Of a stretch of 64,000 nt of DNA, positions 1-64,000 are shown one piece after another. This DNA comes from a virus. The position numbers and the translations under genes were made by a program. Numbering within the stretch: the first letter of the stretch is position 1; every line of letters starts with the position of its first letter. The stretch lies in the IMG/VR virus record IMGVR_UViG_3300034019_001883, positions 1 to 64,000 of that record. One strand, 5' to 3'. The notes below the pieces were generated by a model that searched no databases, was not told the DNA's origin, and saw nothing but the letters and a program-made list of their open reading frames with translations.

Positions 1-155
1 ATCTCAGTTATTCCGGCAACCTAACCTTAGATCTAGGCTGGATTGGCTTTAGCAACCAGTCACCCGGCTATGGATGGAACGGCGACGCTGACGACTTTCG
101 ACTCTATTCCACCGTCCTTACCCAGGCAGAAATTGCCGCTATTGCGAGTAGCTAA
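1..155 (+). CDS. C-terminal end of a LamG-like (concanavalin-fold) protein, partial
   Basis: An open frame runs in from the left edge and stops at 153-155. The last ~50 residues end with a DDFRLYSTVLTQAEI stretch, the usual closing strand of LamG / jelly-roll domains (D-D-x-R-x-Y-x-x-x-L-x-x-x-E-I). In phages such domains occur in tail or fibre proteins that bind surface glycans, so this is probably the end of a virion adhesin. The stop overlaps the next start (TAATG), so the genes are translationally coupled. Only the C-terminus is visible. Confidence 0.6.
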   Translation, partial: LSYSGNLTLDLGWIGFSNQSPGYGWNGDADDFRLYSTVLTQAEIAAIASS

Positions 156-448
156 TGAGTAAATCCCTTGTCCTTGCCTCCGGCCAACTCCAAACTACGG
201 CAATTGTCCCCGCCGTTGCCTTTCGGCCTGAGTTGCACTACAAGGAAGTCACCTACCCGAATGCAAATACTACTCGAATTAGCTATTACCCGACCAGCGC
301 CAAGACCACTGAGCTATATCGGATCACCCTCACCCGCACAAACGGGATTGTCACCGGCAGGGTGGACAACGATTACACCCAAAGTATTACCCGAACGACC
401 AGCTACACCCGTACCAACGGGATTATTTCTTCTGCGGAGGTGAGCTAA
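155..448 (+). CDS. Small threonine-rich protein, unknown
   Basis: This 97-residue protein follows the LamG-like gene with an overlapping stop/start. It is rich in Thr, Tyr and Ser and has a repeated TRTNGI phrase (near residues 60 and 86), which suggests a short beta-structured virion protein. I do not recognise the family. It has no signal peptide or membrane segment. It ends in another TAATG overlap with the next gene, whose Shine-Dalgarno (GGAGGTGAG at 437-445) lies inside it. Confidence 0.6.
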   Translation: MSKSLVLASGQLQTTAIVPAVAFRPELHYKEVTYPNANTTRISYYPTSAKTTELYRITLTRTNGIVTGRVDNDYTQSITRTTSYTRTNGIISSAEVS

Positions 449-945
449 TGCAAACTATTACCAGTGCAGCGATCCTGGGTTCTCGCTACACCAGTGGGGT
501 GCAGTATCGCCTATTCGATGGCGCTACTCTTGGTGCTTTGCAAAATCCTACCCACTTGGGCGGCGGCATCTGGCGGGCGGTGGTGCAACTACCCGACGCT
601 GGCGGCGAAGTGCGCTGGTTTGCCAACGCTGGGGCGGTGCCGCTGGGGATTGATGTGGTGGATGCGGCGCCATCCGTTAGTGTCGGTGAAAACATTGCCC
701 AGTCAATTTGGACCTACAACCAAGGCGATCGCTCCCTTTCTGGCAGCCAAGCCAATCTATTTTCTAACCTTCTATCCTTGGTGCAGGCCTTCACCCTGGG
801 GCGCCACCGCATCGACTTTGCTGCTAGTACAACCACCCAGTACAACATAGATGGCACCGTGCGACAGGTATTCAACCTCAGGGACAAGGACGGCAGCCCC
901 GCCACCAATGCTCAGACCGCCGTTGATCGGGTGCCCCAGCCATGA
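448..945 (+). CDS. Unknown phage structural-type protein
   Basis: 165 residues. A strong ribosome-binding site at 437-445 supports the ATG at 448. The N-terminal half (YRLFDGATLGAL...GGGIWRA) and the tail (IDGTVRQVFNLRDKDGSP) resemble the short beta-rich proteins that phages place beside tail fibres; the final phrase is common in such proteins. No catalytic motif is visible. It forms one transcription unit with the genes on either side of it. Confidence 0.6.
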   Translation: MQTITSAAILGSRYTSGVQYRLFDGATLGALQNPTHLGGGIWRAVVQLPDAGGEVRWFANAGAVPLGIDVVDAAPSVSVGENIAQSIWTYNQGDRSLSGSQANLFSNLLSLVQAFTLGRHRIDFAASTTTQYNIDGTVRQVFNLRDKDGSPATNAQTAVDRVPQP

Positions 946-987
946 GCCATCTTCCCGACGTCAGCAAAAAGGTAGGGAGCTAACCCC

Positions 988-1212
988 ATGCTCTACCCCC
1001 TTGGGCTAACCGGCACCCTTTACCCCCTTGGGCTACACCCTGGCTTGGTAGCCATGCTGATCAAATTTTGCCTAAACCGCCTAGCGATCGCGCCATCGCC
1101 CGCCCTTGCCCTTGCCTTGATGCCATCGCCCGCCCTTGCCCTTGCCTTGATGCCATCGCCGGCCCTCGATCTAGTCCTGGAGCAATGCGACCATGCTGTT
1201 GATACCTACTGA
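988..1212 (+). CDS. Possible repeat-bearing hydrophobic peptide (doubtful)
   Basis: 74 codons, with the end overlapping the next gene by 20 bases. The predicted peptide is built from two internal repeats: YPLGLxxxL twice, then PSPALALALM twice plus a partial third copy. Both repeats reflect DNA tandem repeats with units of 27 and 30 bases, divisible by three, which keeps the frame open. That is compatible with a real low-complexity protein but also with a slipped, non-coding spacer. I see no family. Confidence 0.3.
   Translation: MLYPLGLTGTLYPLGLHPGLVAMLIKFCLNRLAIAPSPALALALMPSPALALALMPSPALDLVLEQCDHAVDTY
994..1035 (+). repeat. 27-bp spaced direct repeat
   Basis: TACCCCCTTGGGCTA occurs at 994-1008 and again at 1021-1035, one period of 27 bases. 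Confidence 0.85.
1092..1166 (+). repeat. 30-bp tandem repeat, about 2.5 copies
   Basis: The unit beginning GCCATCGCCCGCCCTTGCCC is repeated at 1092-1121 and 1122-1151, with a partial third copy from 1152. Each copy encodes ten residues in the overlapping frame. The first copy directly follows a HIP1-type GCGATCGC. Confidence 0.9.
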
Positions 1213-1648
1213 TAGCGCCCTGGTTCTATCGGGCGATCGCTTGTACATTGGCGATACTTTTACCCTTAGCTTTAGCCTATCAGTGGAAAGCATGGAGGCT
1301 AGCTTTCGACCTAACTTGAGCCAGGTCAACCTCCGCATGATCGGCAAGCGTAACCCAGGCGACCCGGACGAGAAGGCGTTATTTGATAGCGCTCGGGCGA
1401 CTAATCCCTACTGCACGATCGCCACTGATCCACCGGTAGGCACCACCTTGAGCGGACGCATCACCATCAACGGCGCGGCGACCGCCAGCCTAAAAACCTT
1501 CAAGCCCCAACCAGAGCTAGCCAGCCCAACGACCCAGCAAGCGGTGTTGCACTTCGCCTTTACCGCCCTCTACCAAGGCGAAAGCCGCCGCAAGGTGTTA
1601 GAGACTGGTGAAATTGTATTGCGCCGCGATCGCATCGAAGATCCATGA
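1193..1648 (+). CDS. Unknown phage protein
   Basis: 151 residues starting MLLIPTDSALVLSGD. Alternating hydrophobic and polar stretches suggest an all-beta protein of the kind found in baseplate or fibre accessory proteins; there is no recognisable motif. Its stop overlaps the start of the tagged gene at 1645 (ATGA), so the two are co-translated. Confidence 0.6.
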   Translation: MLLIPTDSALVLSGDRLYIGDTFTLSFSLSVESMEASFRPNLSQVNLRMIGKRNPGDPDEKALFDSARATNPYCTIATDPPVGTTLSGRITINGAATASLKTFKPQPELASPTTQQAVLHFAFTALYQGESRRKVLETGEIVLRRDRIEDP

Positions 1649-2370
1649 TTTACTACCGTTTCTATGGATGTTTGTACGAGCACCGGGGTGATCGCCTGTG
1701 CAAGGTAGCGGTCGGCACGATGCAGACCCGTAATGGTGTCCAGTACCAGCTAAACCAAAACCATCGCTGGCAACGGATCAAAGATTTTGCTGTCCATGAG
1801 GGTGATGAGGTAGGGCGCAATGTGGCGGCATGGAAAGCGGGTAAGGTAATTGGCGGAGCGGTCGCTAACCACGCGATCGCCATGGGTGCTGACCCGATGG
1901 CCGCCCAATTGATTTCAGAAACCGTGGTGCAGGCAGGTACGGCAACAGCGCTATGGGTCGCCCAGCAAGCCCGTAAAGGCACCCTTACCGCCGAAGGGTT
2001 AGCGGCTTACTTTGTCCAACAATCAGCGGCGGCAGCCCTTGGCAAGATGGCCCACCACGAGGCAGAACATTGGTTGCATACCTACAATGCCCAAGCGATC
2101 GCCCAGCAGGTAGGACCGATCCTAGCGGGCAAGGGGGCAGGGTTAGGGACGGTTGCCACGACCGCTAAGACCAAAGCCCATACCGCCTTGGTAGACTGGG
2201 TGGTTAGCCGCGGCAAGCATGACCTAGCGATGCTGGGCAAGGTGTTTGGCCATGACCTAGCCAAGGCGGCTGACCCGCAGGCGATCGCATTGTTGTGGCA
2301 ATTGCACCAGGCTGGTATTGCCATGGCCGCTATGCAGTTGAGGTATGCCCATGATGAACATCAGCCCTGA
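1645..2370 (+). CDS. Tagged protein: N-terminal hairpin tag plus alanine-rich helical body
   Basis: 241 residues. The start, YRFYGCLYEHRGDRL...VAVG, resembles the strand segment at the start of the gene at 18626. It is followed by TRNGVQYQLNQNHRWQRI (residues ~28-45), a member of the NGVxYxLNxNxRW tag family also seen at 14333, 18626 and 26191. The body is alanine/glycine-rich and helical with His clusters (HHEAEHWLH) and no motif I recognise. It has no Q-L-x-L-F. The tag relates it to the putative virion-cargo family; the role of the body is unknown. Confidence 0.65.
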   Translation: MIYYRFYGCLYEHRGDRLCKVAVGTMQTRNGVQYQLNQNHRWQRIKDFAVHEGDEVGRNVAAWKAGKVIGGAVANHAIAMGADPMAAQLISETVVQAGTATALWVAQQARKGTLTAEGLAAYFVQQSAAAALGKMAHHEAEHWLHTYNAQAIAQQVGPILAGKGAGLGTVATTAKTKAHTALVDWVVSRGKHDLAMLGKVFGHDLAKAADPQAIALLWQLHQAGIAMAAMQLRYAHDEHQP

Positions 2371-2500
2371 ACGCGCCGAACTATTGAAGCTAAAGGCCAT
2401 GAGCGACGAGGAGCGGCTTAGTTACTTGCTAGCCCGCCACGCGCTTATCCCCCTTGGCAGCCCATTGCCGCCCATCCATCAAGTGCTATGCGAACCCTAA
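2351..2500 (+). CDS. Small unknown protein (49 aa)
   Basis: This short gene overlaps the end of the preceding gene by 20 bases and the start of the next by 13. The product, beginning MMNISPERAELLKLKAM, has a helical N-terminal half with an SDEERLSYLLARHAL helix. Tight packing with both neighbours supports it as a real gene. Start may be either of two adjacent ATG codons (2351 or 2354). Confidence 0.5.
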   Translation: MMNISPERAELLKLKAMSDEERLSYLLARHALIPLGSPLPPIHQVLCEP

Positions 2501-5500
2501 CGCCAAAGTCTAAACGCAAGCCATTGCGCCCCAAGGGTGTGTTTGATCTGGAGATCCAGCCCGGCGATCGCCTGTACTTTGTCGGCGAGGACTGTGAATT
2601 ATACCGGGGCGAACAATGCCTGGGGCGCTATGGCTACCACTGGGAGGATGAGCTAACCAAGGCGGTACAGCGCACCCAACTAGCCCTGGTGGAGGGCGAA
2701 GAAAGGCCGGTTAAGGGTCCTAATGTCACCAGCATGAAGCCGGAGGCGAAGGCACCCAAGGCACCCAAGGCACCGCCCAAGCCTGAGGAACAACCCCAAA
2801 CCGGCGAACGATGGATTACTATCCACCCCAATAAGGACAACCCGGACTCCTACGTCAGGGTGAAGATCCGCCAGCACCCGGACGGCACCGCCAGTGTCAT
2901 TGCAGGCGCCGGCGGCAAACTGAACCAGTTGCGCCTGACCAAGCTACGCAGCCCGGAGGAATGGAAAGAACGCGCCGCTGAACGCAAGCAAAAACGCCTG
3001 GAGAAAGAAGAAAAGCGCCGGGCGGAGTTAAGTGAGGGCGATCGCCAAGCAGAAGACGACGAAACCACCCAAGCCCGGGAGTACCACCGGGGCGAACGGC
3101 ACCGTAATGCCAAGGCTACTTTAGACGCCTACCAGGAGGCAGGGCTAGACCACGGGCTAACGCCGGAGCACCTAGCCGCCCTCGATACCCCCGCTAGTGC
3201 TGACACTGACCCGGAGGAAGCCAAGCAAGTCGAAGCCTTGGCACGAGAGGCGGTCCAAAAGGCGGCCGCTATCCAAAAAGCCTACGAGCAACGCCTTGTC
3301 CAAGACCACGATGCCCGGGCCGCCGCCAAGCTTGGTGATGAATCCTTGGAGGGGCTAGGTAACCCGCTCCAGCAGGACATTGACCACACCGCCTATGGCA
3401 CCGACGGTGACACCATCTCTAACCTCACCCAACTGCCTAATGGGCAATGGCTAGTCACCGGCGGCGATAAGGCGGATGCTACCTTTGACACCTGGCAGGA
3501 GGCGGCTAAATATCACCTGGGTAATGTCAACGAGTACGACGGCACCGCCGGCGATCGCAGCCAGCCCGATGACTTTTACAACCCTAAGCTATGGGTCGCT
3601 AACCCCGATGGCGTTGACTTCTCCCCTCAGCTAGCCGGGCAAATGGCGGCCCTGGCCCTGCAGCGCAAAGAGATTGATCGCTCTGATAAAGCGGCCGGTA
3701 AGGCTATCAAAAAGAAAATGCCATGGAAGCGAGAACAGGGGTTTGACATTGGTGGGGTCAGCGGCATCGACGACCAAGCCGCGATCGCTCAGTTGGACCA
3801 GGATGCCAAAACCATCGAGGATGCCCTCACCCACGGCAAGCTATTGGATATGGCGGGGCTGTTGGACCCCCAAGCGATGGCCAAACATCTACAGACCGGT
3901 GGCATGGCCCAACTTGGGGAAATCGCCTCGGACGTGCTCAAAGTTGCCCAGGTTGATCCGGCAATCATCGCCCAGATGGGCCACGATGAAGCGGCCAAGC
4001 TGATTGCCTACCAGATCCGTCAGGCGGTGGGGGATAGGGAGTATCAGGCGATCGCGGCAGCCCAGGCGGCCCACCACGGCCAATGGTCCACCGAGTACGC
4101 TAACCAAGTGATTGCCGAAAATCAACCCCGCCTGGACGCCCTGCGCGACATCCACCGCCGTATGCAGGAAATCGAAGCGGCCAAGGACGGCGACTATACC
4201 GCCGACCAATTGATTGAATTGGATACCCTCTCCTACCAGTCGGAAACATTGCAGAAGTCGTTGCAGCAATCCATCGGCACCGCCCTGGGGCAATTACAGG
4301 CCAGTGCGGCCATGACCCTGGCGCTAGAGTCCAAGCCCCGTAGCCTACGCTTTGCCGTCAAGGGTAGCCATGGCGATGTGGCCGACGTGCCCGGGCTATT
4401 GTCTACCGATGACAGCCCATCAATCTGGAGCAGCTACGGACTAACCGCTGAAGACTTTAGCCTGGAGGATGGCCCGGACGGGCAGCTGGTATCCATCGAA
4501 CCCAGCGGCATGGAAAAGCTTGCCACCGCCACCTATAACCCGGAAGACCGGGACGCCTACGAGGAAGCGATCGCCATTAAGCGCGGTGCCTACGACGAGG
4601 ACGGGTTCACTCCCGCCGGGTTTGCCTACCGCCCTGAGTCCACCTTCACCGATGTGCGGGCCGAGGCACAGCAGTTTGATACCACGTTTAACTACCAGCC
4701 GGAGATGGATGATGCCGGTGTGGAGCAGGCAATTAAACAATACCTGGGTGCCCGGGTTGCCAATGGCGACGATCCGTTGTCAGTACGCCGGGATTTATTT
4801 TCGCCGGAGCTTTACCTAAACCTTGGGCTGAACCAGGATGATGCCCTGCGGGTTAATGGGGCGGTGCAGGCGATGGACCTGAAGCTATTCGGCAAGGATG
4901 CCCCCGGGCAAGCCCAGATCCGCAACGCCTACCAAGAGCTAGGCGACCAAGCCGCCGCCGCCCAGCGTAGCGCCCGGGCGACCGATGACCTGCAAGCGCT
5001 CCACAGCCAAAACCTCAACACCGATACCGCCAAGGAAGCCGCCCACCGTGCCCTAGCCGCTATGCCCATGGCAAGGGCTGTCCTTAAGCCCATGGACCAG
5101 CTTTCTACCCAGGAACGCAAATACTTGAGGGACTATGCCATCACCGAAGTGATGGGCGAAACGCTGGAGGCACCAGCCAAGAAAGAAGCTACCCCCGAGG
5201 AGGACGTACCTCAGACCGGATCCCTATTCGACCTAGGCAGCTACGACGAACCCGGCGACAAGCCCGCCAACGACTACCGCGAACCATCCCAGTGGGACCG
5301 GTTTTGCCGCATCATGGGCGGTGAACAGAAAGCCTATGATGCCATCCGCGATCGCCTTAAGGGTAATTTCTATAGCCGTTTTGCTAGTGCCTATAGCGCC
5401 ATCGAAGGCAAGCCATTGCTGACTGGCAGCCAAACCCTCACCCATGTAGATCGCTTGGCCGCCGCCAGCCTGCCGCCGGAGGAGCGGGATGAACTACTGG

Positions 5501-7485
5501 CCCACCTGCGATCGCTGGACCAATCCGAAATGGCTCAAGCCCGTAACCGCCAAGGGGGTAAGTTTGCCGTTGAGATGGATGATTGGCTGGACAAGTACCA
5601 CGAACTAAAGGGCAAGGACCGGCAGCTAGGGCTACTCACCACCGAGACAGAACGGCAGGGCGTCGATAATACTCAATGGCAACGCACCACCCTAGGCACC
5701 CAGGCGGAGCAGGACTTAAACGATGCCCTCCAAAGCGTCCTGCCGGGCTTTGAGCAAGTCAACTCAGCGGTAAACATCTACCCCGAAGTACGCTGGAATG
5801 GTGGCTTTGTCGCCCATCAGCGCGGGCTAAAGCTACTAGAACGCCAAAAGAAGATCGGCATGCACTATAGTGCCGGTTCTGGAAAGACATCAGGGATGCT
5901 CGGTGCCTTCACCCACTTGCACAGCCAGGGTAAAGTCACCCGCACCCTGGTAGCGGTGCCCTCCGGCATCCTGGGGCAGGCGGTGGGGGAATGTGCCACC
6001 TTTCTAGAACCTGGGCAGTATAGCTACTCCGCCAATATCGGATGGGACCGGGAGAAGCGCTTAGAGGCATTGCGTAATCCCGATATGCAATTGCACTTTA
6101 CCACCCGGGAATCACTCGCCAGTGACCTATTGCACCTGGTGGAAAAACACACTGGCATCGGGGCGGAGGACTTTCAAAATACCGATGCCCGCAGCGAGGA
6201 CGATCGCCGATCGCTCCTCCTAACCGCCTTGCAAAAAGAAGGCATTGACCCCAGCAGCCTTCTATTCAGCGTTGACGAAGCCCACGACCTATCCCGCCGT
6301 CAGGGTGTATCACCGTCCCGGCGATCGCTGGTCCTTGATGCCCTGGCCTACCATAGCGCCTACCATATCAACGCCACCGGCACGCCCCTGAAAAATGACG
6401 CCTCTGAAATTGCTGACTTCCTGCAAAAGGTAGGGGCACCTGAAGTAAAGGACGTTAGTGCCTTTATGGCCCGCTATGGCAAAAATACCCAAGCAAGCCG
6501 CCGTAGCCTACAGCGATTGGTGGCAAAGTACGCCTACGCGATCGCCGTCAAGCCTACCACCAAGGACGGGCAGGAGTTATCCATGCGGATGGAGCAGCCT
6601 AAGATCGCTTTATCTGACCACCAAAAGACTCAGCGGGCAGAACTACTAAAGCACTACGACACCCTACAAGCCTGGCGGGAGCAGGAACTACCCAAGGTAA
6701 TGGCGGCTAAGCGGGAGCGGGGCGATAACTCACCCCTCAATACCAAAGACCTTGCCCATGCCTGGGAGGATGAGGGCGTTAGAGCCGCGATCGCCGTCCT
6801 GTCGCCTGAGTCCTACGGCAAGCTAGACGATGCCACCAAGCAAGTTAAGGCAGGCGGGCAGTTGCTAGGCGCCTCCGCGCTTAAGTACGCCGCCCTATCG
6901 CGGCTCTACCACCAGACTGACTACGCCAACAACGGCAAGGCGCAGCACGTCGTTAAAATGGCCGCCCAAGCCAAGGCAGACGGTAAACCCATGGTGATCT
7001 TTGCCGCCTCCGCCCAGGCCGCCCAGATGTTGCGGAACCAGCTTGCCAAGGAGGGTCACCGGGTAGGCTATATCGACGGCACCCTGGGGCCAGCGGAAAA
7101 GGACAAAGAACGCCTACGGTTCTCCCCCGTCGCCGGCGAGGATGCTGAAACCGACATTCTAGTGACCACCGACGCCGCCCAGACTGGCCTTAACCTGCAA
7201 CGGGGTAAGTTACTAGTTCACTACGATATTCCCCTCACCCAAAAGGCATGGGACCAGCGCTCAGCCCGTATCTACCGCCGGGGCCAGACCGATGACGTTG
7301 ACGTGCATACCCTAGTCGCTGATGCGCCGGAGGACGCGATCGCCCTAGCCCGAATGCAGCGCAAAGGTAGCGACAGCGAACTATTCCAGGGGGCTGATGC
7401 CACCCAGGGCCATGCTGAACTATTGGACGATACCGGACTAGCCGCCGCGATCGCGGAGTTTATGCAGGAAGATGATCCGGGTTGA
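2488..7485 (+). CDS. Giant polyvalent protein with C-terminal SF2 (DEAH-type) helicase
   Basis: 1665 residues. The N-terminus (residues ~1-60) is a divergent tag-like segment with PKGVFDLE and GDRLYFVGEDCELYRG. Around 108-160 lies WITIHPN ... GTASVIAGAGGKLN, a phrase typical of phage polyvalent proteins, then a charged coiled coil. The middle ~900 residues are helical and unassigned. The helicase occupies roughly residues 1090-1640: Walker A SAGSGKTSG, DEAH in SVDEAHDLS, motif III NATGTPLKN and motif VI QRSARIYRRGQ, i.e. an SNF2-like fold. Such proteins (Iyer and colleagues' polyvalent proteins) are thought to enter the host with phage DNA. QTGSLFDLG near residue 909 is a weak clamp-motif look-alike. 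Confidence 0.8.
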   Translation: MRTLTPKSKRKPLRPKGVFDLEIQPGDRLYFVGEDCELYRGEQCLGRYGYHWEDELTKAVQRTQLALVEGEERPVKGPNVTSMKPEAKAPKAPKAPPKPEEQPQTGERWITIHPNKDNPDSYVRVKIRQHPDGTASVIAGAGGKLNQLRLTKLRSPEEWKERAAERKQKRLEKEEKRRAELSEGDRQAEDDETTQAREYHRGERHRNAKATLDAYQEAGLDHGLTPEHLAALDTPASADTDPEEAKQVEALAREAVQKAAAIQKAYEQRLVQDHDARAAAKLGDESLEGLGNPLQQDIDHTAYGTDGDTISNLTQLPNGQWLVTGGDKADATFDTWQEAAKYHLGNVNEYDGTAGDRSQPDDFYNPKLWVANPDGVDFSPQLAGQMAALALQRKEIDRSDKAAGKAIKKKMPWKREQGFDIGGVSGIDDQAAIAQLDQDAKTIEDALTHGKLLDMAGLLDPQAMAKHLQTGGMAQLGEIASDVLKVAQVDPAIIAQMGHDEAAKLIAYQIRQAVGDREYQAIAAAQAAHHGQWSTEYANQVIAENQPRLDALRDIHRRMQEIEAAKDGDYTADQLIELDTLSYQSETLQKSLQQSIGTALGQLQASAAMTLALESKPRSLRFAVKGSHGDVADVPGLLSTDDSPSIWSSYGLTAEDFSLEDGPDGQLVSIEPSGMEKLATATYNPEDRDAYEEAIAIKRGAYDEDGFTPAGFAYRPESTFTDVRAEAQQFDTTFNYQPEMDDAGVEQAIKQYLGARVANGDDPLSVRRDLFSPELYLNLGLNQDDALRVNGAVQAMDLKLFGKDAPGQAQIRNAYQELGDQAAAAQRSARATDDLQALHSQNLNTDTAKEAAHRALAAMPMARAVLKPMDQLSTQERKYLRDYAITEVMGETLEAPAKKEATPEEDVPQTGSLFDLGSYDEPGDKPANDYREPSQWDRFCRIMGGEQKAYDAIRDRLKGNFYSRFASAYSAIEGKPLLTGSQTLTHVDRLAAASLPPEERDELLAHLRSLDQSEMAQARNRQGGKFAVEMDDWLDKYHELKGKDRQLGLLTTETERQGVDNTQWQRTTLGTQAEQDLNDALQSVLPGFEQVNSAVNIYPEVRWNGGFVAHQRGLKLLERQKKIGMHYSAGSGKTSGMLGAFTHLHSQGKVTRTLVAVPSGILGQAVGECATFLEPGQYSYSANIGWDREKRLEALRNPDMQLHFTTRESLASDLLHLVEKHTGIGAEDFQNTDARSEDDRRSLLLTALQKEGIDPSSLLFSVDEAHDLSRRQGVSPSRRSLVLDALAYHSAYHINATGTPLKNDASEIADFLQKVGAPEVKDVSAFMARYGKNTQASRRSLQRLVAKYAYAIAVKPTTKDGQELSMRMEQPKIALSDHQKTQRAELLKHYDTLQAWREQELPKVMAAKRERGDNSPLNTKDLAHAWEDEGVRAAIAVLSPESYGKLDDATKQVKAGGQLLGASALKYAALSRLYHQTDYANNGKAQHVVKMAAQAKADGKPMVIFAASAQAAQMLRNQLAKEGHRVGYIDGTLGPAEKDKERLRFSPVAGEDAETDILVTTDAAQTGLNLQRGKLLVHYDIPLTQKAWDQRSARIYRRGQTDDVDVHTLVADAPEDAIALARMQRKGSDSELFQGADATQGHAELLDDTGLAAAIAEFMQEDDPG

Positions 7486-7605
7486 CGCTGGGGGTTTTGT
7501 TTTGGGTGACTATTGCAAAATTAAAACCAGAATGCAAATCAACAATGCAGTTGTTAAAATAGTCCAATACCTGAGGTGGATTCCCTCAACTAGTTGGATT
7601 CAACT

Positions 7606-8073
7606 ATGCCCAGAAAAACGTACTCTTTCACCGAAAAGGTGAATCGCGGTCATGCCATGGAGCACATGGTCGCCTGCATGTTCCGTACTATTTGCGATTT
7701 CACTGTAACTGAGCAATATCGCACCGGCACCCATAGTACGATAGACGACGCCAAAATAGTCGTAGACGGCTATATTCACCCCTGCGAAGCATGGCCCAGG
7801 GGACTCTGCTACGAGTGCAAGGGGCAGGATGTGGCCGGAAGCGCCCACAAGCGCCTCGTTTACCATATTGAGGACGCTAAGCAAAGCGTCTACCCTGCCC
7901 CGTTGCTGTTTATCATCGACGGCGCGTTTTTTGCCAAAGACAAGGCAGGGCAAAAAACCTTTGAGTGGATGAAGAAGCAAGTGGACGGTGAAACTATTGT
8001 CGGGGTTATCAATACTTCGGAGTTAATTACGTGGTGCCAGCGGCATAAAGGGAGGCCAGGATGCTTTGCATAA
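7606..8073 (+). CDS. PD-(D/E)XK nuclease-fold protein
   Basis: 155 residues from the ATG at 7606; a TTG at 7594 is a poorer alternative. The pattern fits a PD-(D/E)XK nuclease: Glu19 in the first helix, Asp54 in IVVDGYI, then E70-C-K72 in CYECKGQ, followed by QDVAGSAHKRLVY, resembling the Q-x-V-x-G-S-x-x-x-K segment after the active site of type II restriction nucleases. It precedes, by two small genes, a Dam-family methyltransferase, so it may belong to a phage restriction-like or DNA-processing pair. Its target is unknown. It is the first gene after the giant helicase, with a ~120-base gap. Confidence 0.65.
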   Translation: MPRKTYSFTEKVNRGHAMEHMVACMFRTICDFTVTEQYRTGTHSTIDDAKIVVDGYIHPCEAWPRGLCYECKGQDVAGSAHKRLVYHIEDAKQSVYPAPLLFIIDGAFFAKDKAGQKTFEWMKKQVDGETIVGVINTSELITWCQRHKGRPGCFA

Positions 8074-8288
8074 GCCTTACTGAACTAAACGACGAAGGTT
8101 ACCCCTACGTGATTCTGCGCTATGCCCCGACTATGGAGCGGGCGATCGCGTTGTGCCAAAAATGGTCTAAAGCCAGAGCTAAATTTAACCACCTGATTGA
8201 AATTTGGAATGGCGATTACAACGACAATGAACCTGCTTATGTGATTTGCAGAGAGCCTAACCCGATAGATGAATCCGATCTAGCTTAG
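8061..8288 (+). CDS. Small unknown protein, related to the gene at 8456
   Basis: 75 residues, overlapping the nuclease gene by 13 bases. YVILRYAPTMERAIALCQKW parallels YVVIRSGESS...EALAFCCRWL in the product of 8456: a beta strand, then a helix with Cys and Trp at matching places. The two look like diverged copies of one small fold. No function can be assigned. An intrinsic terminator follows 20 bases downstream. Confidence 0.6.
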   Translation: MLCISLTELNDEGYPYVILRYAPTMERAIALCQKWSKARAKFNHLIEIWNGDYNDNEPAYVICREPNPIDESDLA

Positions 8289-8307
8289 CCTGATTAGATT
8301 CTATAGA

Positions 8308-8341
8308 CCCAGGGCAAGACTTAACCGCCCTGGGCTCTTTA
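8308..8341 (+). terminator. Intrinsic terminator
   Basis: CCCAGGGC (8308-8315) pairs perfectly with GCCCTGGG (8327-8334), followed by CTCTTTATT. It ends the nuclease and small-gene unit. Confidence 0.8.
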
Positions 8342-8377
8342 TTGGCTGAAACGATCAGCCTGCAAGGGTTTTAGCGC

Positions 8378-8457
8378 ATGTAGGGCAACCTTTTTTTTTA
8401 CTTGCCCTACATATATGGTAAGATGTAGGGCAAGTTGTTTTTTTACTTGCCCTACAT
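8378..8457 (+). promoter_or_regulatory. Two tandem hairpins, the second ending in a start codon
   Basis: ATGTAGGGCAA (8378-8388) faces CTTGCCCTACAT (8401-8412), and ATGTAGGGCAAG (8423-8434) faces CTTGCCCTACAT (8446-8457). Both loops contain a run of seven or more T. The two inverted repeats are 45 bases apart and almost identical. The start codon of the next gene (8456) lies partly inside the last arm, so folding would hide it. A duplicated operator, a translational lock or a small repeat element are all possible. Confidence 0.75.
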
Positions 8458-8704
8458 GATTTACGTCGTTATTCGGTCTGGCGAATCATCCCTTGGTGAA
8501 CCCCTTGGGGCTTACAGTGACATAGGCGAAGCTTTGGCTTTTTGCTGCCGCTGGCTGGGGATTGAGTCTCCCCAAGATTTTGTTTACGACGGCGATGAAG
8601 ATATTGCCGTTTTTGGGGTACCAATTGATGAGCCCTTAACCTATGGTGCTCATTGGCAATCTGTACTTTCTTTTGGGGAAGACGGCTATGTCAGCGCTGC
8701 CTAG
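8456..8704 (+). CDS. Small unknown protein behind duplicated hairpins
   Basis: 82 residues from the ATG that overlaps the last base pairs of the tandem hairpins. The N-terminus (MIYVVIRSGESSLGEPLGAY) and the helix EALAFCCRWLGI resemble the product of 8061. It is acidic. No Shine-Dalgarno is visible because the hairpin arm occupies that place, which suggests controlled translation. It overlaps the methyltransferase gene by 17 bases, so its translation may set that of the enzyme. Confidence 0.6.
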   Translation: MIYVVIRSGESSLGEPLGAYSDIGEALAFCCRWLGIESPQDFVYDGDEDIAVFGVPIDEPLTYGAHWQSVLSFGEDGYVSAA

Positions 8705-9491
8705 TAAGACGGCTTTGTTGGCGCAAAAAAAGAAAATGCTGCGCGAAGCGCCGATGTACCCAATCTTGCCGAACGGATGGTTTTTGCATTCTTTCAAGGT
8801 GCGAAATAGGGCGAATGCCATAATCCGTTTGCGTAGACTGAAATCTCCCGATGCACCACAGCTCCCTAACGGCAAAAGTTCTATGTACTTAGGGATAGAG
8901 GGTAGCCCTAAGCACCAAGAATACTTAGAAATGTGGAGGCGTCGGGAAATGCTGGCGGCGATAGATTCAGCCCTGGCCGCTTTTGACCGCCTTGACGCTA
9001 TTAGGGAGAAGACGGTAATTGAGCAACCTAGCCCAGAGTGGTACACGCCGCCCGAATTTGTTGATATGGCCCGGTCAGTCCTAGGAGGGATTGACCTTGA
9101 CCCAGCCAGCAACCCGATCGCTCAGGGGTGGGTTAAAGCAGAAAAGTATTACACCAAGGATGACGACGGCTTAGCTCAGCCCTGGGCCGGTCGAGTCTGG
9201 TGCAATCCGCCCTATGGCAAATTCTCCAAGCTATTTATGGAGAGGGCGCTAGGGTTTTATCAGTCTGGCCAGGTTACCGACTGCATTTTCCTGGTAAATC
9301 GCACCGGAGCGGCCTGGTACATGGACCTGACCCAGCGGTTTACCGCCGTCTGCCAAGTTAGAAAACGGATCAGTTTCTGGACCCCCGAGGGCAAACCCGA
9401 AGGCAGTCCCCGCTACTACAACGATTTCCTTTACCTGGGACCATCAGCCAAAAAATTCAAAAAGATGTTTTCCGAAGTTGGCAAAGTTTGA
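8688..9491 (+). CDS. Phage DNA N6-adenine methyltransferase (Dam family)
   Basis: 267 residues from the ATG at 8688, which has GGGGAAG 10 bases upstream; an in-frame ATG at 8643 is less likely. The core is the phage Dam-family signature: EWYTPPEFVDMA, GGIDLDPASNP (AdoMet-binding), then motif IV in VWCNPPYGKF (NPPY), followed by FLVNRTGAAW and RISFWTP. It would methylate adenine, possibly in GATC, which sits inside every HIP1 octamer. It could protect phage DNA from the host or from the nuclease encoded at 7606. A terminator follows directly. Confidence 0.85.
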   Translation: MSALPSKTALLAQKKKMLREAPMYPILPNGWFLHSFKVRNRANAIIRLRRLKSPDAPQLPNGKSSMYLGIEGSPKHQEYLEMWRRREMLAAIDSALAAFDRLDAIREKTVIEQPSPEWYTPPEFVDMARSVLGGIDLDPASNPIAQGWVKAEKYYTKDDDGLAQPWAGRVWCNPPYGKFSKLFMERALGFYQSGQVTDCIFLVNRTGAAWYMDLTQRFTAVCQVRKRISFWTPEGKPEGSPRYYNDFLYLGPSAKKFKKMFSEVGKV

Positions 9492-9496
9492 GGCAG

Positions 9497-9522
9497 ACCC
9501 CCGGCGATCGCTGGGGGTTTTG
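9497..9522 (+). terminator. Intrinsic terminator with a HIP1 octamer in the stem
   Basis: ACCCCC (9497-9502) pairs with GGGGGT (9513-9518) around a central GCGATCGC, followed by TTTTGCTTT. The HIP1 repeat forms part of the hairpin. Confidence 0.75.
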
Positions 9523-9594
9523 CTTTGGCATTTCTCCGTAGTAAAAACGCTATAGACGTGTTAAAAATACACTTGTATTGTTTTTTTGCTTTCT

Positions 9595-10707
9595 ATGGCC
9601 GGAATCCGCACCCTATACCCCCGTGGCAGCAAAGAGGATGGTTTAGGCGTATTCCTAGCCAAGATGGGCAGACACAAGCTTCTCACCCCTACCCAGGAGA
9701 TAGAGCTAGGGCGACAGGTGCAGGAGGGGCTATGGGCGGCGGCAACGGTCCTCGACGATCGCGATCGCCGTCAGCCACTACAAGAAGATTTTGAACGCCT
9801 CTACCGTAGCGAGCACGGTGAATTACCAACCCAGGTGGAAATTGACACCTACTTTGACGAAGCGCGGCAGCGGTTAATTGATACCTACCGCCAGGGCCAC
9901 CCGAAGGCGACAGAGGCGGAGATGCGCCGACACTTTGAACGGGTAGCCCGGCAGGGTAAGAAAGCTTGCGACCAGATGGTGATCCGTAACCTACGCCTAG
10001 TGGTGAGTGTGGCGCACAAATATTCCAAACACGGGCTAGAGCTAGGGGATTTAATCCAGGAGGGCGTCGTTGGATTAGTGCGAGGGGTGGAAAAGTTTGA
10101 CCCGGCCAAGGGTTATAAATTTTCGACCTATGCCTACTGGTGGATTCGTCAGGCGATCACCCGGGCGATTAGCAACAAAGCCAAGTCGATCCGCCTACCG
10201 ATCCATGTTGTTGACGTACTCAATAAGGTACGCCGCTATGGCCATGTTTTCCGGGCTCAGCATGGACGCTACCCAAACGATCGCGAAGTGGCCGAGCATT
10301 TCTCCTCCCGCAATGGTGTCTCCGTTGATGAATGGATGAGGCGGCTACAGCGGTTCAAGGCGATGAACATCGCGCCGACTAGCCTGGACCATGTGGTGGA
10401 CAACGGCGATCGCTCTAAAAGCACAATCCACGACCTTGTAGGGGGTATTGATGATAGCTCTATCAGTTTGTTTGGAGATCAGGTTATCAGAGAGTTGGCC
10501 GCCGCTGTGGTGGGTTTGCCAACCCGGGAGCGCCAGGTGGTGGAACTAAAGTACGGGCTAATCAGCGGTACACCCAAGTCGCTTAGTGAAGTCGCTAGGG
10601 AGATGGATGCACCCCTTGCGACGGTGCGAACGATCCACGTCAGGGCATTGCGGCGATTATCTAGGGAACGGCGGGGCTTGCGATCGCTCCTCGAAGGACT
10701 GGAGTGA
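9595..10707 (+). CDS. Sigma-70 family RNA polymerase sigma factor
   Basis: 370 residues from the ATG at 9595. Region 1.2 is present (GVFLAKMGRHKLLTPTQEIELG), then region 2 (MVIRNLRLVVSVAHKYSKHGL, DLIQEGVVGLVRGVEKFD, FSTYAYWWIRQAITRAI) and region 4 (LPTRERQVVELKYGL...SLSEVAREM...VRTIHVRAL). It resembles cyanobacterial group 2 or 3 sigma factors. A phage copy would redirect host polymerase to phage promoters or mimic a host stress sigma. Its stop overlaps a GTG at 10704 and it lies just upstream of a tagged helicase. Confidence 0.9.
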   Translation: MAGIRTLYPRGSKEDGLGVFLAKMGRHKLLTPTQEIELGRQVQEGLWAAATVLDDRDRRQPLQEDFERLYRSEHGELPTQVEIDTYFDEARQRLIDTYRQGHPKATEAEMRRHFERVARQGKKACDQMVIRNLRLVVSVAHKYSKHGLELGDLIQEGVVGLVRGVEKFDPAKGYKFSTYAYWWIRQAITRAISNKAKSIRLPIHVVDVLNKVRRYGHVFRAQHGRYPNDREVAEHFSSRNGVSVDEWMRRLQRFKAMNIAPTSLDHVVDNGDRSKSTIHDLVGGIDDSSISLFGDQVIRELAAAVVGLPTRERQVVELKYGLISGTPKSLSEVAREMDAPLATVRTIHVRALRRLSRERRGLRSLLEGLE

Positions 10708-10748
10708 ACCTGGATACAATGGAGGGTAAATTACCCCTCCCTTACCCC

Positions 10749-13700
10749 ATGGCTATTTCTACCCTGCGCCCGCTGCGCCCCCGGCGGGCTATTTTATTGC
10801 GCAAAGACGCCCAGTTAGGTTTATTTGGCGGTGAGACTGAAGTAAAGCCAACAGCGGCGGCCAAGCGTCGGGAGCGAATGCTGCAGCCCAAGGCACCACC
10901 CAAGCCACCCAAGCCCAGCACCAGGGCAACAGCGCCCAAAGAGGGTGACACTCGCATTAACCGGGCAGGCAATGAGGAGGTATTGCGGGCAGGACGGTGG
11001 CGATTGGCTAGTAACCCTAAGGTGGTTGCCAAGGATAGGGGAAGCGCCGCGATCGTCCCGGTGGTGGAGGCGGATGAGCCTATGCTCGAGGCAGACGAGG
11101 ACGCGATCGGCCCGGTTGTGGAAGAACCCATGGTGGAGTCCGAACCCCAAAACTTGGCAAACCCTGGCAGTACATTTACACTAGAGCAAGACGACAATTT
11201 AATTGAGGAAATTACCGATGGACTATCCAGGGATGATGAAGCCGCCCTCCGATCTGGAGGAGGAGTACCTGTTCGAGACGCCGACGATGGAGGAACTGTC
11301 AGCGCTAGCGATCGCGGAGCTTATCGACAAGTCGAACCCAGGCTCATCACTGCACGAGCAGAGCTCACTAAACCCGCAGATACCGGAGTCATTCCTGAGG
11401 GCATCCGAGATCATCTAAGGGATCACCAGCAACAAGGAGCCGCCGCCGCGATCGCCGCCATGGATAAACAAGGCGGCTTTTTGTTGGCCGATGGAACAGG
11501 GGCAGGAAAGACAAGGCAATTGCTAGCGATCGCGGAACGCTACCGACAGCAAGGTAAGAAAGTATTGATTATTGCCCCCTCTGAAGTCATTAAGCCAAAT
11601 TGGAAGAAAGGAACCGTTGCAGGTTCATTTAAGGATGACTCCAGCGCTATGGGCATCCCCGTGTCTTTGGCGATGCAAGCTGACAAGATGGGCGCAGGCA
11701 AGATCTGCATCAGCGCCTATAGCAGGCTCAATGCCTTTGAGGATGCGATCGATGACGACACCATTTTGCTATTTGACGAGGCCCACTCATTCAAAAATGT
11801 GACAGCCCAGCGCAGCAAGATCGGCATGAAGATGATGCGCAAAGCTAAAGCCGTGTGCTACGCAACAGCGACACCGGCGGATAAGCCTGAGCATATCGCT
11901 TACCTATTCAAGGCTGGCATTTTTAATGGACTAAAACAAGATGAAATCTTCTCCTGGCTTGGCATGAAGCAACGGGAAATCCGCGTAGGCGGAGGGAGGA
12001 CTGTCAAGAAATGGGAGATCCCACGGGGAAAATCTGCTGAAGTATACCAGCGCATGGCGGGACTATTCGACAACTTGACTGACAAAGGGCTGATGATCAA
12101 GCGCGAAATCAGCATGGAGGATGTTGATGTAGGCTTTGAAACCCTCACGTTGCCGGACAAAGCTCGGGTGATGCTAGAGGCAATCGAGGACAACTTTGAG
12201 GGCGGAGAAGGGCTAGAGCGAGCACAAATGTTAATGCACCAGCGGCGACAGCTGGAGCCTTACAAAATCCAGGCCGCCGTTGATCTAGCTAAACGCGAAC
12301 TAGCCGAAGGGCGTCAAGTTGTCCTGTTTATATCCAGGGTTAATGAGTCTGCTGTCAAAAAACGAAAATCCAGCCCAGACGATCCCGAGGTGGTCTTGGT
12401 AGATTCAGAGGGCACCGCTAAGCTGATTAGGGAAGCCCTGGAAAAAGAAGGCATCCTTGATATTACTGAACTGCATGGCGAGAGTGAAACCAAAGCAGAG
12501 GCGGCAATGGCAAGATTCCAGTCCGGCGAAGCTCGGGTAATGATTGCCACGGTGGAAAGCGGCGGTACTGGCGTCAACCTTGACGATAGAACTGGTGAGG
12601 CTCCCCGCACTTTAGTTATGGTCACGCCGCCATTCAACGCTGTTCAAAACCTGCAAGCAGCGGGTCGGGTATGGCGGATGACGACCAAAACCGCGCCCCG
12701 AATCCGATACCTATTCACCGACGCTGACGTTGACTCCTGGAACCGTCGGATAATCGCTAACAAAATGGCCGCGGTAGGTGCCGCTGTTCAGGGCGAAGTA
12801 GGCATCCTTGATCTACCCGAAGACATCTCAGATGACGCGATTGAAGCATTCATCGAGGCTAGGGACAAAAAGCAAGACTTTGACCCGATGTCACCCGCGC
12901 CCAGGCCGCCTGAACCAGTAACGCCGGTAAACACCAACAAATTACCCCCAGGATTTAGGGTGAACAAATATGGCGGCTACACGCGGGGCGGCACCTACGT
13001 TGAGGCGGGGGCAGGCTATATTCGCAATGAAAACGGTAAATGGGTCACCTACGCCAAGTCTCAGGTTGACGAAGCTGGTAATGTTACCCCTGAGCCAACA
13101 CCAGAAAAACCTGAAACCATGCCTACGGCTGAAAGGTTAGATGTGGCTAAAGGTATTGTCAGCAAGATCAACGCGATGGGAGAAGGAGAGACGCCCTACT
13201 CTCCGGAAGAAATAAAGTCAATTGAGTATGCACTCCAACTCATAGAAAGCGCTGACAACGATCGCGGGGAGGAGCGCAACATGGCGGGCTGGAGTGGGTC
13301 AACAAGGAGTGACGGGGTAAGGTTGTCAAGAAAAGTAAACGCAGGGCAACCATTGTCAGCTAGCGAACTGACAAATGCCGTCAAAATACTACAGATCCAC
13401 CGCAGACAACTAAAAGACGCAGAGATTGACCTGCCTTCCTACAAAGAGCCAACTGTTGCAGGGCTAGACCTAACGCCTACGGTATGGCAAGGCGGCGATC
13501 GCATTAGGGTGTACCTAAACGGCCCTGGGCGCAGAAGCTACGGCTACTTTGAGGTGAATGCATCTGGCAGTATTAAATATGACAGGGGCAGAGATGGAAC
13601 TCCCATTGACTCTGACTTTGCCCTAGGCGAACAAGGGCGGCAAATCCTACAGGAAATTACGCCATCAGCCCTCACCAAGTCCCTGCCCCCTGCCCCCGTC

Positions 13701-13898
13701 TTTACCCTAATGGGCGTGCCTTATATCTTCGACCATCACCGCGCCGTCCTGCGCAAGGCTGGCACCAGTTGGGAGCAGTTTGTAGCCGACCTCAGTAAGG
13801 AGGCTGACGGCGATCCATGCTGGGAGGGCTACGAGGCTGTAGGCATGAAAAAGAAACGCGGCAAGATGGTTCCTAACTGTGTTCCTGTAGGCCGCTAA
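10749..13898 (+). CDS. Tagged Strawberry-notch-like SF2 helicase
   Basis: 1049 residues from the ATG at 10749; GTG 10704 or ATG 10719 are alternatives. The N-terminus has the short tag: AILLRKD, Q-L-G-L-F (residues 22-26) and NRAGNEEVLRAGRWRLA. The helicase begins near residue 220: LADGTGAGKTRQ (Walker A), LLFDEAHSFKN (DEAH), CYATATPAD (motif III), GGTGVNL and LQAAGRVWR (motif VI), the Strawberry-notch pattern. The C-terminus repeats the first tag segment (FTLMGVPYIF...AVLRKAG, nt ~13700-13765) after SALTKSLP and ends in CWEGYEAVGMKKKRG...VPNCVP. Probably virion-delivered or clamp-associated. Confidence 0.85.
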   Translation: MAISTLRPLRPRRAILLRKDAQLGLFGGETEVKPTAAAKRRERMLQPKAPPKPPKPSTRATAPKEGDTRINRAGNEEVLRAGRWRLASNPKVVAKDRGSAAIVPVVEADEPMLEADEDAIGPVVEEPMVESEPQNLANPGSTFTLEQDDNLIEEITDGLSRDDEAALRSGGGVPVRDADDGGTVSASDRGAYRQVEPRLITARAELTKPADTGVIPEGIRDHLRDHQQQGAAAAIAAMDKQGGFLLADGTGAGKTRQLLAIAERYRQQGKKVLIIAPSEVIKPNWKKGTVAGSFKDDSSAMGIPVSLAMQADKMGAGKICISAYSRLNAFEDAIDDDTILLFDEAHSFKNVTAQRSKIGMKMMRKAKAVCYATATPADKPEHIAYLFKAGIFNGLKQDEIFSWLGMKQREIRVGGGRTVKKWEIPRGKSAEVYQRMAGLFDNLTDKGLMIKREISMEDVDVGFETLTLPDKARVMLEAIEDNFEGGEGLERAQMLMHQRRQLEPYKIQAAVDLAKRELAEGRQVVLFISRVNESAVKKRKSSPDDPEVVLVDSEGTAKLIREALEKEGILDITELHGESETKAEAAMARFQSGEARVMIATVESGGTGVNLDDRTGEAPRTLVMVTPPFNAVQNLQAAGRVWRMTTKTAPRIRYLFTDADVDSWNRRIIANKMAAVGAAVQGEVGILDLPEDISDDAIEAFIEARDKKQDFDPMSPAPRPPEPVTPVNTNKLPPGFRVNKYGGYTRGGTYVEAGAGYIRNENGKWVTYAKSQVDEAGNVTPEPTPEKPETMPTAERLDVAKGIVSKINAMGEGETPYSPEEIKSIEYALQLIESADNDRGEERNMAGWSGSTRSDGVRLSRKVNAGQPLSASELTNAVKILQIHRRQLKDAEIDLPSYKEPTVAGLDLTPTVWQGGDRIRVYLNGPGRRSYGYFEVNASGSIKYDRGRDGTPIDSDFALGEQGRQILQEITPSALTKSLPPAPVFTLMGVPYIFDHHRAVLRKAGTSWEQFVADLSKEADGDPCWEGYEAVGMKKKRGKMVPNCVPVGR

Positions 13899-13909
13899 CC
13901 CGCAGCAAA

Positions 13910-13937
13910 AACCCCAGCCATGGGGCCGGGGTGGTGG
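13910..13937 (-). terminator. Terminator of a minus-strand moron (copy 1)
   Basis: CCCCGGCCCCATGGCTGGGG followed by TTTTTG on the minus strand. The 28 bases 13910-13937 are identical to 48701-48728, which likewise sits just after a minus-strand small gene. Confidence 0.75.
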
Positions 13938-13944
13938 AGTGGGG

Positions 13945-14202
13945 TTAGGCTATCTTGAACAGTGCTACAGCCTCGCCGGGGCTCTCGCCTGACTGGTAAA
14001 AAGGTTGAATGCCTAGATCAACCTCCACCCCCTTGTCTCGAAGGGCCTCAACCAAAAAGTTCTCCCGCAAGTCTTCAGGGTATGAGACTTTGACATACCC
14101 GTCTCTGCTGTCGTCTAAGCAAGCCAGGACCTCGCCCCCTTCGGCTGCGGCAATGATCTTCCAGTCATGGTTTAGCGGTTCATGGTTTAGCGGTGCGCTC
14201 AT
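13945..14202 (-). CDS. Moron-type small protein A (85 aa)
   Basis: Encoded opposite to its neighbours. The start ATG (14202) has GGAG at 14212-14215 and a near-consensus promoter just upstream. The product contains a duplicated LNHEPLNHD phrase, then a small mixed alpha/beta domain (VLACLDDSRDGYVKVSYPED). No family is recognised. Its own promoter and terminator make it an autonomous moron, expressed independently of the surrounding operon and possibly in a prophage state. Confidence 0.65.
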   Translation of the reverse strand: MSAPLNHEPLNHDWKIIAAAEGGEVLACLDDSRDGYVKVSYPEDLRENFLVEALRDKGVEVDLGIQPFYQSGESPGEAVALFKIA

Positions 14203-14234
14203 TTGTTTGTCTCCGTAAGTGGCTCAACAATTTC

Positions 14235-14263
14235 AATATACCCCCTACCTATCGAACTGTCAA
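14235..14263 (-). promoter_or_regulatory. Sigma-70 promoter of moron A with flanking inverted repeat
   Basis: On the minus strand: TTGACA (14258-14263), a 17-base spacer and TATATT (14235-14240). TATCGAA and TTCGATA, a perfect 7-bp inverted repeat, flank the -35 box and may be an operator. The 20 bases ending in TTGACA are identical to those of the promoter at 26041. Confidence 0.75.
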
Positions 14264-14332
14264 CACTTTTCGATAAAATAGCTACAACCTAAGTGCTGTC
14301 TGTCTTCTGCCTCATCTAACTAACACTCCCCC

Positions 14333-16342
14333 ATGAAAACCTTTACCCTTGCAGGCGATCGCTACGCCGCGATCGCGTCCCCCCGTGGCATCGTCTTTCG
14401 CAAAGCGGCGGACTTTGACACCCGACTACCGATGGATGCTGAGCAGCGGGGTAGCATTGGCGCTGACCTGAATGCCTTGCTGTGTTCGCTGATGGACCTG
14501 CGCCTATCGCTACAACTAGCCCACTGGAACGTGAAAGGCATCAACTTCCAGCAATTGCATGAACTTTTTGATAAGTTGCAAGAAAGCCTATTGCCCCACA
14601 TTGACCTGGTGGCTGAGAATGTGGCTACCCTGGGCATGGTGGTGATCGGCACTGCGGACGACATCGGCGATCGCACCATCTTGATGCCCTACAGCAATGG
14701 CAGCGACCAATACGCCATCCTAGACGAACTAGCGGACCGCTACGCCTACCTAATCCGCCACATGATGGACTTGGTTGAGGAGCTATTGGCTGATGGCATC
14801 CAGGGGATTGCTGACGTGCTAATAGGCATCCACATGGACATGGAACGCAACGGCCTTTATTTTCTAGAATCCCATATCCCTAGCGCCAACCTACAGAAGG
14901 CAGCCAGGCGATCCATGCTGGAGGAAGGCGCTACCAAGGAACGCAACGGCGTTACCTACCGGCTCAACAAAAACCGTCGCTGGGAACGGAGCGATCGGGG
15001 CAGCAAGCCAGCCAGGGGTAAGCGGCCAAAGCCCCCCGGCGGTGTAGTGCCCGTCATCCCGATGGATGGCGCTAAGACTAAGGGTAAGTCAAAGCCGATG
15101 CGCTTTGATAGCCGTCCCCCGGGCGGCGGTGCCCAGGCGGTGCAGCAGGGCAAATTAAACGCCAAGGCACAACGGGCGGCGGCCAAGGTGACGCCAAAGG
15201 TGGCCCCCGCAGGCAAGCCTGCCAAGGCGAAAAAGGCTGAAGTGAAGCCCAAGGGCAAGAAGGCAACCTCGGAACCCTTGTCAGATGATGCCTTTGTCGA
15301 TCTGGCCCTGAATGCGGCCAAGGCGACCCAGGGCGGGCGGCTAGGGGACTCCAAGGTGTTTATCTCCAAGGTATGGGAAACCTTGCAGCAGCAGCACCCA
15401 GACCTAAACCTCAGCCTAGACGACTTCAAAAAACGTTTGGTGAGGGCTAACCGGCAGCGAAAGCTCGATCTAAGCCGGGCGGATATGGCCTACGCGCTAG
15501 ACGCCAATGACGTATCAACGTCTCAAATTAAGGACGACAACAGCGAGTACCATTTCATCCGCCAAGCATTTGAGCCCGAGCAAAAGCCAGCCTCGACAGG
15601 CAAGGTAAAGCCCAAGGGCAAAAAGGCAACCGTCAAACCCAAGGCGGAGAAAACCCAGCCACAGGCAAAAGCGATCGCGTCCTATGGTGAGTTCAAAAAC
15701 GAAGTTGCCAGGATCTACGACAAGCTCAACACTGAAGAAAACCTAAGCGACATGGTGCCTATCTATCGCATTCGCCGCGAGCTAGGCGATCGCGTCTCCC
15801 GTGCGCAATTCAAAGAATGGATGATGGACATCCAGGCAAGCGACAAAATACAGCTAATGGGAGGACAAGTGCCCGGTGTCACTCAAGATCAACGCGAAGA
15901 CTCTATCACAATCCCTGGCGGTGGAATGCGGTTTTACGTCAAAAAGCTAAAGGACTTTGACGGCAACGACGAGACAGATTCATCCAAAGCTCGCCGGAAA
16001 CCTAAATCATCAACGCCGTCGCAGCCTAAGCCAAAAACAACGCCTATCAAGTCCTACGACGACTTTAAGGGCGAAATAGCCAGCGTCTACGACAGGCTGA
16101 ACAAGGACTACAACCTAGGCGACTTGGTTCCTATTCACCGCATTCGCCGCGAACTAGGCAACCGTGTTTCCCGCGAGCAGTTTGACAAATGGTTGTTTGA
16201 CATCCAGGCCGACGACCATGTGCAGCTGATGGGCGGCGCCTTACCCAACGCTACTCAGGCAGACAAAGACGATGCCCTGCAAATCAGAGGAGCCCTTCGG
16301 TTCTACGTCAGAAAACTGAGAGACTTTGGCGGCAAGTCTTAA
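14333..16342 (+). CDS. Tagged Dps-type ferritin fused to repeated C-terminal modules
   Basis: 669 residues. Residues 1-25 are the strand tag (FTLAGDRY...GIVFRKA). Residues ~40-190 are a Dps domain: LAHWNVKGINFQQLHELFD with His64, His76, Asp91 and Glu95, matching the ferroxidase spacing (12, 15, 4) of bacterial Dps. Next comes the hairpin tag NGVTYRLNKNRRWER, a basic linker with PKGKKAT repeats, one domain of the type FISKVWETL...LDDFKKRLVRANR, and two tandem ~90-residue repeats (LVPIxRIRRELGxRVSRxxF...QLMGG...RFYVxKL). Dps oxidises iron with peroxide and binds DNA; in a phage it may protect or compact delivered DNA. Q-L-x-L-F is absent. Confidence 0.85.
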   Translation: MKTFTLAGDRYAAIASPRGIVFRKAADFDTRLPMDAEQRGSIGADLNALLCSLMDLRLSLQLAHWNVKGINFQQLHELFDKLQESLLPHIDLVAENVATLGMVVIGTADDIGDRTILMPYSNGSDQYAILDELADRYAYLIRHMMDLVEELLADGIQGIADVLIGIHMDMERNGLYFLESHIPSANLQKAARRSMLEEGATKERNGVTYRLNKNRRWERSDRGSKPARGKRPKPPGGVVPVIPMDGAKTKGKSKPMRFDSRPPGGGAQAVQQGKLNAKAQRAAAKVTPKVAPAGKPAKAKKAEVKPKGKKATSEPLSDDAFVDLALNAAKATQGGRLGDSKVFISKVWETLQQQHPDLNLSLDDFKKRLVRANRQRKLDLSRADMAYALDANDVSTSQIKDDNSEYHFIRQAFEPEQKPASTGKVKPKGKKATVKPKAEKTQPQAKAIASYGEFKNEVARIYDKLNTEENLSDMVPIYRIRRELGDRVSRAQFKEWMMDIQASDKIQLMGGQVPGVTQDQREDSITIPGGGMRFYVKKLKDFDGNDETDSSKARRKPKSSTPSQPKPKTTPIKSYDDFKGEIASVYDRLNKDYNLGDLVPIHRIRRELGNRVSREQFDKWLFDIQADDHVQLMGGALPNATQADKDDALQIRGALRFYVRKLRDFGGKS

Positions 16343-16352
16343 CTGATGCTTA

Positions 16353-16380
16353 TTTGCAACAAGCAACCCCAGGCTATACT
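16353..16380 (+). promoter_or_regulatory. Possible promoter for the 16407 operon
   Basis: TTTGCA (16353-16358), 16 bases, TATACT (16375-16380), 27 bases before the next start. The -35 match is weak. Confidence 0.3.
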
Positions 16381-16406
16381 TAGGCTGTCCTCCTTCTTTA
16401 GGCACC

Positions 16407-16847
16407 ATGGGTACACAACAGGACCTCTACAAAATGCTGGCGGAAGGCGGCACTCGGCTTAGGAATACCCGACGCATCCACCAGCAGGCGATCGCTAACA
16501 TCGCCACCCTGCAGCAGCAAACCTTGTCAGAGCTATCGCGGCTGCGCGATCGCATCGAGTCAGCCGGTATCGGCAACGACCCGGAGGCGGAGGCGCAATA
16601 CTTGAAATTGCTAGCCACCAAGCGCAAGCTGGAGCAAGTACACCAGATGAACCCGGTGCTCGCCTCCATGCCACCTGTGGCCCTCCAGAAGGCGTTGGAC
16701 TATGGCTTATTGCTATTGCAGGTCTACAGCGGCGGACGGCTTTCTAAGGCATCTGGCGGCGACATAGAGGCCCATATCCTGCGGCTAAAGCGCTACCGTC
16801 ACCCGGCAGCAGTAGCCCAAATCAACGCACTGGAGCAATTACTGTGA
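16407..16847 (+). CDS. Unknown helical protein at head-operon start
   Basis: 146 residues, mostly helical with a coiled-coil N-terminal half (LRNTRRIHQQAIANIATLQQQTL...). It begins a run leading to head genes and its stop overlaps the GTG start of the next gene (GTGA). Position and fold would suit a small terminase or packaging accessory, but no HTH or diagnostic motif is seen, so it remains unassigned. Confidence 0.6.
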   Translation: MGTQQDLYKMLAEGGTRLRNTRRIHQQAIANIATLQQQTLSELSRLRDRIESAGIGNDPEAEAQYLKLLATKRKLEQVHQMNPVLASMPPVALQKALDYGLLLLQVYSGGRLSKASGGDIEAHILRLKRYRHPAAVAQINALEQLL

Positions 16848-17719
16848 ACCACCCGATCCTTGACGATGGGCTATGCACGCCAGACGGGCGATCGCTAGCC
16901 TGGGCGGACAATGCCCACCTACTCCACTGGCCCGGTGAACTGGTCTACGGTGAACCCTTGCCGGTGGCGACCGATCAGCCCGAGCAATTCGAGGACCGCA
17001 AAAAGGACTGGGACTATGACAGCGATCGCGGGCGTCCCCGCAGGCGGGAGAAGCGATCGCCGGTGGATGTGCCGGACCAACCGCTGAACCGACTGAGGCG
17101 ACTACTGAGCAACGGCAGGCCGGAGGCGGCTGAACCGGGGCCACACTTTGCACGACCGGACCAAGCATCCGCCTTTGCCATGCAGCAGGGCCACCTATCG
17201 CGTAGTGCGCTCCTAGACGAGCTAGAATGCCGTGTGCTGCTAGGGGATTGGCCGATGGGTGGTGAGACACCCCTAACCTTCTATGCAGGCGCTCAGACGG
17301 TCCTAGACGCCCTGGCGACCGACTTCTTTAATGAACCGATTATCCCGCCGGTGCTATTGAATGCGATCGGGCCTAGGCGGGCGGGGGAGGTGTTAGCGGG
17401 CTATATGGGTAGCCCCCATGCCCAGGAGATTGTTAGGCGTTGGCGGGATGGCACCTGGCGCACTATCGACCAACGGCTAGACGAAAAGTTGCAGCTGTGC
17501 CAGGAGTCCATGTTCAGTTGGGCGGCGGCGGGGCAAAAGCCTGTCCTATCCCCTGAGGGGGAGCCAGACGCTATCTTGACTCTGGCTAGTGCAGCAACGG
17601 CAACGGTCGCAGTTTATCACCTAGCTAACCTGGGGCAGGCGTTGAAGGATTTTCAGAAGAGTGGTAGGGATGCGATCGCGGGGGTGTTAGACAGCCTCCC
17701 GTCGCCATCTAGCCTCTAG
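16844..17719 (+). CDS. Unknown head-region protein
   Basis: 291 residues from a GTG that overlaps the preceding stop. A basic, charged linker (RGRPRRREKR, residues ~63-72) separates an N-terminal part from a helical C-terminal part with a hydrophobic segment (LTLASAATATVAVYHLANLG). It is not recognised; no portal or terminase signature is present. The 3' end overlaps by 33 bases the end of the convergent gene at 17687. Confidence 0.55.
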   Translation: MNHPILDDGLCTPDGRSLAWADNAHLLHWPGELVYGEPLPVATDQPEQFEDRKKDWDYDSDRGRPRRREKRSPVDVPDQPLNRLRRLLSNGRPEAAEPGPHFARPDQASAFAMQQGHLSRSALLDELECRVLLGDWPMGGETPLTFYAGAQTVLDALATDFFNEPIIPPVLLNAIGPRRAGEVLAGYMGSPHAQEIVRRWRDGTWRTIDQRLDEKLQLCQESMFSWAAAGQKPVLSPEGEPDAILTLASAATATVAVYHLANLGQALKDFQKSGRDAIAGVLDSLPSPSSL

Positions 17720-18388
17720 CAATTCCCGATAGACGATCGCATCAATCAGCACCCGTGGCTCATTCTGTAGGTTCCACTCCGCATCGTCTAGCCCGGGGCA
17801 GCGGTAGCGGTAGATCGTCTCGCAGGTGATATTCTTCTCCCGCAGGTATAGGTCCTCCGGGTTGGCGGGGTGGGTAAGGTGAATTAGGCGTTTAACGCTC
17901 ATCGCTTCACCGGTGGGTTCGCTCAAGGGTAGGGCACCCTCTAGGGGCACCTGAAGCACGTTGGCGCCATAAACAACGGTTTGATGGGCGATGATGTCCC
18001 CCTGCACCGTGGCACGAATAATCCGCAGCCGTACCGATCGCCGTAGTGACTGCAATTCATCAATCAACTCCCGACGCCGATCGCGATCGTCACCCGCCTC
18101 CTCCATCAATTTGATAAACCGCGCCTGGTAGCCTAGTAGCTTATGGTTGGCCCAGGGCGGCACCGGCAGGCATCGGTCTAAGCGAATGCAACGCTTAGGC
18201 GCCTCTGGCGGTGGCTCCGGTTGTTGCCGTTGACGGCGGTATGTCTGTACCAGACGATCTATAGACTCGTCTAAAATGTGGACGGTGGCATCAAGTTCGA
18301 CGCTAGCGCCCTGGCCCGCCTTGATGCCTAGCCTATCTAAGGTATTGAAGGCAGACTGTAAATTATCATGGGGGATCGTGATGGCCAT
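17687..18388 (-). CDS. Unknown protein, minus strand, start shared with a divergent gene
   Basis: 233 residues from the ATG at 18388. The reading frame extends upstream, but that part is antisense to the next gene and looks non-native. The sequence is plausible as protein (helical N-terminus MAITIPHDNLQSAFNTLDRL, a proline-rich linker, then RLHI-type beta segments and KRLIHLTHPANPEDLYLREKN). The start lies in the 8-base palindrome ATGGCCAT that also holds the start of the plus-strand gene at 18381. No function is known. Confidence 0.55.
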   Translation of the reverse strand: MAITIPHDNLQSAFNTLDRLGIKAGQGASVELDATVHILDESIDRLVQTYRRQRQQPEPPPEAPKRCIRLDRCLPVPPWANHKLLGYQARFIKLMEEAGDDRDRRRELIDELQSLRRSVRLRIIRATVQGDIIAHQTVVYGANVLQVPLEGALPLSEPTGEAMSVKRLIHLTHPANPEDLYLREKNITCETIYRYRCPGLDDAEWNLQNEPRVLIDAIVYRELLEARWRREAV

Positions 18389-18629
18389 AGTAGACTTTTC
18401 CCAGGTGGCGGCAGCAGCCTTTAGCGATATGCTGATCCTACGCGATCGCGTCCTGCACGAACGCGAAACCTTCCGCAATGAGTCTGCCAACTGGCAAGAG
18501 CTAACCAAGCTCGATGAACCCGCCCTCCAGGACCGGCTGATGCGCTGTGAAATCCTAAACCGCACCGAGGCGTTGATCCGCACCACAGACCTACGCTGTC
18601 ACCCCCTGGAGGTACTAAAAGAGTCATGA
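18381..18629 (+). CDS. Small helical protein, divergent start overlap
   Basis: 82 residues from the ATG at 18381, with GGGGGA upstream. It is helical and charged (MLILRDRVLHERETFRNESANW...). Its start overlaps that of the minus-strand gene, and its stop overlaps the start of the tagged kinase-like gene (ATGA), so it probably leads that translational unit. Unknown function. Confidence 0.6.
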   Translation: MAIVDFSQVAAAAFSDMLILRDRVLHERETFRNESANWQELTKLDEPALQDRLMRCEILNRTEALIRTTDLRCHPLEVLKES

Positions 18630-19903
18630 CATTTCTAAGATTCATGGGACGACTTTATACCTTGCAACGGCGCGATCGCTCCCTAGTCCTGTCCAAGGTT
18701 GCTAACGGCACAGTGGCGACCCGTGGCAGCACTGTTTTCCGGCTCAACAAAGATCATCAGTGGGAAGCGCTAAGCAAGGCAGGACGGCGGCGGCAACCCT
18801 CCCCAGGGCAGCTAGGCTTATTTGGTGGGCATAATGAGGGCGACACCAAAGTGGAAAATGGCGTCACCTATCGGCTGAATAGTCATAGTCGGTGGGAACG
18901 AATGGCTGGAAACGAGAAACAGGCGCAGACGAAAAGTATCGGCCAAGGCGTTAAAGTGGGAGACCAGTTTAACGCCCCGGAAATGTTTGACTTCTACCCG
19001 CAGACGTATGAAGTCAAAAGGGTGGAGGACGGGCTGGTTCATGTCGGCTACGCCAACAGCGGGATGTCCCACACCTCAATGCCTGAAGCATCATGGGAGC
19101 ATTTCAAAAATGATCTATCTGGCAAAGTTGAAGGACCTCCATCTAGCAACCCATTAATAAATGCTGTCATATCAGGAGAAGCAAAGCCGCTTGGCAAAGG
19201 CAACAGCGGACTTGTATTCCGCCATGAAGGGAAAATAATCAAAGTCGGCACCACCGTACCATTTCAGCCGCTTAATCCAGGGCATAGATCCCCTGAAGAG
19301 GCGATCGCAAACCTAAAGAAAGAGCATGATGTTTGTCAGCTACTAAGATCCAAGGGCGTCCCAGGAATCCCTAAGACAGAATTTATCGTCCACGGGGATA
19401 AAGGGTTTTTAATTAGAGACGAAATGGACATGCCTAATTCATTGACGCCGGAGCAATTAGACAAGGTAGATAAAATCGTTCGGCGCATTCATGGCGCTGG
19501 CTATGCCATCCAAGATGAAATCCAGGTAGGGCTTATCAACGGCGAACCTTATATGCTTGATGTGGGCGACGCCCAACCCTTAAAAGGAAAAACTAAGCAA
19601 GAAAAGCGTCAAAGAATACAAGACGATGAATGGCGACTCTCTGCACTCTTTAACAGAAACAAGATAGAGCATCTTATCTCTCAAGCAAAAGAAATAGTAA
19701 GCAATAGACGGCTGTACCGGGAGTTAGCAGGTGAATCTCTCCCCCCTCAAGTTAGGCCGAACGCTATTGAGGTCGCTGACCTGTTGGACGAAAAACTTAA
19801 GCAGCCAGCTCCAGATATTTCGGCAACCGCAAGGAAGGCTTTTTCTAAAGCAAGACGAGCGCAATCGAAAAAAGCGCTATCCCCTGGAGGTGCTGAACTG
19901 TGA
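18626..19903 (+). CDS. Tagged protein with kinase-like fold
   Basis: 425 residues. The tag region holds two hairpin copies (TRGSTVFRLNKDHQW and VENGVTYRLNSHSRWER) around SPGQLGLFGG (Q-L-G-L-F at residues 62-66). The C-terminal domain reads as a protein-kinase-like fold: glycine loop LGKGNSGLVFRHEGKIIKVG with the lysine, a helix KKEHDVCQLL, hinge IRDEM, catalytic-loop equivalent RIHGAGYAIQDEIQ and a DFG equivalent in YMLDVGDAQ. Such folds occur in phage polyvalent proteins. The catalytic loop keeps an Asp but lacks the usual Asn. DNA for the tag (18774-18905) closely matches 26882-27013. Confidence 0.7.
   Translation: MTFLRFMGRLYTLQRRDRSLVLSKVANGTVATRGSTVFRLNKDHQWEALSKAGRRRQPSPGQLGLFGGHNEGDTKVENGVTYRLNSHSRWERMAGNEKQAQTKSIGQGVKVGDQFNAPEMFDFYPQTYEVKRVEDGLVHVGYANSGMSHTSMPEASWEHFKNDLSGKVEGPPSSNPLINAVISGEAKPLGKGNSGLVFRHEGKIIKVGTTVPFQPLNPGHRSPEEAIANLKKEHDVCQLLRSKGVPGIPKTEFIVHGDKGFLIRDEMDMPNSLTPEQLDKVDKIVRRIHGAGYAIQDEIQVGLINGEPYMLDVGDAQPLKGKTKQEKRQRIQDDEWRLSALFNRNKIEHLISQAKEIVSNRRLYRELAGESLPPQVRPNAIEVADLLDEKLKQPAPDISATARKAFSKARRAQSKKALSPGGAEL
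18774..18905 (+). repeat. Tag-encoding paralogous segment, copy 1 (with 26882-27013)
   Basis: 132 bases align without gaps to 26882-27013, encoding RRRQPSPGQLGLFGGHNEGD and the following hairpin tag. The flanking sequences are unrelated, so the module moved by duplication or recombination. Confidence 0.85.
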
Positions 19904-20112
19904 TTAATTGGCGTTCCTACCTAGAAGGCGTCCGGGATGCGCTGTGTGCCTTCGATAAGCCTACCGCGTTCGATGTTCTGGAGTTAGCGATGCGCTTTAA
20001 CGAGACCGGCGATCGCGCTGACATTTACCAAGCCTGGCGCTCCATGTTTCCCCATTGGCGACCAACACGGGATATGGAGCGTCAAAGCTTCCAGCGTTGG
20101 GGCGTCGAATAA
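19900..20112 (+). CDS. Small unknown protein (70 aa)
   Basis: Begins with GTG overlapping the preceding stop and ends in TAATG overlapping the Mu F-like gene. Helical (YLEGVRDALCAFDKPTAFDVLELAM). Its place between coupled genes in the head operon suggests a small accessory of head assembly; no family is recognised. Confidence 0.6.
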   Translation: MINWRSYLEGVRDALCAFDKPTAFDVLELAMRFNETGDRADIYQAWRSMFPHWRPTRDMERQSFQRWGVE

Positions 20113-21143
20113 TGTGGTCCCCCCTTGCCCCCGATGACTTCAGCCAGTTTGAACCGACCGATATTATCGCGTTCCTGGATTGGTTTGAGCGACAGTACGA
20201 GGACGCGATCGCGCTTGGCATTGTCGATGGCTATGTGGAGGGGGTAACCGAACCCTATTTGGTGAATATCTCCACCGGCCAACCGATACCGGAGTGGGTA
20301 GCGACCGTCCTCAAGGTACGAGAGGTGGCCCAGTGGGCGTACCAACAACAGGAACCGATTGCCGCCCGCCTGCGCCGCAACTTGGCCGCCATCATCCCGG
20401 ATGACCAGGTGGCAGGCTACGCCGCCCGGTTCAGGGTGACACCGCAGGACATTGCTAACGTCCCCCCGGCGGTGAGGGAAAGCTTTAACCAGGGCGCTCG
20501 CTTTTCATTGGACTGGGTGAAACGCCTATCCGATGACGCCCGGGGCATGATGCGCGATGTGCTGGCGGTGGAGTCGCTAAAGAACCGTAACCCCGCCGGG
20601 GCCGTACCCATCCTTGAAAACCTATTGCGCCGCGATCTAATCGCCCAGGAGCTAGGCGCTGACCCTAGCGCTGTCACCCCGGCCATGGTGCAGGAGTGGT
20701 TGATTAATACCGAGTCACGGTTGTTAAATGCGATCGCGTCCCGGGCGCAGACCATCTCCCGCACCGAATCTATGCGGATGATGAACCTAGGCATCCTGGC
20801 CACGCTAGAGGCAAGCGGACAACGGTTGGCCTACGTCATGCCCCACGCGGGCTCCTGCGAGCATTGCCGCCGGTTGATTGACGGTCGCGTTTTTACAATA
20901 GAGGTGCTAAAGCGCAACCTATTTGCTAATTTTGGCGTTCGCCCTGATGCTTGGGTAGCCAGCCTACCTCAGCACCCTAACTGTCGCCATTCGGCTGGCA
21001 AGATACCGGTTAAATTCAGGCGCAAGCTTGTCAACCTGGACATCCCACCAGAGGGGCTGGTGCTGCAATACTACGGCTTGCCTGGCGGTAAAACATCCAT
21101 GGATGCCTTGGAACTGCCAGAGGTGGAATGGCTAGAGCCCTAG
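20112..21143 (+). CDS. Mu F-like minor head protein
   Basis: 343 residues. The C-terminal half carries the Phage_Mu_F signature: a helix ISRTESMRMMNLGILATLEASG, then HAGSCEHCRRLIDGRVF, a linker, and LPQHPNCRHS, i.e. paired Cys and His residues that suggest a metal site. Family members (Mu gp30, SPP1 gp7) are few-copy head proteins that act next to the portal in assembly and DNA delivery. The portal gene usually precedes this one but was not identified here, which is odd. Start is fixed by the TAATG overlap. Confidence 0.85.
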   Translation: MWSPLAPDDFSQFEPTDIIAFLDWFERQYEDAIALGIVDGYVEGVTEPYLVNISTGQPIPEWVATVLKVREVAQWAYQQQEPIAARLRRNLAAIIPDDQVAGYAARFRVTPQDIANVPPAVRESFNQGARFSLDWVKRLSDDARGMMRDVLAVESLKNRNPAGAVPILENLLRRDLIAQELGADPSAVTPAMVQEWLINTESRLLNAIASRAQTISRTESMRMMNLGILATLEASGQRLAYVMPHAGSCEHCRRLIDGRVFTIEVLKRNLFANFGVRPDAWVASLPQHPNCRHSAGKIPVKFRRKLVNLDIPPEGLVLQYYGLPGGKTSMDALELPEVEWLEP

Positions 21144-21382
21144 CTAAGTCCCAGGATCGTCAGCCTGTCTTGATCGTAATCCTCTAATACTAGAACGCAC
21201 TCCGCTCCATTGCAGATGAAGTTGAGCGTGATCTGGGTATCTACATGACTCTTTAGCCATCGGGCTGCCACCGCCCCGCAGGCGCCATCCACGCCCTTAA
21301 AACGCAAGCGATCGCCATCGCTGACAATGTACAGCGCATTTTCTCCGGGAACATACCGAAAACTTTTGAGCGTCATGTGCAT
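21140..21382 (-). CDS. Small unknown protein (80 aa), minus strand
   Basis: The ATG at 21382 has GGAGAAGGGG upstream; a second ATG at 21376 is possible. The product is beta-rich (YVPGENALYIVSDGDRLRFK ... ECVLVLEDYDQDRL). It overlaps the 3' end of the head gene by four bases. It is transcribed divergently from the secreted protein at 21521, across a region with an inverted repeat TATTGCA (21414-21420) / TGCAATA (21445-21451). Confidence 0.6.
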   Translation of the reverse strand: MHMTLKSFRYVPGENALYIVSDGDRLRFKGVDGACGAVAARWLKSHVDTQITLNFICNGAECVLVLEDYDQDRLTILGLS

Positions 21383-21427
21383 GGCTAGCCCCTTCTCCGT
21401 GAAATCACTAGATTATTGCATATTTGC

Positions 21428-21456
21428 TTGACCATTGCTTATTTGCAATATACTAT
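21428..21456 (+). promoter_or_regulatory. Sigma-70 promoter for the secreted protein
   Basis: TTGACC (21428-21433), 17-base spacer, TACTAT (21451-21456). It lies between the arms TATTGCA/TGCAATA of an inverted repeat, which could be an operator shared with the divergent gene. Confidence 0.65.
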
Positions 21457-21520
21457 TTGAAATGTGAGCCACGGGGTTCACGACACTCAAAAGACCACTC
21501 AAAAGACCACGGAGAAGACT

Positions 21521-21829
21521 ATGAAAAGCTTTATTGTTGCCACCCTGATCGCTACCCTGCTCCCCACCGCTGCCATGGCCACCACCGGGATGCCCGGGCG
21601 AGGCGGGGATGGGCACTGCCCCATCAAGGAGTTGGCCACAGACCCCGACTGCGCCCGCGAGGGCGCCCAATGGCGGGGCACTGGCCGGGAGCAAGCCAAG
21701 TCTAAGCGGGACGAATTCCCCCAGTGCCGAGCTAGCGGTGGCGGTCAGCAGACCGTCTACACCTGCAAGGGTAACCCCCGCAATGAGTTCCCTGGCGATC
21801 GCCCCCGGCAACCCCGCCACCTTGGCTAA
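21521..21829 (+). CDS. Secreted small cysteine-containing protein
   Basis: 102 residues from the ATG at 21521 with GGAGAAG at 21511-21517. A clear signal peptide (MKSFIVATLIATLLPTAAMA) is followed by a ~80-residue polar domain with four Cys (HCPIKEL, PDCARE, QCRASG, YTCKGN), probably two disulfides formed outside the cytoplasm. It has its own promoter and a terminator, like a moron. Possible roles are superinfection exclusion or envelope modification, but nothing specific is visible. Confidence 0.7.
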   Translation: MKSFIVATLIATLLPTAAMATTGMPGRGGDGHCPIKELATDPDCAREGAQWRGTGREQAKSKRDEFPQCRASGGGQQTVYTCKGNPRNEFPGDRPRQPRHLG

Positions 21830-21843
21830 TTGACTGACCCTTT

Positions 21844-21880
21844 GGGGCTGGCTTCGGCTGGCCCCCATTTCGTTTATTTA
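21844..21880 (+). terminator. Probable terminator with UUCG loop
   Basis: GGGGC (21844-21848) ... GCCCC (21861-21865) with inner GGC-TTCG-GCT, followed by ATTTCGTTTATTTA. Confidence 0.6.
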
Positions 21881-21896
21881 GGAGAACCAGGCAACT

Positions 21897-22664
21897 ATGG
21901 CAGACATTGATCCAAATTTGGCGATCGCACTCGCGTTAGAGGAGATCGCGGCATCCTTGAAGGCGATTGCGCTATCGGCAATACCCAAAAGTACTCAGCC
22001 CCTAGGCTTCCAGGCGGACGCCGGGCGGCCAGAGTTTATCTTTGCCAACCTTGTCAAAGGGAATGGCGATGGCTGGTATCGGCTACTGGAAAATAACCAA
22101 CAGGAAACCATGCCCCCTGCGTTCAGGGGTTTGGTGAAGGATTTGCGGTTTGTCCAGCGGGAACGGCGAGGCGAAGACGTTACCAAACTCGACTTGGTGA
22201 TGGAGGGTGAAGACGGCAAGACTTATATTTTCGAGTCTGGCGCCCAGTCATTTTTTAGCCGCTCCCTACTGACCGCCTTAAGCCTATGCCCTGTAGCTGA
22301 CTTACAGCAACCCATTCGATTGTTTAGCTACATTTCAGAGCTACAGACCGGCGACAAAACTCTAAACGTCAGCATCACCTCGCAATCCGGCAAGCTCCAA
22401 GCCAGCTGGAAGGCGGACGATGACTGGCGGGCGATCGCTACCGAGGCAAAAACCAGGGTTTACAAAGCCTTGGGCAAAGAAGCGCCAGCACCGGAACCCA
22501 CCACCCAACCAGCGGCACCGCCACCAACCCGCAATAGTCCCCCGGCAGGTAATCCACCTGGCGGAGCCCGCGATCGCATTGCCCAACGTGCCAACGCTAA
22601 GCCCGTCGCCGCCGGGGTGGACCCAGGGGCGGCAACTGATTGGGATACAGAACCCCCGTTCTAG
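21897..22664 (+). CDS. SSB-like single-stranded DNA-binding protein (putative)
   Basis: 255 residues with AGGAGAA upstream. The N-terminal ~190 residues form a beta-rich domain; a proline/alanine-rich disordered linker follows, and the protein ends DWDTEPPF, an acidic tip with terminal Pro-Phe like that of bacterial SSB, which recruits replication partners. I did not recognise a canonical OB-fold, so the call rests on the tail and the position upstream of the clamp gene. It heads a tightly packed run of seven genes ending at the DpdA-like gene. Confidence 0.5.
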   Translation: MADIDPNLAIALALEEIAASLKAIALSAIPKSTQPLGFQADAGRPEFIFANLVKGNGDGWYRLLENNQQETMPPAFRGLVKDLRFVQRERRGEDVTKLDLVMEGEDGKTYIFESGAQSFFSRSLLTALSLCPVADLQQPIRLFSYISELQTGDKTLNVSITSQSGKLQASWKADDDWRAIATEAKTRVYKALGKEAPAPEPTTQPAAPPPTRNSPPAGNPPGGARDRIAQRANAKPVAAGVDPGAATDWDTEPPF

Positions 22665-22672
22665 GAGTAGCC

Positions 22673-22867
22673 ATGAACCCCATAGAGTTATCGACTGAGG
22701 CAGAGTTTGCGATCGCCCAATTTCAGCGATCGCTAGAAAGCCTGGAGTTTACCCGGGAAAACTTCAACGAACTCAAGACCATCGCCCTTGGCTTAAAGCG
22801 TCTGGAGGCGGCCCAACGGGCGTTTCTGGTAGCTCAGGTAAAAGAGTCCTGGGGGAGGCCATTATGA
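22673..22867 (+). CDS. Small helical protein (64 aa)
   Basis: ATG at 22673, preceded by TAGGAG. It is entirely helical and charged (TEAEFAIAQFQRSLESLEF). It overlaps the next gene by four bases. It is probably an accessory of the replication run; the family is not recognised. Confidence 0.6.
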   Translation: MNPIELSTEAEFAIAQFQRSLESLEFTRENFNELKTIALGLKRLEAAQRAFLVAQVKESWGRPL

Positions 22868-23097
22868 CCAACCTCAACCGCCTAGTTGACTTAATGCGAC
22901 AAGCCCGACAGCGGGCAGTATCGGAGCGATCGCTAGTCATGCCCACTAGCTACTCATCGCGCCGTGGCGTTTCCCATGCTCTTCTCTGCTTGGACTGCAA
23001 GTTCTACAACCCTACCACTCAGGCGTACCTGCGGTGTGCAGTTCACCCCGAAGGACCACCGACAAGCGACACCTGCCCCGACAAGGAGGAGCGATGA
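22864..23097 (+). CDS. Small putative zinc-binding protein
   Basis: 77 residues. The C-terminal half contains CLDCKF...LRCAVHPEGPP...TCPD, with four Cys and a His in the arrangement seen in small cyanobacterial zinc-ribbon-like proteins. The N-terminal half is a basic helix. ATGA overlap with the following HAD gene suggests coupled translation. Confidence 0.6.
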   Translation: MTNLNRLVDLMRQARQRAVSERSLVMPTSYSSRRGVSHALLCLDCKFYNPTTQAYLRCAVHPEGPPTSDTCPDKEER

Positions 23098-23636
23098 GGA
23101 GACTGTTATTGCTCGACCACACCGCCCTGGTGCAGCACCGGAATGGCCCCGGTGTCTACATCAACAACCGGGACGATATGACATTGGTTCCAGGCATTCT
23201 AGGCGCCCTAGAGCCCTACGTTGACAGGAACTACAACGTCGCCATCTGTAGCAACCAGGGCGGCGTCGAGAAAGGCCACCTAGCGTTCGGTGCTTGCCAA
23301 AACCTATTCGGTGAAATGTTCAAGCTGTCCAACTATTGGGTTCAGGCCATTTGGTTTTGCCCCCTAGCCCGGGGCAGCACCGGCAGTTATGCCATTCAAA
23401 TGACGATGCCCTACGAACCCAAGACCTATACCAAATGCCAAAAGTATGCCACCACCGGCTACCGGATGCCCCAGGCGGGCATGATTTTGGCCGCCATGGA
23501 CTGGTTTGGGGTAACGCCTGAGCAGACCACCATGGTGGGCTTACAGCCGGAGGCTTACTATGCCGCCGCTGATGCAGGCGTCAAAAAGTTTGTCCACAGT
23601 TCGTACTTTGTTGAAAAAGCGGGAGTATTGCAATGA
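23094..23636 (+). CDS. HAD-superfamily protein with altered active site
   Basis: 180 residues. It resembles the histidinol-phosphatase / PNKP-phosphatase branch: motif II ICSNQGGVEKG is intact. Motif I reads LLLDHTALVQ (Asp8 present, the +2 Asp replaced by Thr), and motif IV reads MVGLQPEAYYAAADAG, where the usual VGD acid is lost. It may therefore be a weakened or binding-only relative. Lying between an SSB-like protein and the clamp, a role at DNA ends is possible. It overlaps dnaN by four bases. Confidence 0.65.
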   Translation: MRRLLLLDHTALVQHRNGPGVYINNRDDMTLVPGILGALEPYVDRNYNVAICSNQGGVEKGHLAFGACQNLFGEMFKLSNYWVQAIWFCPLARGSTGSYAIQMTMPYEPKTYTKCQKYATTGYRMPQAGMILAAMDWFGVTPEQTTMVGLQPEAYYAAADAGVKKFVHSSYFVEKAGVLQ

Positions 23637-24751
23637 AATTTACAGTAGATGCGGGTGATCTGGCAGAGGCGATCGCGCTGTGCGATCGCGCTATCCCTAA
23701 GCGCCCTAGCCGCCCTATCCTGGGGCATATGCTAATGCAGCTAGACAATGGCAGTCTTATCCTAAAAGGGTTTGACGAGGCGCTAGGGATTAGCTTTTCC
23801 TTGCCAGTGGATATGGAGCAATCCGGTGATTGTTGCATATCTCCTACTTATCTAAAACCTATCCTGGAACGCCTATCCGGGCAGGTGGCCTTAGACCTGC
23901 AATACCCTGTCCTGGTGCTAACCACCCTGGGCGCCGAGTACCGCATTAACACCCTCCTGGCTGAGGACTACCCCAACTTGCCCGAGGTGGACGGCACCCC
24001 GGTAGAGTTGTCCATATCCTCAGAAGAACTACGGGCCGCGATCGCGGCTACGGTGTTCTGCGCCAGTACTGACGAAAGCAAGCAGGTACTTACCGGCGTT
24101 CACTTCTCCGTTACCCCCGGCGAAGGGGGGGAGGCAGGGGTGATGGAGTTAGCGGCCACCGATGGCCATCGGATGATCGCCTACCCGCTACCCGGTAGCG
24201 TTGTCATCCCCGATGACTATCGCCCCGTCACCCTGCCCGGGAAGAGCCTGCGGGAACTGCTAACCGTCCTGAAGGGCGAGGGTGCCGTCAAGCTGACGTT
24301 TGATGACGTGTCTGTGCGTGCCCTATGCGGCAACACCGAGCTCTATAGCCGGGTTATCGAGGGGCAATACCCTAACTACCGGCAGCTATTCCCCAAGGTG
24401 TTCTCAAAGGTGGCGACCTGCGATCGCAAGCCATTCTTAGCCGCCCTCGATCGCACCTTGGTGGTGGCCGGTGAAAACAAGGACATCGTTAAGCTGGAGT
24501 TTGACACCACTGGGCTGGTGATGAGTGCAGAGGCAAAAGAAGCGGCCAAAGCTCAGGAACATGTCGAGGGCGTAACCTGTAGCGAACCCATCACCCTAGC
24601 GGGGAACGGTAAGTACATCAAGGAGGCGCTAACCAATGCGATCGTGGGTGAAACCTTCACTATGGAAATGAATAAGCCAGAAAGCCCAGTGGTTTTTACA
24701 GATGGGTCCCCGGCGACCTATTTAATGATGCCCATTCAGATTAGGGGTTAA
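23633..24751 (+). CDS. dnaN: DNA polymerase III beta subunit (sliding clamp)
   Basis: 372 residues, the normal length for a bacterial clamp. All three domains are visible: SRPILGHMLMQL in domain 1, TDGHRMIAYPLP and VKLTFDDVSVR in domain 2, GQYPNYRQLFP near the domain 2/3 junction, and the C-terminal YLMMPIQIRG that lines the partner-binding pocket. A phage clamp would hold the polymerase and other Q-L-x-L-F proteins on phage DNA. Six proteins of this window carry such a motif. The gene overlaps its upstream neighbour and is followed closely by the DpdA-type gene. Confidence 0.95.
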   Translation: MKFTVDAGDLAEAIALCDRAIPKRPSRPILGHMLMQLDNGSLILKGFDEALGISFSLPVDMEQSGDCCISPTYLKPILERLSGQVALDLQYPVLVLTTLGAEYRINTLLAEDYPNLPEVDGTPVELSISSEELRAAIAATVFCASTDESKQVLTGVHFSVTPGEGGEAGVMELAATDGHRMIAYPLPGSVVIPDDYRPVTLPGKSLRELLTVLKGEGAVKLTFDDVSVRALCGNTELYSRVIEGQYPNYRQLFPKVFSKVATCDRKPFLAALDRTLVVAGENKDIVKLEFDTTGLVMSAEAKEAAKAQEHVEGVTCSEPITLAGNGKYIKEALTNAIVGETFTMEMNKPESPVVFTDGSPATYLMMPIQIRG

Positions 24752-24753
24752 CC

Positions 24754-24933
24754 ATGGACCTACAGCCCGGTTACGCGATCGCCTATCGTCCATCCACGGA
24801 AGAGCCCTGGCAGCAAGCGTCTGTCTTTGCGGTCATTGGCGACAAGGTGATGGTTAAGTTGCCCCTAGGCGGCAACACGTCCAGAATCGTCACGGTGGAC
24901 ATTGACAGTGGTTTGATAGGGCCACCGTTCTGA
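24754..24933 (+). CDS. Small protein between clamp and DpdA (59 aa)
   Basis: Starts two bases after the clamp stop and ends in TGATG overlapping the next start. The product is beta-rich (VFAVIGDKVMVKLPLGGNTS), resembling a small SH3- or OB-like barrel, and ends GLIGPPF. The Pro-Phe terminus echoes that of the SSB-like protein. It is tightly coupled with both neighbours and so probably real; function unknown. Confidence 0.6.
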   Translation: MDLQPGYAIAYRPSTEEPWQQASVFAVIGDKVMVKLPLGGNTSRIVTVDIDSGLIGPPF

Positions 24934-25673
24934 TGCAGGAGTTTTACATAGGCTGGCATCAGCCCGTCAACGGCCTGTCTGGCTGCGGGGATTTTCCCCG
25001 GTGCATGGTGTCAGTCAATCGACTTCTAAGGCGTCGCTCTCCCTTCCCGGTTCAGTCCTGGATATTGGATAGCGGCGCTTTTACTCGCATTGCTGGCGGA
25101 CAAGGGCACCTGCCATTAGAAGACTATGCCAAAGAGATCCGGCGATGGGCAAAAAACGGCAACCTTGTGGCAGCTGTGGCACAGGACTATATGTGTGAAC
25201 CATTTATCCTTGGCAAGACCGGGCTAACAATCCAAGACCACCAACGGCTAACCATAGAGAACTACGATCGCCTGCTTGCCCTAAATACCGGCGTCTATAT
25301 CATGCCAGTATTACAGGGCTACTCTCCCGCTGACTACGTTAGACACCTGCACGATTACGGCGATCGCTTGCACCATGGACAATGGGTAGGGGTGGGTTCT
25401 GTCTGCAAGCGAAACAGCAGCCCTGGGGCAATTGAAGCCGTCTTGATGGCGATTAAGGCGGCCCGCCCCGATCTGAGGTTGCACGGGTTTGGCGTTAAGA
25501 AGACCGCCCTAGAATCTTCAATTGTGTGGGACTTACTTTACTCAGCAGACAGCCAAGCCCATAGCTTTGCAGCACGGATGGAGAACCGAAACGCCAATTG
25601 CCCAAAGGTTGCGCTTAATTACGCCAAAGGCATCGGCAGCCCCTTGCAGGCATCCATATTTTCAACGTTCTGA
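24933..25673 (+). CDS. dpdA: DpdA-type DNA-guanine transglycosylase (7-deazaguanine insertion)
   Basis: 246 residues with the hallmarks of phage DpdA, a TGT relative that swaps guanine in DNA for a 7-deazaguanine: ILDSGAFTRI (Asp46), AAVAQDYMCEPFILGKTGL (Asp85), IMPVLQGYSPADYVRH, WVGVGSVCKRN, LHGFGVKKTAL and SADSQAHSF. Such modification shields phage DNA from restriction. No preQ0 synthesis genes (folE, queC, queD, queE) were found here, so the precursor would come from the host, whose queuosine pathway makes it, or from genes elsewhere in the phage. Last gene of the replication run. Confidence 0.85.
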   Translation: MQEFYIGWHQPVNGLSGCGDFPRCMVSVNRLLRRRSPFPVQSWILDSGAFTRIAGGQGHLPLEDYAKEIRRWAKNGNLVAAVAQDYMCEPFILGKTGLTIQDHQRLTIENYDRLLALNTGVYIMPVLQGYSPADYVRHLHDYGDRLHHGQWVGVGSVCKRNSSPGAIEAVLMAIKAARPDLRLHGFGVKKTALESSIVWDLLYSADSQAHSFAARMENRNANCPKVALNYAKGIGSPLQASIFSTF

Positions 25674-25685
25674 TGCCGCACCCAA

Positions 25686-25726
25686 AACAAAACACCCCGG
25701 CCAAATGACGACCGGGGTGTTTTGTT
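25686..25726. terminator. Bidirectional terminator
   Basis: AACAAAACACCCCGG (25686-25700) is perfectly complementary to 25712-25726, with A- and T-rich outer arms on both strands. It separates the DpdA-type gene from the convergent moron gene. Confidence 0.85.
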
Positions 25727-25738
25727 GCTTGGATGACG

Positions 25739-26008
25739 CTATTCAACCTCAGCCTTCCTAAGAGCTTGCCAAATGTCTTGAAAATCAGTCTCTTCCTCAA
25801 GGTTAATAGGCTCGCACTCTTCTAACGCGGCTAAAGCTTGGGCGGCATAATACTCGCCAGAGGCGTAATCGTCAAAGATTTTGATAACAGTAGGGCTTAC
25901 GTTTTCGGCCATTAACCCAGAATAGGGATTAACGTTTGTGTCAGCATTTAACCGAGAAAAAGCTTGATTGATTTGAGTGGCATAGTCAGCAGCAGTAGCA
26001 GTAGTCAT
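25739..26008 (-). CDS. Moron-type small acidic protein B (89 aa)
   Basis: Minus strand. The ATG at 26008 is downstream of the promoter and has GGAG; an in-frame upstream ATG (26041) would lie in the -10 box. The product is acidic and helical (YATQINQAFSRLNADTN ... ALAALEECEPINLEEETDF). The family is unknown. Promoter and leader are nearly the same as those of moron A, while the proteins are unrelated. Confidence 0.65.
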   Translation of the reverse strand: MTTATAADYATQINQAFSRLNADTNVNPYSGLMAENVSPTVIKIFDDYASGEYYAAQALAALEECEPINLEEETDFQDIWQALRKAEVE

Positions 26009-26040
26009 AATTGGTAACTCCAAGTGGTTCAACAATTTCA

Positions 26041-26069
26041 ATTGTAAAAGACCTTTATCGTATTGTCAA
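26041..26069 (-). promoter_or_regulatory. Sigma-70 promoter of moron B
   Basis: Minus strand: TTGACA (26064-26069), 17 bases, TACAAT (26041-26046). TATCG/CGATA flank the -35 as in moron A, and the leader TTGAAATTGTTGA-ACCACTT is conserved too. Confidence 0.8.
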
Positions 26070-26129
26070 CACTTTTCGATAAATTAGTTAAACCGCCGCG
26101 ATCGCGTGTCAACCCAACCATTTCTCGAA

Positions 26130-26175
26130 CCTACGCTAAGATAGGCATAGCGTAGGCATAATTTATTTTTTCCTA
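26130..26175 (+). promoter_or_regulatory. Inverted repeat before the head operon
   Basis: CCTACGCT (26130-26137) and AGCGTAGG (26149-26156) form a perfect 8-bp stem followed by a T-rich stretch, 34 bases before the protease start. Terminator or operator; the sequence does not decide. Confidence 0.5.
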
Positions 26176-26190
26176 GTCCGTATCTCCTCC

Positions 26191-28803
26191 ATGGTTCTTC
26201 CTCTGGAGGCTATCCTGTCCAAGTCAGCCGATATGGTTGTGGGCGGGGTAGCCTCCAATTTTTTTAGAGATCTTGACGGCGATGCCATTTGCCCGGACGC
26301 GATTCAACGCGCTATCCCTGGCTTCATGGCAACCCGTGGCCCGGACGGGCTAAAGGGTGGCCCCATTCGCCTGCACCATGGTTTTTGGGAGCGATTTCTA
26401 AAGCAGTCCATCTCTGCCCTTAATATTCCCTACGACCAGCAAGTGGGGCTACTAGCCGCGATCGCGCTCCCCCTGGGCCGGGTGACTGAGATGAGTGTCG
26501 ATAGCGATGGCACTACGCGTTGGCGGGGTGTCCTATCTGGCGCTAACCCCATCGCCCGGGTGGTGTGGAATATGCTCAAAGAGGGCATGGTTCACCTTGG
26601 CGTTAGCGTTGGTGGCAAGATCAACGGTGTACGCCCCGGCAGAGATGCGATCGGGCGGACCTGTAACCTTATTACTGACGTACGGCTCGATGAGCTCAGC
26701 ATCACTGATAACCCGGCTAATCGACTAATTGAGTCCGAGACCCCCGACAATGGCGCCTATATCACCGCGCTTGCTAAATCTGTGGGTAATACCATGCTCG
26801 CTCAGAAGCAACAGCATTACATCTACCTGAATGGCATCGCCTATACCGCTCACCCTAGCGAGGAACATGGCATTGTCCTACGCAAGGCAGGACGGCGGCG
26901 GCAGCCCTCCCCGGGCCAGCTAGGCTTGTTTGGTGGCCACAATGAAGGTGATACCAAAGTAGAAGACGGTGTTACCTATCGGCTCAATGCCAATAGCCGA
27001 TGGGAGCGGATGGATAAACCCAAGGCCAGCGGTAAGCCGTCTGGCGGGAAGAAGAAGGCGGAAAAGCCTGCGATCGTCCCGGTGGTGGAGGACGAGCCCG
27101 CCGCCCAGGACCCCGAACCCACCGTTAGCGACATGCTGGAGCAGCAGCAAGCGGAGATAGCTGAGTCGAAACCAGTTATCTCGGGCAGGCAATTTGTCGA
27201 AGAGTTTATTTCCGCCTGGAATGACACCCATGGTTCAGAGTGGAACCGCGATGCTGCGGGATACACAAAAGCCAAAATATGGGACAAAAAAGACGGGGAG
27301 ATCCGGGTTTACTTTGGCTCCGTTAAGCAGCCCCTGGTTTTCAGGAAGCAAGATAATGGCGAATACGTTGCCGCTGTAACCCCTGGCAAATATGGACTTG
27401 ATGAGCAAATTGCCCCTATCCTCGACGATCTAAATTCACGGTTTTCTACCAAGCCTGAAAACACCAAGACCGACCAAGGCTCTGCCGGAACCCAACAACG
27501 AGTATTGATGCAAGAAGACGAAGACGGTGTTGTTGCACCTGCAGGACAACACGAACGTGGCGTCCATATCGTGCGGGAATGGTACGAGTCAGAACCATCT
27601 CCCAAGCCCACCGTTGGCGACATGCTGGAGCAGCAGCAAGCCGCGATCGCGGATGAGCCCATGCCTGAGGGTGAGGCGATGGAGGGGGCGGAGGATGACT
27701 GGGAAAGTAAGCTGCAAGAGCTTCAGTCTATTGGCAATCAAGCCAAATTAGATGGACCCGAGGGTGTGAAGGATGACGCGACAGAGGCGCCTGGGGTTTC
27801 TTACAATCCTGACTTAGTGCAGCAACGAATCAACCAAGGTTATTTTGAAGGCCGGGCTTTCTACTCAAAAGCCGTACAAGCCATGAAGGCAGCATTGTCA
27901 GCAGGTAGATCTGTCAAACTGCATTTTGATGACCAAAGTAGCTATGGCGCCAATCTGGTAGCTGAAATCGACGGAGTTCGGCACCCTATCACTCGCTCGA
28001 AACTAAAGCCAAAAGATATTGCGTTTCTCCTGACGGTCAACAGTCATTCGGCAATGGACGTTTCGGAAGGCGCCTTGGAACAATTAGGACTAGGCAGCAA
28101 AACTGCCCCAACCGGACGCAAACGATCTTCCGCCTTTACCAAATCTCTCACCCCCTCATTCCCCATGACTATCGACAACTTCCTCCGCAAAGCCCTGGGT
28201 AATCCTGGGCGTGAGTTTGGTTCTGGCTCATGGCGGGATACGGGCATCCCGGCGATGGGCCGTAAAGTTGACGCCAAAAGCCCGCAGCCCAAGGGCGGCA
28301 AAAAGGTACAAATGGATGAGTCCGCTAGTGCCCATGCCGGTAAGGGTATCGGTGGCAAACAACCCAAAGCCCATCGCCCCTACTCCTCCGGCGGTATGCC
28401 CCCCACTGATGTATTCGGTATCACCATCACCCAACTAACCCGCAACCTAGCCAAGGCTTGTTATATGGACAAGGACGCCTGGGGTAGCCCGGAGACGGTT
28501 TCCTTCTTGACCGACAGCGCCAGGGCGATCGCGGGCATGACCGACACCCCGACCGACCCAATGGTGAACTTTGTCCGGTTCTTGCAATACTGCACCCGTT
28601 TCGCCCAAGAATTGCCGTTTATGAACGACTACCAGGCGGCGGGGACGGTGAAGGCGATGAATGCCGACCTAACCAAAGCGCTGGACGAATTCGTAGAGAA
28701 GATGCCTGAGGAGCTAAAGGGAAAACCTTTGCGCCCTGCCGGTTCACCCGGCGTTGTGGGCATCGACGTTCAGTTTCCCCAACAGTACGTTATTTACTCC
28801 TAG
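26191..28803 (+). CDS. XkdF-type prohead protease fused to tag and further modules
   Basis: 870 residues. Residues 1-190 are the XkdF-like serine protease: GVASNFFRDLDGDAICPDAI, KGGPIRLHHG, DGTTRWRG, GVSVGGKINGVRPGRD and LDELSITDNPANR. After TALAKSVGN comes the full tag (YIYLNGIAY...GIVLRKAG, Q-L-G-L-F at 243-247, NGVTYRLN-like DGVTYRLNANSRWER). Then follow two PTVxDMLEQQQA repeats flanking an unassigned domain, a second unassigned domain, AFTKSLTP, and a C-terminal helical domain starting TIDNFLRKALGNPG. The protease normally cleaves scaffold and capsid; here it seems to be a polyprotein that carries cargo-like modules. Confidence 0.8.
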   Translation: MVLPLEAILSKSADMVVGGVASNFFRDLDGDAICPDAIQRAIPGFMATRGPDGLKGGPIRLHHGFWERFLKQSISALNIPYDQQVGLLAAIALPLGRVTEMSVDSDGTTRWRGVLSGANPIARVVWNMLKEGMVHLGVSVGGKINGVRPGRDAIGRTCNLITDVRLDELSITDNPANRLIESETPDNGAYITALAKSVGNTMLAQKQQHYIYLNGIAYTAHPSEEHGIVLRKAGRRRQPSPGQLGLFGGHNEGDTKVEDGVTYRLNANSRWERMDKPKASGKPSGGKKKAEKPAIVPVVEDEPAAQDPEPTVSDMLEQQQAEIAESKPVISGRQFVEEFISAWNDTHGSEWNRDAAGYTKAKIWDKKDGEIRVYFGSVKQPLVFRKQDNGEYVAAVTPGKYGLDEQIAPILDDLNSRFSTKPENTKTDQGSAGTQQRVLMQEDEDGVVAPAGQHERGVHIVREWYESEPSPKPTVGDMLEQQQAAIADEPMPEGEAMEGAEDDWESKLQELQSIGNQAKLDGPEGVKDDATEAPGVSYNPDLVQQRINQGYFEGRAFYSKAVQAMKAALSAGRSVKLHFDDQSSYGANLVAEIDGVRHPITRSKLKPKDIAFLLTVNSHSAMDVSEGALEQLGLGSKTAPTGRKRSSAFTKSLTPSFPMTIDNFLRKALGNPGREFGSGSWRDTGIPAMGRKVDAKSPQPKGGKKVQMDESASAHAGKGIGGKQPKAHRPYSSGGMPPTDVFGITITQLTRNLAKACYMDKDAWGSPETVSFLTDSARAIAGMTDTPTDPMVNFVRFLQYCTRFAQELPFMNDYQAAGTVKAMNADLTKALDEFVEKMPEELKGKPLRPAGSPGVVGIDVQFPQQYVIYS
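26882..27013 (+). repeat. Tag-encoding paralogous segment, copy 2 (with 18774-18905)
   Basis: Gapless, near-identical copy of 18774-18905, differing mostly at third codon positions, inside an otherwise unrelated gene. Confidence 0.85.
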
Positions 28804-28818
28804 CTAGGTAACTAGAAA

Positions 28819-29643
28819 ATGGACCCACAAACCCTACAAGCCTTGATGGGAGTATTCCAACAAGGCTTACAAATCCTGCAATCTGCCCAGGCGGGTGCCG
28901 GTGCGCCCCCTACCGCTGGTGCCCCCGCCGCCAATGGTGCCCCCGCCGCCAATGGTGCGCCACCCATGTCCCCTGGTACGCCTCCTGCCATGGACCCCGA
29001 CGACGAGGACATGATGGAAGAGGATGACGAGGACATGGATGCCCCTGAAGCCATGGACGCTGATGACGATGAGGACATGGACGACAGCGGCATGGGTGGC
29101 TCCTCCCTGCACGATCGCGTCAGTCAGCTAGAAAACCACACTGGCCTGAAGAAAAGCGCCCGGCGTGGTTCTTTGCTTGATGCCGTCGCTGCCCTCGAAG
29201 AAACTATCCTTGGCACCGAATACGAAGGCCCCCTAGTAGATCGCGTCAACCAATTAGAAAAAGCGGCAGGTATCAGCCAACGCGCCCAGGACCAAGCACC
29301 GGACGAAATCCCGCTAGAAAACTTGATCAAGAGCGCGATCGAATCCGGCATCCAACAAGCGATCGCCGCCCGTGACCCGGAGGACAACGAAGACCCGGAC
29401 GCTATCCCCGACCTACGCCAGATGCGCAAGGCAGCCAAGGGCCAGCGTTATGGCAGTCGTAAGGGCGTCGCTGGCGCGATCGTCAGTGATGAGGACCTGG
29501 TAAAGAGTGCTGCTAGCCTTGGCTGGGACGGCGATGACCTGGACCGCCCCGTGTCCTTCGGTGATGCGCTGTTGCTGCAATACCATTCACAACAAGCGGG
29601 TGAGCCACTGCCATTTTCAGCCGATGAGGCTGACGACGATTAA
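28819..29643 (+). CDS. Putative capsid scaffold protein
   Basis: 274 residues between protease and capsid, the classic scaffold position. The N-terminus is an Ala/Pro/Gly-rich stretch, then a strongly acidic Asp/Glu/Met run (residues ~55-92), a coiled-coil middle (LHDRVSQLENHTGL, LVDRVNQLEKAAGI) and a basic patch KGQRYGSRKG. Acidic, helical, low-complexity proteins are typical scaffolds. L-x-K-S occurs in ENLIKSAIE and EDLVKSAAS, candidate sites for the phage protease. Confidence 0.65.
   Translation: MDPQTLQALMGVFQQGLQILQSAQAGAGAPPTAGAPAANGAPAANGAPPMSPGTPPAMDPDDEDMMEEDDEDMDAPEAMDADDDEDMDDSGMGGSSLHDRVSQLENHTGLKKSARRGSLLDAVAALEETILGTEYEGPLVDRVNQLEKAAGISQRAQDQAPDEIPLENLIKSAIESGIQQAIAARDPEDNEDPDAIPDLRQMRKAAKGQRYGSRKGVAGAIVSDEDLVKSAASLGWDGDDLDRPVSFGDALLLQYHSQQAGEPLPFSADEADDD
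28918..28953 (+). repeat. 18-bp tandem repeat, two copies
   Basis: GGTGCCCCCGCCGCCAAT twice in tandem, encoding GAPAAN twice in the scaffold. Confidence 0.9.
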
Positions 29644-29673
29644 TTTCTAGCTACGACATAAGGACCCCAAACC

Positions 29674-30663
29674 ATGACGAACGCAGCCCTGACCCGTCGG
29701 GCGCTACTAAAATCGCTAGGCATTAGCGATGGTGGTGGTGCCGAGGTTACCCTCCAAACCACGATCGCTTCTGAAGTGATCCCCTTGATCCGGCAACAAT
29801 GCTTCATGCGGCAGATCGCTGATCGCAGCAAGAGCCTGATCAATATGACCAAGCCCAAGATCCGCATCCCCAAGCTGGTACGCGCCCAAGGTGCCTACAG
29901 CGTCAAAGCGGGCCAACCGGCGCCTGAGTTCAAGGCACGGCTCGACAGCATCGACTTGGTGCCCGAAAAGCTGATGACCTGGCTACCCGTGGACCAGGAA
30001 GTATTCGAGGACAGCACCATTCGAGACATCGAAGGGATGCTGAAAGAGGAAATGGCTCGGGAATTTGCCCAAGCGGAAGAGCTTGCCTTCCTGCTAGGGG
30101 ATACCACCGTGGACCATGGCCCCGGCGACCCTAAGAATGTTTTTAATGGGTTATTCGCCCAGGCCGCCGCGACGCCCTACACCTACGACGCCTCCCTTGA
30201 CACCAGCGCTAACGCTGTTGAGGCCGGTACTGTCACCAGCAACCTGGTACGCGCCATGCGCTACCTGGGCATCTACGGACGCAATAAGCGCGACGTAGTG
30301 GTGATGGTGGGCCTAGCCTGGGAGGAAGCCCTCCTGCGTAACCGTAGCTTCCAAACCATGAGCAGCTACGCCTATGGCTCTGGTGCTGGTATCTTCACCG
30401 GTGAGATCGGACGCCTAGCCGGTGCCCCGGTCATTGCTACCACCTTCCTGGATGCGCAACCCGGTGAAACCTACGGAAAAGCCCTGGTAATGAACCAATC
30501 AGCCTTTGCCATTGGCGACTGGCAGCGATTTAACATCAGGGTATATCAGGAAATCTTAAGTGCCACGGACCAAACGGCAATACGTGCGAGGGAGCGGCTC
30601 GCATTTTCTGTAAGGTATCCTGAAGCTATCGTTGAGATTCTCAACGTTCCCGCTCAGCCGTAG
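29674..30663 (+). CDS. Major capsid protein (HK97 fold)
   Basis: 329 residues. The E-loop and spine region (IRIPKLVRAQGAYSVKAGQPAPEF), LVPEKLMTWLPVDQEVFEDS, the spine helix GMLKEEMAREFAQAEELAFLLGD, a P-domain with ALLRNRSFQTM, and the C-terminal IRARERLAFSVRYPEAIVEI are all typical of HK97-type capsid proteins. The short N-terminus holds RALLKSLGIS, which matches the L-x-K-S motif of its neighbours and may be trimmed. Its last 10 bases overlap the end of an HNH gene on the other strand. Confidence 0.92.
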   Translation: MTNAALTRRALLKSLGISDGGGAEVTLQTTIASEVIPLIRQQCFMRQIADRSKSLINMTKPKIRIPKLVRAQGAYSVKAGQPAPEFKARLDSIDLVPEKLMTWLPVDQEVFEDSTIRDIEGMLKEEMAREFAQAEELAFLLGDTTVDHGPGDPKNVFNGLFAQAAATPYTYDASLDTSANAVEAGTVTSNLVRAMRYLGIYGRNKRDVVVMVGLAWEEALLRNRSFQTMSSYAYGSGAGIFTGEIGRLAGAPVIATTFLDAQPGETYGKALVMNQSAFAIGDWQRFNIRVYQEILSATDQTAIRARERLAFSVRYPEAIVEILNVPAQP

Positions 30664-31823
30664 TCATAAAAGGACGCGAAACTGGCTTTAGCAAGCAATT
30701 CACGCTGTTTAACTGTAAGCGTTTTTATTTCGTCTTTCGTTAAACGATTCCCTCGGCTAATGTTAGCTTTCGCGTCCAACCATCTTAGGTTCTCAATCGA
30801 CCAGCACAACTTAACTTGCTCCTCATCCCTAAAGTCAAAAAAGCTGCAAGGGATGATATGGTCCAGGTGATGCCCATCCGGTCGCGGCCCCAGTGTATTG
30901 AATATCTCATCAGCCTTATCCCTTGCCCATGGACGTGTCTTCCAGCCCTTGCGCCGATGACCTATCTTGACAAGCTCCTGATAGATCCGGGTGCTAATCC
31001 GTTGAGCCAAAAGAACCGACTCAGCCTCCTCAGGAGTAGGGGTTCGATCTTCTCTATGGCAATCGCCGCAGCGCTCCTGAACCTTGGACCTAAGGTTTCG
31101 AAGAGTTACCTTGGTGTAATGACCGCGATCGCAGACAACTTCTACCGGGGTACTGCTATTCGCATACGAGCCCGCCAAGCGAAACCCTTTAGATTGCAAA
31201 AGCTCGCTAACCTCGTTAAGAGACAAAGCCCGGTCCTGTCCATGCCTAGCAGGCTTGCAGTCATTACAACCGTTGTACCCAGGCTTTCTAGGCTTATTCC
31301 AGGTTTCATACTTAACCTGCCGTTCATGACCCACAGGACAACGGACCGTCATAGACTCCCTGGATATTCTGAACGGGGTAATGACCGTCCATCCCTCCCG
31401 CTCAAAGTGGGCGTGAACGTCCTCTTGCTGGCACTCCCGGCATTTGATGTCAGCCTTCTTCCAGTTTTTGTAAGCCCGAACGTGAACATGGCCGCGATCG
31501 CACCTAAGCGTCAGCGGTTCATTAACATTCTGGTACTTGCTGAGCAGGGTAAAACCATGCTTAGCCAATTCTGCCAAAGCCGCATCACCGCCACGGTGAA
31601 AACTAGCCTTAGCCTCTTTCGAGCAGATCGGACAACCTACCAGACCCGAACGGTTCATGCAGTTGACCACATATCGCCAGCTTGTTTCAAACTGGTGCCC
31701 GTCTGCACAAACGATAGTCAGTGGTCCGGCCTCACCCGTCCACTCGCTCGCCATGGTGGCGCCTACGGTGGCAAGCCGTTCCTGAGCCTTTTTACCCCAG
31801 GCTTCCTGTCGCTTTGTTAGCAT
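30654..31823 (-). CDS. HNH homing-type endonuclease with four zinc ribbons
   Basis: 389 residues, antisense, inserted between the capsid gene and the next head gene. Four zinc ribbons of the form C-x2-G-H ... C-x2-C (CADGH, CDRGH, CPVGH, CDRGH, each with a later C-x2-C) are followed by the HNH motif: HHLDHIIPCSFFDF ... SIENLRWLDAKANISRGN. Zinc ribbons give DNA recognition in phage homing endonucleases. Placement in a conserved capsid operon is a usual homing site. A two-hairpin leader precedes the start. Confidence 0.85.
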   Translation of the reverse strand: MLTKRQEAWGKKAQERLATVGATMASEWTGEAGPLTIVCADGHQFETSWRYVVNCMNRSGLVGCPICSKEAKASFHRGGDAALAELAKHGFTLLSKYQNVNEPLTLRCDRGHVHVRAYKNWKKADIKCRECQQEDVHAHFEREGWTVITPFRISRESMTVRCPVGHERQVKYETWNKPRKPGYNGCNDCKPARHGQDRALSLNEVSELLQSKGFRLAGSYANSSTPVEVVCDRGHYTKVTLRNLRSKVQERCGDCHREDRTPTPEEAESVLLAQRISTRIYQELVKIGHRRKGWKTRPWARDKADEIFNTLGPRPDGHHLDHIIPCSFFDFRDEEQVKLCWSIENLRWLDAKANISRGNRLTKDEIKTLTVKQRELLAKASFASFYDYG

Positions 31824-31831
31824 ATTGATGT

Positions 31832-31879
31832 CACTCTACTCAGTGGCCACGCCTCGAGGTGTTCCAGCACCGTCGGGGC
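31832..31879 (-). other. Two-hairpin leader of HNH gene 1
   Basis: On the minus strand, outer stem GCCCCG/CGTGGC (31874-31879 with 31846-31851, one mismatch) encloses GGTG/CACC (31868-31871 with 31858-31861); then CACT/AGTG (31842-31845 with 31832-31835) lies nine bases from the ATG. The plan matches that before the HNH gene at 39392. Confidence 0.5.
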
Positions 31880-31942
31880 ATTACCATTTTAGCCTTTTTC
31901 TCTTGCCCTAAACGCCTACAACCCTTTATTTACAAAGGTTTC

Positions 31943-32446
31943 ATGAAACAGTTAACCCTGCATAGCGATCGCTTCCCTGGGCTAGGCGCACCGGTCCCAC
32001 AGGTGCCGGGCGGTAAGCCTGGGGAGGGGGGTTCATTCACTTTTGCGGTGGATGTGCCCTACGAGGTAAGCGATGACACCGCCGCCGCGATCGCCGCGTT
32101 GCTTGAGTCCTTTGAGCCGCGCATCCAGCGTCATTTCCGCCTATCGCTGGTGGACCTGAGTACGGATGCGGTAGCGATCGCCGCCCCGGTTGAGCCGGAG
32201 GCAGCACCGGAACCGGTGGCAGAACCCTTTGTCCTTTCTGCCGATGACCTGGAGTTAATTCAGGTGGAAGTGGAGAAGTTGAAGGGGCTGACGATCGCCC
32301 AATCGACGCCGGTGGTAGAAAATACGGCTCTCAATGAAACCTTGCCGGTTGAGCTGCGCCGCGCCTACCTACAGGCGGTAATCGACGCGGACACAACCAA
32401 GGGCGTTGAGAAAAAGGCACAGGAACTCCTTAGCTTGCTTAGCTAA
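31943..32446 (+). CDS. Unknown head/neck protein
   Basis: 167 residues from the ATG at 31943; an in-frame GTG at 31859 lies in the HNH leader and is less likely. It contains a glycine-rich start, a helix DDTAAAIAALLESFEPRIQRHF, a Pro/Glu/Val linker and a C-terminal helical part (LPVELRRAYLQAVID). Lying between capsid and connector, it is probably a head decoration or completion factor, unassigned. It overlaps the next gene by one base. Confidence 0.55.
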   Translation: MKQLTLHSDRFPGLGAPVPQVPGGKPGEGGSFTFAVDVPYEVSDDTAAAIAALLESFEPRIQRHFRLSLVDLSTDAVAIAAPVEPEAAPEPVAEPFVLSADDLELIQVEVEKLKGLTIAQSTPVVENTALNETLPVELRRAYLQAVIDADTTKGVEKKAQELLSLLS

Positions 32447-33783
32447 TGCCTGTCACTTATGGCACCTCGTTCGAGTATCCCTGGCTGGATAATTGGCCCA
32501 TTGACATACAGTTGTGGGCCAACTCCAGCCGGGGACCGGGCGATGAACTCGACCTAACACCGGCTACCATCACGGTCCTGGGGGTAAGTGTCCCCAGGGC
32601 ATTGACGGTACGCTGGCGGGATGGCAACAATGCGATCGCGGTCAGTAGTACGACGGTGATTAGCATCCGCCATGCCAATCGGGGTGTGGTGCGGGTGGTG
32701 CCAGACCAAACTATCTGGGACAAGATCAAACTTGACCAGGGCTATACGCTGGAGGTAATCGCCTATGGCACCCTTCAGCATAGTGAACCCTTTACCACCG
32801 CTACGCCGCCCAAGGCAACTAGCTACTGTGTCAACGGTGCTCTAGTCTATGCCGCCCCTAGGGAGGTGCTAGAGGTGCTAGGAAGCGTCCCTGGCGCATC
32901 GGTTCAGATTGCCGTCCCCCTGGTGGGGCTGGACTGGGAACTAAATGCCCTAGGTTACTGGGAGGCGGAACTAGCCGACGACCAGGTGTTGTATGGGCTA
33001 TGGGTGGATGACCAACACGCTGCCCAGGTGGACTACAAAGACTTGGCTACCCGCTACGAACGGAGCTGGGCCAGGGTAGGCAGCACCCTTTACTACAACG
33101 GCCCGGAGAACCTAACGACAACCTATGTGGAAACCGCCTATAGCCGCTATGTACTGCGATGCCTGGAGGAAGCGACCGCCGAAGGAGAGCGCCGCACCGG
33201 TAGACGGTTTGCCAAATGGCGATACATCCGTCAGGCGTACAATGGCCTTAGCCGTCAGCGACAGGTCCACCTGCGCGAACGTCCTTTGGTTATTGATGAA
33301 TTTTTTAGGATAGATGCCCTCAGCTATAGCCGCACCCTATTTAGGCGCTATACCGAAAAGGACTTTAACCCGCTCAATATTCGCAGCAGCGGCGCCCAAT
33401 TGCTCCACGGCGACGCCGAGACCGGTGTAGTCACCATCAACCAAAATATTTGGGACTATTGGGACTGGGGCTATGCCGTTGGCGCTGATATTGGCATTGG
33501 CACCTTTGCTACCCTACCGCCCGGTATGAACAACGTAGAACTTACCTACACCGCCGGGTGGGACAAGATCCCCACCGACATTGCTGAGGCGATCGCCAAC
33601 ATGGCCGCCGTCCGGCAAGCAATTTTCTGGCAACAAGCGCTCACCCAGGGGATGCAGGCGCTTTCGATTGGTTGTGTGAATTTGAACTTTGGACAACTGT
33701 TCACCCAGTTTTCTCCAAGCTGGCAACTATCGGCCAACTTGATACTAGATAGCTACGCTCGACTTGACCTAGACATTTTGTAA
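32446..33783 (+). CDS. Head-tail connector (adaptor-like) with beta N-domain
   Basis: 445 residues. The N-terminal ~200 residues are beta-rich with Ig-like spacing. The C-terminal half resembles gp6/gp15-type adaptors: a helix CLEEATAEGERRTGRRFAKW, a strand LRERPLVIDEFFRI, and the closing VELTYTAGWDKIPTDIAEAIANMAAVRQ. Adaptors dock under the portal. The added N-terminal domain is unusual for the family. Position after capsid agrees. Confidence 0.6.
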   Translation: MPVTYGTSFEYPWLDNWPIDIQLWANSSRGPGDELDLTPATITVLGVSVPRALTVRWRDGNNAIAVSSTTVISIRHANRGVVRVVPDQTIWDKIKLDQGYTLEVIAYGTLQHSEPFTTATPPKATSYCVNGALVYAAPREVLEVLGSVPGASVQIAVPLVGLDWELNALGYWEAELADDQVLYGLWVDDQHAAQVDYKDLATRYERSWARVGSTLYYNGPENLTTTYVETAYSRYVLRCLEEATAEGERRTGRRFAKWRYIRQAYNGLSRQRQVHLRERPLVIDEFFRIDALSYSRTLFRRYTEKDFNPLNIRSSGAQLLHGDAETGVVTINQNIWDYWDWGYAVGADIGIGTFATLPPGMNNVELTYTAGWDKIPTDIAEAIANMAAVRQAIFWQQALTQGMQALSIGCVNLNFGQLFTQFSPSWQLSANLILDSYARLDLDIL

Positions 33784-33793
33784 GGAAACGACC

Positions 33794-34612
33794 ATGCCTC
33801 TCAATCCCCAAACCTCCCCCTTTCCCCCCATCTCTCAGCCCGAGCAAGGCTGGGAGCATAGCCTACGCAAAAGCCTGGAATACCTACAACCCGGTGAAGG
33901 CATCCGCGCCGGGCTGGAACTAGGCTTGCCGCTCAGTAGCGGTGCGGTAACGACCGGGCTCACCCCTACCCTTGCCTCTGGCGTGATCGTCGAGGGCGAC
34001 AAGATCATTGGCCCCTACGGCCCCAAGGTGACCGCTGCGGCTGCCAAAAACCTAAGCAACAAAAATATCTACTTCGGGCTCCAAGGGCTCACCTACGGCG
34101 ATACCAACAACGCCGCGCCCCTAGTCAGCGATGTGCTAATCGGTAGCCTTTCTACCGACAATGAAGCCACCGCCTCAATCCTGCACATTGGCCAGCAGTA
34201 CAACTATGGCGCCTGTCGCTTTGGCGTGCGGGGTGTCGTTAACCTAGCCAAATGCGCCAAGGGTTCAGACGTTACCTTTTTCACCTGGAGCGTCCCTGCT
34301 ATCGGGCTTAAGAATGTACGGCTGACCTATGCCCATGCCCGAGTCGCGATCGCGGCTACCGCTGGCAATACTACAGGCGACGACTTTCTGTTGAAGGTGA
34401 AGCAAGGCGCCGCTAGCGCTGAAACTTTGGTGACCATTGCTGCCGCTTCCTTGGTAACCGCTGGCACCGTCGTTCGAGATGTGGCTGCTAGTGCTGACGC
34501 CCTGTCCTGGTACGATGTACCTTCTCTGACCTTCCAGTACAACCAGACCGACACCTCCACCGTGATCGCCGGTGGGGCTATCGAGGTGATGGCTATCCTG
34601 GAAATGTTCTAG
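33794..34612 (+). CDS. Unknown virion protein, possible capsid decoration
   Basis: 272 residues with AAGGAAACG upstream. It is Ala/Thr/Gly-rich and beta-dominated (GVIVEGDKIIGPYGPKVTAA, RLTYAHARVAIAATAGNTTG, PSLTFQYNQTDTSTVIAGG). Composition and place among head-neck genes suggest a decoration or neck-whisker protein; no family is recognised. Confidence 0.5.
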   Translation: MPLNPQTSPFPPISQPEQGWEHSLRKSLEYLQPGEGIRAGLELGLPLSSGAVTTGLTPTLASGVIVEGDKIIGPYGPKVTAAAAKNLSNKNIYFGLQGLTYGDTNNAAPLVSDVLIGSLSTDNEATASILHIGQQYNYGACRFGVRGVVNLAKCAKGSDVTFFTWSVPAIGLKNVRLTYAHARVAIAATAGNTTGDDFLLKVKQGAASAETLVTIAAASLVTAGTVVRDVAASADALSWYDVPSLTFQYNQTDTSTVIAGGAIEVMAILEMF

Positions 34613-34614
34613 CC

Positions 34615-35124
34615 ATGCAGCCCAGCCTCGGTTTTACTGAGACACCGCAAGGCATTTTCATCCGCCAAGCGATCGCCGCGATCGCGTCCAACCCGATGGT
34701 AGGCACCACTGTCTACCATTGGAAGGCGGTGGAGGCCAAGCAGGCGACCTACAACGAGGCTGGGCAGCCTGACTATTTAGCGCCTGCAAGCGGGTTGTTT
34801 GACTCCGGCATCGACTACCGGCCCAACCCAAACAATCCGCTAAAGGGCATTTTTTGTCGGCCCAAGCAAACGCCATTCCAGGACAAGGGCGGCATCTACT
34901 ACCAGGGCGAGGCAAGCCTTTACCTGGTGCAGGACCCGGGTGAGGTATTTGTGGTGGTCAACGATCGCCCAAAGCGTCAGGACCGATTTCAGATAGCAGG
35001 CGGCATCTATTACGCCACCGCGCCGGTGATGCCGTGCCAGATGGGTGATACCGTTGCCGCCTTTCAAGTATTTTTATCCCGCGAACGGTTTGGAGTAAAA
35101 GAAGATGGGTTATCGCGTTATTGA
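34615..35124 (+). CDS. Unknown neck/tail-completion protein
   Basis: 169 residues. The chain YYQGEASLYLVQDPGEVFVVVNDRPKRQDRFQIAGGIYYAT has the beta-barrel look of head-closure or stopper proteins. It overlaps the next gene by 20 bases. Assignment is by position and general look only. Confidence 0.5.
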   Translation: MQPSLGFTETPQGIFIRQAIAAIASNPMVGTTVYHWKAVEAKQATYNEAGQPDYLAPASGLFDSGIDYRPNPNNPLKGIFCRPKQTPFQDKGGIYYQGEASLYLVQDPGEVFVVVNDRPKRQDRFQIAGGIYYATAPVMPCQMGDTVAAFQVFLSRERFGVKEDGLSRY

Positions 35125-35311
35125 TACCACCGGCGAGATTAAGCAAGGTTCCATCTACCTACCGGTAGCTAAGCTAGTGGCGATCGGGGAGCCCGTAGTG
35201 GGTGTGCAGGTAGTCGCCCTCCAGGAGGAGCTAAGCGCTATCTATGGCGATCGCTTCAAGGTAGAAGAAATCACCGCCCCCAAGCCCGCTAAGGAAGCAC
35301 CGGCTAAATAA
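35105..35311 (+). CDS. Small unknown protein (68 aa)
   Basis: Overlaps both neighbours. MGYRVIDTTGEIKQGSIYLPVAKLV then a helix and a Lys/Pro/Ala-rich tail (PKPAKEAPAK). Position within the neck cluster suggests a small neck factor; unrecognised. Confidence 0.55.
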   Translation: MGYRVIDTTGEIKQGSIYLPVAKLVAIGEPVVGVQVVALQEELSAIYGDRFKVEEITAPKPAKEAPAK

Positions 35312-35904
35312 TGGCTTACCGCTATGCCATCAACCTGAAGTCTGGCCAGTTTGGGCTAGGCCAGGTGAAGGAGCTGATCCCTGAGATCGCCAAGGTAGCG
35401 ATCCAGGATGCCTCCGACCTAATTACCACCTACGGCAAAGAGCACCTAAGCGGGGTGCCCTTCAGCAGCCGTACTGGCGGCCATGTCATTCAAAAACGCA
35501 CCGGACGCGGTGCTGCTAGCGTCCAGGCGGAGTATCCCTACGGTTCTCCTTTTCGCTCTCGCATCTATGCCTCTGCAATGACCCGCTATGCGGACAACCC
35601 GGAGGAATGGAATTACCTCGCCATCCTGGAAACAGGCCGGGGTGAGGTGCGCCCTAAGTACACCCCTAGCGCTAAGGCTGGCTATGCGTCCAAAGCACGA
35701 CTTACGATCCCAGGCGGTAATCATCAGCTTGTCAATGGCGAGAACGGCTTTAGGGGCATTAGTGGCCGTTATTTCTTTGCCAAGACGTTACCGCCAATGG
35801 CTGGCAAATACTGGTTCGAGTCAGCCGTCAACCGGGCGGACCCGGAAATTCAGCAGGCGATCGCGGCGGCGGTTCAAGACGTTCTAAAGGAGCATGGCTT
35901 CTGA
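35311..35904 (+). CDS. HK97 gp10-like tail-completion protein
   Basis: 197 residues. VAIQDASDLITTYGKEHLSGVPFSSRTGGHVIQKRTGR...YPYGSPF and ILETGRGEVRPKYTPSAKAGY ... FFAKTLPPMAGKYWF resemble the gp10/gpZ tail-completion family, which joins tail tube to head. It lies directly before the tail genes, as expected. The stop overlaps the start of a 22-residue membrane peptide (TGATG). Confidence 0.6.
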   Translation: MAYRYAINLKSGQFGLGQVKELIPEIAKVAIQDASDLITTYGKEHLSGVPFSSRTGGHVIQKRTGRGAASVQAEYPYGSPFRSRIYASAMTRYADNPEEWNYLAILETGRGEVRPKYTPSAKAGYASKARLTIPGGNHQLVNGENGFRGISGRYFFAKTLPPMAGKYWFESAVNRADPEIQQAIAAAVQDVLKEHGF

Positions 35905-35972
35905 TGTTGTGGTTTATTGCGATCGCCGCCCTTCTAGCTATTCTCCTCTTCGAGATTGCCATCAATGGATAG
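35904..35972 (+). CDS. Single-span membrane micropeptide (22 aa)
   Basis: MLWFIAIAALLAILLFEIAING, one continuous hydrophobic helix. It is wedged between two structural genes with TGATG overlap upstream and an 8-base overlap downstream, which argues for translation. A lysis or membrane-sensing role is possible but unproven. Confidence 0.45.
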   Translation: MLWFIAIAALLAILLFEIAING

Positions 35973-36711
35973 CAACCTAGCTGGGGGTGAAAGCGCCCTT
36001 TTCGGGGAACGGTTCCCCTACCCCTGTGATGGAAAAACCGTCCTACTAGACATTGCCCGACAATTTGCCAAGGACGTTAACGAGGCGGCCATCAAGCGCC
36101 TTAAAACAGACCATGGGGATAGTCGCGCTAGCCAATGGCTACCATTGGATGTGACTAGCGCCTATCCGACCGCCCGTCAACACTGCCCGCGCATCGCTAT
36201 CCTCCGGCTCGGCTCAACCAATAAACCCACCGGGGTGGACTTGGACTGGCATGAAGAGCCCGTACAACTGCCCGGGCGTGGGTTGACGGTTCGTAAATTT
36301 TCAGGGCTACTGGTTAACGACCAACTAGAGGCGGCCATCTGTTGTACTAATGAACGCCTACGCGATGACCTGCACATCTGGTTCCAGCAATATTGCCTAG
36401 ACGCGACGCTGTGGGCACTTCCACAACTGAGGACACTCGGCTTTTATCAACTGAACTGTACTAATGCCGCCGATGACCAGGTGGAGTACCAAGGCACCCA
36501 GAGTCAGCCAGGGTTTGAGTTTTACGTGTCCCGCCTAACCTTTGCTGCCACCTACGACCTATCGGTAGTGACTGATGTGGATCAGTTGCAGCACATTTTC
36601 AGTTGGGAAAATTTCACCGCCGGTGGCCAATGGTCTGGTGCAGCAGGCGAAGGGTTAGACCTACTCAACGACATCACTCCCCCGGATAGACTCTATGCCG
36701 ATAACGCTTGA
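35965..36711 (+). CDS. Unknown neck/tail terminator-type protein
   Basis: 248 residues from the ATG at 35965. Mixed alpha/beta with two Cys pairs (AICCTNERL, QLNCTNAAD). YDLSVVTDVDQLQHIFSWEN near the C-terminus looks like a closing subdomain. It lies one small gene upstream of the sheath, where the tail terminator (gp15/gpU-type) usually lies. No firm family. Confidence 0.5.
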   Translation: MDSNLAGGESALFGERFPYPCDGKTVLLDIARQFAKDVNEAAIKRLKTDHGDSRASQWLPLDVTSAYPTARQHCPRIAILRLGSTNKPTGVDLDWHEEPVQLPGRGLTVRKFSGLLVNDQLEAAICCTNERLRDDLHIWFQQYCLDATLWALPQLRTLGFYQLNCTNAADDQVEYQGTQSQPGFEFYVSRLTFAATYDLSVVTDVDQLQHIFSWENFTAGGQWSGAAGEGLDLLNDITPPDRLYADNA

Positions 36712-36847
36712 ATTATTCGCTAATCAATACCTGTCAGACCATCAACGCGCCGCCGCCCTGGCAACGCTGGCAGGCCACACCGAGCCGCGATCGCTAGACG
36801 AATGGCGACGGCTATGGCAACGGGCATTACTCACTCCAGTTCAATAG
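36695..36847 (+). CDS. Small protein before the sheath (50 aa)
   Basis: Overlaps the preceding gene by 17 bases. The product starts MPITLELFANQYLSDHQRAA and contains SLDEWRRLWQRALL, two amphipathic helices. Too short for a family call; compact packing supports translation. Confidence 0.45.
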   Translation: MPITLELFANQYLSDHQRAAALATLAGHTEPRSLDEWRRLWQRALLTPVQ

Positions 36848-36856
36848 GAAACTCCC

Positions 36857-39271
36857 ATGGCTTCTAGTGTTGTTTTCGGTCGGCCCGTCAGCCGTATTTT
36901 GCAACCCGGTGCCTACACCCAGGTGGATGCCTCCGCCCTGGAGTTGGCCCAGGAATTTGCCCCCAATGTTGTTTGTGTGCTAGGTGCAGCCCTAGGTGGC
37001 ACGCCCCTGACCACCTACGCATTCAAAAATGCTAACCAAGCCCAGCAGGTATTTGGTGCTGGTTCACCCTTGGCTGATGCCATCACCCTTACCTTTCGCG
37101 GTGGCGTCAAGGGCGGTGCGCCCCTAGTGCTAGGGGTACGGGCGGACAATTCCGCCAAAGCCTCCGGCACCCTCACCAACAATGGCACCACCCTAGTGGG
37201 TGAATTTAAGGACTTTGGCGGCTACGGCAATACCTTCAGTGTTCAGTTTCTACCCGGTTCCATCCAGGGCACCCAGGCGGTGATTGCTGGCACCCAACTC
37301 AATGGCACCGCCTATAAGCAAACCATCGACAATGTGCCCTCTGTCTCTCAATTGCTAGAGCGGCTAACCGCTGAGTCACCGGTATCGGTGCGGGCCACCG
37401 CTGGCGGCACCAAGGCAACCCAGACCCTAACGATCGCTACCTCCACCAGTGACGGCAAGGCAACACTGACCGGCGCTAGTGAGATTACCAATGCCGCATT
37501 CTTCTACCAATACCCGGCTAGCTTGCGGGTGAATACCACCGACTCGCTTGCCTTCTCCTGGGATGGGACTAACCTAACCCCAACGCCTGCCACCGTGACG
37601 GTATCAGCGGCCCTGCCCGCCACTGTCAACGGCACCTACAACGTTGTCCGCAAGGAGAACGTTTACACCCAAGCGGTTACTAACATGGTGGTCACCACCA
37701 CCGCCTATGGTGCTAATATCTACCGCTTTGCCCTGCCTAGTGGCCAAACCTGGCAGCATGCCACCAACAAAGGTATTATTGGCTCTACCTTTACCATCGC
37801 CTCCGGTGACTACGCCGGCACCTATCAGATTGTTCATTACGAATGGGATGGCACCGGCTTAGACCGGGTGCGCACGGTGCAAAAGCTAGACGCTGGCACC
37901 ATTGCCGCTGGCACCGCCGCTAGTGCGTCCCTAGTGTTCCGGCAAACCCTGGTGGTAGATCCGCCCTCCCAGCCTGCCACTGAAGCGATCGAGACCCAGC
38001 TACCCGCCAATGGCATCCTGCAACGGGGTGGCCAATACCTGAGCCTGTCGCTTACCCCCAGCGATCGCGCCGAAGGCCCCCTAACGGTGTTCTACTCCAC
38101 CCTGCCTGGCGATACCATCCAGGCGGTAGGTATCGAACTGGCCCGACTAATTAACGAGTCCAATGACTGGAGCGCCTACGCTGTTGCCAGTGCCGCCTAC
38201 AATGCAGGCACCTACACCAGCACCATCACCTTAACCGCCGTACCCCCGGGCATCAGTGCCAATGGCTGGAAAACTAATATCCTGGTTAACACCCAGACGA
38301 CGGTGTTAGTGGCCGCCGGTGGTGTGTCCCTAGCCGGTGGCATTGACCCATTGCCACCCTCCGGCTCCATTATCCTTAGCAATGGCTTTGACTCTGTTCC
38401 TACCCTGCAACGATGGCTGGAAGCCCTCGATAAGGTGAAATATACGCCCCTGCGCTACCTAGTGCCCGCTGGCGTCACCGATGCCGGCGTTCAAGCCGCC
38501 TTTGCCGACCATTGTCGATTGATGTCTACCACCGCCCAACGGCGGGAACGGATCTGTATTTTGGGCCATGCCCTAGGCTGGACCCAATCACAAATCCGGG
38601 CCAGGGCGGAAACCTTTAACAGCGAACGGGTAGTATTTGTCTCCCCCGGACTGCGCATGGCGGACCTGGTGACCGGCAGCCAACGTACCTACTCCTCCGC
38701 CTATGCCACTACCGCGATCGTGGCGGGGATGCTGGCGGCTGAAGGCAATGGCGTCTCTGACCCGATTACCCATACCTTCCTAACCAATATCACCGCTGCT
38801 GAATTTGAGTACCAACCCGGTAGCACTGAACTAGATGATGCGATTATCTCCGGCATTCTAACCATCGAGCGTGACCCTACCCTGGTGCGGGAGTCCCGGG
38901 GCTTTCGGGTGACCCGGGCCATCACCACCGCCCGTTCCTCTGTCGTATTTGAGCAAATCTCAATTATCAACCAGAGCGACTACGTGGCCCAGACGGTACG
39001 CGACCTGGAGGAAACCCTATTCATCGGCAAGGCGTTAGATGGCACCACCCTGGGGCTCATCCGCGAGGCGGTGAACCTTACCCTAGACCGGCTTAGCAGT
39101 CAGGCCATCATCTACGGTTACGACCCCAGCTTTACGGCGGCAACGCTCAACCAAACCAACCGCAGCGCGATCGACGTGACCTACAAGATCTACCCGGCCC
39201 CCGCGATCGACTTTATCCTGAACTCGCAAATCCTGGCGCCGGTGCCTGATACCGCCACCGTGGCCGCGTAG
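36857..39271 (+). CDS. Contractile tail sheath protein
   Basis: 804 residues, long for a sheath. N-terminal RILQPGAYTQVDASAL, AFKNANQAQQVFGAGSPLADAI and GGAPLVLGVRAD are the standard sheath opening. The middle ~300 residues form inserted beta domains. The conserved C-terminal part is clear: FVSPGLRMAD, AGMLAAEGNGVSDPITH, GILTIERDP...GFRVTRAITTA, and YKIYPAPAIDFI at the end. It sets the virion as a myovirus. The tube gene follows but is separated by an HNH gene. Confidence 0.9.
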   Translation: MASSVVFGRPVSRILQPGAYTQVDASALELAQEFAPNVVCVLGAALGGTPLTTYAFKNANQAQQVFGAGSPLADAITLTFRGGVKGGAPLVLGVRADNSAKASGTLTNNGTTLVGEFKDFGGYGNTFSVQFLPGSIQGTQAVIAGTQLNGTAYKQTIDNVPSVSQLLERLTAESPVSVRATAGGTKATQTLTIATSTSDGKATLTGASEITNAAFFYQYPASLRVNTTDSLAFSWDGTNLTPTPATVTVSAALPATVNGTYNVVRKENVYTQAVTNMVVTTTAYGANIYRFALPSGQTWQHATNKGIIGSTFTIASGDYAGTYQIVHYEWDGTGLDRVRTVQKLDAGTIAAGTAASASLVFRQTLVVDPPSQPATEAIETQLPANGILQRGGQYLSLSLTPSDRAEGPLTVFYSTLPGDTIQAVGIELARLINESNDWSAYAVASAAYNAGTYTSTITLTAVPPGISANGWKTNILVNTQTTVLVAAGGVSLAGGIDPLPPSGSIILSNGFDSVPTLQRWLEALDKVKYTPLRYLVPAGVTDAGVQAAFADHCRLMSTTAQRRERICILGHALGWTQSQIRARAETFNSERVVFVSPGLRMADLVTGSQRTYSSAYATTAIVAGMLAAEGNGVSDPITHTFLTNITAAEFEYQPGSTELDDAIISGILTIERDPTLVRESRGFRVTRAITTARSSVVFEQISIINQSDYVAQTVRDLEETLFIGKALDGTTLGLIREAVNLTLDRLSSQAIIYGYDPSFTAATLNQTNRSAIDVTYKIYPAPAIDFILNSQILAPVPDTATVAA

Positions 39272-39318
39272 GAGTCTACCAAAAGTTCACATTTAGGCTG
39301 AAACCGCCATGCGATAAT

Positions 39319-39386
39319 GGTTCTAGTACAAGAGTCCTAGGGTGGTGACACACCCCAGGACTCGGAGCCAACCTAGTAGAAGTAGG
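39319..39386 (+). other. Two-hairpin leader of HNH gene 2
   Basis: Outer stem GGTTC/GAGCC (39319-39323, 39365-39369) encloses a long stem GAGTCCTaGGGTG/CACCCCAGGACTC (39332-39344, 39351-39363, one bulge or mismatch). Then CCTA/TAGG (39372-39375, 39383-39386) ends five bases before the ATG. Same order as before the HNH gene at 31823. Confidence 0.6.
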
Positions 39387-39391
39387 TCAGC

Positions 39392-40480
39392 ATGGACATT
39401 CTATCTGAATTTGGGTTTGACCCCAACGTTGTTTACCTCGGCAAGCCTTGCGTTCACGGACACACCTTAGGAGATACCGGGCTAACAGTTCGGCATAAAA
39501 ACACCAGAAAGCAGTGTGTTACCTGCGCTCAGGCGTCCCAAAAGAAAGTCAAAGCATCCGCCAATGCTGAATCCGCCAGCTTTTTCCATGACCCTGAATC
39601 TGACGCAATCCTAGAGCAGCATGGATTCAATACCTCTAAATTTATCCTTGGTTCTATCTGCAAGAAAGGGCACGAGTTTGAGAGCACCGGTAAAGGGTTA
39701 CGCTATCGCTGCGGATCTGGTCGCTATGCAGGCAAACCTAAGGACTGTGCTCAGTGCATCGAAATCCAGCGGACACAGTGGAAGAAAGATAACCACGATC
39801 GCTACATCGAGAACAACAAAAGGTACTACCACGAAAACCGCGATCGCCTCCTAGAAAGAAGCAAGGCTTACTATCAAGCGCATCGCCAAGAACAAATTGC
39901 CTACACCGCTAAGTGGGAGAAAGAATATAAAGCCCGTGATCCTGAGGGATACGCGGCGATGCGGAAAAAGTGCGACGAAAACCGGAGGCAAAAGCACCGA
40001 GAGAAAATAAACGAGGCGAAAAGGAAGAAATACCGTGAGTCAACCTGGAAGTATTACCAAGACAGATACCTAGCCAACAAAGAGGAGCACAACAAAAGGT
40101 CAAGGGACTGGAAACGCGCCAACCCTGAGAAGCATGTAGCGAAGGAACGGCGTAGACGAGCCAGAAAAAGTCAAAATCATTGCGTCCACATTCCAGGCGA
40201 TATGCTTGCGGCACACCTCAAAGCGTTTGACGGAAAATGCGCTTATTGTGTCTCTCAAGAATTTAGTCACTGGGATCATTTCATCCCAATTTGTAAAGGC
40301 GGACCAGAAGCGCTTAACAATCTTTTGCCCGCCTGCAAACGATGCAACACTAGCAAAAATGCTCAAGATCCTAAAGAATGGTACGGAAAACAAGCTTTCT
40401 ACTCTTCTAAGCAATGGAAAAAGATCCTTAGAATTCTGGGAAAGGCTTCTGGTCCACACACTCAACTCCCATTACTTTAA
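39392..40480 (+). CDS. HNH homing-type endonuclease with two zinc ribbons
   Basis: 362 residues between sheath and tube genes. Two zinc ribbons (CVHGH...CVTC, CKKGH...CAQC) are followed by a long basic helical array of YYxxNRDRxxxRxKxYY-type repeats (residues ~130-250). The HNH domain is at the end: CAYCVSQEFSHWDHFIPICKGG...LLPACKRCNTSK. It has no RuvC part, so it is not IscB. The C-x2-G-H ribbons resemble those of the HNH gene at 31823. It is probably a mobile homing gene that has entered the tail operon. Confidence 0.85.
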   Translation: MDILSEFGFDPNVVYLGKPCVHGHTLGDTGLTVRHKNTRKQCVTCAQASQKKVKASANAESASFFHDPESDAILEQHGFNTSKFILGSICKKGHEFESTGKGLRYRCGSGRYAGKPKDCAQCIEIQRTQWKKDNHDRYIENNKRYYHENRDRLLERSKAYYQAHRQEQIAYTAKWEKEYKARDPEGYAAMRKKCDENRRQKHREKINEAKRKKYRESTWKYYQDRYLANKEEHNKRSRDWKRANPEKHVAKERRRRARKSQNHCVHIPGDMLAAHLKAFDGKCAYCVSQEFSHWDHFIPICKGGPEALNNLLPACKRCNTSKNAQDPKEWYGKQAFYSSKQWKKILRILGKASGPHTQLPLL

Positions 40481-40515
40481 TGGCCACCTAAGTTTATTTT
40501 CTCTGGAGACAACAA

Positions 40516-41079
40516 ATGTTTAGGCAGACATATTCACGGGTGGAAAACTCCGTCTTTGCCAGGGCTGAGTTTTCGCTTGATATTGCTTTGGTTATCAATG
40601 GGTTACGCCTAGGGCGGATTCAATCGATCTCGATTTCCGCCCAAACCCAAGCCCGGCCCGCTATCGAGATTGGCAGCGATCGCGCCGTCGAATTTGTCCC
40701 TGGCATCAAACAGTACCAAGGACGGATTAGCTCGATGATGCTCAAGTATGGCGACCTGATGAAGCGCCTGGCGTCAGTCAGTGGTGGCATCATCGATCGC
40801 ACCAGCCGAGCGGCGACCATCACCAACATGCCCGAGTTCGACATTGTGATTGCCCGTCGGGGCAGTGCCGGGGTAGGCGTCCCTCAGCTCTATGCCCCCA
40901 CCCAAGGCCCCCAGGACCTATCCGGTGGTGGCGGCATCATTGGCACGATCTTTGGTTGTGTGATCAACTCCTGGGAGTGTAATTTCACCGCCCAGGACAC
41001 CTTGATCATGGAAAACGTGTCCTTCTCAGCGATTGACCAAACCCTAAGCGATGGCGGCGGGTTGATCGCGCTTCCCTAG
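40516..41079 (+). CDS. Tail tube protein
   Basis: 187 residues following the sheath (HNH gene excepted). Beta-rich with FSLDIALVINGLRLGRIQSISISAQTQARPAIEIGSDRAVEFVPG, the phrase seen in tube proteins that handle a core strand-loop. It polymerises inside the sheath to form the DNA conduit. TGGAGAC upstream is the ribosome site. Confidence 0.75.
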   Translation: MFRQTYSRVENSVFARAEFSLDIALVINGLRLGRIQSISISAQTQARPAIEIGSDRAVEFVPGIKQYQGRISSMMLKYGDLMKRLASVSGGIIDRTSRAATITNMPEFDIVIARRGSAGVGVPQLYAPTQGPQDLSGGGGIIGTIFGCVINSWECNFTAQDTLIMENVSFSAIDQTLSDGGGLIALP

Positions 41080-41099
41080 TTCTTTAATGCGAGTGCAAA

Positions 41100-41537
41100 A
41101 TGACGACCGTAACAATGACCGTGACGGGGTTTGAGCGGCTAGGCACCTTAGTCGTTCGACCCCGCACCTTTAACGACTCCATGTTTTTAATTCCTGCTTA
41201 CCAGGACCGGTTCATTAACCGTGCCCTGGCGGAGGCAGGCATTGAGGGGGTAGACGCTGGCGACCAGCTACGGTATAACGCCCTGGTGGTAGCGATCGCC
41301 CAGGCGGTGATTGTAGAACCAGTCGGGTTTGTGGACCAGTTGCTAACCTCTACCAATTCAGAGGACTTTCAATTTTTTGGCAAATTTGCTGAGGAGTATT
41401 CCGCCTGGCTGGACCAGCAGGTTGAGGATGCCCAAGCAAAAAAATCTGGGACGGTAGCGACAGCGGACGGTGGGAAAAAATCTGTTTCATCCTCCGCGAT
41501 CGCTACCGACTCCTCCCAACTGACCCTCGATGGTTAG
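41100..41537 (+). CDS. Tail assembly chaperone, zero-frame product
   Basis: 145 residues located between tube and tape measure, the place of lambda G / P2 E-type chaperones. It has VTGFERLGTLVVRPRTFND, a helical body, and a Gly/Ser/Lys-rich tail after residue 115. The tail begins at a slippery A-AAA-AAA (41438-41444); a -1 shift there would fuse residues 1-115 to the next frame. The main product binds tape measure during assembly and is not in the virion. Confidence 0.7.
   Translation: MTTVTMTVTGFERLGTLVVRPRTFNDSMFLIPAYQDRFINRALAEAGIEGVDAGDQLRYNALVVAIAQAVIVEPVGFVDQLLTSTNSEDFQFFGKFAEEYSAWLDQQVEDAQAKKSGTVATADGGKKSVSSSAIATDSSQLTLDG
41438..41444 (+). promoter_or_regulatory. Slippery heptamer for -1 frameshift
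   Basis: A-AAA-AAA in the correct zero-frame register (gcA AAA AAA), upstream of an open -1 frame. Confidence 0.65.
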
Positions 41538-41710
41538 CGATGAGTGAGGCTCAGGTGATCCTAGAGTATCGGCAAGTGATTGAGCTTGAGCAAGAACGCA
41601 ATGCCGACGGCAATCCAGACAATAGCGAATTCCACGACGATAGCTACGAGCAAGAGCTAAGGGAACTTGGGGTAACGCCTGAGATGCTCGACCAGATGCG
41701 TGGGAAATAG
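41444..41710 (+). CDS. -1 frameshift extension of the tail assembly chaperone
   Basis: From 41444 the -1 frame is open to 41710 and reads WEKICFILRDRYRLLPTDPR, then WLAMSEAQVILEYRQVIELE, more protein-like than the zero-frame tail. Joined to 41100-41444 it gives ~203 residues, the G-T-type fusion. A separate start at ATG 41540 (56 residues) is possible. A strong terminator follows. Confidence 0.65.
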   Translation: MWDGSDSGRWEKICFILRDRYRLLPTDPRWLAMSEAQVILEYRQVIELEQERNADGNPDNSEFHDDSYEQELRELGVTPEMLDQMRGK

Positions 41711-41732
41711 CTTTAAGTTGCACCCGCAAGAT

Positions 41733-41776
41733 GCCCCCGTTGTTACCTCCCTCGTAACGACGGGGGCTTTTCTTAT
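41733..41776 (+). terminator. Strong intrinsic terminator before tape measure
   Basis: GCCCCCGTTGTTAC (41733-41746) pairs with GTAACGACGGGGGC (41754-41767) with one wobble, then TTTTCTTATTT. It would reduce transcription into the tape measure gene. Confidence 0.8.
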
Positions 41777-41784
41777 TTACGGCC

Positions 41785-44700
41785 ATGGCTGACCAAGAAC
41801 ATAAGTTAGAGTACGTCCTAAACCTAGACCCGAGTGGCTTCATTGAAGGGGCAGAACGCGCCATCAATAAGCAACAGGACCTAGAACGCCATTTCAGCAC
41901 CGGTGCGCCCTCAGCGGCGGCAGCCTCAGCGGCAGGTGGTGGGGGTTCCTTTGAGCCATTGCCGCGCCCTACCACTGACACCGGTGGGGCATTGCCACCG
42001 CCCCCGCAGCCAACCACCGACAGGGGCACCCTAGGCGACTTCCAGCAACGAGTGCAAGCGGTACAGGCGATCGCGCCCAATGCGCCGGACGTGGCCAATA
42101 TGGCCGCCTCCCGCCTGCAAACCTCGATCCTCCATGCGTCGTTGAAGGACCCGGATAGCGCTAAGGACTACCAAGACCTAATCAACTCCCTGCGGGAACT
42201 ACGCAGTTCATTGCAGGAGGACGGCAAAAAAAAGGACGGCACTAACGACTTGCTTGGCTGGATGAAAAATCTAGCCATCATGCAAACCGCGACCAGCGTA
42301 GGCTCATCGGTAGCCGGTAATGCCATGCAGGGCAATATCGGCGCCGCCGCTGGTGGTGCTGTGGGGGCAGGTATCGGCGGGTTACTTGGCATGTTGGGCG
42401 GCCCTGCCGGGATGATGACCGGGCTAGGGATAGGTGCCTCCGTTGGTAGTGGCATCGGCGGCATGGTAGATCGCCTTGTTCGGGGTGCCGATCAATCCCT
42501 TGCCTACGAAACCCAGATTACAGACATTAACCAGCGCTTTGGCGTAGGCGGCGTTGGCAGGCTGCGTAATTTTGAACTAGGCACCCAGAACGGGTTTAGA
42601 GTAGAAGAAACCGCCGGGCTGATTGACCAGCTACGGGAAAACCGAGCTTTAAGCAACCCGGCCATGGCCGGACCCCTGGTTAATACCATCCAGGAGCTTA
42701 CCCGGGCGCTAGGGCTCAACGTAGAAGCCACCGCCAATATGGCTGGCGTCTACTCTCGCACCGGCGGCGAGAAGGGTGCTGAAGGCGTTCGTGGCTACCT
42801 ATCCGATGTGGTAGGTGGTGCCATCCGCGCCGGGTTCGAGTCCAACATTCAGCAGTACGCTGACATGATGGGTAGCGCCCGGATGCAAGCGGTGCAGCAG
42901 ACCGGCCAGGGGATGAGCGATCGCGCCTTTGGCTTGCTCCAGGACGTAATGGCAGGGCTAACCGGCGGCAATTCCCGCACATCTGCCCTGTTTAGGGATA
43001 ACGTGCAGATGGCTGGGGCGGGCTTACAGAGCTTCCTGTCCTACGGTGGCACCGCTGACCCCTATGGCACCTCAGCAGCCTACCTGAGGCTAGCAGGCGT
43101 CGATGAGGCGGCCCTAGACTCGCGGTTTAATTCACCTGAGCAGATGATGGCCAATGCGCAGCGGGTGCTGCGGATGACCACCAACCGGGTGCAGGGCATC
43201 TCCGGGATGGGTGCCGATGAATTTAGGGCAGCGGCGGCTAGTGATCCGAATTTCGTCCAGAACCTAATTGCTGGCAATTCAGGGCTACAGCGGCAAACCT
43301 CAGCCACCCTGCAGGGCATCCTAGGACGACAAGCGACCGCCCAGGACCTCCGTACCTTTGAAGAGCTGGCCAATATTAGCGCCGCCAATGGCGGACGGCT
43401 GCCGACCGGCCCGGGCGGTGATGGCGGACGGGTGGAGCAATTGCTAGCCCAGCTACAGGAAAGCCCAGGCGACCAAGCGCGGAAATTAGAGGCGGAGGCG
43501 CATAACCTGACCATCAAAGCGATGTCTAACCTCAATGAGGCGTCGCTGAAGATGAAGGAAACCCAGGTGGAGCTATTGAAGCAGCTCAATGGCTTGCCCC
43601 TTGAAGAGATTGGCAAAGGACTTACGGCAGCCATAGACGGGATACTTAAATTCATTCGTGAGGCAGGACCACAGATCGCCAACCTAGTTAAAGAAGGCAT
43701 ATCCGCCTTCCATAAACTCAGGGATACGATGAATGACTTTAGGAATAGCGCGATCGGTAAGCTGATCTTTGGGGGTGACACCAATTCAAGGGAAATCGGA
43801 GAACAGGTTGGCAGCGCCATCTCTAGCCCAGTAGGACGATCCGCAGCACTTTCTTTTGCCGCCGGATTGCCCGGACCTATTGGCTCTATAGCAACGGCGG
43901 CCAATATCGTTCGGACCGTGGAGGAGAACCCTGAAGCCGTAAGTGTTGAAAATGCGCAGCAAGGCGCTGAGTACATTCGGCGCCATGGACCCTTTGGCGA
44001 ACCCGCTAGGCGGATAATCCCTAGGGCTTTGAGAAGTGCTACAAACTACATTGGCGGACTGATTGATGGTGCTTTCAACGACACCCCCGGCAGCGTTACC
44101 GCTGGACCTGGCTATAACGTTTTTGCATTTGCCCCCGGGGATATTGTCTCCGCCCGCATGGGTGGCACCAGCGGCGGTGCATCATTGACCGACATCTTTC
44201 AGGTGCTTCGAGAGTCCAACCTGATGGACATCCAGGCGTACCAAACCGCCACCGAACAGCGCAAACTATTGCAGGACGTAACCAACGACATCCTGAAGAC
44301 CGACCTATTGATTCACGTCAACTCTGAAATCAACACCCAGCGGCAACTACCCAGCATCATCCAGATGATGCAAGCCTTCTTTCCCCAACTAATTTCAGCG
44401 GTGGACTCCGTACGGGAAGCATTGGTGTCAACGCTTAATTCAGTGATGGGTGGAGCAGGCGGTGGTGGTGGTGGGGCCAGTGGCGCTTTTGCTTCCGGGT
44501 TGTTCACTGGCCCTAGTCAATTTATCGGCGGCAGCACATCTAACCATATTGACAGCAAATTCAGAACAACCCTGTCCTGGGAGGAAATTGACGGTTATTT
44601 CATGCAAATGGCGCAAGCCTACACTGAGCAAGGGCGACGGATAGAATTTAGCAATGATGCTGTTTCTGGGCAGGTTTACGATCCAAGCGCTCCACAAGCT

Positions 44701-45708
44701 GAACGCATTCGGTTATTGCAACGCGCCGCCGCCGCTCATAGCCATAGTCAACATGAAGGCTGGTACAGCTTTGACTACTTCATCCCTATGGGTAATGATG
44801 CCCGCAGCACTGCGCCCGGAAGCAGCTCCGCCGGTGCTGAAATTTACCTGCCTACTGTGCCAGACGGGCGGGTAAATTATGGCACTACAGGGAATTATGG
44901 GAACTATGCCAATATCTACGACGAGAACGGCAACTTAATTATTAAAACCGGACATGGGGATAACCGCCGCGATCGCCCCCAAGGCAGGACGTTCCCCAGT
45001 CAGCCAGCGGCAGCGGCAGGTGGTGGCGGTGGTACTGCCAGCGCCGCAGACTTTATCAAGCAGTTCGAGGGCTTCCACCCAACACCCTATTGGGATCATC
45101 AGCAATATAGTTGGGGCTATGGCACCCGCGCCCCCGGCGCCCATGGCTCAATCACCCGCGAGCAAGCTGAAGCGGAACTACAGCGACATCTAGCAGGCGT
45201 CAACCGAACAATTGACGAACTTGTAACGGTGCCACTAAACGAAAACCAGCGCACCGCCCTACAGTCGTTTATTTACAATGTTGGCGGCGGGGAGGACGGG
45301 TTTGCCGGTTCTACCCTGCTACGCCGCCTGAACCGGGGCGACTACGCTGGAGCAGCCAATGAATTCAGGCGATGGAATAAAGCTGACGGCGAAGTTCTCC
45401 CGGGGCTTACCCGCCGGCGGCAGATGGAAGCTGACCTATTCAGGCGCCCTGTTAACCTACGGGCCAGCGCTGGCGATCCATCCAGGGAGCTAGTAGCATC
45501 CATGGGACGCGGCAACCAAACCAACAACCGCACCACTAACATCACCGTCAACATCGCTAGCGCCACCGACCCCGCTCGCACCCGGCAGGAGGTAACCAAC
45601 GCCATCCACGCCGCCCGACCCTACCTGGACGAATTTGAGCAAACCCGCCAAGGTAGCCGCGATCGCAACCCGCGCAATAGCGGCAACCTATCGCCGGTGT
45701 ATGGCTAA
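41785..45708 (+). CDS. Tape measure protein with C-terminal T4-type lysozyme domain
   Basis: 1307 residues. The body has glycine-rich hydrophobic segments (AAAGGAVGAGIGGLLGMLGG, residues ~190-225) and long helices typical of tape measures; the length would set the tail length. Residues ~1085-1225 are a GH24 muramidase: Glu1095 in KQFEGFHP, Asp1104 in YWDHQQ, SWGYGTRAPG with Ser1109 where Thr is usual, then NENQRTALQSFIYNVGGG and GLTRRRQMEADLF. The domain would cut peptidoglycan during DNA entry. A short disordered tail follows. Confidence 0.88.
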   Translation: MADQEHKLEYVLNLDPSGFIEGAERAINKQQDLERHFSTGAPSAAAASAAGGGGSFEPLPRPTTDTGGALPPPPQPTTDRGTLGDFQQRVQAVQAIAPNAPDVANMAASRLQTSILHASLKDPDSAKDYQDLINSLRELRSSLQEDGKKKDGTNDLLGWMKNLAIMQTATSVGSSVAGNAMQGNIGAAAGGAVGAGIGGLLGMLGGPAGMMTGLGIGASVGSGIGGMVDRLVRGADQSLAYETQITDINQRFGVGGVGRLRNFELGTQNGFRVEETAGLIDQLRENRALSNPAMAGPLVNTIQELTRALGLNVEATANMAGVYSRTGGEKGAEGVRGYLSDVVGGAIRAGFESNIQQYADMMGSARMQAVQQTGQGMSDRAFGLLQDVMAGLTGGNSRTSALFRDNVQMAGAGLQSFLSYGGTADPYGTSAAYLRLAGVDEAALDSRFNSPEQMMANAQRVLRMTTNRVQGISGMGADEFRAAAASDPNFVQNLIAGNSGLQRQTSATLQGILGRQATAQDLRTFEELANISAANGGRLPTGPGGDGGRVEQLLAQLQESPGDQARKLEAEAHNLTIKAMSNLNEASLKMKETQVELLKQLNGLPLEEIGKGLTAAIDGILKFIREAGPQIANLVKEGISAFHKLRDTMNDFRNSAIGKLIFGGDTNSREIGEQVGSAISSPVGRSAALSFAAGLPGPIGSIATAANIVRTVEENPEAVSVENAQQGAEYIRRHGPFGEPARRIIPRALRSATNYIGGLIDGAFNDTPGSVTAGPGYNVFAFAPGDIVSARMGGTSGGASLTDIFQVLRESNLMDIQAYQTATEQRKLLQDVTNDILKTDLLIHVNSEINTQRQLPSIIQMMQAFFPQLISAVDSVREALVSTLNSVMGGAGGGGGGASGAFASGLFTGPSQFIGGSTSNHIDSKFRTTLSWEEIDGYFMQMAQAYTEQGRRIEFSNDAVSGQVYDPSAPQAERIRLLQRAAAAHSHSQHEGWYSFDYFIPMGNDARSTAPGSSSAGAEIYLPTVPDGRVNYGTTGNYGNYANIYDENGNLIIKTGHGDNRRDRPQGRTFPSQPAAAAGGGGGTASAADFIKQFEGFHPTPYWDHQQYSWGYGTRAPGAHGSITREQAEAELQRHLAGVNRTIDELVTVPLNENQRTALQSFIYNVGGGEDGFAGSTLLRRLNRGDYAGAANEFRRWNKADGEVLPGLTRRRQMEADLFRRPVNLRASAGDPSRELVASMGRGNQTNNRTTNITVNIASATDPARTRQEVTNAIHAARPYLDEFEQTRQGSRDRNPRNSGNLSPVYG

Positions 45709-45751
45709 AGCAAATTTGCAACCCTATCGCCAATCTGCGCGAACCGATAGT

Positions 45752-45767
45752 ATCCTAGAACTAGGAT
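45752..45767. promoter_or_regulatory. Palindromic operator before the RHH gene
   Basis: ATCCTAG-AA-CTAGGAT, a perfect 7-bp inverted repeat 37 bases before the RHH start; ribbon-helix-helix dimers bind such sites and often repress themselves. Confidence 0.55.
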
Positions 45768-45804
45768 GGGCATCGTCTAATCAATAGTTCTTATAGTGTG
45801 TCCC

Positions 45805-45987
45805 ATGAAACAGCCTGTTTACGACAAATTCCCTTTTTACGCTTCGGCAACTACTCAGGTAGTGGCGGCTCGGCTTAGTGCTGAGCTATTCGAGCGGATG
45901 GAAATGGTGAGAAGGGATACCAACAAAACTAGAACCGATCTAATTGCTGAGGCGCTAGAGCGGTTCCTGCAGGAGCAGACAAATTAA
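45805..45987 (+). CDS. Ribbon-helix-helix DNA-binding protein
   Basis: 60 residues from the ATG at 45805. TQVVAARLSAELFERMEMVRRDTNKTRTDLIAEALERFLQEQ is a CopG/Arc-type fold: a strand followed by two helices. It has its own upstream palindrome and a terminator, so it is probably autoregulated. Located between tape measure and the methyltransferase, it may control late gene expression. A GTG at 45796 is an alternative start. Confidence 0.8.
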   Translation: MKQPVYDKFPFYASATTQVVAARLSAELFERMEMVRRDTNKTRTDLIAEALERFLQEQTN

Positions 45988-46015
45988 AACCCCCCAGCCA
46001 CGGGGCTAGGGGGTT
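45988..46015 (+). terminator. Probable terminator after RHH gene
   Basis: AACCCCC ... GGGGGTT stem closing on CAGCCACGGGGCTAG; a T-rich tail is weak on the plus strand and better on the minus strand. Confidence 0.5.
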
Positions 46016-46064
46016 GAGTGCGGGTGTCGGTACGAACGAAACCCTTATTAAAGGAATAAATGCT

Positions 46065-46892
46065 ATGTCCAACATTGTAGCATGCACTTTACCAAACGGG
46101 ATGCAGCAATTAGCCCTGTTCAATACCATTGACCTCAAGCCAATGGCGGACGATCGCATCCGGTTCTACCGTGGCGACGCGATCGCGGTCTTGAAGCAAC
46201 GGCTAGCGGCGGGCGATCGCTGGGACTACTGCCTAACCTCCCCTCCCTACTACGGCCAGATAGACTACGGCCACGAGGGGCAACACGGGCTAGAGGATAG
46301 CCTAGACGCCTACCTGGATACTCAGCAGCAGGTTTTTAGGCTGGTGTACCAGGGGCTAGCGGAGGGCGGGGTGTGCTGGATTGTGATAGGCGATACCAGC
46401 AACAACTACAGCCCGGTACGCGCCAAGGGGCAACGGCGACAGGCGGGAGACTGGCTCTACCGCCGCAGCCTGGAGGATGACTACCGCGAGAAAGAACCCT
46501 TACTGGTGCCTATCCGCCTGGCGGAGCGGCTACGGGCTGATGGCTGGGTAATGCGGAAGATCTTGATTTGGGATAAGGGGCAAAGCAGCCAGGTGGGCAA
46601 GGGTGACGCGCCACCGGAAACCCATGAATATGTCCTGATGATGGGCAAAAGCGGCAAGAATGGGCGACCGATGTTGAATACCAAACCACTGCGATCGTCG
46701 GTGTTGGTGCATCGTCCCTGTGGCCATTCTAGCCACCCCTGCCCATTCCCTGACTCGTTAGTCCACGAACTATTGTCTAGCGCCACAGTGGCCGGGGCGA
46801 CGGTGCTAGACCCTTACTTTGGCACCGGCACCACCGGACGGGTAGCGTCCCTGCTTGGCATGAAGTCTATCGGCATTGACCTAGGAGCATAA
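46065..46892 (+). CDS. DNA methyltransferase (beta class, N4-C or N6-A) with Q-L-A-L-F
   Basis: 275 residues from the ATG at 46065 (AAAGGAA upstream). Motif order is beta-class: catalytic SPPYYGQ near residue 63 first, AdoMet motif FGTGTT (LDPYFGTGTTGRVA) at the C-terminus. It is a type II N4-cytosine or N6-adenine enzyme; the site is unknown. The N-terminus contains NGMQQLALFNT (Q-L-A-L-F at 15-19), matching the clamp-binding motif, outside the catalytic core. This makes a second DNA methylase besides that at 8688. Confidence 0.85.
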   Translation: MSNIVACTLPNGMQQLALFNTIDLKPMADDRIRFYRGDAIAVLKQRLAAGDRWDYCLTSPPYYGQIDYGHEGQHGLEDSLDAYLDTQQQVFRLVYQGLAEGGVCWIVIGDTSNNYSPVRAKGQRRQAGDWLYRRSLEDDYREKEPLLVPIRLAERLRADGWVMRKILIWDKGQSSQVGKGDAPPETHEYVLMMGKSGKNGRPMLNTKPLRSSVLVHRPCGHSSHPCPFPDSLVHELLSSATVAGATVLDPYFGTGTTGRVASLLGMKSIGIDLGA

Positions 46893-47636
46893 ATGCTAGT
46901 CCTTGAAATTACTGAGAACACGGTCCTAAAGCCAGGGCCGGAGCAAGCGATCGCCTACGATAAGGCAGCGACAGTGAATGTCGGCAAAGGGCGATCGTTC
47001 CCGCTGTTGGCTTATCAGCTATTGCACGGCCATGTGCATTTCACCATCGACCCAAAGCGGTTTGACCTGGTGAGTTTGCACCCGAGCGGGAGAAATACTT
47101 GGTGGGCATTCGCGGGACACGCTAGCGATCCATCAGGGTTTGGCTCGGGCAATGACCCCAAAGATGAACCCCCAACCCGCCGGGATGGCCATCGGATTAT
47201 TCTGCCAGGGTTTGAGAACGACTACGCCAGCACTCAGTCAATCTCGACCAAGGCACCCAGCTTTACCTGGGGTGAAGCGCTCCATGTGCGCCCTGACGGC
47301 AGCTACCGGCACCCTGAAAATGCCTCCGTGGTGTACGGCATCATTCGGGTGGCGGAGGTGATGCAGGACATTCGGGAGCGGTTTAAGCGGCCCATCAAGA
47401 TCAATTCCTGGTATCGGAACCCGGCTACTAATGCCCGCGTGGGGGGCGCTCGTTTTTCTACCCACATGAAGGGCCATGCGGTGGACTTTAATATCCCTGG
47501 GCTGTCCCTGGTGGACGTTTATAACGAGCTGGACCATTGGTGGGGCGGCCAGGGCGGGCTTGCCCGGGGTAATGGGTTTATTCATATCGACTGCCGTGGC
47601 AGCCGTGCCCGGTGGGACTATCCTGGGGTTAGGTAG
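46893..47636 (+). CDS. M15-type peptidase (endolysin or tail lysin)
   Basis: 247 residues. The N-terminal ~110 residues are an unassigned beta-rich domain. The C-terminal domain has KINSWYRNPATNARVGG, FSTHMKGHAVDFNIPG and GFIHIDCR: zinc ligands His, Asp and His of M15 / DUF882 peptidases that cut peptidoglycan stem peptides. There is no signal peptide. In this late region it may serve lysis or be a tail enzyme. It begins one base after the methyltransferase stop. Confidence 0.85.
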   Translation: MLVLEITENTVLKPGPEQAIAYDKAATVNVGKGRSFPLLAYQLLHGHVHFTIDPKRFDLVSLHPSGRNTWWAFAGHASDPSGFGSGNDPKDEPPTRRDGHRIILPGFENDYASTQSISTKAPSFTWGEALHVRPDGSYRHPENASVVYGIIRVAEVMQDIRERFKRPIKINSWYRNPATNARVGGARFSTHMKGHAVDFNIPGLSLVDVYNELDHWWGGQGGLARGNGFIHIDCRGSRARWDYPGVR

Positions 47637-47638
47637 CT

Positions 47639-47840
47639 ATGAAAATTTATACCCTTGCCGGGGTGCCCTACATCCCAGTGGTGACCGCTGGGGGCATTGT
47701 CCTAAGGAAAGCGGGACGACGGCACCAAGTGTCGCCAGGGCAGTTAGAGTTATTTGACACCCAACACCAGCAGGGCGAAACCCGCACCAACCAAGCGGGC
47801 CACCAGGAGGTGCTGCAAGAGGGGCGGTGGCACCTCGCTA
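47639..47840 (+). repeat. Tag-encoding paralogous segment (with 55339-55536)
   Basis: The first ~200 bases match 55339-55536 closely, with one short indel; the rest of the two genes is unrelated apart from a short shared module. A recent duplication or gene conversion is likely. Confidence 0.8.
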
Positions 47841-48442
47841 ACAGGACTGGACAGCCACAGCAGCAGCCAACAAAGAATCCTGCCACAATGCGATGGCACG
47901 TTACAGCGGCAGGAGATTTAATCCGGGAGAAAGGCTTTCAAGTTGGGCTTGGCGGTGGAGCGGGCGGTCCTCTGTCCGGCAAAGGCATTTCAGTTTGGAA
48001 AGACAAACAAAAGGCAGATCAATTTCACAAGCAAATGCAAGAACTTGAAGACATAAGGTCTTCGGGTGATCCATTAAAAGCGGCAGAAGCTGCCACCAAC
48101 CAGCCAATTAGCTTAACTGACGGTATGGCAGGGCTGTGGGCTGGAAAGTTAGGACGCGCACTAGACTCCCGAGAACGTGCAATCATTCATGCTCAGTCGC
48201 TACTCAGCCCATACATACCGCCTGACTCGTTCTTTGGAGATGGGCCAAGGAGAAAATTTGAAAATCTCGCCGTCCATGTTTCCTCTGAGTCGCAAGAAAA
48301 TAGCGATGGATGGGTTAATGATGACGAAGAATTGCATAGTCCTGAAAAGGTAAAGCTGGCACAACCGCAGCAGCCAACGCTCACCATAGAAGGACTCCAT
48401 GCTCTACGCCAACAAGTTGCCCAGGAGTTAGCTAGTGGATAA
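47639..48442 (+). CDS. Tagged protein with possible ADP-ribosyltransferase-like domain
   Basis: 267 residues. Residues 1-26 (YTLAGVPY...GIVLRKAG), Q-L-E-L-F at 35-39 and NQAGHQEVLQEGRWHLA are nearly the same as in the gene at 55339. The body starts MRWHVTAAGDLIREKGFQVG, then LGGGAGGPLSGKGISVWKD, an order that recalls ART folds (His-x-Thr strand, then a Gly-rich turn), but no catalytic Glu could be fixed, so this is tentative. The end (LTIEGLHALRQQVAQE) matches a segment directly after the tag in the 55339 product. Confidence 0.55.
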   Translation: MKIYTLAGVPYIPVVTAGGIVLRKAGRRHQVSPGQLELFDTQHQQGETRTNQAGHQEVLQEGRWHLANRTGQPQQQPTKNPATMRWHVTAAGDLIREKGFQVGLGGGAGGPLSGKGISVWKDKQKADQFHKQMQELEDIRSSGDPLKAAEAATNQPISLTDGMAGLWAGKLGRALDSRERAIIHAQSLLSPYIPPDSFFGDGPRRKFENLAVHVSSESQENSDGWVNDDEELHSPEKVKLAQPQQPTLTIEGLHALRQQVAQELASG

Positions 48443-48692
48443 ATCCCACATCGATCGCGCCTGTCAGTGGTACATGGACAACCGCGACCTCATCCGCACC
48501 ATGCTACCGCTGGAGTTGCGTCATCCCAATGGCCAAAGCCTTAGCCTATACCCGGCCAATTGGGATATTACCTACTGGGTAACCCGTTGGCAGGAGAACC
48601 GGCTAGCTACCAGCGACGCGGAGCAACTTATCTGCGGCCAGTTGCGACCCTTGTTTGAGGTGGTGCGCGATCGACGGGTGAGCCATGGCTGA
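48435..48692 (+). CDS. Small unknown protein (85 aa)
   Basis: GTG start overlapping the end of the tagged gene. YMDNRDLIRTMLPLELRHPNG and WDITYWVTRWQENR suggest a helical protein with Trp pairs. It could be an accessory or antidote of the tagged partner, given the tight coupling. Unrecognised. Confidence 0.5.
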   Translation: MDKSHIDRACQWYMDNRDLIRTMLPLELRHPNGQSLSLYPANWDITYWVTRWQENRLATSDAEQLICGQLRPLFEVVRDRRVSHG

Positions 48693-48700
48693 CAAAGCAA

Positions 48701-48728
48701 AACCCCAGCCATGGGGCCGGGGTGGTGG
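48701..48728 (-). terminator. Terminator of a minus-strand moron (copy 2)
   Basis: Identical to 13910-13937 over 28 bases; TTTTGC follows on the minus strand. Confidence 0.75.
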
Positions 48729-48743
48729 CGGAGTGATAAGCGG

Positions 48744-49088
48744 CTATTCGACTGGGCAGTAATGAAGGTTTCCGCCCGTGCCTTCCCTGACCTTAACCTG
48801 GGCCTCTTCATATTCGTCTGCCGTAAACCAGACTTCTTCAAGAACCTCCTGGCCATCGACCAAAAGATACTTTCGCCTACCCGTCCCATAACCTGCTAGA
48901 ACTTCTTGCCGACTACGGGATCGAAAACGGGCTTCAAGCATTACGGCGGCCACATCGGCTATCGCAAGCACATACTCAAGAGCTTTTCGGTCGTCAGCCT
49001 GCGCATTAGCGTCGAAAACATTAGGATTGGCCAGCAAAGCTGCCATAAATTGAGCAACGGTGTCTCTATTGCGTGTGTGATAACCCAT
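48744..49088 (-). CDS. Moron-type small protein C (114 aa)
   Basis: Minus strand, ATG at 49088 with GAGGAAG upstream. Helical N-terminal half (TVAQFMAALLANPNVFDANA, ALEYVLAIADVAAVML) and a mixed C-terminal half (KYLLVDGQEVLEEVWFTADEYEE). Not recognised. Own promoter and a terminator identical to that of moron A. Confidence 0.65.
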   Translation of the reverse strand: MGYHTRNRDTVAQFMAALLANPNVFDANAQADDRKALEYVLAIADVAAVMLEARFRSRSRQEVLAGYGTGRRKYLLVDGQEVLEEVWFTADEYEEAQVKVREGTGGNLHYCPVE

Positions 49089-49122
49089 AATCTTGCTTCC
49101 TCAACGTGACTTAACACTCATC

Positions 49123-49151
49123 AATTTATCAACACTTATAGATACTGTCAA
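49123..49151 (-). promoter_or_regulatory. Sigma-70 promoter of moron C
   Basis: Minus strand: TTGACA (49146-49151), 17 bases, TAAATT (49123-49128). The AAGTGTTGA element found at the -35 of the other two morons lies here just before the -10. Confidence 0.7.
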
Positions 49152-49190
49152 GCATATTTACAACCATAGAGCAATTTTGCAACACCAATT

Positions 49191-50921
49191 ATGGTTAGAA
49201 CCGTTGGCATTTACAATCCCGCTGGTATGGGTGTCACCTCTGGCCATGAGTCCACGGTGCGTTTTGACCTGCGGATTATGACCCGCACCGGGGAGACCGT
49301 GGTGGACTTTGGCGAGTTTAAGGACTTGCTCAGCTACAACGACACCCTGAGCGTCGAAAGCCCTGCCGGTAGCTGGAACTTGAAAATGAGGGCACGGCTC
49401 GACAATGAAACGCTACTAAAGCGCATCCACCCGGGCATGGTGGTTGAAATCTATGCCTCCCGCAATCAAAACCCGCTGACCAACGTAGAAGCATTTGTCC
49501 CCCAGGACCCGGCTACTAACCCGGTAGTATTTCAAACCGCTGATGGCAGTGGCTCTAACTTGAGTGATGCCTACGCGCCTGCCAATGGCCAACCTAAGCC
49601 ACCCCCTGAGCCCGACTGGGAAGATTACCTAGACAAGGCACCCTACTTACTGATGCGGGGCATTACTAGCGCCTACGGACGGTCCTCAGCGGTGATGGGG
49701 GGCGGTGGGGCGGAGACTACCCTGACCCTATCGGGTGAGTCTTACGGTGCTATCTACCGCAATGCCCAAGTACTCACCGACACCAACGCGCCCACCTCCC
49801 TAGGGCGATCGCTGGAGGTACGGTTCCAGACCGTTGACGTCAATACCGTCGTGCCTATCTACTACGGCATCCTGCGCCACTGGGTAGAACAATTCTGGTT
49901 TGACCCAAGCGACGGGCAAGGCGAAACCGGCTGGGAGGCTAGAACCCGACCAATCCCGATCCCGCCGGACGTATTCGCCAGGATTGCCAATGAGGGAAGC
50001 GCCTGGAGTGCGCTTCAATACCTAACCGTCAATGGCATCTTTCAAATGTTTGTGGACCATACCGGCGCGATCGTGTGGGAAAAGCTACCTTACTCCGGCA
50101 AGTGTCAGACGGTGCTGGATTCGGAATACCTGAAATGGAGCGATCGCCCGCTACGCAACTGGGAAGACCTACCCTTTGTCCAGTGTCCATCGTCTAGCAT
50201 CATCGCCTGGGCGGACAGGCTATCCTGCGATCGCATTGCTAACTATGTTCGTTGTACCCTCCAGGGGCAGATGGGCGCCTCCGCCGGTGATACCGCCATG
50301 GATGCAGGCCAGTGCTACAACATGGGCAGCATCAAGCAGTATGGCGGGCCGCGCAAGATGGAAATTGCCATCCCCGCCAGGCTTGCCAATAGCGGTAACA
50401 AAGATATTGACATAGAGCGAGACGGACGGGCTAGCACGTTTATGGACCTGATCGCCCTCGAAGTCATCCGCTGGTACGATCGCCCGGTGCAGCGTTGCAC
50501 CCTATCGGTACGGGGTGAGCCGGGCTGGCGCATTAATACCTGTGTGGAGGTGACAGAGAACTGGCATAACCCCGAGGCGGTGCCAGGACAGTACTTAATC
50601 CTTAGCCGTAGCCATAGCATCGAGCTAGCTACTGGCAGCTGGACAACTCAACTAGAATGTATCCGCGATCGGCGCAATCGTTACCTGGGCGCCGGGCTAA
50701 CCGAAGACCGGGACCAGCTAGGCGGCGAGGGGGAGGTAAACCCAGAACGCGCCTCCGGGCCAGTATCGACCGATGAGGAGCTAGAGGACTTTATCAGCCC
50801 CATCGAGCCTGACTTTTACTACTGGTATAACCGCAAGGGCAACAAGATGGAAGCGATCGGCGGGGCGGAAGAGTATAACGCGCTGATTCAGGAGTATTTG
50901 CCGGAAGAATGCAAGAGCTAA
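49191..50921 (+). CDS. Baseplate hub protein (gp27/gpD-like)
   Basis: 576 residues. FGEFKDLLSYNDTLSVESPAGSWNLKMRA...RIHPGMVVEIYAS and the later GYNxxxxxx-free beta domains with RCTLSVRGEPGWRINTCVEV...PGQYLILSRSHSIELATGSWTTQLEC are typical of hub proteins that hold the spike. It is followed by a spike gene. Overlaps the next start by 13 bases. Confidence 0.7.
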   Translation: MVRTVGIYNPAGMGVTSGHESTVRFDLRIMTRTGETVVDFGEFKDLLSYNDTLSVESPAGSWNLKMRARLDNETLLKRIHPGMVVEIYASRNQNPLTNVEAFVPQDPATNPVVFQTADGSGSNLSDAYAPANGQPKPPPEPDWEDYLDKAPYLLMRGITSAYGRSSAVMGGGGAETTLTLSGESYGAIYRNAQVLTDTNAPTSLGRSLEVRFQTVDVNTVVPIYYGILRHWVEQFWFDPSDGQGETGWEARTRPIPIPPDVFARIANEGSAWSALQYLTVNGIFQMFVDHTGAIVWEKLPYSGKCQTVLDSEYLKWSDRPLRNWEDLPFVQCPSSSIIAWADRLSCDRIANYVRCTLQGQMGASAGDTAMDAGQCYNMGSIKQYGGPRKMEIAIPARLANSGNKDIDIERDGRASTFMDLIALEVIRWYDRPVQRCTLSVRGEPGWRINTCVEVTENWHNPEAVPGQYLILSRSHSIELATGSWTTQLECIRDRRNRYLGAGLTEDRDQLGGEGEVNPERASGPVSTDEELEDFISPIEPDFYYWYNRKGNKMEAIGGAEEYNALIQEYLPEECKS

Positions 50922-51559
50922 ATCGCTGGTATCGGGTGCTAACCTATGACCCGATCGCTCAGACCTGTGTGCTAGCGCCTGCTAGTCAGCATCAGTCAGG
51001 CATCATCTATGACGTACCCATCCTAGCCTGGGGCGGCAATTGGCAGGACCAAAAGCGCGTCCCATTGCAGCTTACCCAACCGGTTGACCCGGGCGCCTGG
51101 GGCAGTAGCGACCAGGGGCCACGCTGGGGGGTAGCCTTCCCGGTGCAGCAGGGCGACCTAGCCAAGGTGGAGTACCTAGACGGCGCCGCCGTAGTGACGG
51201 GCTTTGCCAAAGGTATTCTTGGTAGCCAAGGACCGGCGATCGCGGCTGAGGAGCAGGGCGAATCCATCGAGGACCGCTTTGACCTATTGCTACCCTCCGG
51301 CGCATGGGCGCGATCGCTAGGCGATGGTAGCTGGGTGCTAAGTACTGGCCCGGTGGGTAACCCCGCCGCCCAAATTACCCTAGCCGCTGATGGGACGATC
51401 ACCCTAAACGGCAGCGCCTTGGTGATCAATACGCCCACTATCACCGTCAATGGCCAGACCAACTTTACTGAGGCAGGGCAGGCGATCAACGGCAAGGAGA
51501 TCGCGGTGGTTGGTGCTGTTGATAGCGCTGGGCACCCGCTGACGGGCTCTAATCAATAA
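50909..51559 (+). CDS. Baseplate spike protein (gpV / gp5-like)
   Basis: 216 residues. An OB-like N-terminal part (WGVAFPVQQGDLAKVEYLDG) is followed by repeated short strands (QITLAADGTITLNGSALVINTPTITVNGQTNF) that would build a triple beta-helix needle, and a C-terminal tip GAVDSAGHPLTGSN. No lysozyme domain is present, unlike T4 gp5; here that activity is on the tape measure. Confidence 0.75.
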   Translation: MQELNRWYRVLTYDPIAQTCVLAPASQHQSGIIYDVPILAWGGNWQDQKRVPLQLTQPVDPGAWGSSDQGPRWGVAFPVQQGDLAKVEYLDGAAVVTGFAKGILGSQGPAIAAEEQGESIEDRFDLLLPSGAWARSLGDGSWVLSTGPVGNPAAQITLAADGTITLNGSALVINTPTITVNGQTNFTEAGQAINGKEIAVVGAVDSAGHPLTGSNQ

Positions 51560-51632
51560 AAAAGCCCAGCGTTTAGCCGGGCCACTGTCCTCTTTTCCAA
51601 TCATGCTGCCCCCACTATAGCCGAGGTATTCC

Positions 51633-52031
51633 ATGCTCAAATCATTCCTGATCGGACTACTCAAGACCGTCATCGATACCGATGAATTTCGCGCTGTCAT
51701 TGCCGATGGCGTCAAAAGCGCGATCGCATCTAGCCGCACCGCCGCTAGCTTTGCCGACAAGGCAAACGAGATCGTTGGCGTGACCTCCGTCCGCTATGAC
51801 GCGCTAGGGCTCAAGGGTAAATTGCTGAAGGGCTACCTGCTGCAATTGCTAAAAGAGCTTGCCAACGAAAGCCCTGCGATCGCGACGGGGTTACGCCATG
51901 GTGAGCCTTACCTAAAAGCAGTGCTTGACGGCATCAGCCCGGACGAGATCGCCACCGTCAGCATGTCGTTGTATAGCTTTCTGAAAATCCAGGCGATCAA
52001 GGTGGCTAAGGAGCAAGGGTTAGCTGAGTGA
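51633..52031 (+). CDS. Unknown helical tail protein
   Basis: 132 residues starting MLKSFLIGLLKTVIDTDEFR. It is helical with a moderately hydrophobic N-terminus. The stop overlaps a GTG start downstream. Found among baseplate genes; not recognised. Confidence 0.5.
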   Translation: MLKSFLIGLLKTVIDTDEFRAVIADGVKSAIASSRTAASFADKANEIVGVTSVRYDALGLKGKLLKGYLLQLLKELANESPAIATGLRHGEPYLKAVLDGISPDEIATVSMSLYSFLKIQAIKVAKEQGLAE

Positions 52032-53221
52032 ATAAGAGCGATCGCGCCCGTTATGCCAGGGCAAACCATATTTTCTTTCGGCACGTTGGCCAGGAAACCA
52101 AGGACGTTTACTTTCGCGTAAACCCCCAAGCGATCCGTGTGCAACAGCAAAGTAAGGGTTCAGTAGTTGATACCCTGGGCGGGTACTTCAGAGAAATTCT
52201 GTACTCTGAAGACCCGCAGCGTAATGGGTTGATGCTACCGGACCTAACGATTGAATGTGACACCGGCGCGGGCTACCGCAAGGAGTTACAAAAGCTGGAA
52301 TGGATATGGCGCAACCACGGCACGCCCAAGGAGGATGGCTCCCCGGCGGATACCTACTTCATGGACATGGCGGACGAGGATACGCTTTGGTTTGATGGCG
52401 CATCGCCCAGTAGCCCATGGACCGATGGCGGCATTGGTGCAGGGCTCCCCCAGGGGACTGACCCAACGCCGCCCACCAACCCCGGGCTAACCCAGGCGCA
52501 ACTACAAAAGGCGGTGGACCTAAAGCGGCAGTACAAGAGCAGCATCGCCAAGACCCTCAAGGGTAGTCGCTTTGTACCCCGGTGCTATCGCATTGAAATC
52601 CTTAGCTTTGCCTGGGATGAATCGGTGCAAGACCCTTACCGCATTCGGTTTAACTTTCGGTGCAAGATCCTCAAGGATGAATTTTGGCAGGTAGATCAAC
52701 CCCTGGCTGAAGGCACCGCAGTACAACCGCTCGAAGAATGGACTGATGGCGGCATCGGGCCGACCAAAGCGCCCATTGGCGACAAGGGCAAAATGGTAGA
52801 AGAGGCGCTTAAGAAAAGTACCGACTTCCCCCTGAACCCCGCCGCCCAGGTAGCATTGATCCGAACCACCCTAGGCTTGCTGCCTGGCAACGTAGGCGCG
52901 ATCGTGACGCCCTTAATCAATACGGTGATGGACTCCGTTGGACTAGGGGAAACCCAGATGCTTGCCAATGCCATGGAGCAGGGCTGGAGCGCCTATGACC
53001 CTGAGTTAGGGCAACGGCTCTATTGGCGCTCTGAATTTTCAGGTGTTCAGGCCACCCAAAATATGACTGAGCAACTAAAAAATGTTTATCCGGCCCTCCC
53101 CGCCTCCGTGCAGGCGGTACTGAGCCAGACGGGGGTGCAGGTGGGGCCATGGTCGCCGGCGGCGGTGGATGGGCTATCAGCAGCGGTGCAGACGCTTAGC
53201 ATTTTGGGAGTCAAAATCTAA
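52028..53221 (+). CDS. Baseplate/tail protein near LysM gene
   Basis: 397 residues from GTG. VYFRVNPQAIRVQQQSKGSVVDTLGGYFREILY ... LPDLTIECDTGAG ... ELQKLEWIWRNH is the type of protein that precedes LysM-like wedge proteins in contractile tails. The C-terminus is helical and hydrophobic. SPWTDGGIG occurs twice (residues ~130 and ~240, as EEWTDGGIG), an internal repeat. Assignment by context. Confidence 0.6.
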   Translation: MNKSDRARYARANHIFFRHVGQETKDVYFRVNPQAIRVQQQSKGSVVDTLGGYFREILYSEDPQRNGLMLPDLTIECDTGAGYRKELQKLEWIWRNHGTPKEDGSPADTYFMDMADEDTLWFDGASPSSPWTDGGIGAGLPQGTDPTPPTNPGLTQAQLQKAVDLKRQYKSSIAKTLKGSRFVPRCYRIEILSFAWDESVQDPYRIRFNFRCKILKDEFWQVDQPLAEGTAVQPLEEWTDGGIGPTKAPIGDKGKMVEEALKKSTDFPLNPAAQVALIRTTLGLLPGNVGAIVTPLINTVMDSVGLGETQMLANAMEQGWSAYDPELGQRLYWRSEFSGVQATQNMTEQLKNVYPALPASVQAVLSQTGVQVGPWSPAAVDGLSAAVQTLSILGVKI

Positions 53222-53550
53222 TGCCCCTCCTTCTCCCTAGCGAATATTCCCCGGAAGCCTTGATGGCCGATATACCTTTGCAACGGGCCGCCGTAAACCA
53301 GCTAACCATGCAGGTAGTCGCCCTTGATGAAGGCATCAACCTACCCATCTCGCCCACCGTTGGCCCAACCCGCCAGGGTGTACGCCAGTACGAGGTAGGC
53401 ACCTTTGAAACGCTCCCCACGATCGCGGCTAAGGTGTACGGTTCCCCCGACCGATGGACTGCGATCGCGGCGGCGAATGGGCTTAGCTATCCGTACATTG
53501 TCACCCCTGGCCAGTTGCTAACCCTACCGGAGCTACCCGTCGATGGCTGA
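53221..53550 (+). CDS. LysM-like baseplate wedge protein (gp53/gpX-like)
   Basis: 109 residues. VRQYEVGTFETLPTIAAKVYGSPDRWTAIAAANGL...VTPGQLLTLPEL is a LysM-type fold. In contractile tails such proteins cement tube or wedge rather than bind sugar. Overlaps the gpW/gp25 gene by eight bases. Confidence 0.8.
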   Translation: MPLLLPSEYSPEALMADIPLQRAAVNQLTMQVVALDEGINLPISPTVGPTRQGVRQYEVGTFETLPTIAAKVYGSPDRWTAIAAANGLSYPYIVTPGQLLTLPELPVDG

Positions 53551-53977
53551 TGTGATTGAGTCGATCTTTGGCAGCGACATTGCCTTTGACGCATCGCCCG
53601 GGCTAACCGATGCGATCGCCAGTAGCACGGAGACGGACCTAGCCTACCGGGTGGGGGTACTGAGCCTGCGGGAGGAGATCGAGCGGCTATTTATGACCCC
53701 CAAAGGTAGCTTTGTCGATGATCCGACCTACGGCATCGACTGGGGGTTAATTGGCACCAACTTTGACCCACGGGTAAGCCTGGGGATGGCCCGACTAGCG
53801 GCCCTCAATGCACTCCAACACCCTAGCTTTAGAACCCGCTTTAGGGTGCGGCAACTGGAGACCGACTATAGCTTCCAGACGCCTAATGCTATCTACGTCT
53901 ACGGACTACTAGAGGTATTTGGCTTTAGCGGTGCCGCATTTCAGTTCGGACCGATCGCCCTTCAACTCATGGGATAG
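53543..53977 (+). CDS. GpW/gp25-like baseplate wedge protein
   Basis: 144 residues. The order D-I-A-F-D..., VLSLREEIERLFMTPKGSFVDDPTYGIDW, then LEVFGFSG follows the GPW/gp25 family (lysozyme-like fold without activity), which starts sheath assembly. Sits directly before gpJ as in other myoviruses. Confidence 0.85.
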   Translation: MADVIESIFGSDIAFDASPGLTDAIASSTETDLAYRVGVLSLREEIERLFMTPKGSFVDDPTYGIDWGLIGTNFDPRVSLGMARLAALNALQHPSFRTRFRVRQLETDYSFQTPNAIYVYGLLEVFGFSGAAFQFGPIALQLMG

Positions 53978-53979
53978 CT

Positions 53980-55335
53980 ATGGCTGACAATGTACGGTTT
54001 CTCACCTGGCAGGAAGTATTGGACCAGATGCTATCCTTCCTGCCACCCCAATGGCGTGCCAACTTTACCGGCAAGCTATTTAAGCGCCTCCTGGTGGCCT
54101 TCAGCCTATCGATGGAGGGATTATATGGGTTTCTCTCCCACGTGCTGCGGATGAGCATCCTAGCCACCAGTGAGGGGCAGTGGCTCAGGCAATTGGTAGC
54201 AGGCTTTGGCATGAGCGCCAATGCGGGCATTGCAGCGGTGGCGGCGGTGCGCTTTGAACGCTACGGGGCGACAACAACCGCGGTTACCATCCCTGTGGGG
54301 ACGGCGGTACAAACCAGTGGTGGGCTTGTCTTTACCACCAATTCATCGGCAACGCTGGCGATCGCTCAAAGCTCGACCTTAGTAATTTGCACCTGTAGCC
54401 AGCCAGGGACGGTGGGCAATGTGGTTGGGGGCAGCATCAACGCGCTGCGATCGCCGATTGTGGGTATTGACAACGTGATAAACCTGGACCCGGCGGTGGG
54501 TGGTGCCGACCCGGAGGCGGACGCGTCGATTAAGGCCAGGGTGCCCCAGCATTTAGCAATGTTGCACCGGGCCACCATACCGGCCACCGAGGCGGCAATC
54601 CTGGGCCAGCCCGCGTTATTCCCGTCGGTGGTGAGCTTTATCACTGAACGGCGATCGGACCTACCCGGCTACGTGCGAGGGGTGCTAGCCGATGCCAGCG
54701 GCGGCGACCTATTTCGCCCAGGCACCTGGCAAACGACGGACCTACCCGGCACCTATTACGTGGTGACCAGTCAAACGCCCCAGGGGTTAATCGAGGCGGG
54801 CTGGCCCTGCAAGCGCTTTGGCGTGGTTAGCCAAACCACCGACGGCAGGGAGCAATGGAACCCGTCTGACTCAGCGGTGACCGTCTCCCAGGGTAATTAC
54901 CGATGGTTCTATGACACCAGCAACAGCCGCCTCTATGCCCGGGGAAATGGCGGCAACTTGAATAGCCTGGAGATGGTGATCTACGCGGGGGTGGTATGGC
55001 AGGCGGTACAAGAGCTTGAAACCAAATGGGTAGCGGCAGGGGTTGGGGTTGATGTGATCGTCCCCACCACCAGCCGGGTTGCCTTTATCCTGTCCTATGC
55101 CCTAGAACCTGGCTATACCGCCAGCACCGTGGAGGCCGCCCTAGCCGCTGCGGTTAATAGCTACGTTGGCACCCTGCGGATGGGCCAAACCTTAGAGGTA
55201 GAGGCACTCTATGGTGTCCTAGGCGGCGTCCCCGGTGCCGGTGGCATATTGCTGATCTCCCCTGCCACCAACGTGACGGTGGAGCGCGGCTACATTATCC
55301 GGGTGGCATCGGTGCAAGTTATCAGACGAGGTTAA
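53980..55335 (+). CDS. Baseplate J-like protein (gp6/gpJ)
   Basis: 451 residues. LLVAFSLSMEGLYGFLSHVL, GTAVQTSGGLVFTTNSSATLA, PGTVGNVVGGSINAL, GGADPEADASIKARVPQHL and the closing ALAAAVNSYVGTLRMGQTLEVEALYGVLGGVPGAGGI are the gpJ hallmarks. It forms the wedge ring. Follows gp25 by two bases. Confidence 0.88.
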   Translation: MADNVRFLTWQEVLDQMLSFLPPQWRANFTGKLFKRLLVAFSLSMEGLYGFLSHVLRMSILATSEGQWLRQLVAGFGMSANAGIAAVAAVRFERYGATTTAVTIPVGTAVQTSGGLVFTTNSSATLAIAQSSTLVICTCSQPGTVGNVVGGSINALRSPIVGIDNVINLDPAVGGADPEADASIKARVPQHLAMLHRATIPATEAAILGQPALFPSVVSFITERRSDLPGYVRGVLADASGGDLFRPGTWQTTDLPGTYYVVTSQTPQGLIEAGWPCKRFGVVSQTTDGREQWNPSDSAVTVSQGNYRWFYDTSNSRLYARGNGGNLNSLEMVIYAGVVWQAVQELETKWVAAGVGVDVIVPTTSRVAFILSYALEPGYTASTVEAALAAAVNSYVGTLRMGQTLEVEALYGVLGGVPGAGGILLISPATNVTVERGYIIRVASVQVIRRG

Positions 55336-55338
55336 CCC

Positions 55339-55536
55339 ATGAAAATCTATACCCTTGCCGGGGTGCCCTATGTCCCGGTGGTGACCACTAGCGGCATTGT
55401 CTTGAGGAAGGCGGGCAAGCGATCGCCCGCCCCAGGACAACTAGGATTATTTGACGCTCAACACCAGCAGGGTGAGACCCGCACTAACCAAGCGGGCCAT
55501 CAGGAGGTATTGCAAGGCGGACGGTGGCACCTAGCC
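55339..55536 (+). repeat. Tag-encoding paralogous segment (with 47639-47840)
   Basis: See 47639; the two copies keep nearly the same codons with mainly third-position changes. Confidence 0.8.
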
Positions 55537-56463
55537 GACAAGCCTGGACCGGCTCAGCAACAGCCAGCACAGCCACAGCAACAACAACAAGCGCAACAGC
55601 CAGCACAACCACAGCAGTCAGCGCCCACCATGGAAAGCCTCCATACCCTGCACCAACAGGTTACCCAAACCCATGGGATAGCGCCTAGTCAAAACGATCC
55701 ATTAACAGCGATCGCGTCAGAAGCATTGCTTAACACAGCTTCCCCTGAGTCAGCCCAATTTGTCCAGTTTCTAAAACAGCTAGACAATCCAGAAACATTT
55801 TTGGAGTTAATTAACTCAGGGGAAACGTCTGACAAGCAACTAAGGCTAAAAGAGGCCAAAGCGCAAAAAATCGTCAGTTTGTTTGATCAATTCGGTGTTA
55901 ACGAATCCAGTGAAGTATGGGACTTGATCGACAAGGTGCCGGGAATGCTTGAAGCCAACGTCCCCCCTGAGCAGCCGCACTTCAAGCCAATTTTTGACTT
56001 AATCAGCCAAGCTGCCGCCGGGCTGGAAGAATTGCAAAATTACGACCTCAACCCTAAATCCCTGGCGCTGGAGTACGCCCAGGAGTACAGCAAAAGCGAG
56101 CTTAAAAGCTTTCGCAGGGAGATGGAACAAGATATGGCAAGCGAAACCGACCCGAAAGAACGGCGCGAATATGAGCTAAACATCAAGCTTGCTGACAATG
56201 TTTTAGAAAATTACCCGGCAATTGATAAGGAGCTTAGGAAAATCCGGGATATAGGCGATCGCATGCCTGACGAATTTTTCGACCATGACACCGCTGATGG
56301 TGCCAAGCGAAACTTGGCAATGATTCAAACTGCCATGACTCCATCGGCTCGTAACATCGGCAAGATACTCCTTTCCTGGGCAGATGACGATGTTGACGCA
56401 GAAAAGGCTGAAGCCGCTGAGAAAGCCTATGACCATTATTGGCAGCAAGCCTCCCAAAGCTAA
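55339..56463 (+). CDS. Tagged protein with helical body
   Basis: 374 residues. Tag as in 47639: YTLAGVPYVPVV...GIVLRKAG, Q-L-G-L-F at 34-38, NQAGHQEVLQGGRWHLA. A Gln/Pro/Ala linker and the short module PTMESLHTLHQQVTQT follow. The body (residues ~110-374) is helical and acidic, without a recognisable motif. It lies between two baseplate genes, so tagged genes are not confined to the head region. Confidence 0.6.
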   Translation: MKIYTLAGVPYVPVVTTSGIVLRKAGKRSPAPGQLGLFDAQHQQGETRTNQAGHQEVLQGGRWHLADKPGPAQQQPAQPQQQQQAQQPAQPQQSAPTMESLHTLHQQVTQTHGIAPSQNDPLTAIASEALLNTASPESAQFVQFLKQLDNPETFLELINSGETSDKQLRLKEAKAQKIVSLFDQFGVNESSEVWDLIDKVPGMLEANVPPEQPHFKPIFDLISQAAAGLEELQNYDLNPKSLALEYAQEYSKSELKSFRREMEQDMASETDPKERREYELNIKLADNVLENYPAIDKELRKIRDIGDRMPDEFFDHDTADGAKRNLAMIQTAMTPSARNIGKILLSWADDDVDAEKAEAAEKAYDHYWQQASQS

Positions 56464-56470
56464 CCACCGC

Positions 56471-56544
56471 GAACCCCGTTAAAATAGGCAGTAAATTGCG
56501 CTCCTTATCTCCTTCGGGTTCTGCCATTGGCGGAACCCATTTTT
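56471..56544 (+). promoter_or_regulatory. Terminator-like hairpin with alternative pairing before gpI
   Basis: GGGTTCTGCC (56516-56525) pairs with GGCGGAACCC (56529-56538), followed by ATTTTT and the ATG at 56545. GAACCC at 56471-56476 could instead pair with GGGTTC (56516-56521), which would release the terminator: an attenuator-like layout. Confidence 0.45.
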
Positions 56545-58029
56545 ATGGCAACCCCTGTTAACCCTGCCTACCAACTAGACGCCTTCCAGGAATTTGAGCG
56601 GCACCTACCGCCCACCTGGTTTCGGCAATTGCACCAGCGACAGGGACCGCTTTACCCAGTGGTATGGGCACTCTGTGGCGCGATCGCGGGCGCACGGGAG
56701 TCCATCGACTCAGCGCGATCGATGGCGATACCGCAAACCTCAGAAGGCTTTTGGCTATCGCTACACCTATTAGGGCTAGGGCTAACCCGCCGTAGTGCTG
56801 AGAGCGACGCTCAAGCCCGCACCCGATACCGCCTTGAATTTAGCCAGTCTCGCAATACCCGCCAAGGACTCCAGCTATCGCTGACCACCTTCAGTGGACT
56901 ATCCGCCAATGAGCTACGGCTAGAGACAGCCTTTTCAGAAGGGCGCTACGGTGAATTATCCTTAGTCGTTGATACCACCGACCCGTGGTTTGATATTGAT
57001 TGGTGGTGGCTAGAGGACCTATTTACTAAGCGCGTTGCCAATGGCATCAACTACAAGGCATCTATCACCGCCCAGGGGCTAGAGACAGTCGCCCTGCCGC
57101 CCTGGGACTATTACACCCGTTTCCCTACCTCCACGGACCTATTAGCGCCCTTCTGGCAGCGACCCGCCTTCATTAATGAGCTGCGCATCATTGACAGTGA
57201 CTTGTTGCTCGAAGAGGTAGTTAGCCTTTCGCTAGGTAGCTATAGCCTACCGGCCAGTGCCGATGCCCTGGACCTACCCGCCAGTGCCGATAGCTACGAC
57301 CTGCCGGTGACCATCACCGCGATCGCGCTCACCCCGACCGCTATCAGCAATAGTCCCTTCTCTCGTAATGTGCTGGGCTTCATTTGCCGCACCAATTGGA
57401 ATAACCATAGCCTGCGGTTAGCGGAGCTATGGCGCAACCTAGCCTATACCCAGCAGCCGGGGCAACCCTTTTTCTATGTCGGTGAGGATAACGACTGCTC
57501 TTACTTGGTGGTTGATACCATCACCCTACCGACACCTCCCTTTGTGGGCGATACCGCTGATGACCTATTTGGTTACGGGCCATGGCGATTGGCGCTAGGC
57601 AATAGCACCGCGGTAGCAACCACTATCACAAGCCCGATCGCGACTTTACCCCTAGCTGGACAATGGTGGACCGATGGCGACGTGGAGGAGCGATCGCCGG
57701 TGCCAATCATCGAGGCAGGTGTCCGCTACCTAATGCTGGAATTTCTATTGCCCAAGACCAGCACCGGGACAACAATCCGACAGTTAGAACTACTCCTGGG
57801 CTACGACCAGACCAGCTATGACGTCGTACTGGACTGGAGTTTGCCAAGTAGTGCAGATGAATGGCTAGTGTCCCTCGAAAACCAATGGTTTCTGACAGCC
57901 GGCGAGGACAATGATGCCTTGACGCCTAACCTGCCTAGCCGTAGCAGCATCCATTACCGCACTGTCAACTTGACGGTGCCACCTGATGTGAATACAGCCT
58001 TTTTATTGTTGCTGGAGTATAGCCCGTGA
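56545..58029 (+). CDS. Tail protein I-like baseplate protein with C-terminal extension
   Basis: 494 residues from the ATG at 56545. The N-terminal ~150 residues (HLPPTWFRQLHQRQGPLYPVVWALCGAIAGARESIDSARSMAIPQTSEGFWL...) match the gpI order of helices that leads to fibre attachment. The C-terminal ~340 residues are beta domains with a repeated LPASADxxDLP phrase (near residues 238-255). Located after gpJ and a tagged gene and before fibres. A hairpin adjoins the start codon. Confidence 0.65.
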   Translation: MATPVNPAYQLDAFQEFERHLPPTWFRQLHQRQGPLYPVVWALCGAIAGARESIDSARSMAIPQTSEGFWLSLHLLGLGLTRRSAESDAQARTRYRLEFSQSRNTRQGLQLSLTTFSGLSANELRLETAFSEGRYGELSLVVDTTDPWFDIDWWWLEDLFTKRVANGINYKASITAQGLETVALPPWDYYTRFPTSTDLLAPFWQRPAFINELRIIDSDLLLEEVVSLSLGSYSLPASADALDLPASADSYDLPVTITAIALTPTAISNSPFSRNVLGFICRTNWNNHSLRLAELWRNLAYTQQPGQPFFYVGEDNDCSYLVVDTITLPTPPFVGDTADDLFGYGPWRLALGNSTAVATTITSPIATLPLAGQWWTDGDVEERSPVPIIEAGVRYLMLEFLLPKTSTGTTIRQLELLLGYDQTSYDVVLDWSLPSSADEWLVSLENQWFLTAGEDNDALTPNLPSRSSIHYRTVNLTVPPDVNTAFLLLLEYSP

Positions 58030-60227
58030 GCCTGAATGTTTACCGTCATGCCCGGGACTTAGCGATCCTTTGGCTGGGGCAGCAGTCTGATACCGATAGC
58101 CGGGTGCCGACCGCCGAGGAATTGGCGGCGACCGAGGATATTATCCGCAGCCATGTCAGTGCTACCCGGCGATCGCGTCCCAATGGGTTGTTGAACCGTC
58201 CCACCTTCACCGGCGGCAGCCAGACGGTAACCCTATCCTCCCTATCGCCTTGGCTCCATAGCCACCCTGGGTTAGCTACTATCTCATCGACGGCGGTGGA
58301 GCTACCACCTTTAACCAGTGGCGCTGTTGTCAACCGCTACGACTACCTTTACCTGGTGGCCATGGCGGTACAGGTGGGCACCGCCCAAGATGCTAACGTA
58401 GCGCTTACGTTTCAATGGCGCAGCGGCAACCTATTGCAATCAGTCACCCGTGAAAATACGGCACGACTGCGTTCTGTCTATGGCATTTGGGTATCCCAGG
58501 GGGAGATGAGTGCAGCCGCGATCGCAACGGCGATCGGCAACAGCATTGCTGTCTCCACCTCAGCACCGCTTATCTATGGCAACAGTCGCCTTTACCTGAG
58601 TGATACCGCCCTGGCTGATGGCGTCACCTACGCTATCAATGGCACGCCGGAGGTAATTAGCCTATTGCGAGCATGGCGGGTACAGGGCAATACCATTGAC
58701 GGATGGCAATGGGGGCCAACGGAGCAACCGCTGGAGGCCGCCATTCACTTGCAGCCAACCTATCGCTATGTAGGCGACGGGTGGGACAATTGGCGCGATC
58801 GCTTGCAAGAAAGCGTCTATCGACTAATGCGCGGCGAACCCTTGCAGAACGCACCAACCCAGGCAAGAGGTGTTTATAACTTGCTCAACGGGCAAGTGGG
58901 CAGCAATACGGCAGCGCCAGGGGTGGCAACCACCTCCCCCAATGGCTCGACGATGCTGGCCAATGAGCAGCGCATTACCTTCACCAATGAGGCGATCATT
59001 CAGACCACCTACGCGATCGCGCTAACCACGACCAGTGATGGCAGCAGCCCAGCTAAGGCACAGGCGACCATTAACTTTGCTGGCAATTCACCCACCGGGG
59101 CCACCTTTGCCAGTAGCGGCCATGCCATCTTTGATGGCACCGGCGCTAATATCAGCGCCAATGGTAGCTTTACCGGCGGTGGTGGCACCGCCGCCCTAAC
59201 CTGGACGGCAACGACAGCCGGAGCGCCTGCAGTTGGCACGACGCTTTACTTGGTTCCCGCCATCTCCTACCCAGCAGGTTCAGGGTTACCCGTCTGTGGA
59301 GCAATTGAAAAAGTCTACCTAAATGGCACCGCCCTGAGCCCTGCCAACGTGCGGGAGTCAGACATTACGGGCTATGCCAACCCGGCGGCGGCGGAGACTT
59401 ACATTGTGGTGATGAACCGCAACAATGCAGCCGTTCAGTGGATTTACCGCAAATTTACAGTTACCTCCAGCGGCTCCGGCATCGTCACCCTACCCAGTGG
59501 CGCCCGGGGCGCGATCGCCTGGATTAGTGGCACCAATGCCCCCACGACGCGCCAGGATGCGCCGGTCATCACCGGGCTAGCCAATAGCAGCGAGTATTCT
59601 ATCCTGTGCTACCATGCACCGCCCGCTAGTGAGCAATGGCAATTTCAGCTATTGTCTCCCGCCTATGCTGGCACCTTAGATCGGGCTTGGCTGAATGGCG
59701 CACGGGTGACGACGGCCCCCATGGCGATCGCTCACTCGCTTGGCGGCGGCACTACCTTTAACCCCCCTAGCCGTCCATTGCCGGATGGTGATGTAGCGGG
59801 CCATTGTGTCGCTTGGCGGTTGCCGCGCAATGGTGAAGCGTTAGCGGTGGCTGACCATACCCTTAATGCTGAAATCAACCTAGGTGGGTTATTTAGCCGT
59901 AATGCGCCCTTTGTTGTTTTCCCCGTCTCTACGCCAGAGGCAGGTTTAGCTGGGCTACGGCCCGGGCAGGTGGTAAGCGTCACCAACCTGGTTGCCACCT
60001 ACCCGCGATCGGTGGCGGCAACGCTAACTGCCAGAGGCACTGCGATCGGGGTATTTAAGCCAACCCTTAGCAATAGCAAGGCGTACCAATTGGTGATCTT
60101 TTGCGGGTTAGAAAAGGACGGCGACCATCGGTTTTTGGTGCTTACCTTCAACGGTAGCGGCAACAGCCTAGCGGCAAGCACCGATAGCACTGGCTATGCC
60201 GGGATTGATGTTTTTAGGTATTACTAA
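58026..60227 (+). CDS. Tail fibre / baseplate adaptor protein
   Basis: 733 residues from GTG overlapping the preceding stop. The N-terminal domain (NVYRHARDLAILWLGQ) is followed by beta domains and ~500 residues of Ala/Thr/Gly-rich strands (TTTSDGSSPAKAQATINFAGNSPTG), as in phage fibres. GTTFNPPSRPLPDGDVAGHCVAWRL lies near the C-terminus. Likely the proximal fibre part. Confidence 0.6.
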   Translation: MSLNVYRHARDLAILWLGQQSDTDSRVPTAEELAATEDIIRSHVSATRRSRPNGLLNRPTFTGGSQTVTLSSLSPWLHSHPGLATISSTAVELPPLTSGAVVNRYDYLYLVAMAVQVGTAQDANVALTFQWRSGNLLQSVTRENTARLRSVYGIWVSQGEMSAAAIATAIGNSIAVSTSAPLIYGNSRLYLSDTALADGVTYAINGTPEVISLLRAWRVQGNTIDGWQWGPTEQPLEAAIHLQPTYRYVGDGWDNWRDRLQESVYRLMRGEPLQNAPTQARGVYNLLNGQVGSNTAAPGVATTSPNGSTMLANEQRITFTNEAIIQTTYAIALTTTSDGSSPAKAQATINFAGNSPTGATFASSGHAIFDGTGANISANGSFTGGGGTAALTWTATTAGAPAVGTTLYLVPAISYPAGSGLPVCGAIEKVYLNGTALSPANVRESDITGYANPAAAETYIVVMNRNNAAVQWIYRKFTVTSSGSGIVTLPSGARGAIAWISGTNAPTTRQDAPVITGLANSSEYSILCYHAPPASEQWQFQLLSPAYAGTLDRAWLNGARVTTAPMAIAHSLGGGTTFNPPSRPLPDGDVAGHCVAWRLPRNGEALAVADHTLNAEINLGGLFSRNAPFVVFPVSTPEAGLAGLRPGQVVSVTNLVATYPRSVAATLTARGTAIGVFKPTLSNSKAYQLVIFCGLEKDGDHRFLVLTFNGSGNSLAASTDSTGYAGIDVFRYY

Positions 60228-60607
60228 TGGCCACATACACTGTCGAAAATGGTTACAAAAAGCTGGTCCTAGACGACGCGTCCAAGGTGGATGTTGTCGC
60301 TCCCTTGTCGCTCGACGAAGGACAATTTGTCCGACTTATCCCGGCTCAGCTAACAGTCCTCAACAATATCAAGACCGGCGTTGATACCCTCAACGCGGCA
60401 ACCGGTGCCAACGATGCTCAGCTTGTCCTTAATGCTGAAGACCTGGCGATCGCCTACACCTACAACGACCCTGGCACCGCCAACCAACGCATTGCCACCG
60501 TCGTCTATACCAGCACCAGTGCGGGGCATACGGTGACTGACACCTACGCCTATGCCGGTAGTGCCCCCAACTATTACCTGACCTCTATCACCCGAGTAAC
60601 CACCTAA
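60227..60607 (+). CDS. Small fibre-associated protein (126 aa)
   Basis: TAATG overlap with the previous gene. MATYTVENGYKKLVLDDASKV, then beta strands ending with TDTYAYAGSAPNYYLTSITRV. Similar small proteins connect or cap fibre parts. No family firmly recognised. Confidence 0.55.
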   Translation: MATYTVENGYKKLVLDDASKVDVVAPLSLDEGQFVRLIPAQLTVLNNIKTGVDTLNAATGANDAQLVLNAEDLAIAYTYNDPGTANQRIATVVYTSTSAGHTVTDTYAYAGSAPNYYLTSITRVTT

Positions 60608-60609
60608 CC

Positions 60610-61893
60610 ATGGCTTTTAACTTTGGGGATATTCCCCTAATCCTGCAAGAACTACGGCGTTATTTCGCTAGCAAAGCCCAGGGGACACTGGCCGATAGTG
60701 CTCTCCAACCCGGCGCGATCGGCTCCACCGTCCAAGCCTATGACGCGGACCTCGCCGCCGTTGCCGCTATCACCACCACCGGGGGCATTAAGCGTACTGG
60801 CGCTAATACCTGGACTACATTCCCCCTCACCAATGCCGGGGAGGCGGTGACAGGGGCCGCTGATGCCGCCGCCCAACGGACCGCACTGGGGTTAACTATT
60901 GGCTCTAATGTTCAAGCCTGGGATGCGGACCTGGATGCGATCGCCGCCATCTCGACCACCGGACCTATCGAACGGACTGGGGCAGGTACTTGGGCGGTCA
61001 GCGATCGGGTGAGGTTGTTTGGCGGCAATGGACGGGGGACCAATACAGACTTTAGTACTACTGGTAATACAACCCTTGCCGAAGGGTTGTATTATTTCCG
61101 CAATTTCACCGTCAATACTGGCCACACCGTCACTATCAACGGGTTTGCTCGCATCTATTGCAGTGGCACCTTTACGGTACAGTCGGGGGCAACCATTACA
61201 GTTGGTATTGCCACAAGGAACACAAGCTCAGCGCCTGGATACAGCGGCGCGGACCTCAGATATTTTGGCGGGGAAGGAACATGGGGACCATCTTTTGCTT
61301 ACAGCCCCCACTTATTCCCTGCTGGCGGAGCAGGCGGATCTGGGTTCAGCCGAGTTGTTAACGGCACAATCAATAATATTGCCTTAGGAGGAAATGGCGG
61401 AGGTTCAATATGGATAGAAGCCAATGACGCAATCTCCGTCAACGGAACTATTACCGCAATAGGAGGCAATGGTACCGCAATCAGTTCTGGCAGTGGAGGG
61501 TATCTTTCCGGTGGCGGTGGTGGTGGCAGTGGTGGCGCTATTATGCTAACCAGCCTTGCTAGTATCACTATCGCCTCAGCCGCTACGTTATCGGTCAGAG
61601 GCGGCGATGGCGGAAACGGGGTTTTGAACATAGGAAATTCCAGGGGCTATGGCGGTAGCGGTGGGGGTGGCGGATGGGTATGGCTAACCGCGCCTACCGT
61701 AACAACGACTGGCTCAACCATCACCCTGTCTGGCGGCAGCGCCGGCGTAACTGCTAGCAACGGAACGGTAGGCGCAACTGAAGGTAGCGGCTATGGCGGA
61801 TCGTTTGGAGGCTTAGGTGGATACACTGCCAGCGACGGAGCCAGTGGTCAGTCCGGCATCTTGGTCACTCGAACCTATAAGGCGGTAGCATAA
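60610..61893 (+). CDS. Tail fibre with glycine-rich tip
   Basis: 427 residues. The N-terminus holds two repeats (YDADLAAVAAITTTGGIKRTGANTW and WDADLDAIAAISTTGPIERTGAGTW), a common fibre-shaft unit. The C-terminal ~250 residues are glycine-rich (GGAGGSGF, GGGGGGSGGA, YGGSGGGGGW), like glycine-rich receptor-binding tips of T4-like fibres. It probably determines host binding. Confidence 0.75.
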   Translation: MAFNFGDIPLILQELRRYFASKAQGTLADSALQPGAIGSTVQAYDADLAAVAAITTTGGIKRTGANTWTTFPLTNAGEAVTGAADAAAQRTALGLTIGSNVQAWDADLDAIAAISTTGPIERTGAGTWAVSDRVRLFGGNGRGTNTDFSTTGNTTLAEGLYYFRNFTVNTGHTVTINGFARIYCSGTFTVQSGATITVGIATRNTSSAPGYSGADLRYFGGEGTWGPSFAYSPHLFPAGGAGGSGFSRVVNGTINNIALGGNGGGSIWIEANDAISVNGTITAIGGNGTAISSGSGGYLSGGGGGGSGGAIMLTSLASITIASAATLSVRGGDGGNGVLNIGNSRGYGGSGGGGGWVWLTAPTVTTTGSTITLSGGSAGVTASNGTVGATEGSGYGGSFGGLGGYTASDGASGQSGILVTRTYKAVA

Positions 61894-62399
61894 TGTTTTT
61901 CTTCGTTGACCAAGACAATCAAATTGTTGGTTATTGCAATGACGAAAGCGTCGGCACTCCGACTGGCTTTTCCTTGGTCGAAGGGCCAGACGCTAGCCGC
62001 GACGACCTCTATTACGACGGCACCGCCATTCAGCTAAAGCCCGATCGCCCCAGCGATACCGCCTATTGGGACAACACCACCAACACCTGGCAGGAGCCAC
62101 CCCCGCCTCCACCCGCGCCAGTGCTGCCCAACTGGGGCAACCTCGCCGATCGCTTGGTGGCTGACATCGACATCCTCGCCATCTTGGCCACTAACCCGTT
62201 ATTCCCTGCCTTGGTGGGCCGCCTGCAAACCCTGCGCAATGGTGGCGCCATGGGTGACCCGGAACCTTTGATAGCGCTCTGGAACCACCAGTCCTATAGC
62301 TTCACTGAGGCACAGCTAGATACCCTCAGCGCCATGGCCGAGGATGAGCATATCCCGCTAGCGATCACAGCGGAGGGGATGTTAGCAGCTACGTCTTGA
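61893..62399 (+). CDS. Tail fibre assembly-like protein
   Basis: 168 residues overlapping the fibre stop. FFFVDQDNQIVGYCNDESVG at the start, a WDNTTNTWQEPPPPPPAP linker and a helical C-terminal domain. Order after the fibre and N-terminal look fit a Tfa-type chaperone or small distal part. Confidence 0.55.
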   Translation: MFFFVDQDNQIVGYCNDESVGTPTGFSLVEGPDASRDDLYYDGTAIQLKPDRPSDTAYWDNTTNTWQEPPPPPPAPVLPNWGNLADRLVADIDILAILATNPLFPALVGRLQTLRNGGAMGDPEPLIALWNHQSYSFTEAQLDTLSAMAEDEHIPLAITAEGMLAATS

Positions 62400-62583
62400 A
62401 GTAGCGCCAGGTGCCGATCGCACCCCCCGCGATCGCGGCAAGGCCAGCGGCAAGCATGATTACATCCCCAGCGCGAATTTGCGCCAACATTACTAAAAAG
62501 ACCCCATAGCCTAGGCTGTGGGGTCTTTGCTTTGACCATTCAAAAGCCGCCTGGATGGCGGCCAACACCCGCATTAAAGTCAT
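62389..62583 (-). CDS. Small membrane protein (64 aa), holin-like candidate
   Basis: Convergent overlap of 11 bases with the fibre-assembly gene. It has two hydrophobic stretches (HSLGYGVFLVMLAQI, VIMLAAGLAAIAGGAIGTW) and a short basic tail. Size and topology suit a holin, but the companion genes are other membrane proteins, so this is uncertain. Confidence 0.45.
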   Translation of the reverse strand: MTLMRVLAAIQAAFEWSKQRPHSLGYGVFLVMLAQIRAGDVIMLAAGLAAIAGGAIGTWRYFKT

Positions 62584-63155
62584 TGAGCAAGCGACCTAGG
62601 AGAACTGCCTGTCATACTAGCATTATTGCTACTGGCTAGCAGGCGACCGTAGAAATGGGTGCCGTGGAAGAAGGCTTCTGGCCCCACCACGTTCAGCCAG
62701 ACTGGAAAGGCGCTAATCGCCCAAAGCGATGGCACGCCAAAAGCAAGCATCGACGTCCTCAGGTTGTACGAGTACGCCCAGAAGCCGCCATAACCCAGGG
62801 CCAGTACCACCGCTATAGTAACCACGGTCCTCAAGGACCGGCTGACCACGTTGTCCGAGCTGAGCCGCTTGATTTCGCCATAGGCCAGCGGTAGCCCCTG
62901 GGGGTGGAAGGCAATGCCACTGATCACCAAGCACAGCAAGTCAGTCGCGATCGCACTACCGTAGCGAGCGATCATCCCCTCCATGCCCGCCCGGGCGGCC
63001 ACTGGGGTAAAGTCTACCGTCGCCGCCGCCTTGGCGACTGCACCAATCCCCACTGCCGAATAGTGGATATTGGTGGCCATCAACAGGGCAGCGATCGCCA
63101 GGGCGCCGTAGTTCAGGCTACGGCTAATCATTGGGTTGCGGCCTATCGCGGTCAT
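62580..63155 (-). CDS. Multi-span membrane protein
   Basis: 191 residues with about four membrane spans (ALAIAALLMATNIHYSAVGI, AIATDLLCLVISGIAF, TVVTIAVVLALGYGGFWAY, AFGVPSLWAISAFPVWLNVV). Overlaps both neighbouring genes by four bases. Not recognised; part of a minus-strand membrane operon. Confidence 0.6.
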   Translation of the reverse strand: MTAIGRNPMISRSLNYGALAIAALLMATNIHYSAVGIGAVAKAAATVDFTPVAARAGMEGMIARYGSAIATDLLCLVISGIAFHPQGLPLAYGEIKRLSSDNVVSRSLRTVVTIAVVLALGYGGFWAYSYNLRTSMLAFGVPSLWAISAFPVWLNVVGPEAFFHGTHFYGRLLASSNNASMTGSSPRSLAQ

Positions 63156-63799
63156 GATTTTACGTCCTTTATCAACGAAATAATCCGGTTATACTTTTCA
63201 GTCCCTTTGGACTGACCAAACACCACAGTGACGATCTTGTTTTGACTAACCCCTGCTGTTATCGCCCGCTCCACCCAAACAGACGCATTAACCAACGCCT
63301 TGCGATCGCGATAATTAGTAACCTGAGCAGGCGGTAAATGCACTGGAAAAAAGCATTTGTTTTGCTCCAACCATTCGTTAGGCGGTAGTGTTTCCACCTC
63401 ACTACAACCGGTTGCTCCACCGGTTGTACAACCAGTTGCTACAACCGGTTGTAATGCTGGTTGCACCAAGGTTTCAGGGGCATGTGAGGGGGTAGGCTCA
63501 GGGGCGGTTGCAGGTGAGTCTATGCCTACCCAGGGGTAACGCTCGATCGCTTCTATTTCTTCTTTTGAATACTTACGATCTAACTCATCCCAAAATTGCT
63601 TAGACGCCGTTGCCCGCACTGGCGGCTTCTCCACTTCAACCCTAGCAGTAGCCATGGCTGGACTTGCTAGCCAGGGTGAACCCTCCCCGCCTGTTCTCGC
63701 CACCAATTCCAGCTGCTCCCGCTCGTTGTCCCATTGCGCAAGCTTAGCGGCGCCAACACCTAGAGCAAGGAAGAAAAAGAAAGCGATCGCGTTACCCAT
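63152..63799 (-). CDS. Membrane-anchored protein with C-terminal HTH-like segment
   Basis: 215 residues from the ATG at 63799 (GGAGGG upstream). An N-terminal span (AIAFFFFLALGVGAAKLA) is followed by a linker with Pro/Thr and Gly/Cys-rich part, and RKALVNASVWVERAITAGVSQNKIVTVVFGQSKGTEKYNRIISLI, which recalls the short HTH-like end of FtsK- or coupling-type proteins (Q-x-x-I...G-x-x-K-G). A cluster of palindromes lies in its linker DNA. Confidence 0.55.
   Translation of the reverse strand: MGNAIAFFFFLALGVGAAKLAQWDNEREQLELVARTGGEGSPWLASPAMATARVEVEKPPVRATASKQFWDELDRKYSKEEIEAIERYPWVGIDSPATAPEPTPSHAPETLVQPALQPVVATGCTTGGATGCSEVETLPPNEWLEQNKCFFPVHLPPAQVTNYRDRKALVNASVWVERAITAGVSQNKIVTVVFGQSKGTEKYNRIISLIKDVKS
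63405..63462 (+). repeat. Four or five CAACCGGTTG-type palindromes at 12-13 bp spacing
   Basis: CAACCGGTTG (63405-63414), CCACCGGTTG (63417-63426), CAACCAGTTG (63429-63438), CAACCGGTTG (63442-63451) and a partial GCTGGTTG (63455-63462). They lie inside the gene at 63152. Confidence 0.8.
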
Positions 63800-63815
63800 A
63801 TGCACCCTCCAACCC

Positions 63816-64000
63816 TTAACTACCGGCAATCACCGCCACCAACACACCGAAAAACAATCCGGCAATAATCATTACCCCGCCGCCCTCGCCTGCCGTCTGG
63901 CTGACGGTGATATTAGGGTTTGACTCAACGTAGATATGCTGTGGCTGTTGGGGCTGCTGCTGTTGGGCCATCATGGCCGCCAACAACGCATCAGAACGCT
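63816..64000 (-). CDS. C-terminal part of a single-span membrane protein, partial
   Basis: The frame enters from the right edge and stops at 63816-63818. Visible part: a Gln/Pro run (MAQQQQPQQPQH), a short strand HIYVESNPNITVSQTAGEGGG and a terminal membrane span (VMIIAGLFFGVLVAVIAGS). First visible gene of the minus-strand membrane run. Confidence 0.55.
   Translation of the reverse strand, partial: RSDALLAAMMAQQQQPQQPQHIYVESNPNITVSQTAGEGGGVMIIAGLFFGVLVAVIAGS

Follow-up and report, generated by a model that had tools for sequence, protein, structure and literature searches.

The analysed stretch of DNA, hereafter the window, comprises 64,000 nucleotides of IMG/VR record IMGVR_UViG_3300034019_001883, a virus of filamentous cyanobacteria in which the same short tags are carried by otherwise unrelated proteins. 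Three segments, designated A, B, and C, are shared among seven otherwise unrelated ORFs beginning at positions 1645, 10704, 14333, 18626, 26191, 47639, and 55339 (all features given here as coordinate ranges lie on the plus strand), and the order A-B-C is kept wherever all three stand together. The tagged ORFs are located among the late genes. The segments were present where a sequence-only reading of the same DNA had placed them, with corrections concerning the helicase start and extra copies. The segments of the helicase were correctly placed, but its ORF starts at GTG 10704 and not at 10749, which is an internal ATG. All of the listed copies of segment A were recovered, but the list was incomplete, since A also opens ORFs 1645 (MIYYRFYGCLYEHRGDRLCKVA) and 18626 (MTFLRFMGRLYTLQRRDRSLVLSKVA).

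Segment A is approximately 22-27 residues long and usually N-terminal. It opens ORF 1645-2370 (positions 1645-1710, ending LCK|VA, where the bar marks a putative cut), the Dps-like ORF 14333-16342 (14333-14410, FRK|AA), ORF 18626-19903 (18626-18703, LSK|VA), ORF 47639-48442 (47639-47716), and ORF 55339-56463 (55339-55416). It is internal in the protease 26191 (26812-26892, ending LRK|AG) and C-terminal in the helicase 10704 (13692-13763, preceded by LTK|S and ending LRK|AG). The end motif is [LF]xK|[ASV], with K|V in two of the seven copies. Segment B, QLxLF, is present in five of the seven ORFs and absent from 1645 and 14333. It reads QLGLF in the helicase (10812-10826), where it lies 2 residues after LLRK|D, an LRK|D site, in 18626 (18809-18823, 10 residues after LSK|AG), in the protease insert (26917-26931), and in 55339 (55438-55452, 9 residues after LRK|AG, in a linker predicted to be disordered), and QLELF in 47639 (47741-47755, 10 residues after LRK|AG). 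Segment C is of two types. C1 occurs in 1645 (1732-1776, NGVQYQLNQNHRWQR), 14333 (14945-14989), 26191 (26965-27009, DGVTYRLNANSRWER), and twice in 18626 (a degenerate copy at 18722-18763 and a second at 18857-18901), and C2 in 10704 (10944-11009), 47639 (47774-47839), and 55339 (55471-55536). An extra tag, D (CWEGYEAVGMKKKRGKMVPNCVPVGR), is C-terminal in the helicase (13818-13895). Segment C is predicted to be a small beta meander: the C2 of 55339 was modelled with three strands, and so was the A of this protein at low confidence. When the model of 55339 was searched with Foldseek, nothing reached an E-value under 0.19.

In a six-frame self-BLAST, the closest copies were those of 47639 and 55339 (E 6e-36) and of 18626 and 26191 (8e-22), followed by the pairs 26191/55339 (2e-8), 14333/26191 (4e-8), 1645/18626 (2e-6), and 10704/55339 (3e-5). 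Apparently unrelated pairs reached 8e-6 to 2e-5 at best, and the last and weakest tag link therefore leans on the other links. A profile of segment A, built from the seven copies themselves and thus circular for them, scored these copies at 37-47 bits and a reversed control at 7.5 bits or less. The sequence-only reading had named random low-scoring matches as the outcome that would undo it, and the self-BLAST E-values and A profile scores ruled this out. Chance or low-complexity resemblance has a practically negligible probability: the segments are short, and the best of the apparently unrelated pairs score at least as well as the weakest link, but for the closest pairs this explanation is refuted by their E-values, by the C-type cassettes that occur in other contigs and genomes, and by the retention of the tags in relatives. 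A looser C1 pattern found six stretches in genome contigs, of which those in Leptolyngbya, a cyanobacterial MAG, and Calidithermus were kept and three (L073, L077, and L078) were dropped as chance, judged from their context; two of the 13 viral C1 stretches (L007 and L019) were also dropped as chance. The stricter C1 pattern found nothing in genome contigs, and the B-C cassette was not found in GenBank phages at the sensitivity used (two matches, E 4-10).

Among the names that the sequence-only reading had given to the bodies, SF2 helicase, Dps, and head protease were supported. The helicase body of 10704 (11400-12833), a variable payload, was assigned by Pfam, and ORF 14333 contains a ferritin-like domain (PF00210, E 2.9e-12), which confirms Dps/ferritin. 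The kinase-like label rested on motifs read by eye and had no match in Pfam or PDB searches; for the body of 18626, the PDB search gave nothing below E 0.75, and a single-sequence model (mean pLDDT 41) gave no usable fold. The ART-like label likewise found no Pfam or PDB match and no usable fold for the body of 47639, the sole body checked for it.

Comparison with related contigs showed 94-99% identity for the genes of the capsid protein, the scaffold-like protein, and the clamp (85% for a clamp fragment in G011), whereas some of the bodies behind the tags are replaced. The match of 18626 with G001_67367 was limited to residues 1-92 (96.7%), and the body beyond the second C1 copy is replaced in G001. 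The helicase 10704 matched G002_9877 in residues 1-159 (83%) and 990-1062 (90%), with the middle replaced, and matched G001_75144, which lies at a contig end, only in residues 997-1061 (97%). The helicase-slot tag precedes a body with a weak DUF3560 match in G002, and in G009, where the front tag is 56% identical, it precedes a methylase-helicase homologous to DarB (approximately 32% identity to P1 DarB). Since the tags persist among close relatives while bodies change, the module shuffling proposed from the sequence alone is well supported, and it seems that in this virus the label stays constant and the cargo is exchanged. The segments might instead be recombination scars, that is, neutral shared ends that promote gene swapping without a molecular role, and the swapping of bodies at the tag borders agrees with this. 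Such an explanation is nevertheless very unlikely, because the segments follow a set order, include a motif of known function, and have an end motif that tracks head proteins, and because the codon changes are mostly synonymous: 17 against 6 replacing for 18626/26191, and 19 against 11 for 47639/55339 (12 against 4 in B-C, though 7 against 7 in A). The excess of synonymous changes in these two closest pairs suggests that the protein sequence of the tags is being maintained.

The end motif of segment A is common to three products of the head region. The first is the protease 26191, whose domain at 26191-26769 aligns with HK97 gp4 in the regions LHHGFW, LGVSVGG, and DELSI..PAN. The aligned motifs include the catalytic H and S of gp4, and a head protease is therefore supported, with a weak family score (phrog_9427, E 5e-4) and no tblastn match in GenBank phages. 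Relative to the short proteases of Leptolyngbya and the MAG, it carries an insert at 26824-28128 (delimited by BLAST against the Leptolyngbya protease) that consists of A-B-C and a variable region and lies between the conserved putative sites LAK|S (residue 194) and LRK|A (residue 665). The second is the ORF 28819-29643, which has four [LF]xK[AS] sites and no PHROG match, and is called scaffold-like from its position. The third is the major capsid protein (29674-30663), whose N-terminal ALLK|SLGISD resembles TFNK|SLGSD at residues 103|104 of HK97 gp5, the cleavage site of the latter. The likeness to HK97 thus covers the gp4-like motifs and the K|SLG-like capsid N-terminus, whereas a difference is the inserted cassette, several hundred residues long, that separates the protease domain from the C-terminal region. 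Diverged proteases and scaffold-like proteins also have putative cut sites at corresponding positions.

The motif [LF]xK[AS], worded after the sequences had been read, occurs 17 times in the seven tagged genes against 4.4 expected and 9 times in eight head-region genes against 1.75, and none of 300 shuffles was as high in either group. It was not enriched in 20 tail-region genes (3 against 3.2) or in 51 other genes (9 against 9.8), several head and tail labels being derived from gene position and one "tail" gene, 40516, matching a PHROG filed under head and packaging. The variants [LF]xR[AS] and [LF]xE[AS] were not enriched. The motif was also enriched in the head block of Bordetella phage PHB04 (20 against 7.5; tail 5 against 4.4), counted with three proteins between the blocks left aside. 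As a universal mark of head proteins it was rejected, as eight P1 head/Dar proteins have 6 against 6.2.

We tentatively read the tags, at somewhat less than an even chance, as a two-step label for virion-delivered proteins: a removable capsid-entry propeptide, then a clamp hook. In the first step, segment A would bring the attached protein into the prohead, and an HK97-type prohead protease of the phage would cut A off at its end, at [LF]xK|[AS] or a similar site. By analogy with T4 and P1, segment A would then be a capsid-targeting propeptide. In T4, IPI-III and Alt have a short N-terminal capsid targeting propeptide that gp21 cuts at its end, and Alt and gp21 are processed C-terminally as well (PMC9026906). 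A short N-terminal segment on several unrelated proteins was found here too, and its end motif, shared with head proteins, may be a prohead protease site; the comparison is one of layout and not of sequence, and, unlike in T4, the putative site is [LF]xK|[AS], A can stand inside a protein or at its C-terminus as well, and the putative cut is followed by a clamp motif. In P1 DarB, which is found in the virion, the packaging signal is N-terminal and no longer than 30 residues (PMC9024508). The likeness to the P1 Dar system lies in the DarB-type protein behind the helicase-slot tag of G009; the differences are that the six P1 Dar proteins examined lack Q-phi-x-[LM]-F and that the P1 proteins show no enrichment of the cut motif. 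Polyvalent proteins include multidomain helicases and methylases for which packaging and injection have been predicted (Iyer et al., 2017; PMC5512222); a word search of the main text of that paper found none of clamp, DnaN, or packaging signal, and here, by difference, a constant label precedes changing bodies. Helicase or methylase conflict domains among virion genes, as in polyvalent and DarB-like proteins, were found in the helicase slot, most of the other bodies being without assignment.

Packaging of the tagged proteins receives circumstantial support, because putative protease sites are common to the capsid protein, the scaffold-like protein, and the protease, and because a DarB homologue stands behind the G009 tag. 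The proteins might instead stay unpackaged and act in the infected cell at the site of replication or assembly, gathered on the phage clamp or prohead, with A as an assembly-site anchor. The clamp gene adjoins the head genes and the late tagged ORFs could act there; yet the sharing of the A end motif with head proteins, the cassette in the protease with a conserved putative cut site on either side, and the DarB homologue, given the virion location of its P1 counterpart, make this account rather improbable.

For the second step of the proposed label, QLxLF would come to lie, after the cut, in a disordered tail and 2-10 residues behind the new N-terminus. Following injection, the cargo would dock on the sliding clamp of either the host or the phage and be held at replicating DNA. 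The consensus beta-clamp-binding peptide is Q-phi-x-[LM]-[FL], best QLxLF (PMC11139829), and segment B matches it. QLxLF occurs six times in the 86 predicted proteins against 0.31 expected from composition. B sits 2-10 residues C-terminal to the putative cut, and residues 26-41 of 55339, the B region of the one protein so modelled, have pLDDT below 50 in the best of five models and are predicted to be disordered. The phage encodes a DnaN beta sliding clamp of its own (23633-24751; three DnaN Pfam domains), which was found in the four longest contigs of the family. Its peptide pocket is largely conserved in sequence, with 10 of the 18 pocket residues identical and 3 clearly different at an overall identity of 26%. 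The pentapeptide, the predicted disorder, and this pocket are shared with bacterial beta-clamp-binding motifs, whereas here the candidate motif is reused in an exchangeable phage tag, where it closely follows a putative protease site.

Among the proteins with a C or HPR tag in six other contigs, Q-phi-x-[LM]-F occurs 10 times against 0.42 expected and the reversed motif once against 0.48; all ten come from three contigs, and the count was made without G008, G010, G011, G012, and G013 and with the first 40,000 bases of G014. Several B-like copies in other phages end in W, and one clamp motif of this kind, QLPLWG, is known from ImuB (PMC10421592). The idea that DarB-like proteins generally bear clamp motifs was rejected (1 against 0.88 in 17 proteins, namely 10 DarB-like proteins and 7 neighbours from P1 and 9 of the 71 matched records).

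It is possible, if unlikely, that the label serves delivery only, A, B, and C being one composite packaging and processing signal, with the clamp likeness of QLxLF coincidental or reflecting contact with a head protein. In this phage B mostly travels with A, the helicase-slot cargo includes the DarB homologue of G009, and DarB-like proteins have no general clamp motif, all of which would fit. However, the N6/N4 DNA methyltransferase 46014-46892 and its relatives open with QLALF (46107-46121) without A or C, B occurs without a detected A in contigs G003-G005, the phage has its own clamp, whose pocket is largely conserved, and B is on the side of the putative cut that would stay with the cargo. 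For the two-step label, segment C would serve as a spacer or adaptor, small and folded, that separates the cargo from the label. The interpretation of the tags as an addressable effector set is, as a whole, partly supported; the sliding clamp, which that interpretation did not name, is a candidate for the address.

We consider it a somewhat doubtful possibility that the label is a platform of exchangeable injected effectors, in which the propeptide cut exposes the clamp hook, antirestriction and host-takeover proteins of any kind go straight to replicating DNA, and B-C spreads between unrelated phages. Capsid targeting and the clamp motif are already known, and the novelty lies in their combination. 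If the reading is true, the label would make packed and injected phage proteins readable from sequence, including bodies that match nothing known, would predict where in the host they go, and would link virion delivery to the replication machinery, for which no earlier proposal was found in the parts of the literature searched. It would also offer a testable protease code, [LF]xK|[AS], whose enrichment extends to head blocks from two phage groups that are unrelated to each other, and possibly a tag for delivering proteins to filamentous cyanobacteria.

The tag layout recurs in a prophage of Leptolyngbya sp. FACHB-36. The A profile does not detect its N-termini, the cut motif is not enriched in its three tagged proteins (3 against 3.29), and a search of the available Leptolyngbya genome yielded no clamp relative. 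The strict A pattern was found in one of the three tagged proteins, and the ORF in the slot of 1645 opens with LLKFDLLGNTYYLRGDRLVK|S. In the head genes of this prophage, [LF]xK[AS] occurs 8 times against 1.96 expected, compared with 4 against 4.07 in the tail genes.

Segments A (about 22-27 residues ending in a putative cut site), B (the pentapeptide QLxLF), and C recurred among seven ORFs, named here by their start coordinates: 1645, 10704 (helicase), 14333 (Dps-like), 18626, 26191 (head protease), 47639, and 55339. Self-BLAST between these ORFs gave best pairs of 6e-36 and 8e-22 and weaker remaining links, against a background in which apparently unrelated pairs reached 8e-6 to 2e-5. The best pairs lay far above chance. 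The sequence-only proposal of recurrent tags on unrelated proteins was confirmed, and the tags proved more specific than it had described. A fourth tag, D, closes the helicase C-terminus (13818-13895). Tag D was also present in 386 of 50,697 GenBank phage records (353 of the 386 named Synechococcus, cyanophage, or Prochlorococcus), and the four carriers inspected included a "cytidyltransferase" and a hypothetical protein near a terminase gene.

The best reading of this family, which we hold tentatively and at slightly less than an even chance, is a removable head-entry label and a clamp hook on exchangeable cargo, with packaging, cleavage, and binding all putative; the label would be removed and the hook would then act. 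Label and hook each have precedent, and their combination was not found in the portions of the literature covered by the search.

The seven A copies close with [LF]xK, followed by A (five of seven) or V (two of seven). Occurrences of [LF]xK[AS] were compared with composition-preserving shuffles, 300 for the window. The motif was enriched in the seven tagged genes (17 vs. 4.4 expected) and in eight head-region genes (9 vs. 1.75), with none of the 300 shuffles as high in either set, and was near expectation in 20 tail-region genes (3 vs. 3.2) and 51 others (9 vs. 9.8). Neither [LF]xR[AS] nor [LF]xE[AS] was enriched in the same gene sets. Several head and tail labels were assigned from gene position; when ten such proteins were compared with PHROG, five had no match, four fell in families of sheath, baseplate, or virion structure, and one resembled endolysins; the "tail" gene 40516 matched a PHROG filed under head and packaging.

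Since the motif was worded after the sequences had been seen, checks outside the window matter. In the collinear Leptolyngbya prophage, eight head genes contained 8 motifs vs. 1.96 expected (1 of 500 shuffles as high), with no enrichment in 15 tail homologues (4 vs. 4.07) or three tagged genes (3 vs. 3.29). In the isolated and unrelated Bordetella phage PHB04 (MF663786, 21098-37431, with a second locus at L109, 1664-2419), 16 capsid-to-portal genes had 20 vs. 7.5 (0 of 400 shuffles as high), against counts near expectation in the tail region (5 vs. 4.4 in 26 genes) and elsewhere (10 vs. 11.6 in 79). In phage P1, eight proteins had the motif at the expected level (6 vs. 6.2). The motif fell within the first 30 residues of 8 of 124 PHB04 proteins, five of which open with a few hydrophobic residues followed by the motif: a DarB-like methylase, an SF2 helicase, a (p)ppGpp-hydrolase-like protein, and two hypothetical proteins. 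On sequence grounds, this arrangement is a simpler version of segment A on five unrelated proteins. The other three carriers were a tail-region protein, the portal protein, and, by eye, an export-signal-like protein.

The window capsid protein has the N-terminus MTNAALTRRALLK/SLGISDGG (a slash marks a putative cut), resembling TFNK/SLGSD of HK97 gp5, which we take to be cleaved there, between residues 103 and 104. Across four lineages, the protease and the scaffold-like protein keep putative cut sites at matching positions. The Leptolyngbya and cyanobacterial MAG proteases have about 420 residues and the window protease 870; the latter carries an A-B-C-variable insert between the sites LAK/S and LRK/A, which are separated by about 20 residues in the short proteases. 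A diverged relative on a 4.7-kb IMG/VR contig (L071) encodes a protease with C1 and QLPLI between putative cut sites, without A. Because of the motif enrichment, the head-protein sites, and the protease insert, we infer that segment A is a putative capsid-targeting propeptide, comparable to those of T4 internal proteins (PMC9026906) and of P1 DarB (PMC9024508). In the predicted structure of 55339 (seven input sequences; mean pLDDT 72 in the best model and about 52 in the other four), A forms a three-stranded meander with pLDDT of about 50-57.

The window, the first 64,000 of 76,049 bases in its IMG/VR virus record, comes from a contractile-tailed phage, judging by the tail sheath and baseplate proteins that it encodes (PHROG matches). 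The major head protein is of the HK97 type, and other genes specify a DnaN clamp, a sigma factor, a homologue of DpdA, and an N6/N4 DNA methyltransferase. Its family comprises the long contigs G001, G002, and G009 (77-93 kb) and shorter pieces. Capsid protein identity was 87-100% across the eight loci found; because further relatives sit in named cyanobacteria (capsid proteins 73% identical in Leptolyngbya sp. FACHB-36 and 82% in the MAG), the host is probably a cyanobacterium akin to these. Among GenBank phages, the capsid protein had 16 distant matches and the protease no tblastn match. The DpdA homologue (24933-25673; Pfam E 5.3e-37) suggests 7-deazaguanine modification of the phage DNA. 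The sigma-70 family factor (9586-10707) adjoins the tagged helicase and has a 29% relative on the Leptolyngbya contig. A minus-strand ORF of 299 aa (17687-18586) lies within the plus-strand late block; its 32% relative in the Leptolyngbya prophage is flanked by approximately the same genes. In the tape-measure-like ORF (41785-45708), residues 1075-1228 match endolysin families.

Three ORFs of that prophage have A-like starts: one in the slot of 1645 (LLKFDLLGNTYYLRGDRLVK/S), a 2,163-residue protein, methylase-helicase-like by eye (MQYVIGTTSYRVVESAGQLLLRK/D, then QFNLF, QLPLF, and C1), and one in the slot of 55339 (MKFKLGTVLYVWDESKLALVK/A, then QLSLF and HPRDNSGKF). A profile of the window A copies did not detect these starts and the strict A pattern found one of the three; the case for their kinship is therefore one of position, order, and pattern.

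The long contigs share 94-99% identity in the capsid protein, the scaffold-like protein, and the clamp (85% for a clamp fragment in G011), whereas behind some of the conserved tags the body has been exchanged. The alignment of 18626 with G001_67367 is limited to residues 1-92 (97%). The helicase ORF matches G002_9877 at residues 1-159 (83%) and 990-1062 (90%), on either side of a replaced middle part, and G001_75144, at a contig end, only at 997-1061 (97%); the front tag in the G009 slot is 56% identical. The body of this slot is an SF2 helicase in the window, a protein that matches DUF3560 weakly, under Pfam's cut-off, in G002, and in G009 an N6-methylase/SNF2 protein homologous to P1 DarB (~32% identity). 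G001_33676 shares A and B with 55339, with C1 replacing C2 and a different body. Slots 1645, 2488, and 47639 are unswapped, at 98-100% identity in G002. Codon changes between the closest pairs were more often synonymous than replacing (18626/26191, 17 vs. 6; 47639/55339, 19 vs. 11, with 7 vs. 7 in A and 12 vs. 4 in B-C), a pattern suggesting that the tag peptides are under selection.

QLxLF is the clamp-binding consensus of highest affinity (PMC11139829). The phage clamp has three DnaN domains (best PDB match, E 6e-30), and among 15 records its matches were above cut-off in G000, G001, G002, and G009 and weak in G006. At 26% overall identity, 10 of 18 pocket residues equal those of E. coli, including H175, N320, Y323, M362, and P363; five others change conservatively, and R246Q, V344E/T, and R365Q do not. 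No clamp relative was found in the Leptolyngbya genome sequence searched, which means little because the host's expected clamp was missing there too.

The window phage has six QLxLF motifs vs. 0.31 expected, one in the DNA methyltransferase without A or C. In six further contigs, chosen for carrying C1, 12 tagged proteins had 10 clamp motifs against 0.42 expected, and the reversed motif gave 1 vs. 0.48. The ten clamp motifs came entirely from G003, G004, and G005, of which the first two look related; 206 untagged proteins had 2 vs. 1.4. G003 carries SPGQLGLFDTPQHQVGDTKTENGTTYRLNQNHRW, a near-match to the window B-C cassette. Some B-like copies in these contigs end in W, and PMC10421592 gives QLPLWG as the mycobacterial ImuB clamp motif. 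Each B after an A-type or LLRK site starts 2-10 residues downstream in the window family (one second copy at 35) and 3 and 9 residues downstream in Leptolyngbya (second copy at 27); after cleavage, B would therefore sit near the N-terminus, in a predicted disordered linker. Ten DarB-like proteins and seven neighbours had the motif at chance (1 vs. 0.88), which counts against generality; the sole match was the PHB04 methylase, opening MIILLTKAQLALFDTP, where the motif again lies directly past a putative site. The HNH protein (39392-40480) ends in TQLPLL, matching a looser clamp motif, and has a 50-residue stretch (44%) in common with a second phage ORF (L006, 3130-3651).

Segment C occurs as C1 (NGVxYxLNxNxRWxR) and C2 (NQAGxxEVLxxGRWxLA), which by eye look like variants of one unit and may serve as a spacer or adaptor, with no further function assigned. 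The structure prediction makes C2 a small meander of three strands (pLDDT about 59-70), and a search with the whole 55339 model found no structural relative. The C2 DNA pattern gave 10 stretches in six contigs, all relatives of the window phage. With the C1 pattern, 13 stretches were obtained from viral contigs, of which L007 and L019 looked like chance and the remaining 11 lay in 10 contigs. C1 also occurs in Calidithermus and in other kinds of phage, on proteins that are mostly 1,000-3,700 residues long. An HPRxxxGxF unit, an apparent alternative to segment C after B, follows QLxL[FW] in giant proteins of G003-G005, which are other kinds of phage, and in the Leptolyngbya prophage ORF LEP_84347 (L093, 14347-15876).

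Follow-up and report, generated by a model that had tools for sequence, protein, structure and literature searches.

Bacterial Dps proteins, for example those of E. coli (1f30/6b0d), A. tumefaciens (1o9r) and Planktothrix/Oscillatoriales, are single-domain proteins of about 147-187 aa; Dps domains are obligate oligomers, and the Dps dodecamer measures about 9 nm. In several Dps proteins DNA binding is mediated by basic tails. Dps domains are also encoded, without fusion, in the genomes of Lactobacillus phages, Gratiaviridae and Aeromonas LAh phages, and these stand-alone genes of Lactobacillus phages and Gratiaviridae have been read as cellular stress tolerance genes (PMC6669764, PMC8008677). 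Another set of described systems concerns proteins enclosed in the phage head: the internal proteins IPI-III and Alt of T4 carry short N-terminal capsid-targeting sequences (CTS) which are removed by the prohead protease, and the head and ejection (E) proteins of SPN3US share a single cleavage motif (PMC7411985). The papers searched, which cover the literature incompletely, do not report Dps as capsid cargo of the T4/SPN3US type, nor do they discuss a Dps-protease fusion, a tagged Dps fusion or a virion Dps.

The DNA analyzed here, called the window throughout, corresponds to the first 64,000 bases (1-64000) of a virus record of 76,049 bp. It carries an intact ORF with an ATG start in which a Dps ferritin domain is only one part of a much longer chain:

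14333..16342, + strand: tagged Dps fusion ORF (669 aa, 74.6 kDa, pI 9.6)
14333..14407, + strand: N-terminal tag, aa 1-25, MKTFTLAGDRYAAIASPRGIVFRKA, which may be a capsid-targeting propeptide; its last four residues, FRKA (aa 22-25), form a putative protease site
14411..14890, + strand: Dps ferritin domain, aa 27-186, with ligands H64, H76, D80, D91 and E95
14891..14902, + strand: second putative prohead-protease site from the motif analysis, LQKA (aa 187-190), directly 3' of the Dps domain
14924..14989, + strand: module EGATKERNGVTYRLNKNRRWER, aa 198-219, which comes after the tag in other tagged proteins
14990..15286, + strand: basic Lys/Pro/Ala-rich linker, aa 220-318
15287..15568, + strand: domain A, aa 319-412, not related to B or C
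15665..15967, + strand: domain B, aa 445-545, winged-helix-like repeat
16049..16339, + strand: domain C, aa 573-669, winged-helix-like repeat

The window protein shares with bacterial Dps the fold, the BC helix and the ferroxidase ligands, at about 28-38% identity, whereas the tag, the second putative cleavage site and the basic tail of 480 aa behind the Dps domain are its own additions. The region following Dps has a net charge of +10 (aa 187-232) and +15 (aa 233-318), or +25 over aa 187-318. By sequence comparison and charge the tag and the basic linker which the first-pass annotation had placed on a Dps are both real, and its view of the fusion as an unusual form of Dps is supported. It had also spoken of three DNA-binding-looking repeats, of which two stand, B and C being 58% identical to each other; domain A shows no relation to either of them, so the reading as three repeat domains is ruled out. 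On balance we favor the interpretation that this ORF encodes a head-targeted cargo ferritin, trimmed or excised by the prohead protease, for which packaging, cleavage, assembly into a 12-mer and catalysis are what we infer.

With scores well outside the range of chance, the Dps domain matches Pfam Ferritin PF00210 (2.9e-12, 47.2 bits against a cut-off of 24.5), phrog_3636 (3.5e-17) and, over aa 34-182, E. coli Dps in PDB (4e-18), while its score of 100.6 bits for the NCBIfam equivalog of E. coli-type Dps, NF006975, lies under the cut-off of 114; by these profiles the domain is a member of the Dps family which is not filed as an E. coli-type equivalog. The spacing of H64, H76, D91 and E95 (12/15/4) is that of E. 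coli Dps, as had been claimed from the sequence at first reading, and D80 is also in place. Equivalents of these four residues are invariant in 86/86 aligned phage Dps domains, an alignment in which H64 was fixed by the search pattern while H76, D91 and E95 lay outside of it. An AlphaFold2 monomer model of aa 24-193 (pLDDT 90.8, pTM 0.86) has helices at 13-43, 49-76, 103-130 and 134-157 and a BC helix at 85-91, that is, a four-helix bundle with, as is usual for Dps, a short BC helix, and its best Foldseek matches are Dps crystal structures from E. coli and Agrobacterium (TM 0.79-0.83). Ligands are conserved on both sides of the dimer interface, which is compatible with a putative dodecameric shell. 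Between the window and its relatives L004 and L005 dN/dS of the Dps domain is 0.03-0.05, the lowest among the full domains of the ORF, and the domain is therefore under strong constraint (purifying selection). The Dps core is strongly acidic (net charge -17, pI 4.4). Similarity to cellular Dps begins at about aa 23-28 and stops at about aa 183-193; the best identity is about 38% and cyanobacterial homologues are equally far, so that no close host origin of the window Dps was found.

The tag MKTFTLAGDRYAAIASPRGIVFRKA is not confined to the Dps fusion. Homologous sequences form the N-termini of ORFs 55339 (3.7e-6) and 47639 (3.2e-5), and internal copies are present in ORFs 26191 and 10704:

13701..13760, + strand: copy flanked by LTKS and LRKA, close to the C-terminal end of the neighboring helicase (ORF 10704-13898)
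26821-26889: internal tag copy in the putative prohead protease ORF 26191
47639..47713, + strand: N-terminal copy in ORF 47639-48442
55339..55413, + strand: N-terminal copy in ORF 55339-56463

By these homologies the tag is a cassette common to the Dps fusion and at least four other phage proteins, the putative prohead protease among them, and such a cassette common to head-linked proteins is what appears to be new here. In the five window proteins it is recognized with profile E-values of 7e-18 to 2e-14 by a profile built from those same copies, the single-sequence matches given above (3.7e-6 and 3.2e-5) being independent of the profile. Looser versions are found in ORFs 18626 and 1645, and four more virus records, those of the relatives G001, G002, G015 and G016, also contain the cassette. 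A propeptide shared by several head-associated proteins is a trait of CTS-type cargo; here it is found in five window proteins and is kept in relatives. In the firm copies the last residues are [LF]xKA, with G or A as the next residue, and a second such site brackets most of the internal ones upstream. Module EGATKERNGVTYRLNKNRRWER, which in the Dps fusion lies behind the ferritin domain, has matches in ORFs 26191 (6.6e-8), 18626 (4.8e-7) and 1645 (7.9e-7). Because the region after LQKA leads into the module that elsewhere follows the tag, Dps was probably inserted between the tag and the module of an older tagged protein. One of the records with the cassette, G016, has no Dps in its 92.5 kb; Dps is therefore not essential to the system, which fits Dps being an optional cargo.

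Several tagged proteins have another short element in common, QL[GE]LF, which resembles a beta-clamp-binding motif. It is situated shortly after the tag in ORFs 26191, 47639 and 55339; in 18626 it lies at a greater distance downstream, and helicase 10704 has it close to its N-terminus. The phage has a DnaN-like clamp gene of its own (23633-24751; phrog_947, 1.9e-65), and tagged cargo may bind the clamp. There are also two large PHROG 62 helicases in the window (2488-7485 and 10704-13898), one of them tagged near its C-terminus, which are possibly delivered helicases of the anti-restriction type.

The head genes of the window, among which the motif at the end of the tag is enriched, are arranged as follows:

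26191..28803, + strand: putative prohead protease, matching phrog_9427 (head maturation protease) at 5e-4; it contains seven [LIVMF]xK[AS] sites and one of the internal copies of the tag
28819..29643, + strand: acidic scaffold-like protein between the protease and the major capsid protein, with five [LM]xK[AS] sites
29674..30663, + strand: major capsid protein (PF05065; Pfam 8.3e-30), with one LLKS site at aa 11-14

The assignment of the major capsid protein is firm, and this protein has no match among GenBank phages. A modest profile match together with the position points to ORF 26191 as the putative protease. ORF 28819-29643 is without a family match, and its position suggests the role of a scaffold. 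In the protease there are seven [LIVMF]xK[AS] sites against 2.1 expected from shuffles (p=0.004) and in the scaffold-like protein five [LM]xK[AS] sites against 0.35 (p=2e-4), together 12 motif sites against about 2.5; for protease, scaffold-like protein and major capsid protein the count of [LIVMF]xK[AS] is 13 against 3.0 (p=2e-4). These counts come from the proteins of one genome and their p-values are optimistic, because the motif was picked after the sequences had been read. Enrichment is absent from the 34 other, untagged proteins (14 [LIVMF]xK[AS] sites, 17.0 expected). The pattern [LF]xK[AS] thus looks like a prohead-protease site. The Dps fusion itself has two motif sites where 2.3 are expected, which is not above chance; the count was dropped as evidence on its own, and cleavage of the fusion is consequently argued from site position and tag homology. 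The two sites, FRKA (aa 22-25) and LQKA (aa 187-190), bracket the Dps domain and match the limits of its similarity to cellular Dps, and LQKA is kept in both L004 and L005. With the T4 proteins IPI-III and Alt and the E proteins of SPN3US the window shares a short N-terminal propeptide, a motif spread across head proteins and protease, and diverse cargo, but the T4/SPN3US motif ends in Glu while that of the window is [LF]xK[AS], and in the window packaging and cleavage are predictions. A tail sheath gene (36857-39271 of the window), an integrase (L027, 7533-8909) and a large terminase (L027, 9222-11090) are further observed, and the phage is by these genes contractile-tailed and probably temperate. 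It also encodes a sigma-70 factor with regions 1.2, 2 and 4 (9586-10707 of the window).

In the favored interpretation the 25-aa tag would carry the protein into the prohead, like the CTS of the T4 internal proteins and Alt, and virion packaging is the leading idea because the tag is likely a capsid-targeting propeptide. The prohead protease would then cut at [LF]xK[AS]. Cleavage behind FRKA would take off the tag. Further cleavage behind LQKA would separate the basic, DNA-binding-like tail from an acidic, near-native Dps of about 18.4 kDa; without this second step the tail would tether Dps to the packaged DNA. Either outcome would leave a ferroxidase-competent Dps enclosed with the genome, where it could use peroxide or oxygen to oxidize Fe(II) and store the iron, with less Fenton damage in the particle and possibly at entry. 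As the excised core is acidic (pI 4.4), protection would be by iron chemistry and not by DNA binding. For the same reason, a core of net charge -17, compaction of DNA by the Dps core itself is unlikely and would need the basic tail to be kept attached. A folded Dps dodecamer is too wide for a tail tube, so an intact shell is harder to imagine being delivered to the host than working within the particle. Any delivery would require unfolding, and subunits could conceivably pass in the unfolded state.

What the tail does depends on its domains and their relatives. Domain A has no match in GenBank phages and is missing from the relative L004. Domains B and C are homologous to the two C-terminal domains of ORF078R of the Planktothrix phage PaV-LD, and also to the C-terminal part of proteins of about 240 aa from Planktothrix and related cyanobacteria; because of these homologues a cyanobacterial host is suggested, and the window virus is a probable cyanobacterial virus. 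An AF2 model of domain C, for which two PaV-LD rows were left out of the alignment, has a pLDDT of 91 and a winged-helix-like order of elements. Many winged helices were among its Foldseek matches in PDB, none of them significant. We therefore call B and C winged-helix-like, on topology and these non-significant matches; a firm winged-helix fold was rejected, since the topology fits but a significant PDB fold match is lacking.

ORF078R of PaV-LD resembles the window protein in its B/C-homologous C-terminal domains, its basic linker, its position among head genes and a tag-like cleavage motif on the N-terminal side, but it has no Dps domain and its motif is RxD where that of the window is LxKA. 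The PaV-LD head maturation protease has 15 RxD against 4.2 expected, a motif here too picked after reading, and RxD is found at tag-like positions in ORF061R, 065R, 078R and 079R, which makes it a candidate cleavage motif in PaV-LD (L016, 37921-68595). PaV-LD was set aside as support for LxKA itself: its protease, its major capsid protein and the ORF between them lack LxKA, and the protease has RxD. PaV-LD exemplifies the logic independently, with a motif of its own.

Absence of similar fusions from related phages had been named at first reading as an outcome that would refute its interpretation. Such fusions do exist: L004 and L005 both have the tagged one, and a different head-linked Dps fusion is present in other phages; the same tagged Dps fusion is absent among isolated phages (GenBank phage set). 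Between relatives the modules of the tail are swapped while the Dps domain is nearly unchanged: the linker of L005 is about 200 residues longer, and in L006/L007 domains B-C are joined to another N-terminal part. This exchange bears on an alternative which we consider unlikely, namely that the fusion stays uncut and is an organizer of packaged DNA, a Dps core with twelve basic winged-helix arms that condenses the phage DNA or binds the DNA of the host into which it is ejected, with iron chemistry secondary. The basic tail (net +25, aa 187-318), the two winged-helix-like domains with their kin in a cyanobacterial protein family and the DNA binding by basic tails in several Dps proteins all agree with it. 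However, Dps and the tail are separated by an [LF]xKA site which both relatives keep, the tail modules are exchanged while Dps stays nearly constant, every ferroxidase ligand is retained, and the winged-helix fold matches are not significant.

The cargo ferritin interpretation is further connected with Dps genes of other phages. A profile search of IMG/VR was followed for the best 80 of 137 phage Dps loci, with 88 Dps ORFs examined, a redundant set that includes duplicates and close relatives. In 60 of the 88 a caudovirus S78 prohead protease domain follows downstream of Dps in the same frame, with Pfam S78 and Ferritin both well over cut-off in the fusion examples tested, and several more ORFs leave the contig end before the point of the protease; both the search pattern and the separate counting of related contigs influence the share of head fusions among phage Dps. 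The major capsid protein gene starts 28-323 nt downstream in 52 of the 60 Dps-S78 ORFs. The stand-alone Dps genes of two loci (L009, L015) are surrounded by genes for head maturation, ADP-ribosyltransferase-like, scaffold and capsid proteins, and the Dps gene of L008 adjoins the portal. UniProt records named 'Prohead protease' match the window Dps model by fold, and records similar to the Dps-S78 fusions are named either 'Prohead protease' or 'DNA-binding protein Dps'.

These fusions (for example L069, L054, L059 and L010) are like the window protein in that Dps is tied to head maturation and has the H/H/D/E ligands, but in them Dps is inside the protease chain, there is no tag and the Dps is of another lineage. 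The window ORF is without a PF04586 domain, its putative protease being the separate gene 26191. In a tree whose long branches make the details unsure, the window Dps groups with bacterial and cyanobacterial Dps (94/98), on the opposite side from the protease-fused Dps, which form a separate phage group (97/99). With these separate positions, Dps seems to have entered head-linked proteins on two independent occasions. Some Dps-S78 chains (L069, 3441-5627; L054, 4313-6520; L010, 248-2581) have extra domains between or before the two (PHROG 2859, TUDOR-like, HAD phosphatase-like), which gives the protease chain the look of cargo domains strung in a row. In L015 (3140-8797) head-cluster proteins, including ADP-ribosyltransferase-like and kinase-like ones and others, have a common N-terminal KxNPHHDARGRFASGG-like tag, perhaps another family of head-targeting tags; the stand-alone Dps of L015 was not found to share it with its neighbors.

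Because the tag is common to head-linked proteins and separate Dps-protease fusions exist elsewhere, Dps is probably packaged in the virions and could there protect the viral DNA against iron and peroxide. Another alternative, that an unpackaged Dps acts in the cytoplasm late in infection and eases oxidative stress of the host cell, with tag and linker for another use such as binding of phage proteins, corresponds to how the stand-alone Dps of Lactobacillus phages and Gratiaviridae have been read (PMC6669764, PMC8008677); but the tag is common to the prohead protease, and phage Dps are repeatedly fused to or beside head maturation genes, which leaves this alternative quite improbable. That Dps is a structural module only, an oligomerizer for the prohead core or the tail domains without iron chemistry, is very improbable: although Dps domains are obligate oligomers and other phages have Dps in one chain with the prohead protease, structure alone would not require the four main ligands which are invariant in 86/86 phage Dps domains, three of them (H76, D91, E95) outside the search pattern. 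For the packaged ferritin we can go one step further, tentatively and with somewhat more doubt than conviction, and propose that Dps was recruited independently in two or more unrelated groups of tailed phages, as a virion ferritin that is packaged and released by the prohead protease; a detoxifying enzyme for iron and peroxide would then travel in their capsids together with the genome.

The role ascribed to phage Dps genes until now is to help infected cells withstand stress. If Dps is packed in heads, virions would carry their own DNA-protecting chemistry, outside the host or on entering it, and such protection would be a plausible need in sunlit, iron-containing water. The tag, the cleavage motif and the cut positions are testable predictions of this finding, and the tag, if confirmed, predicts the remaining head cargo of the phage from sequence. 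Dozens of environmental phage contigs with Dps inside 'prohead protease' ORFs are in this way linked to one possible function. A virion-borne antioxidant defence would, if true, be a class that we did not find described in the papers searched.
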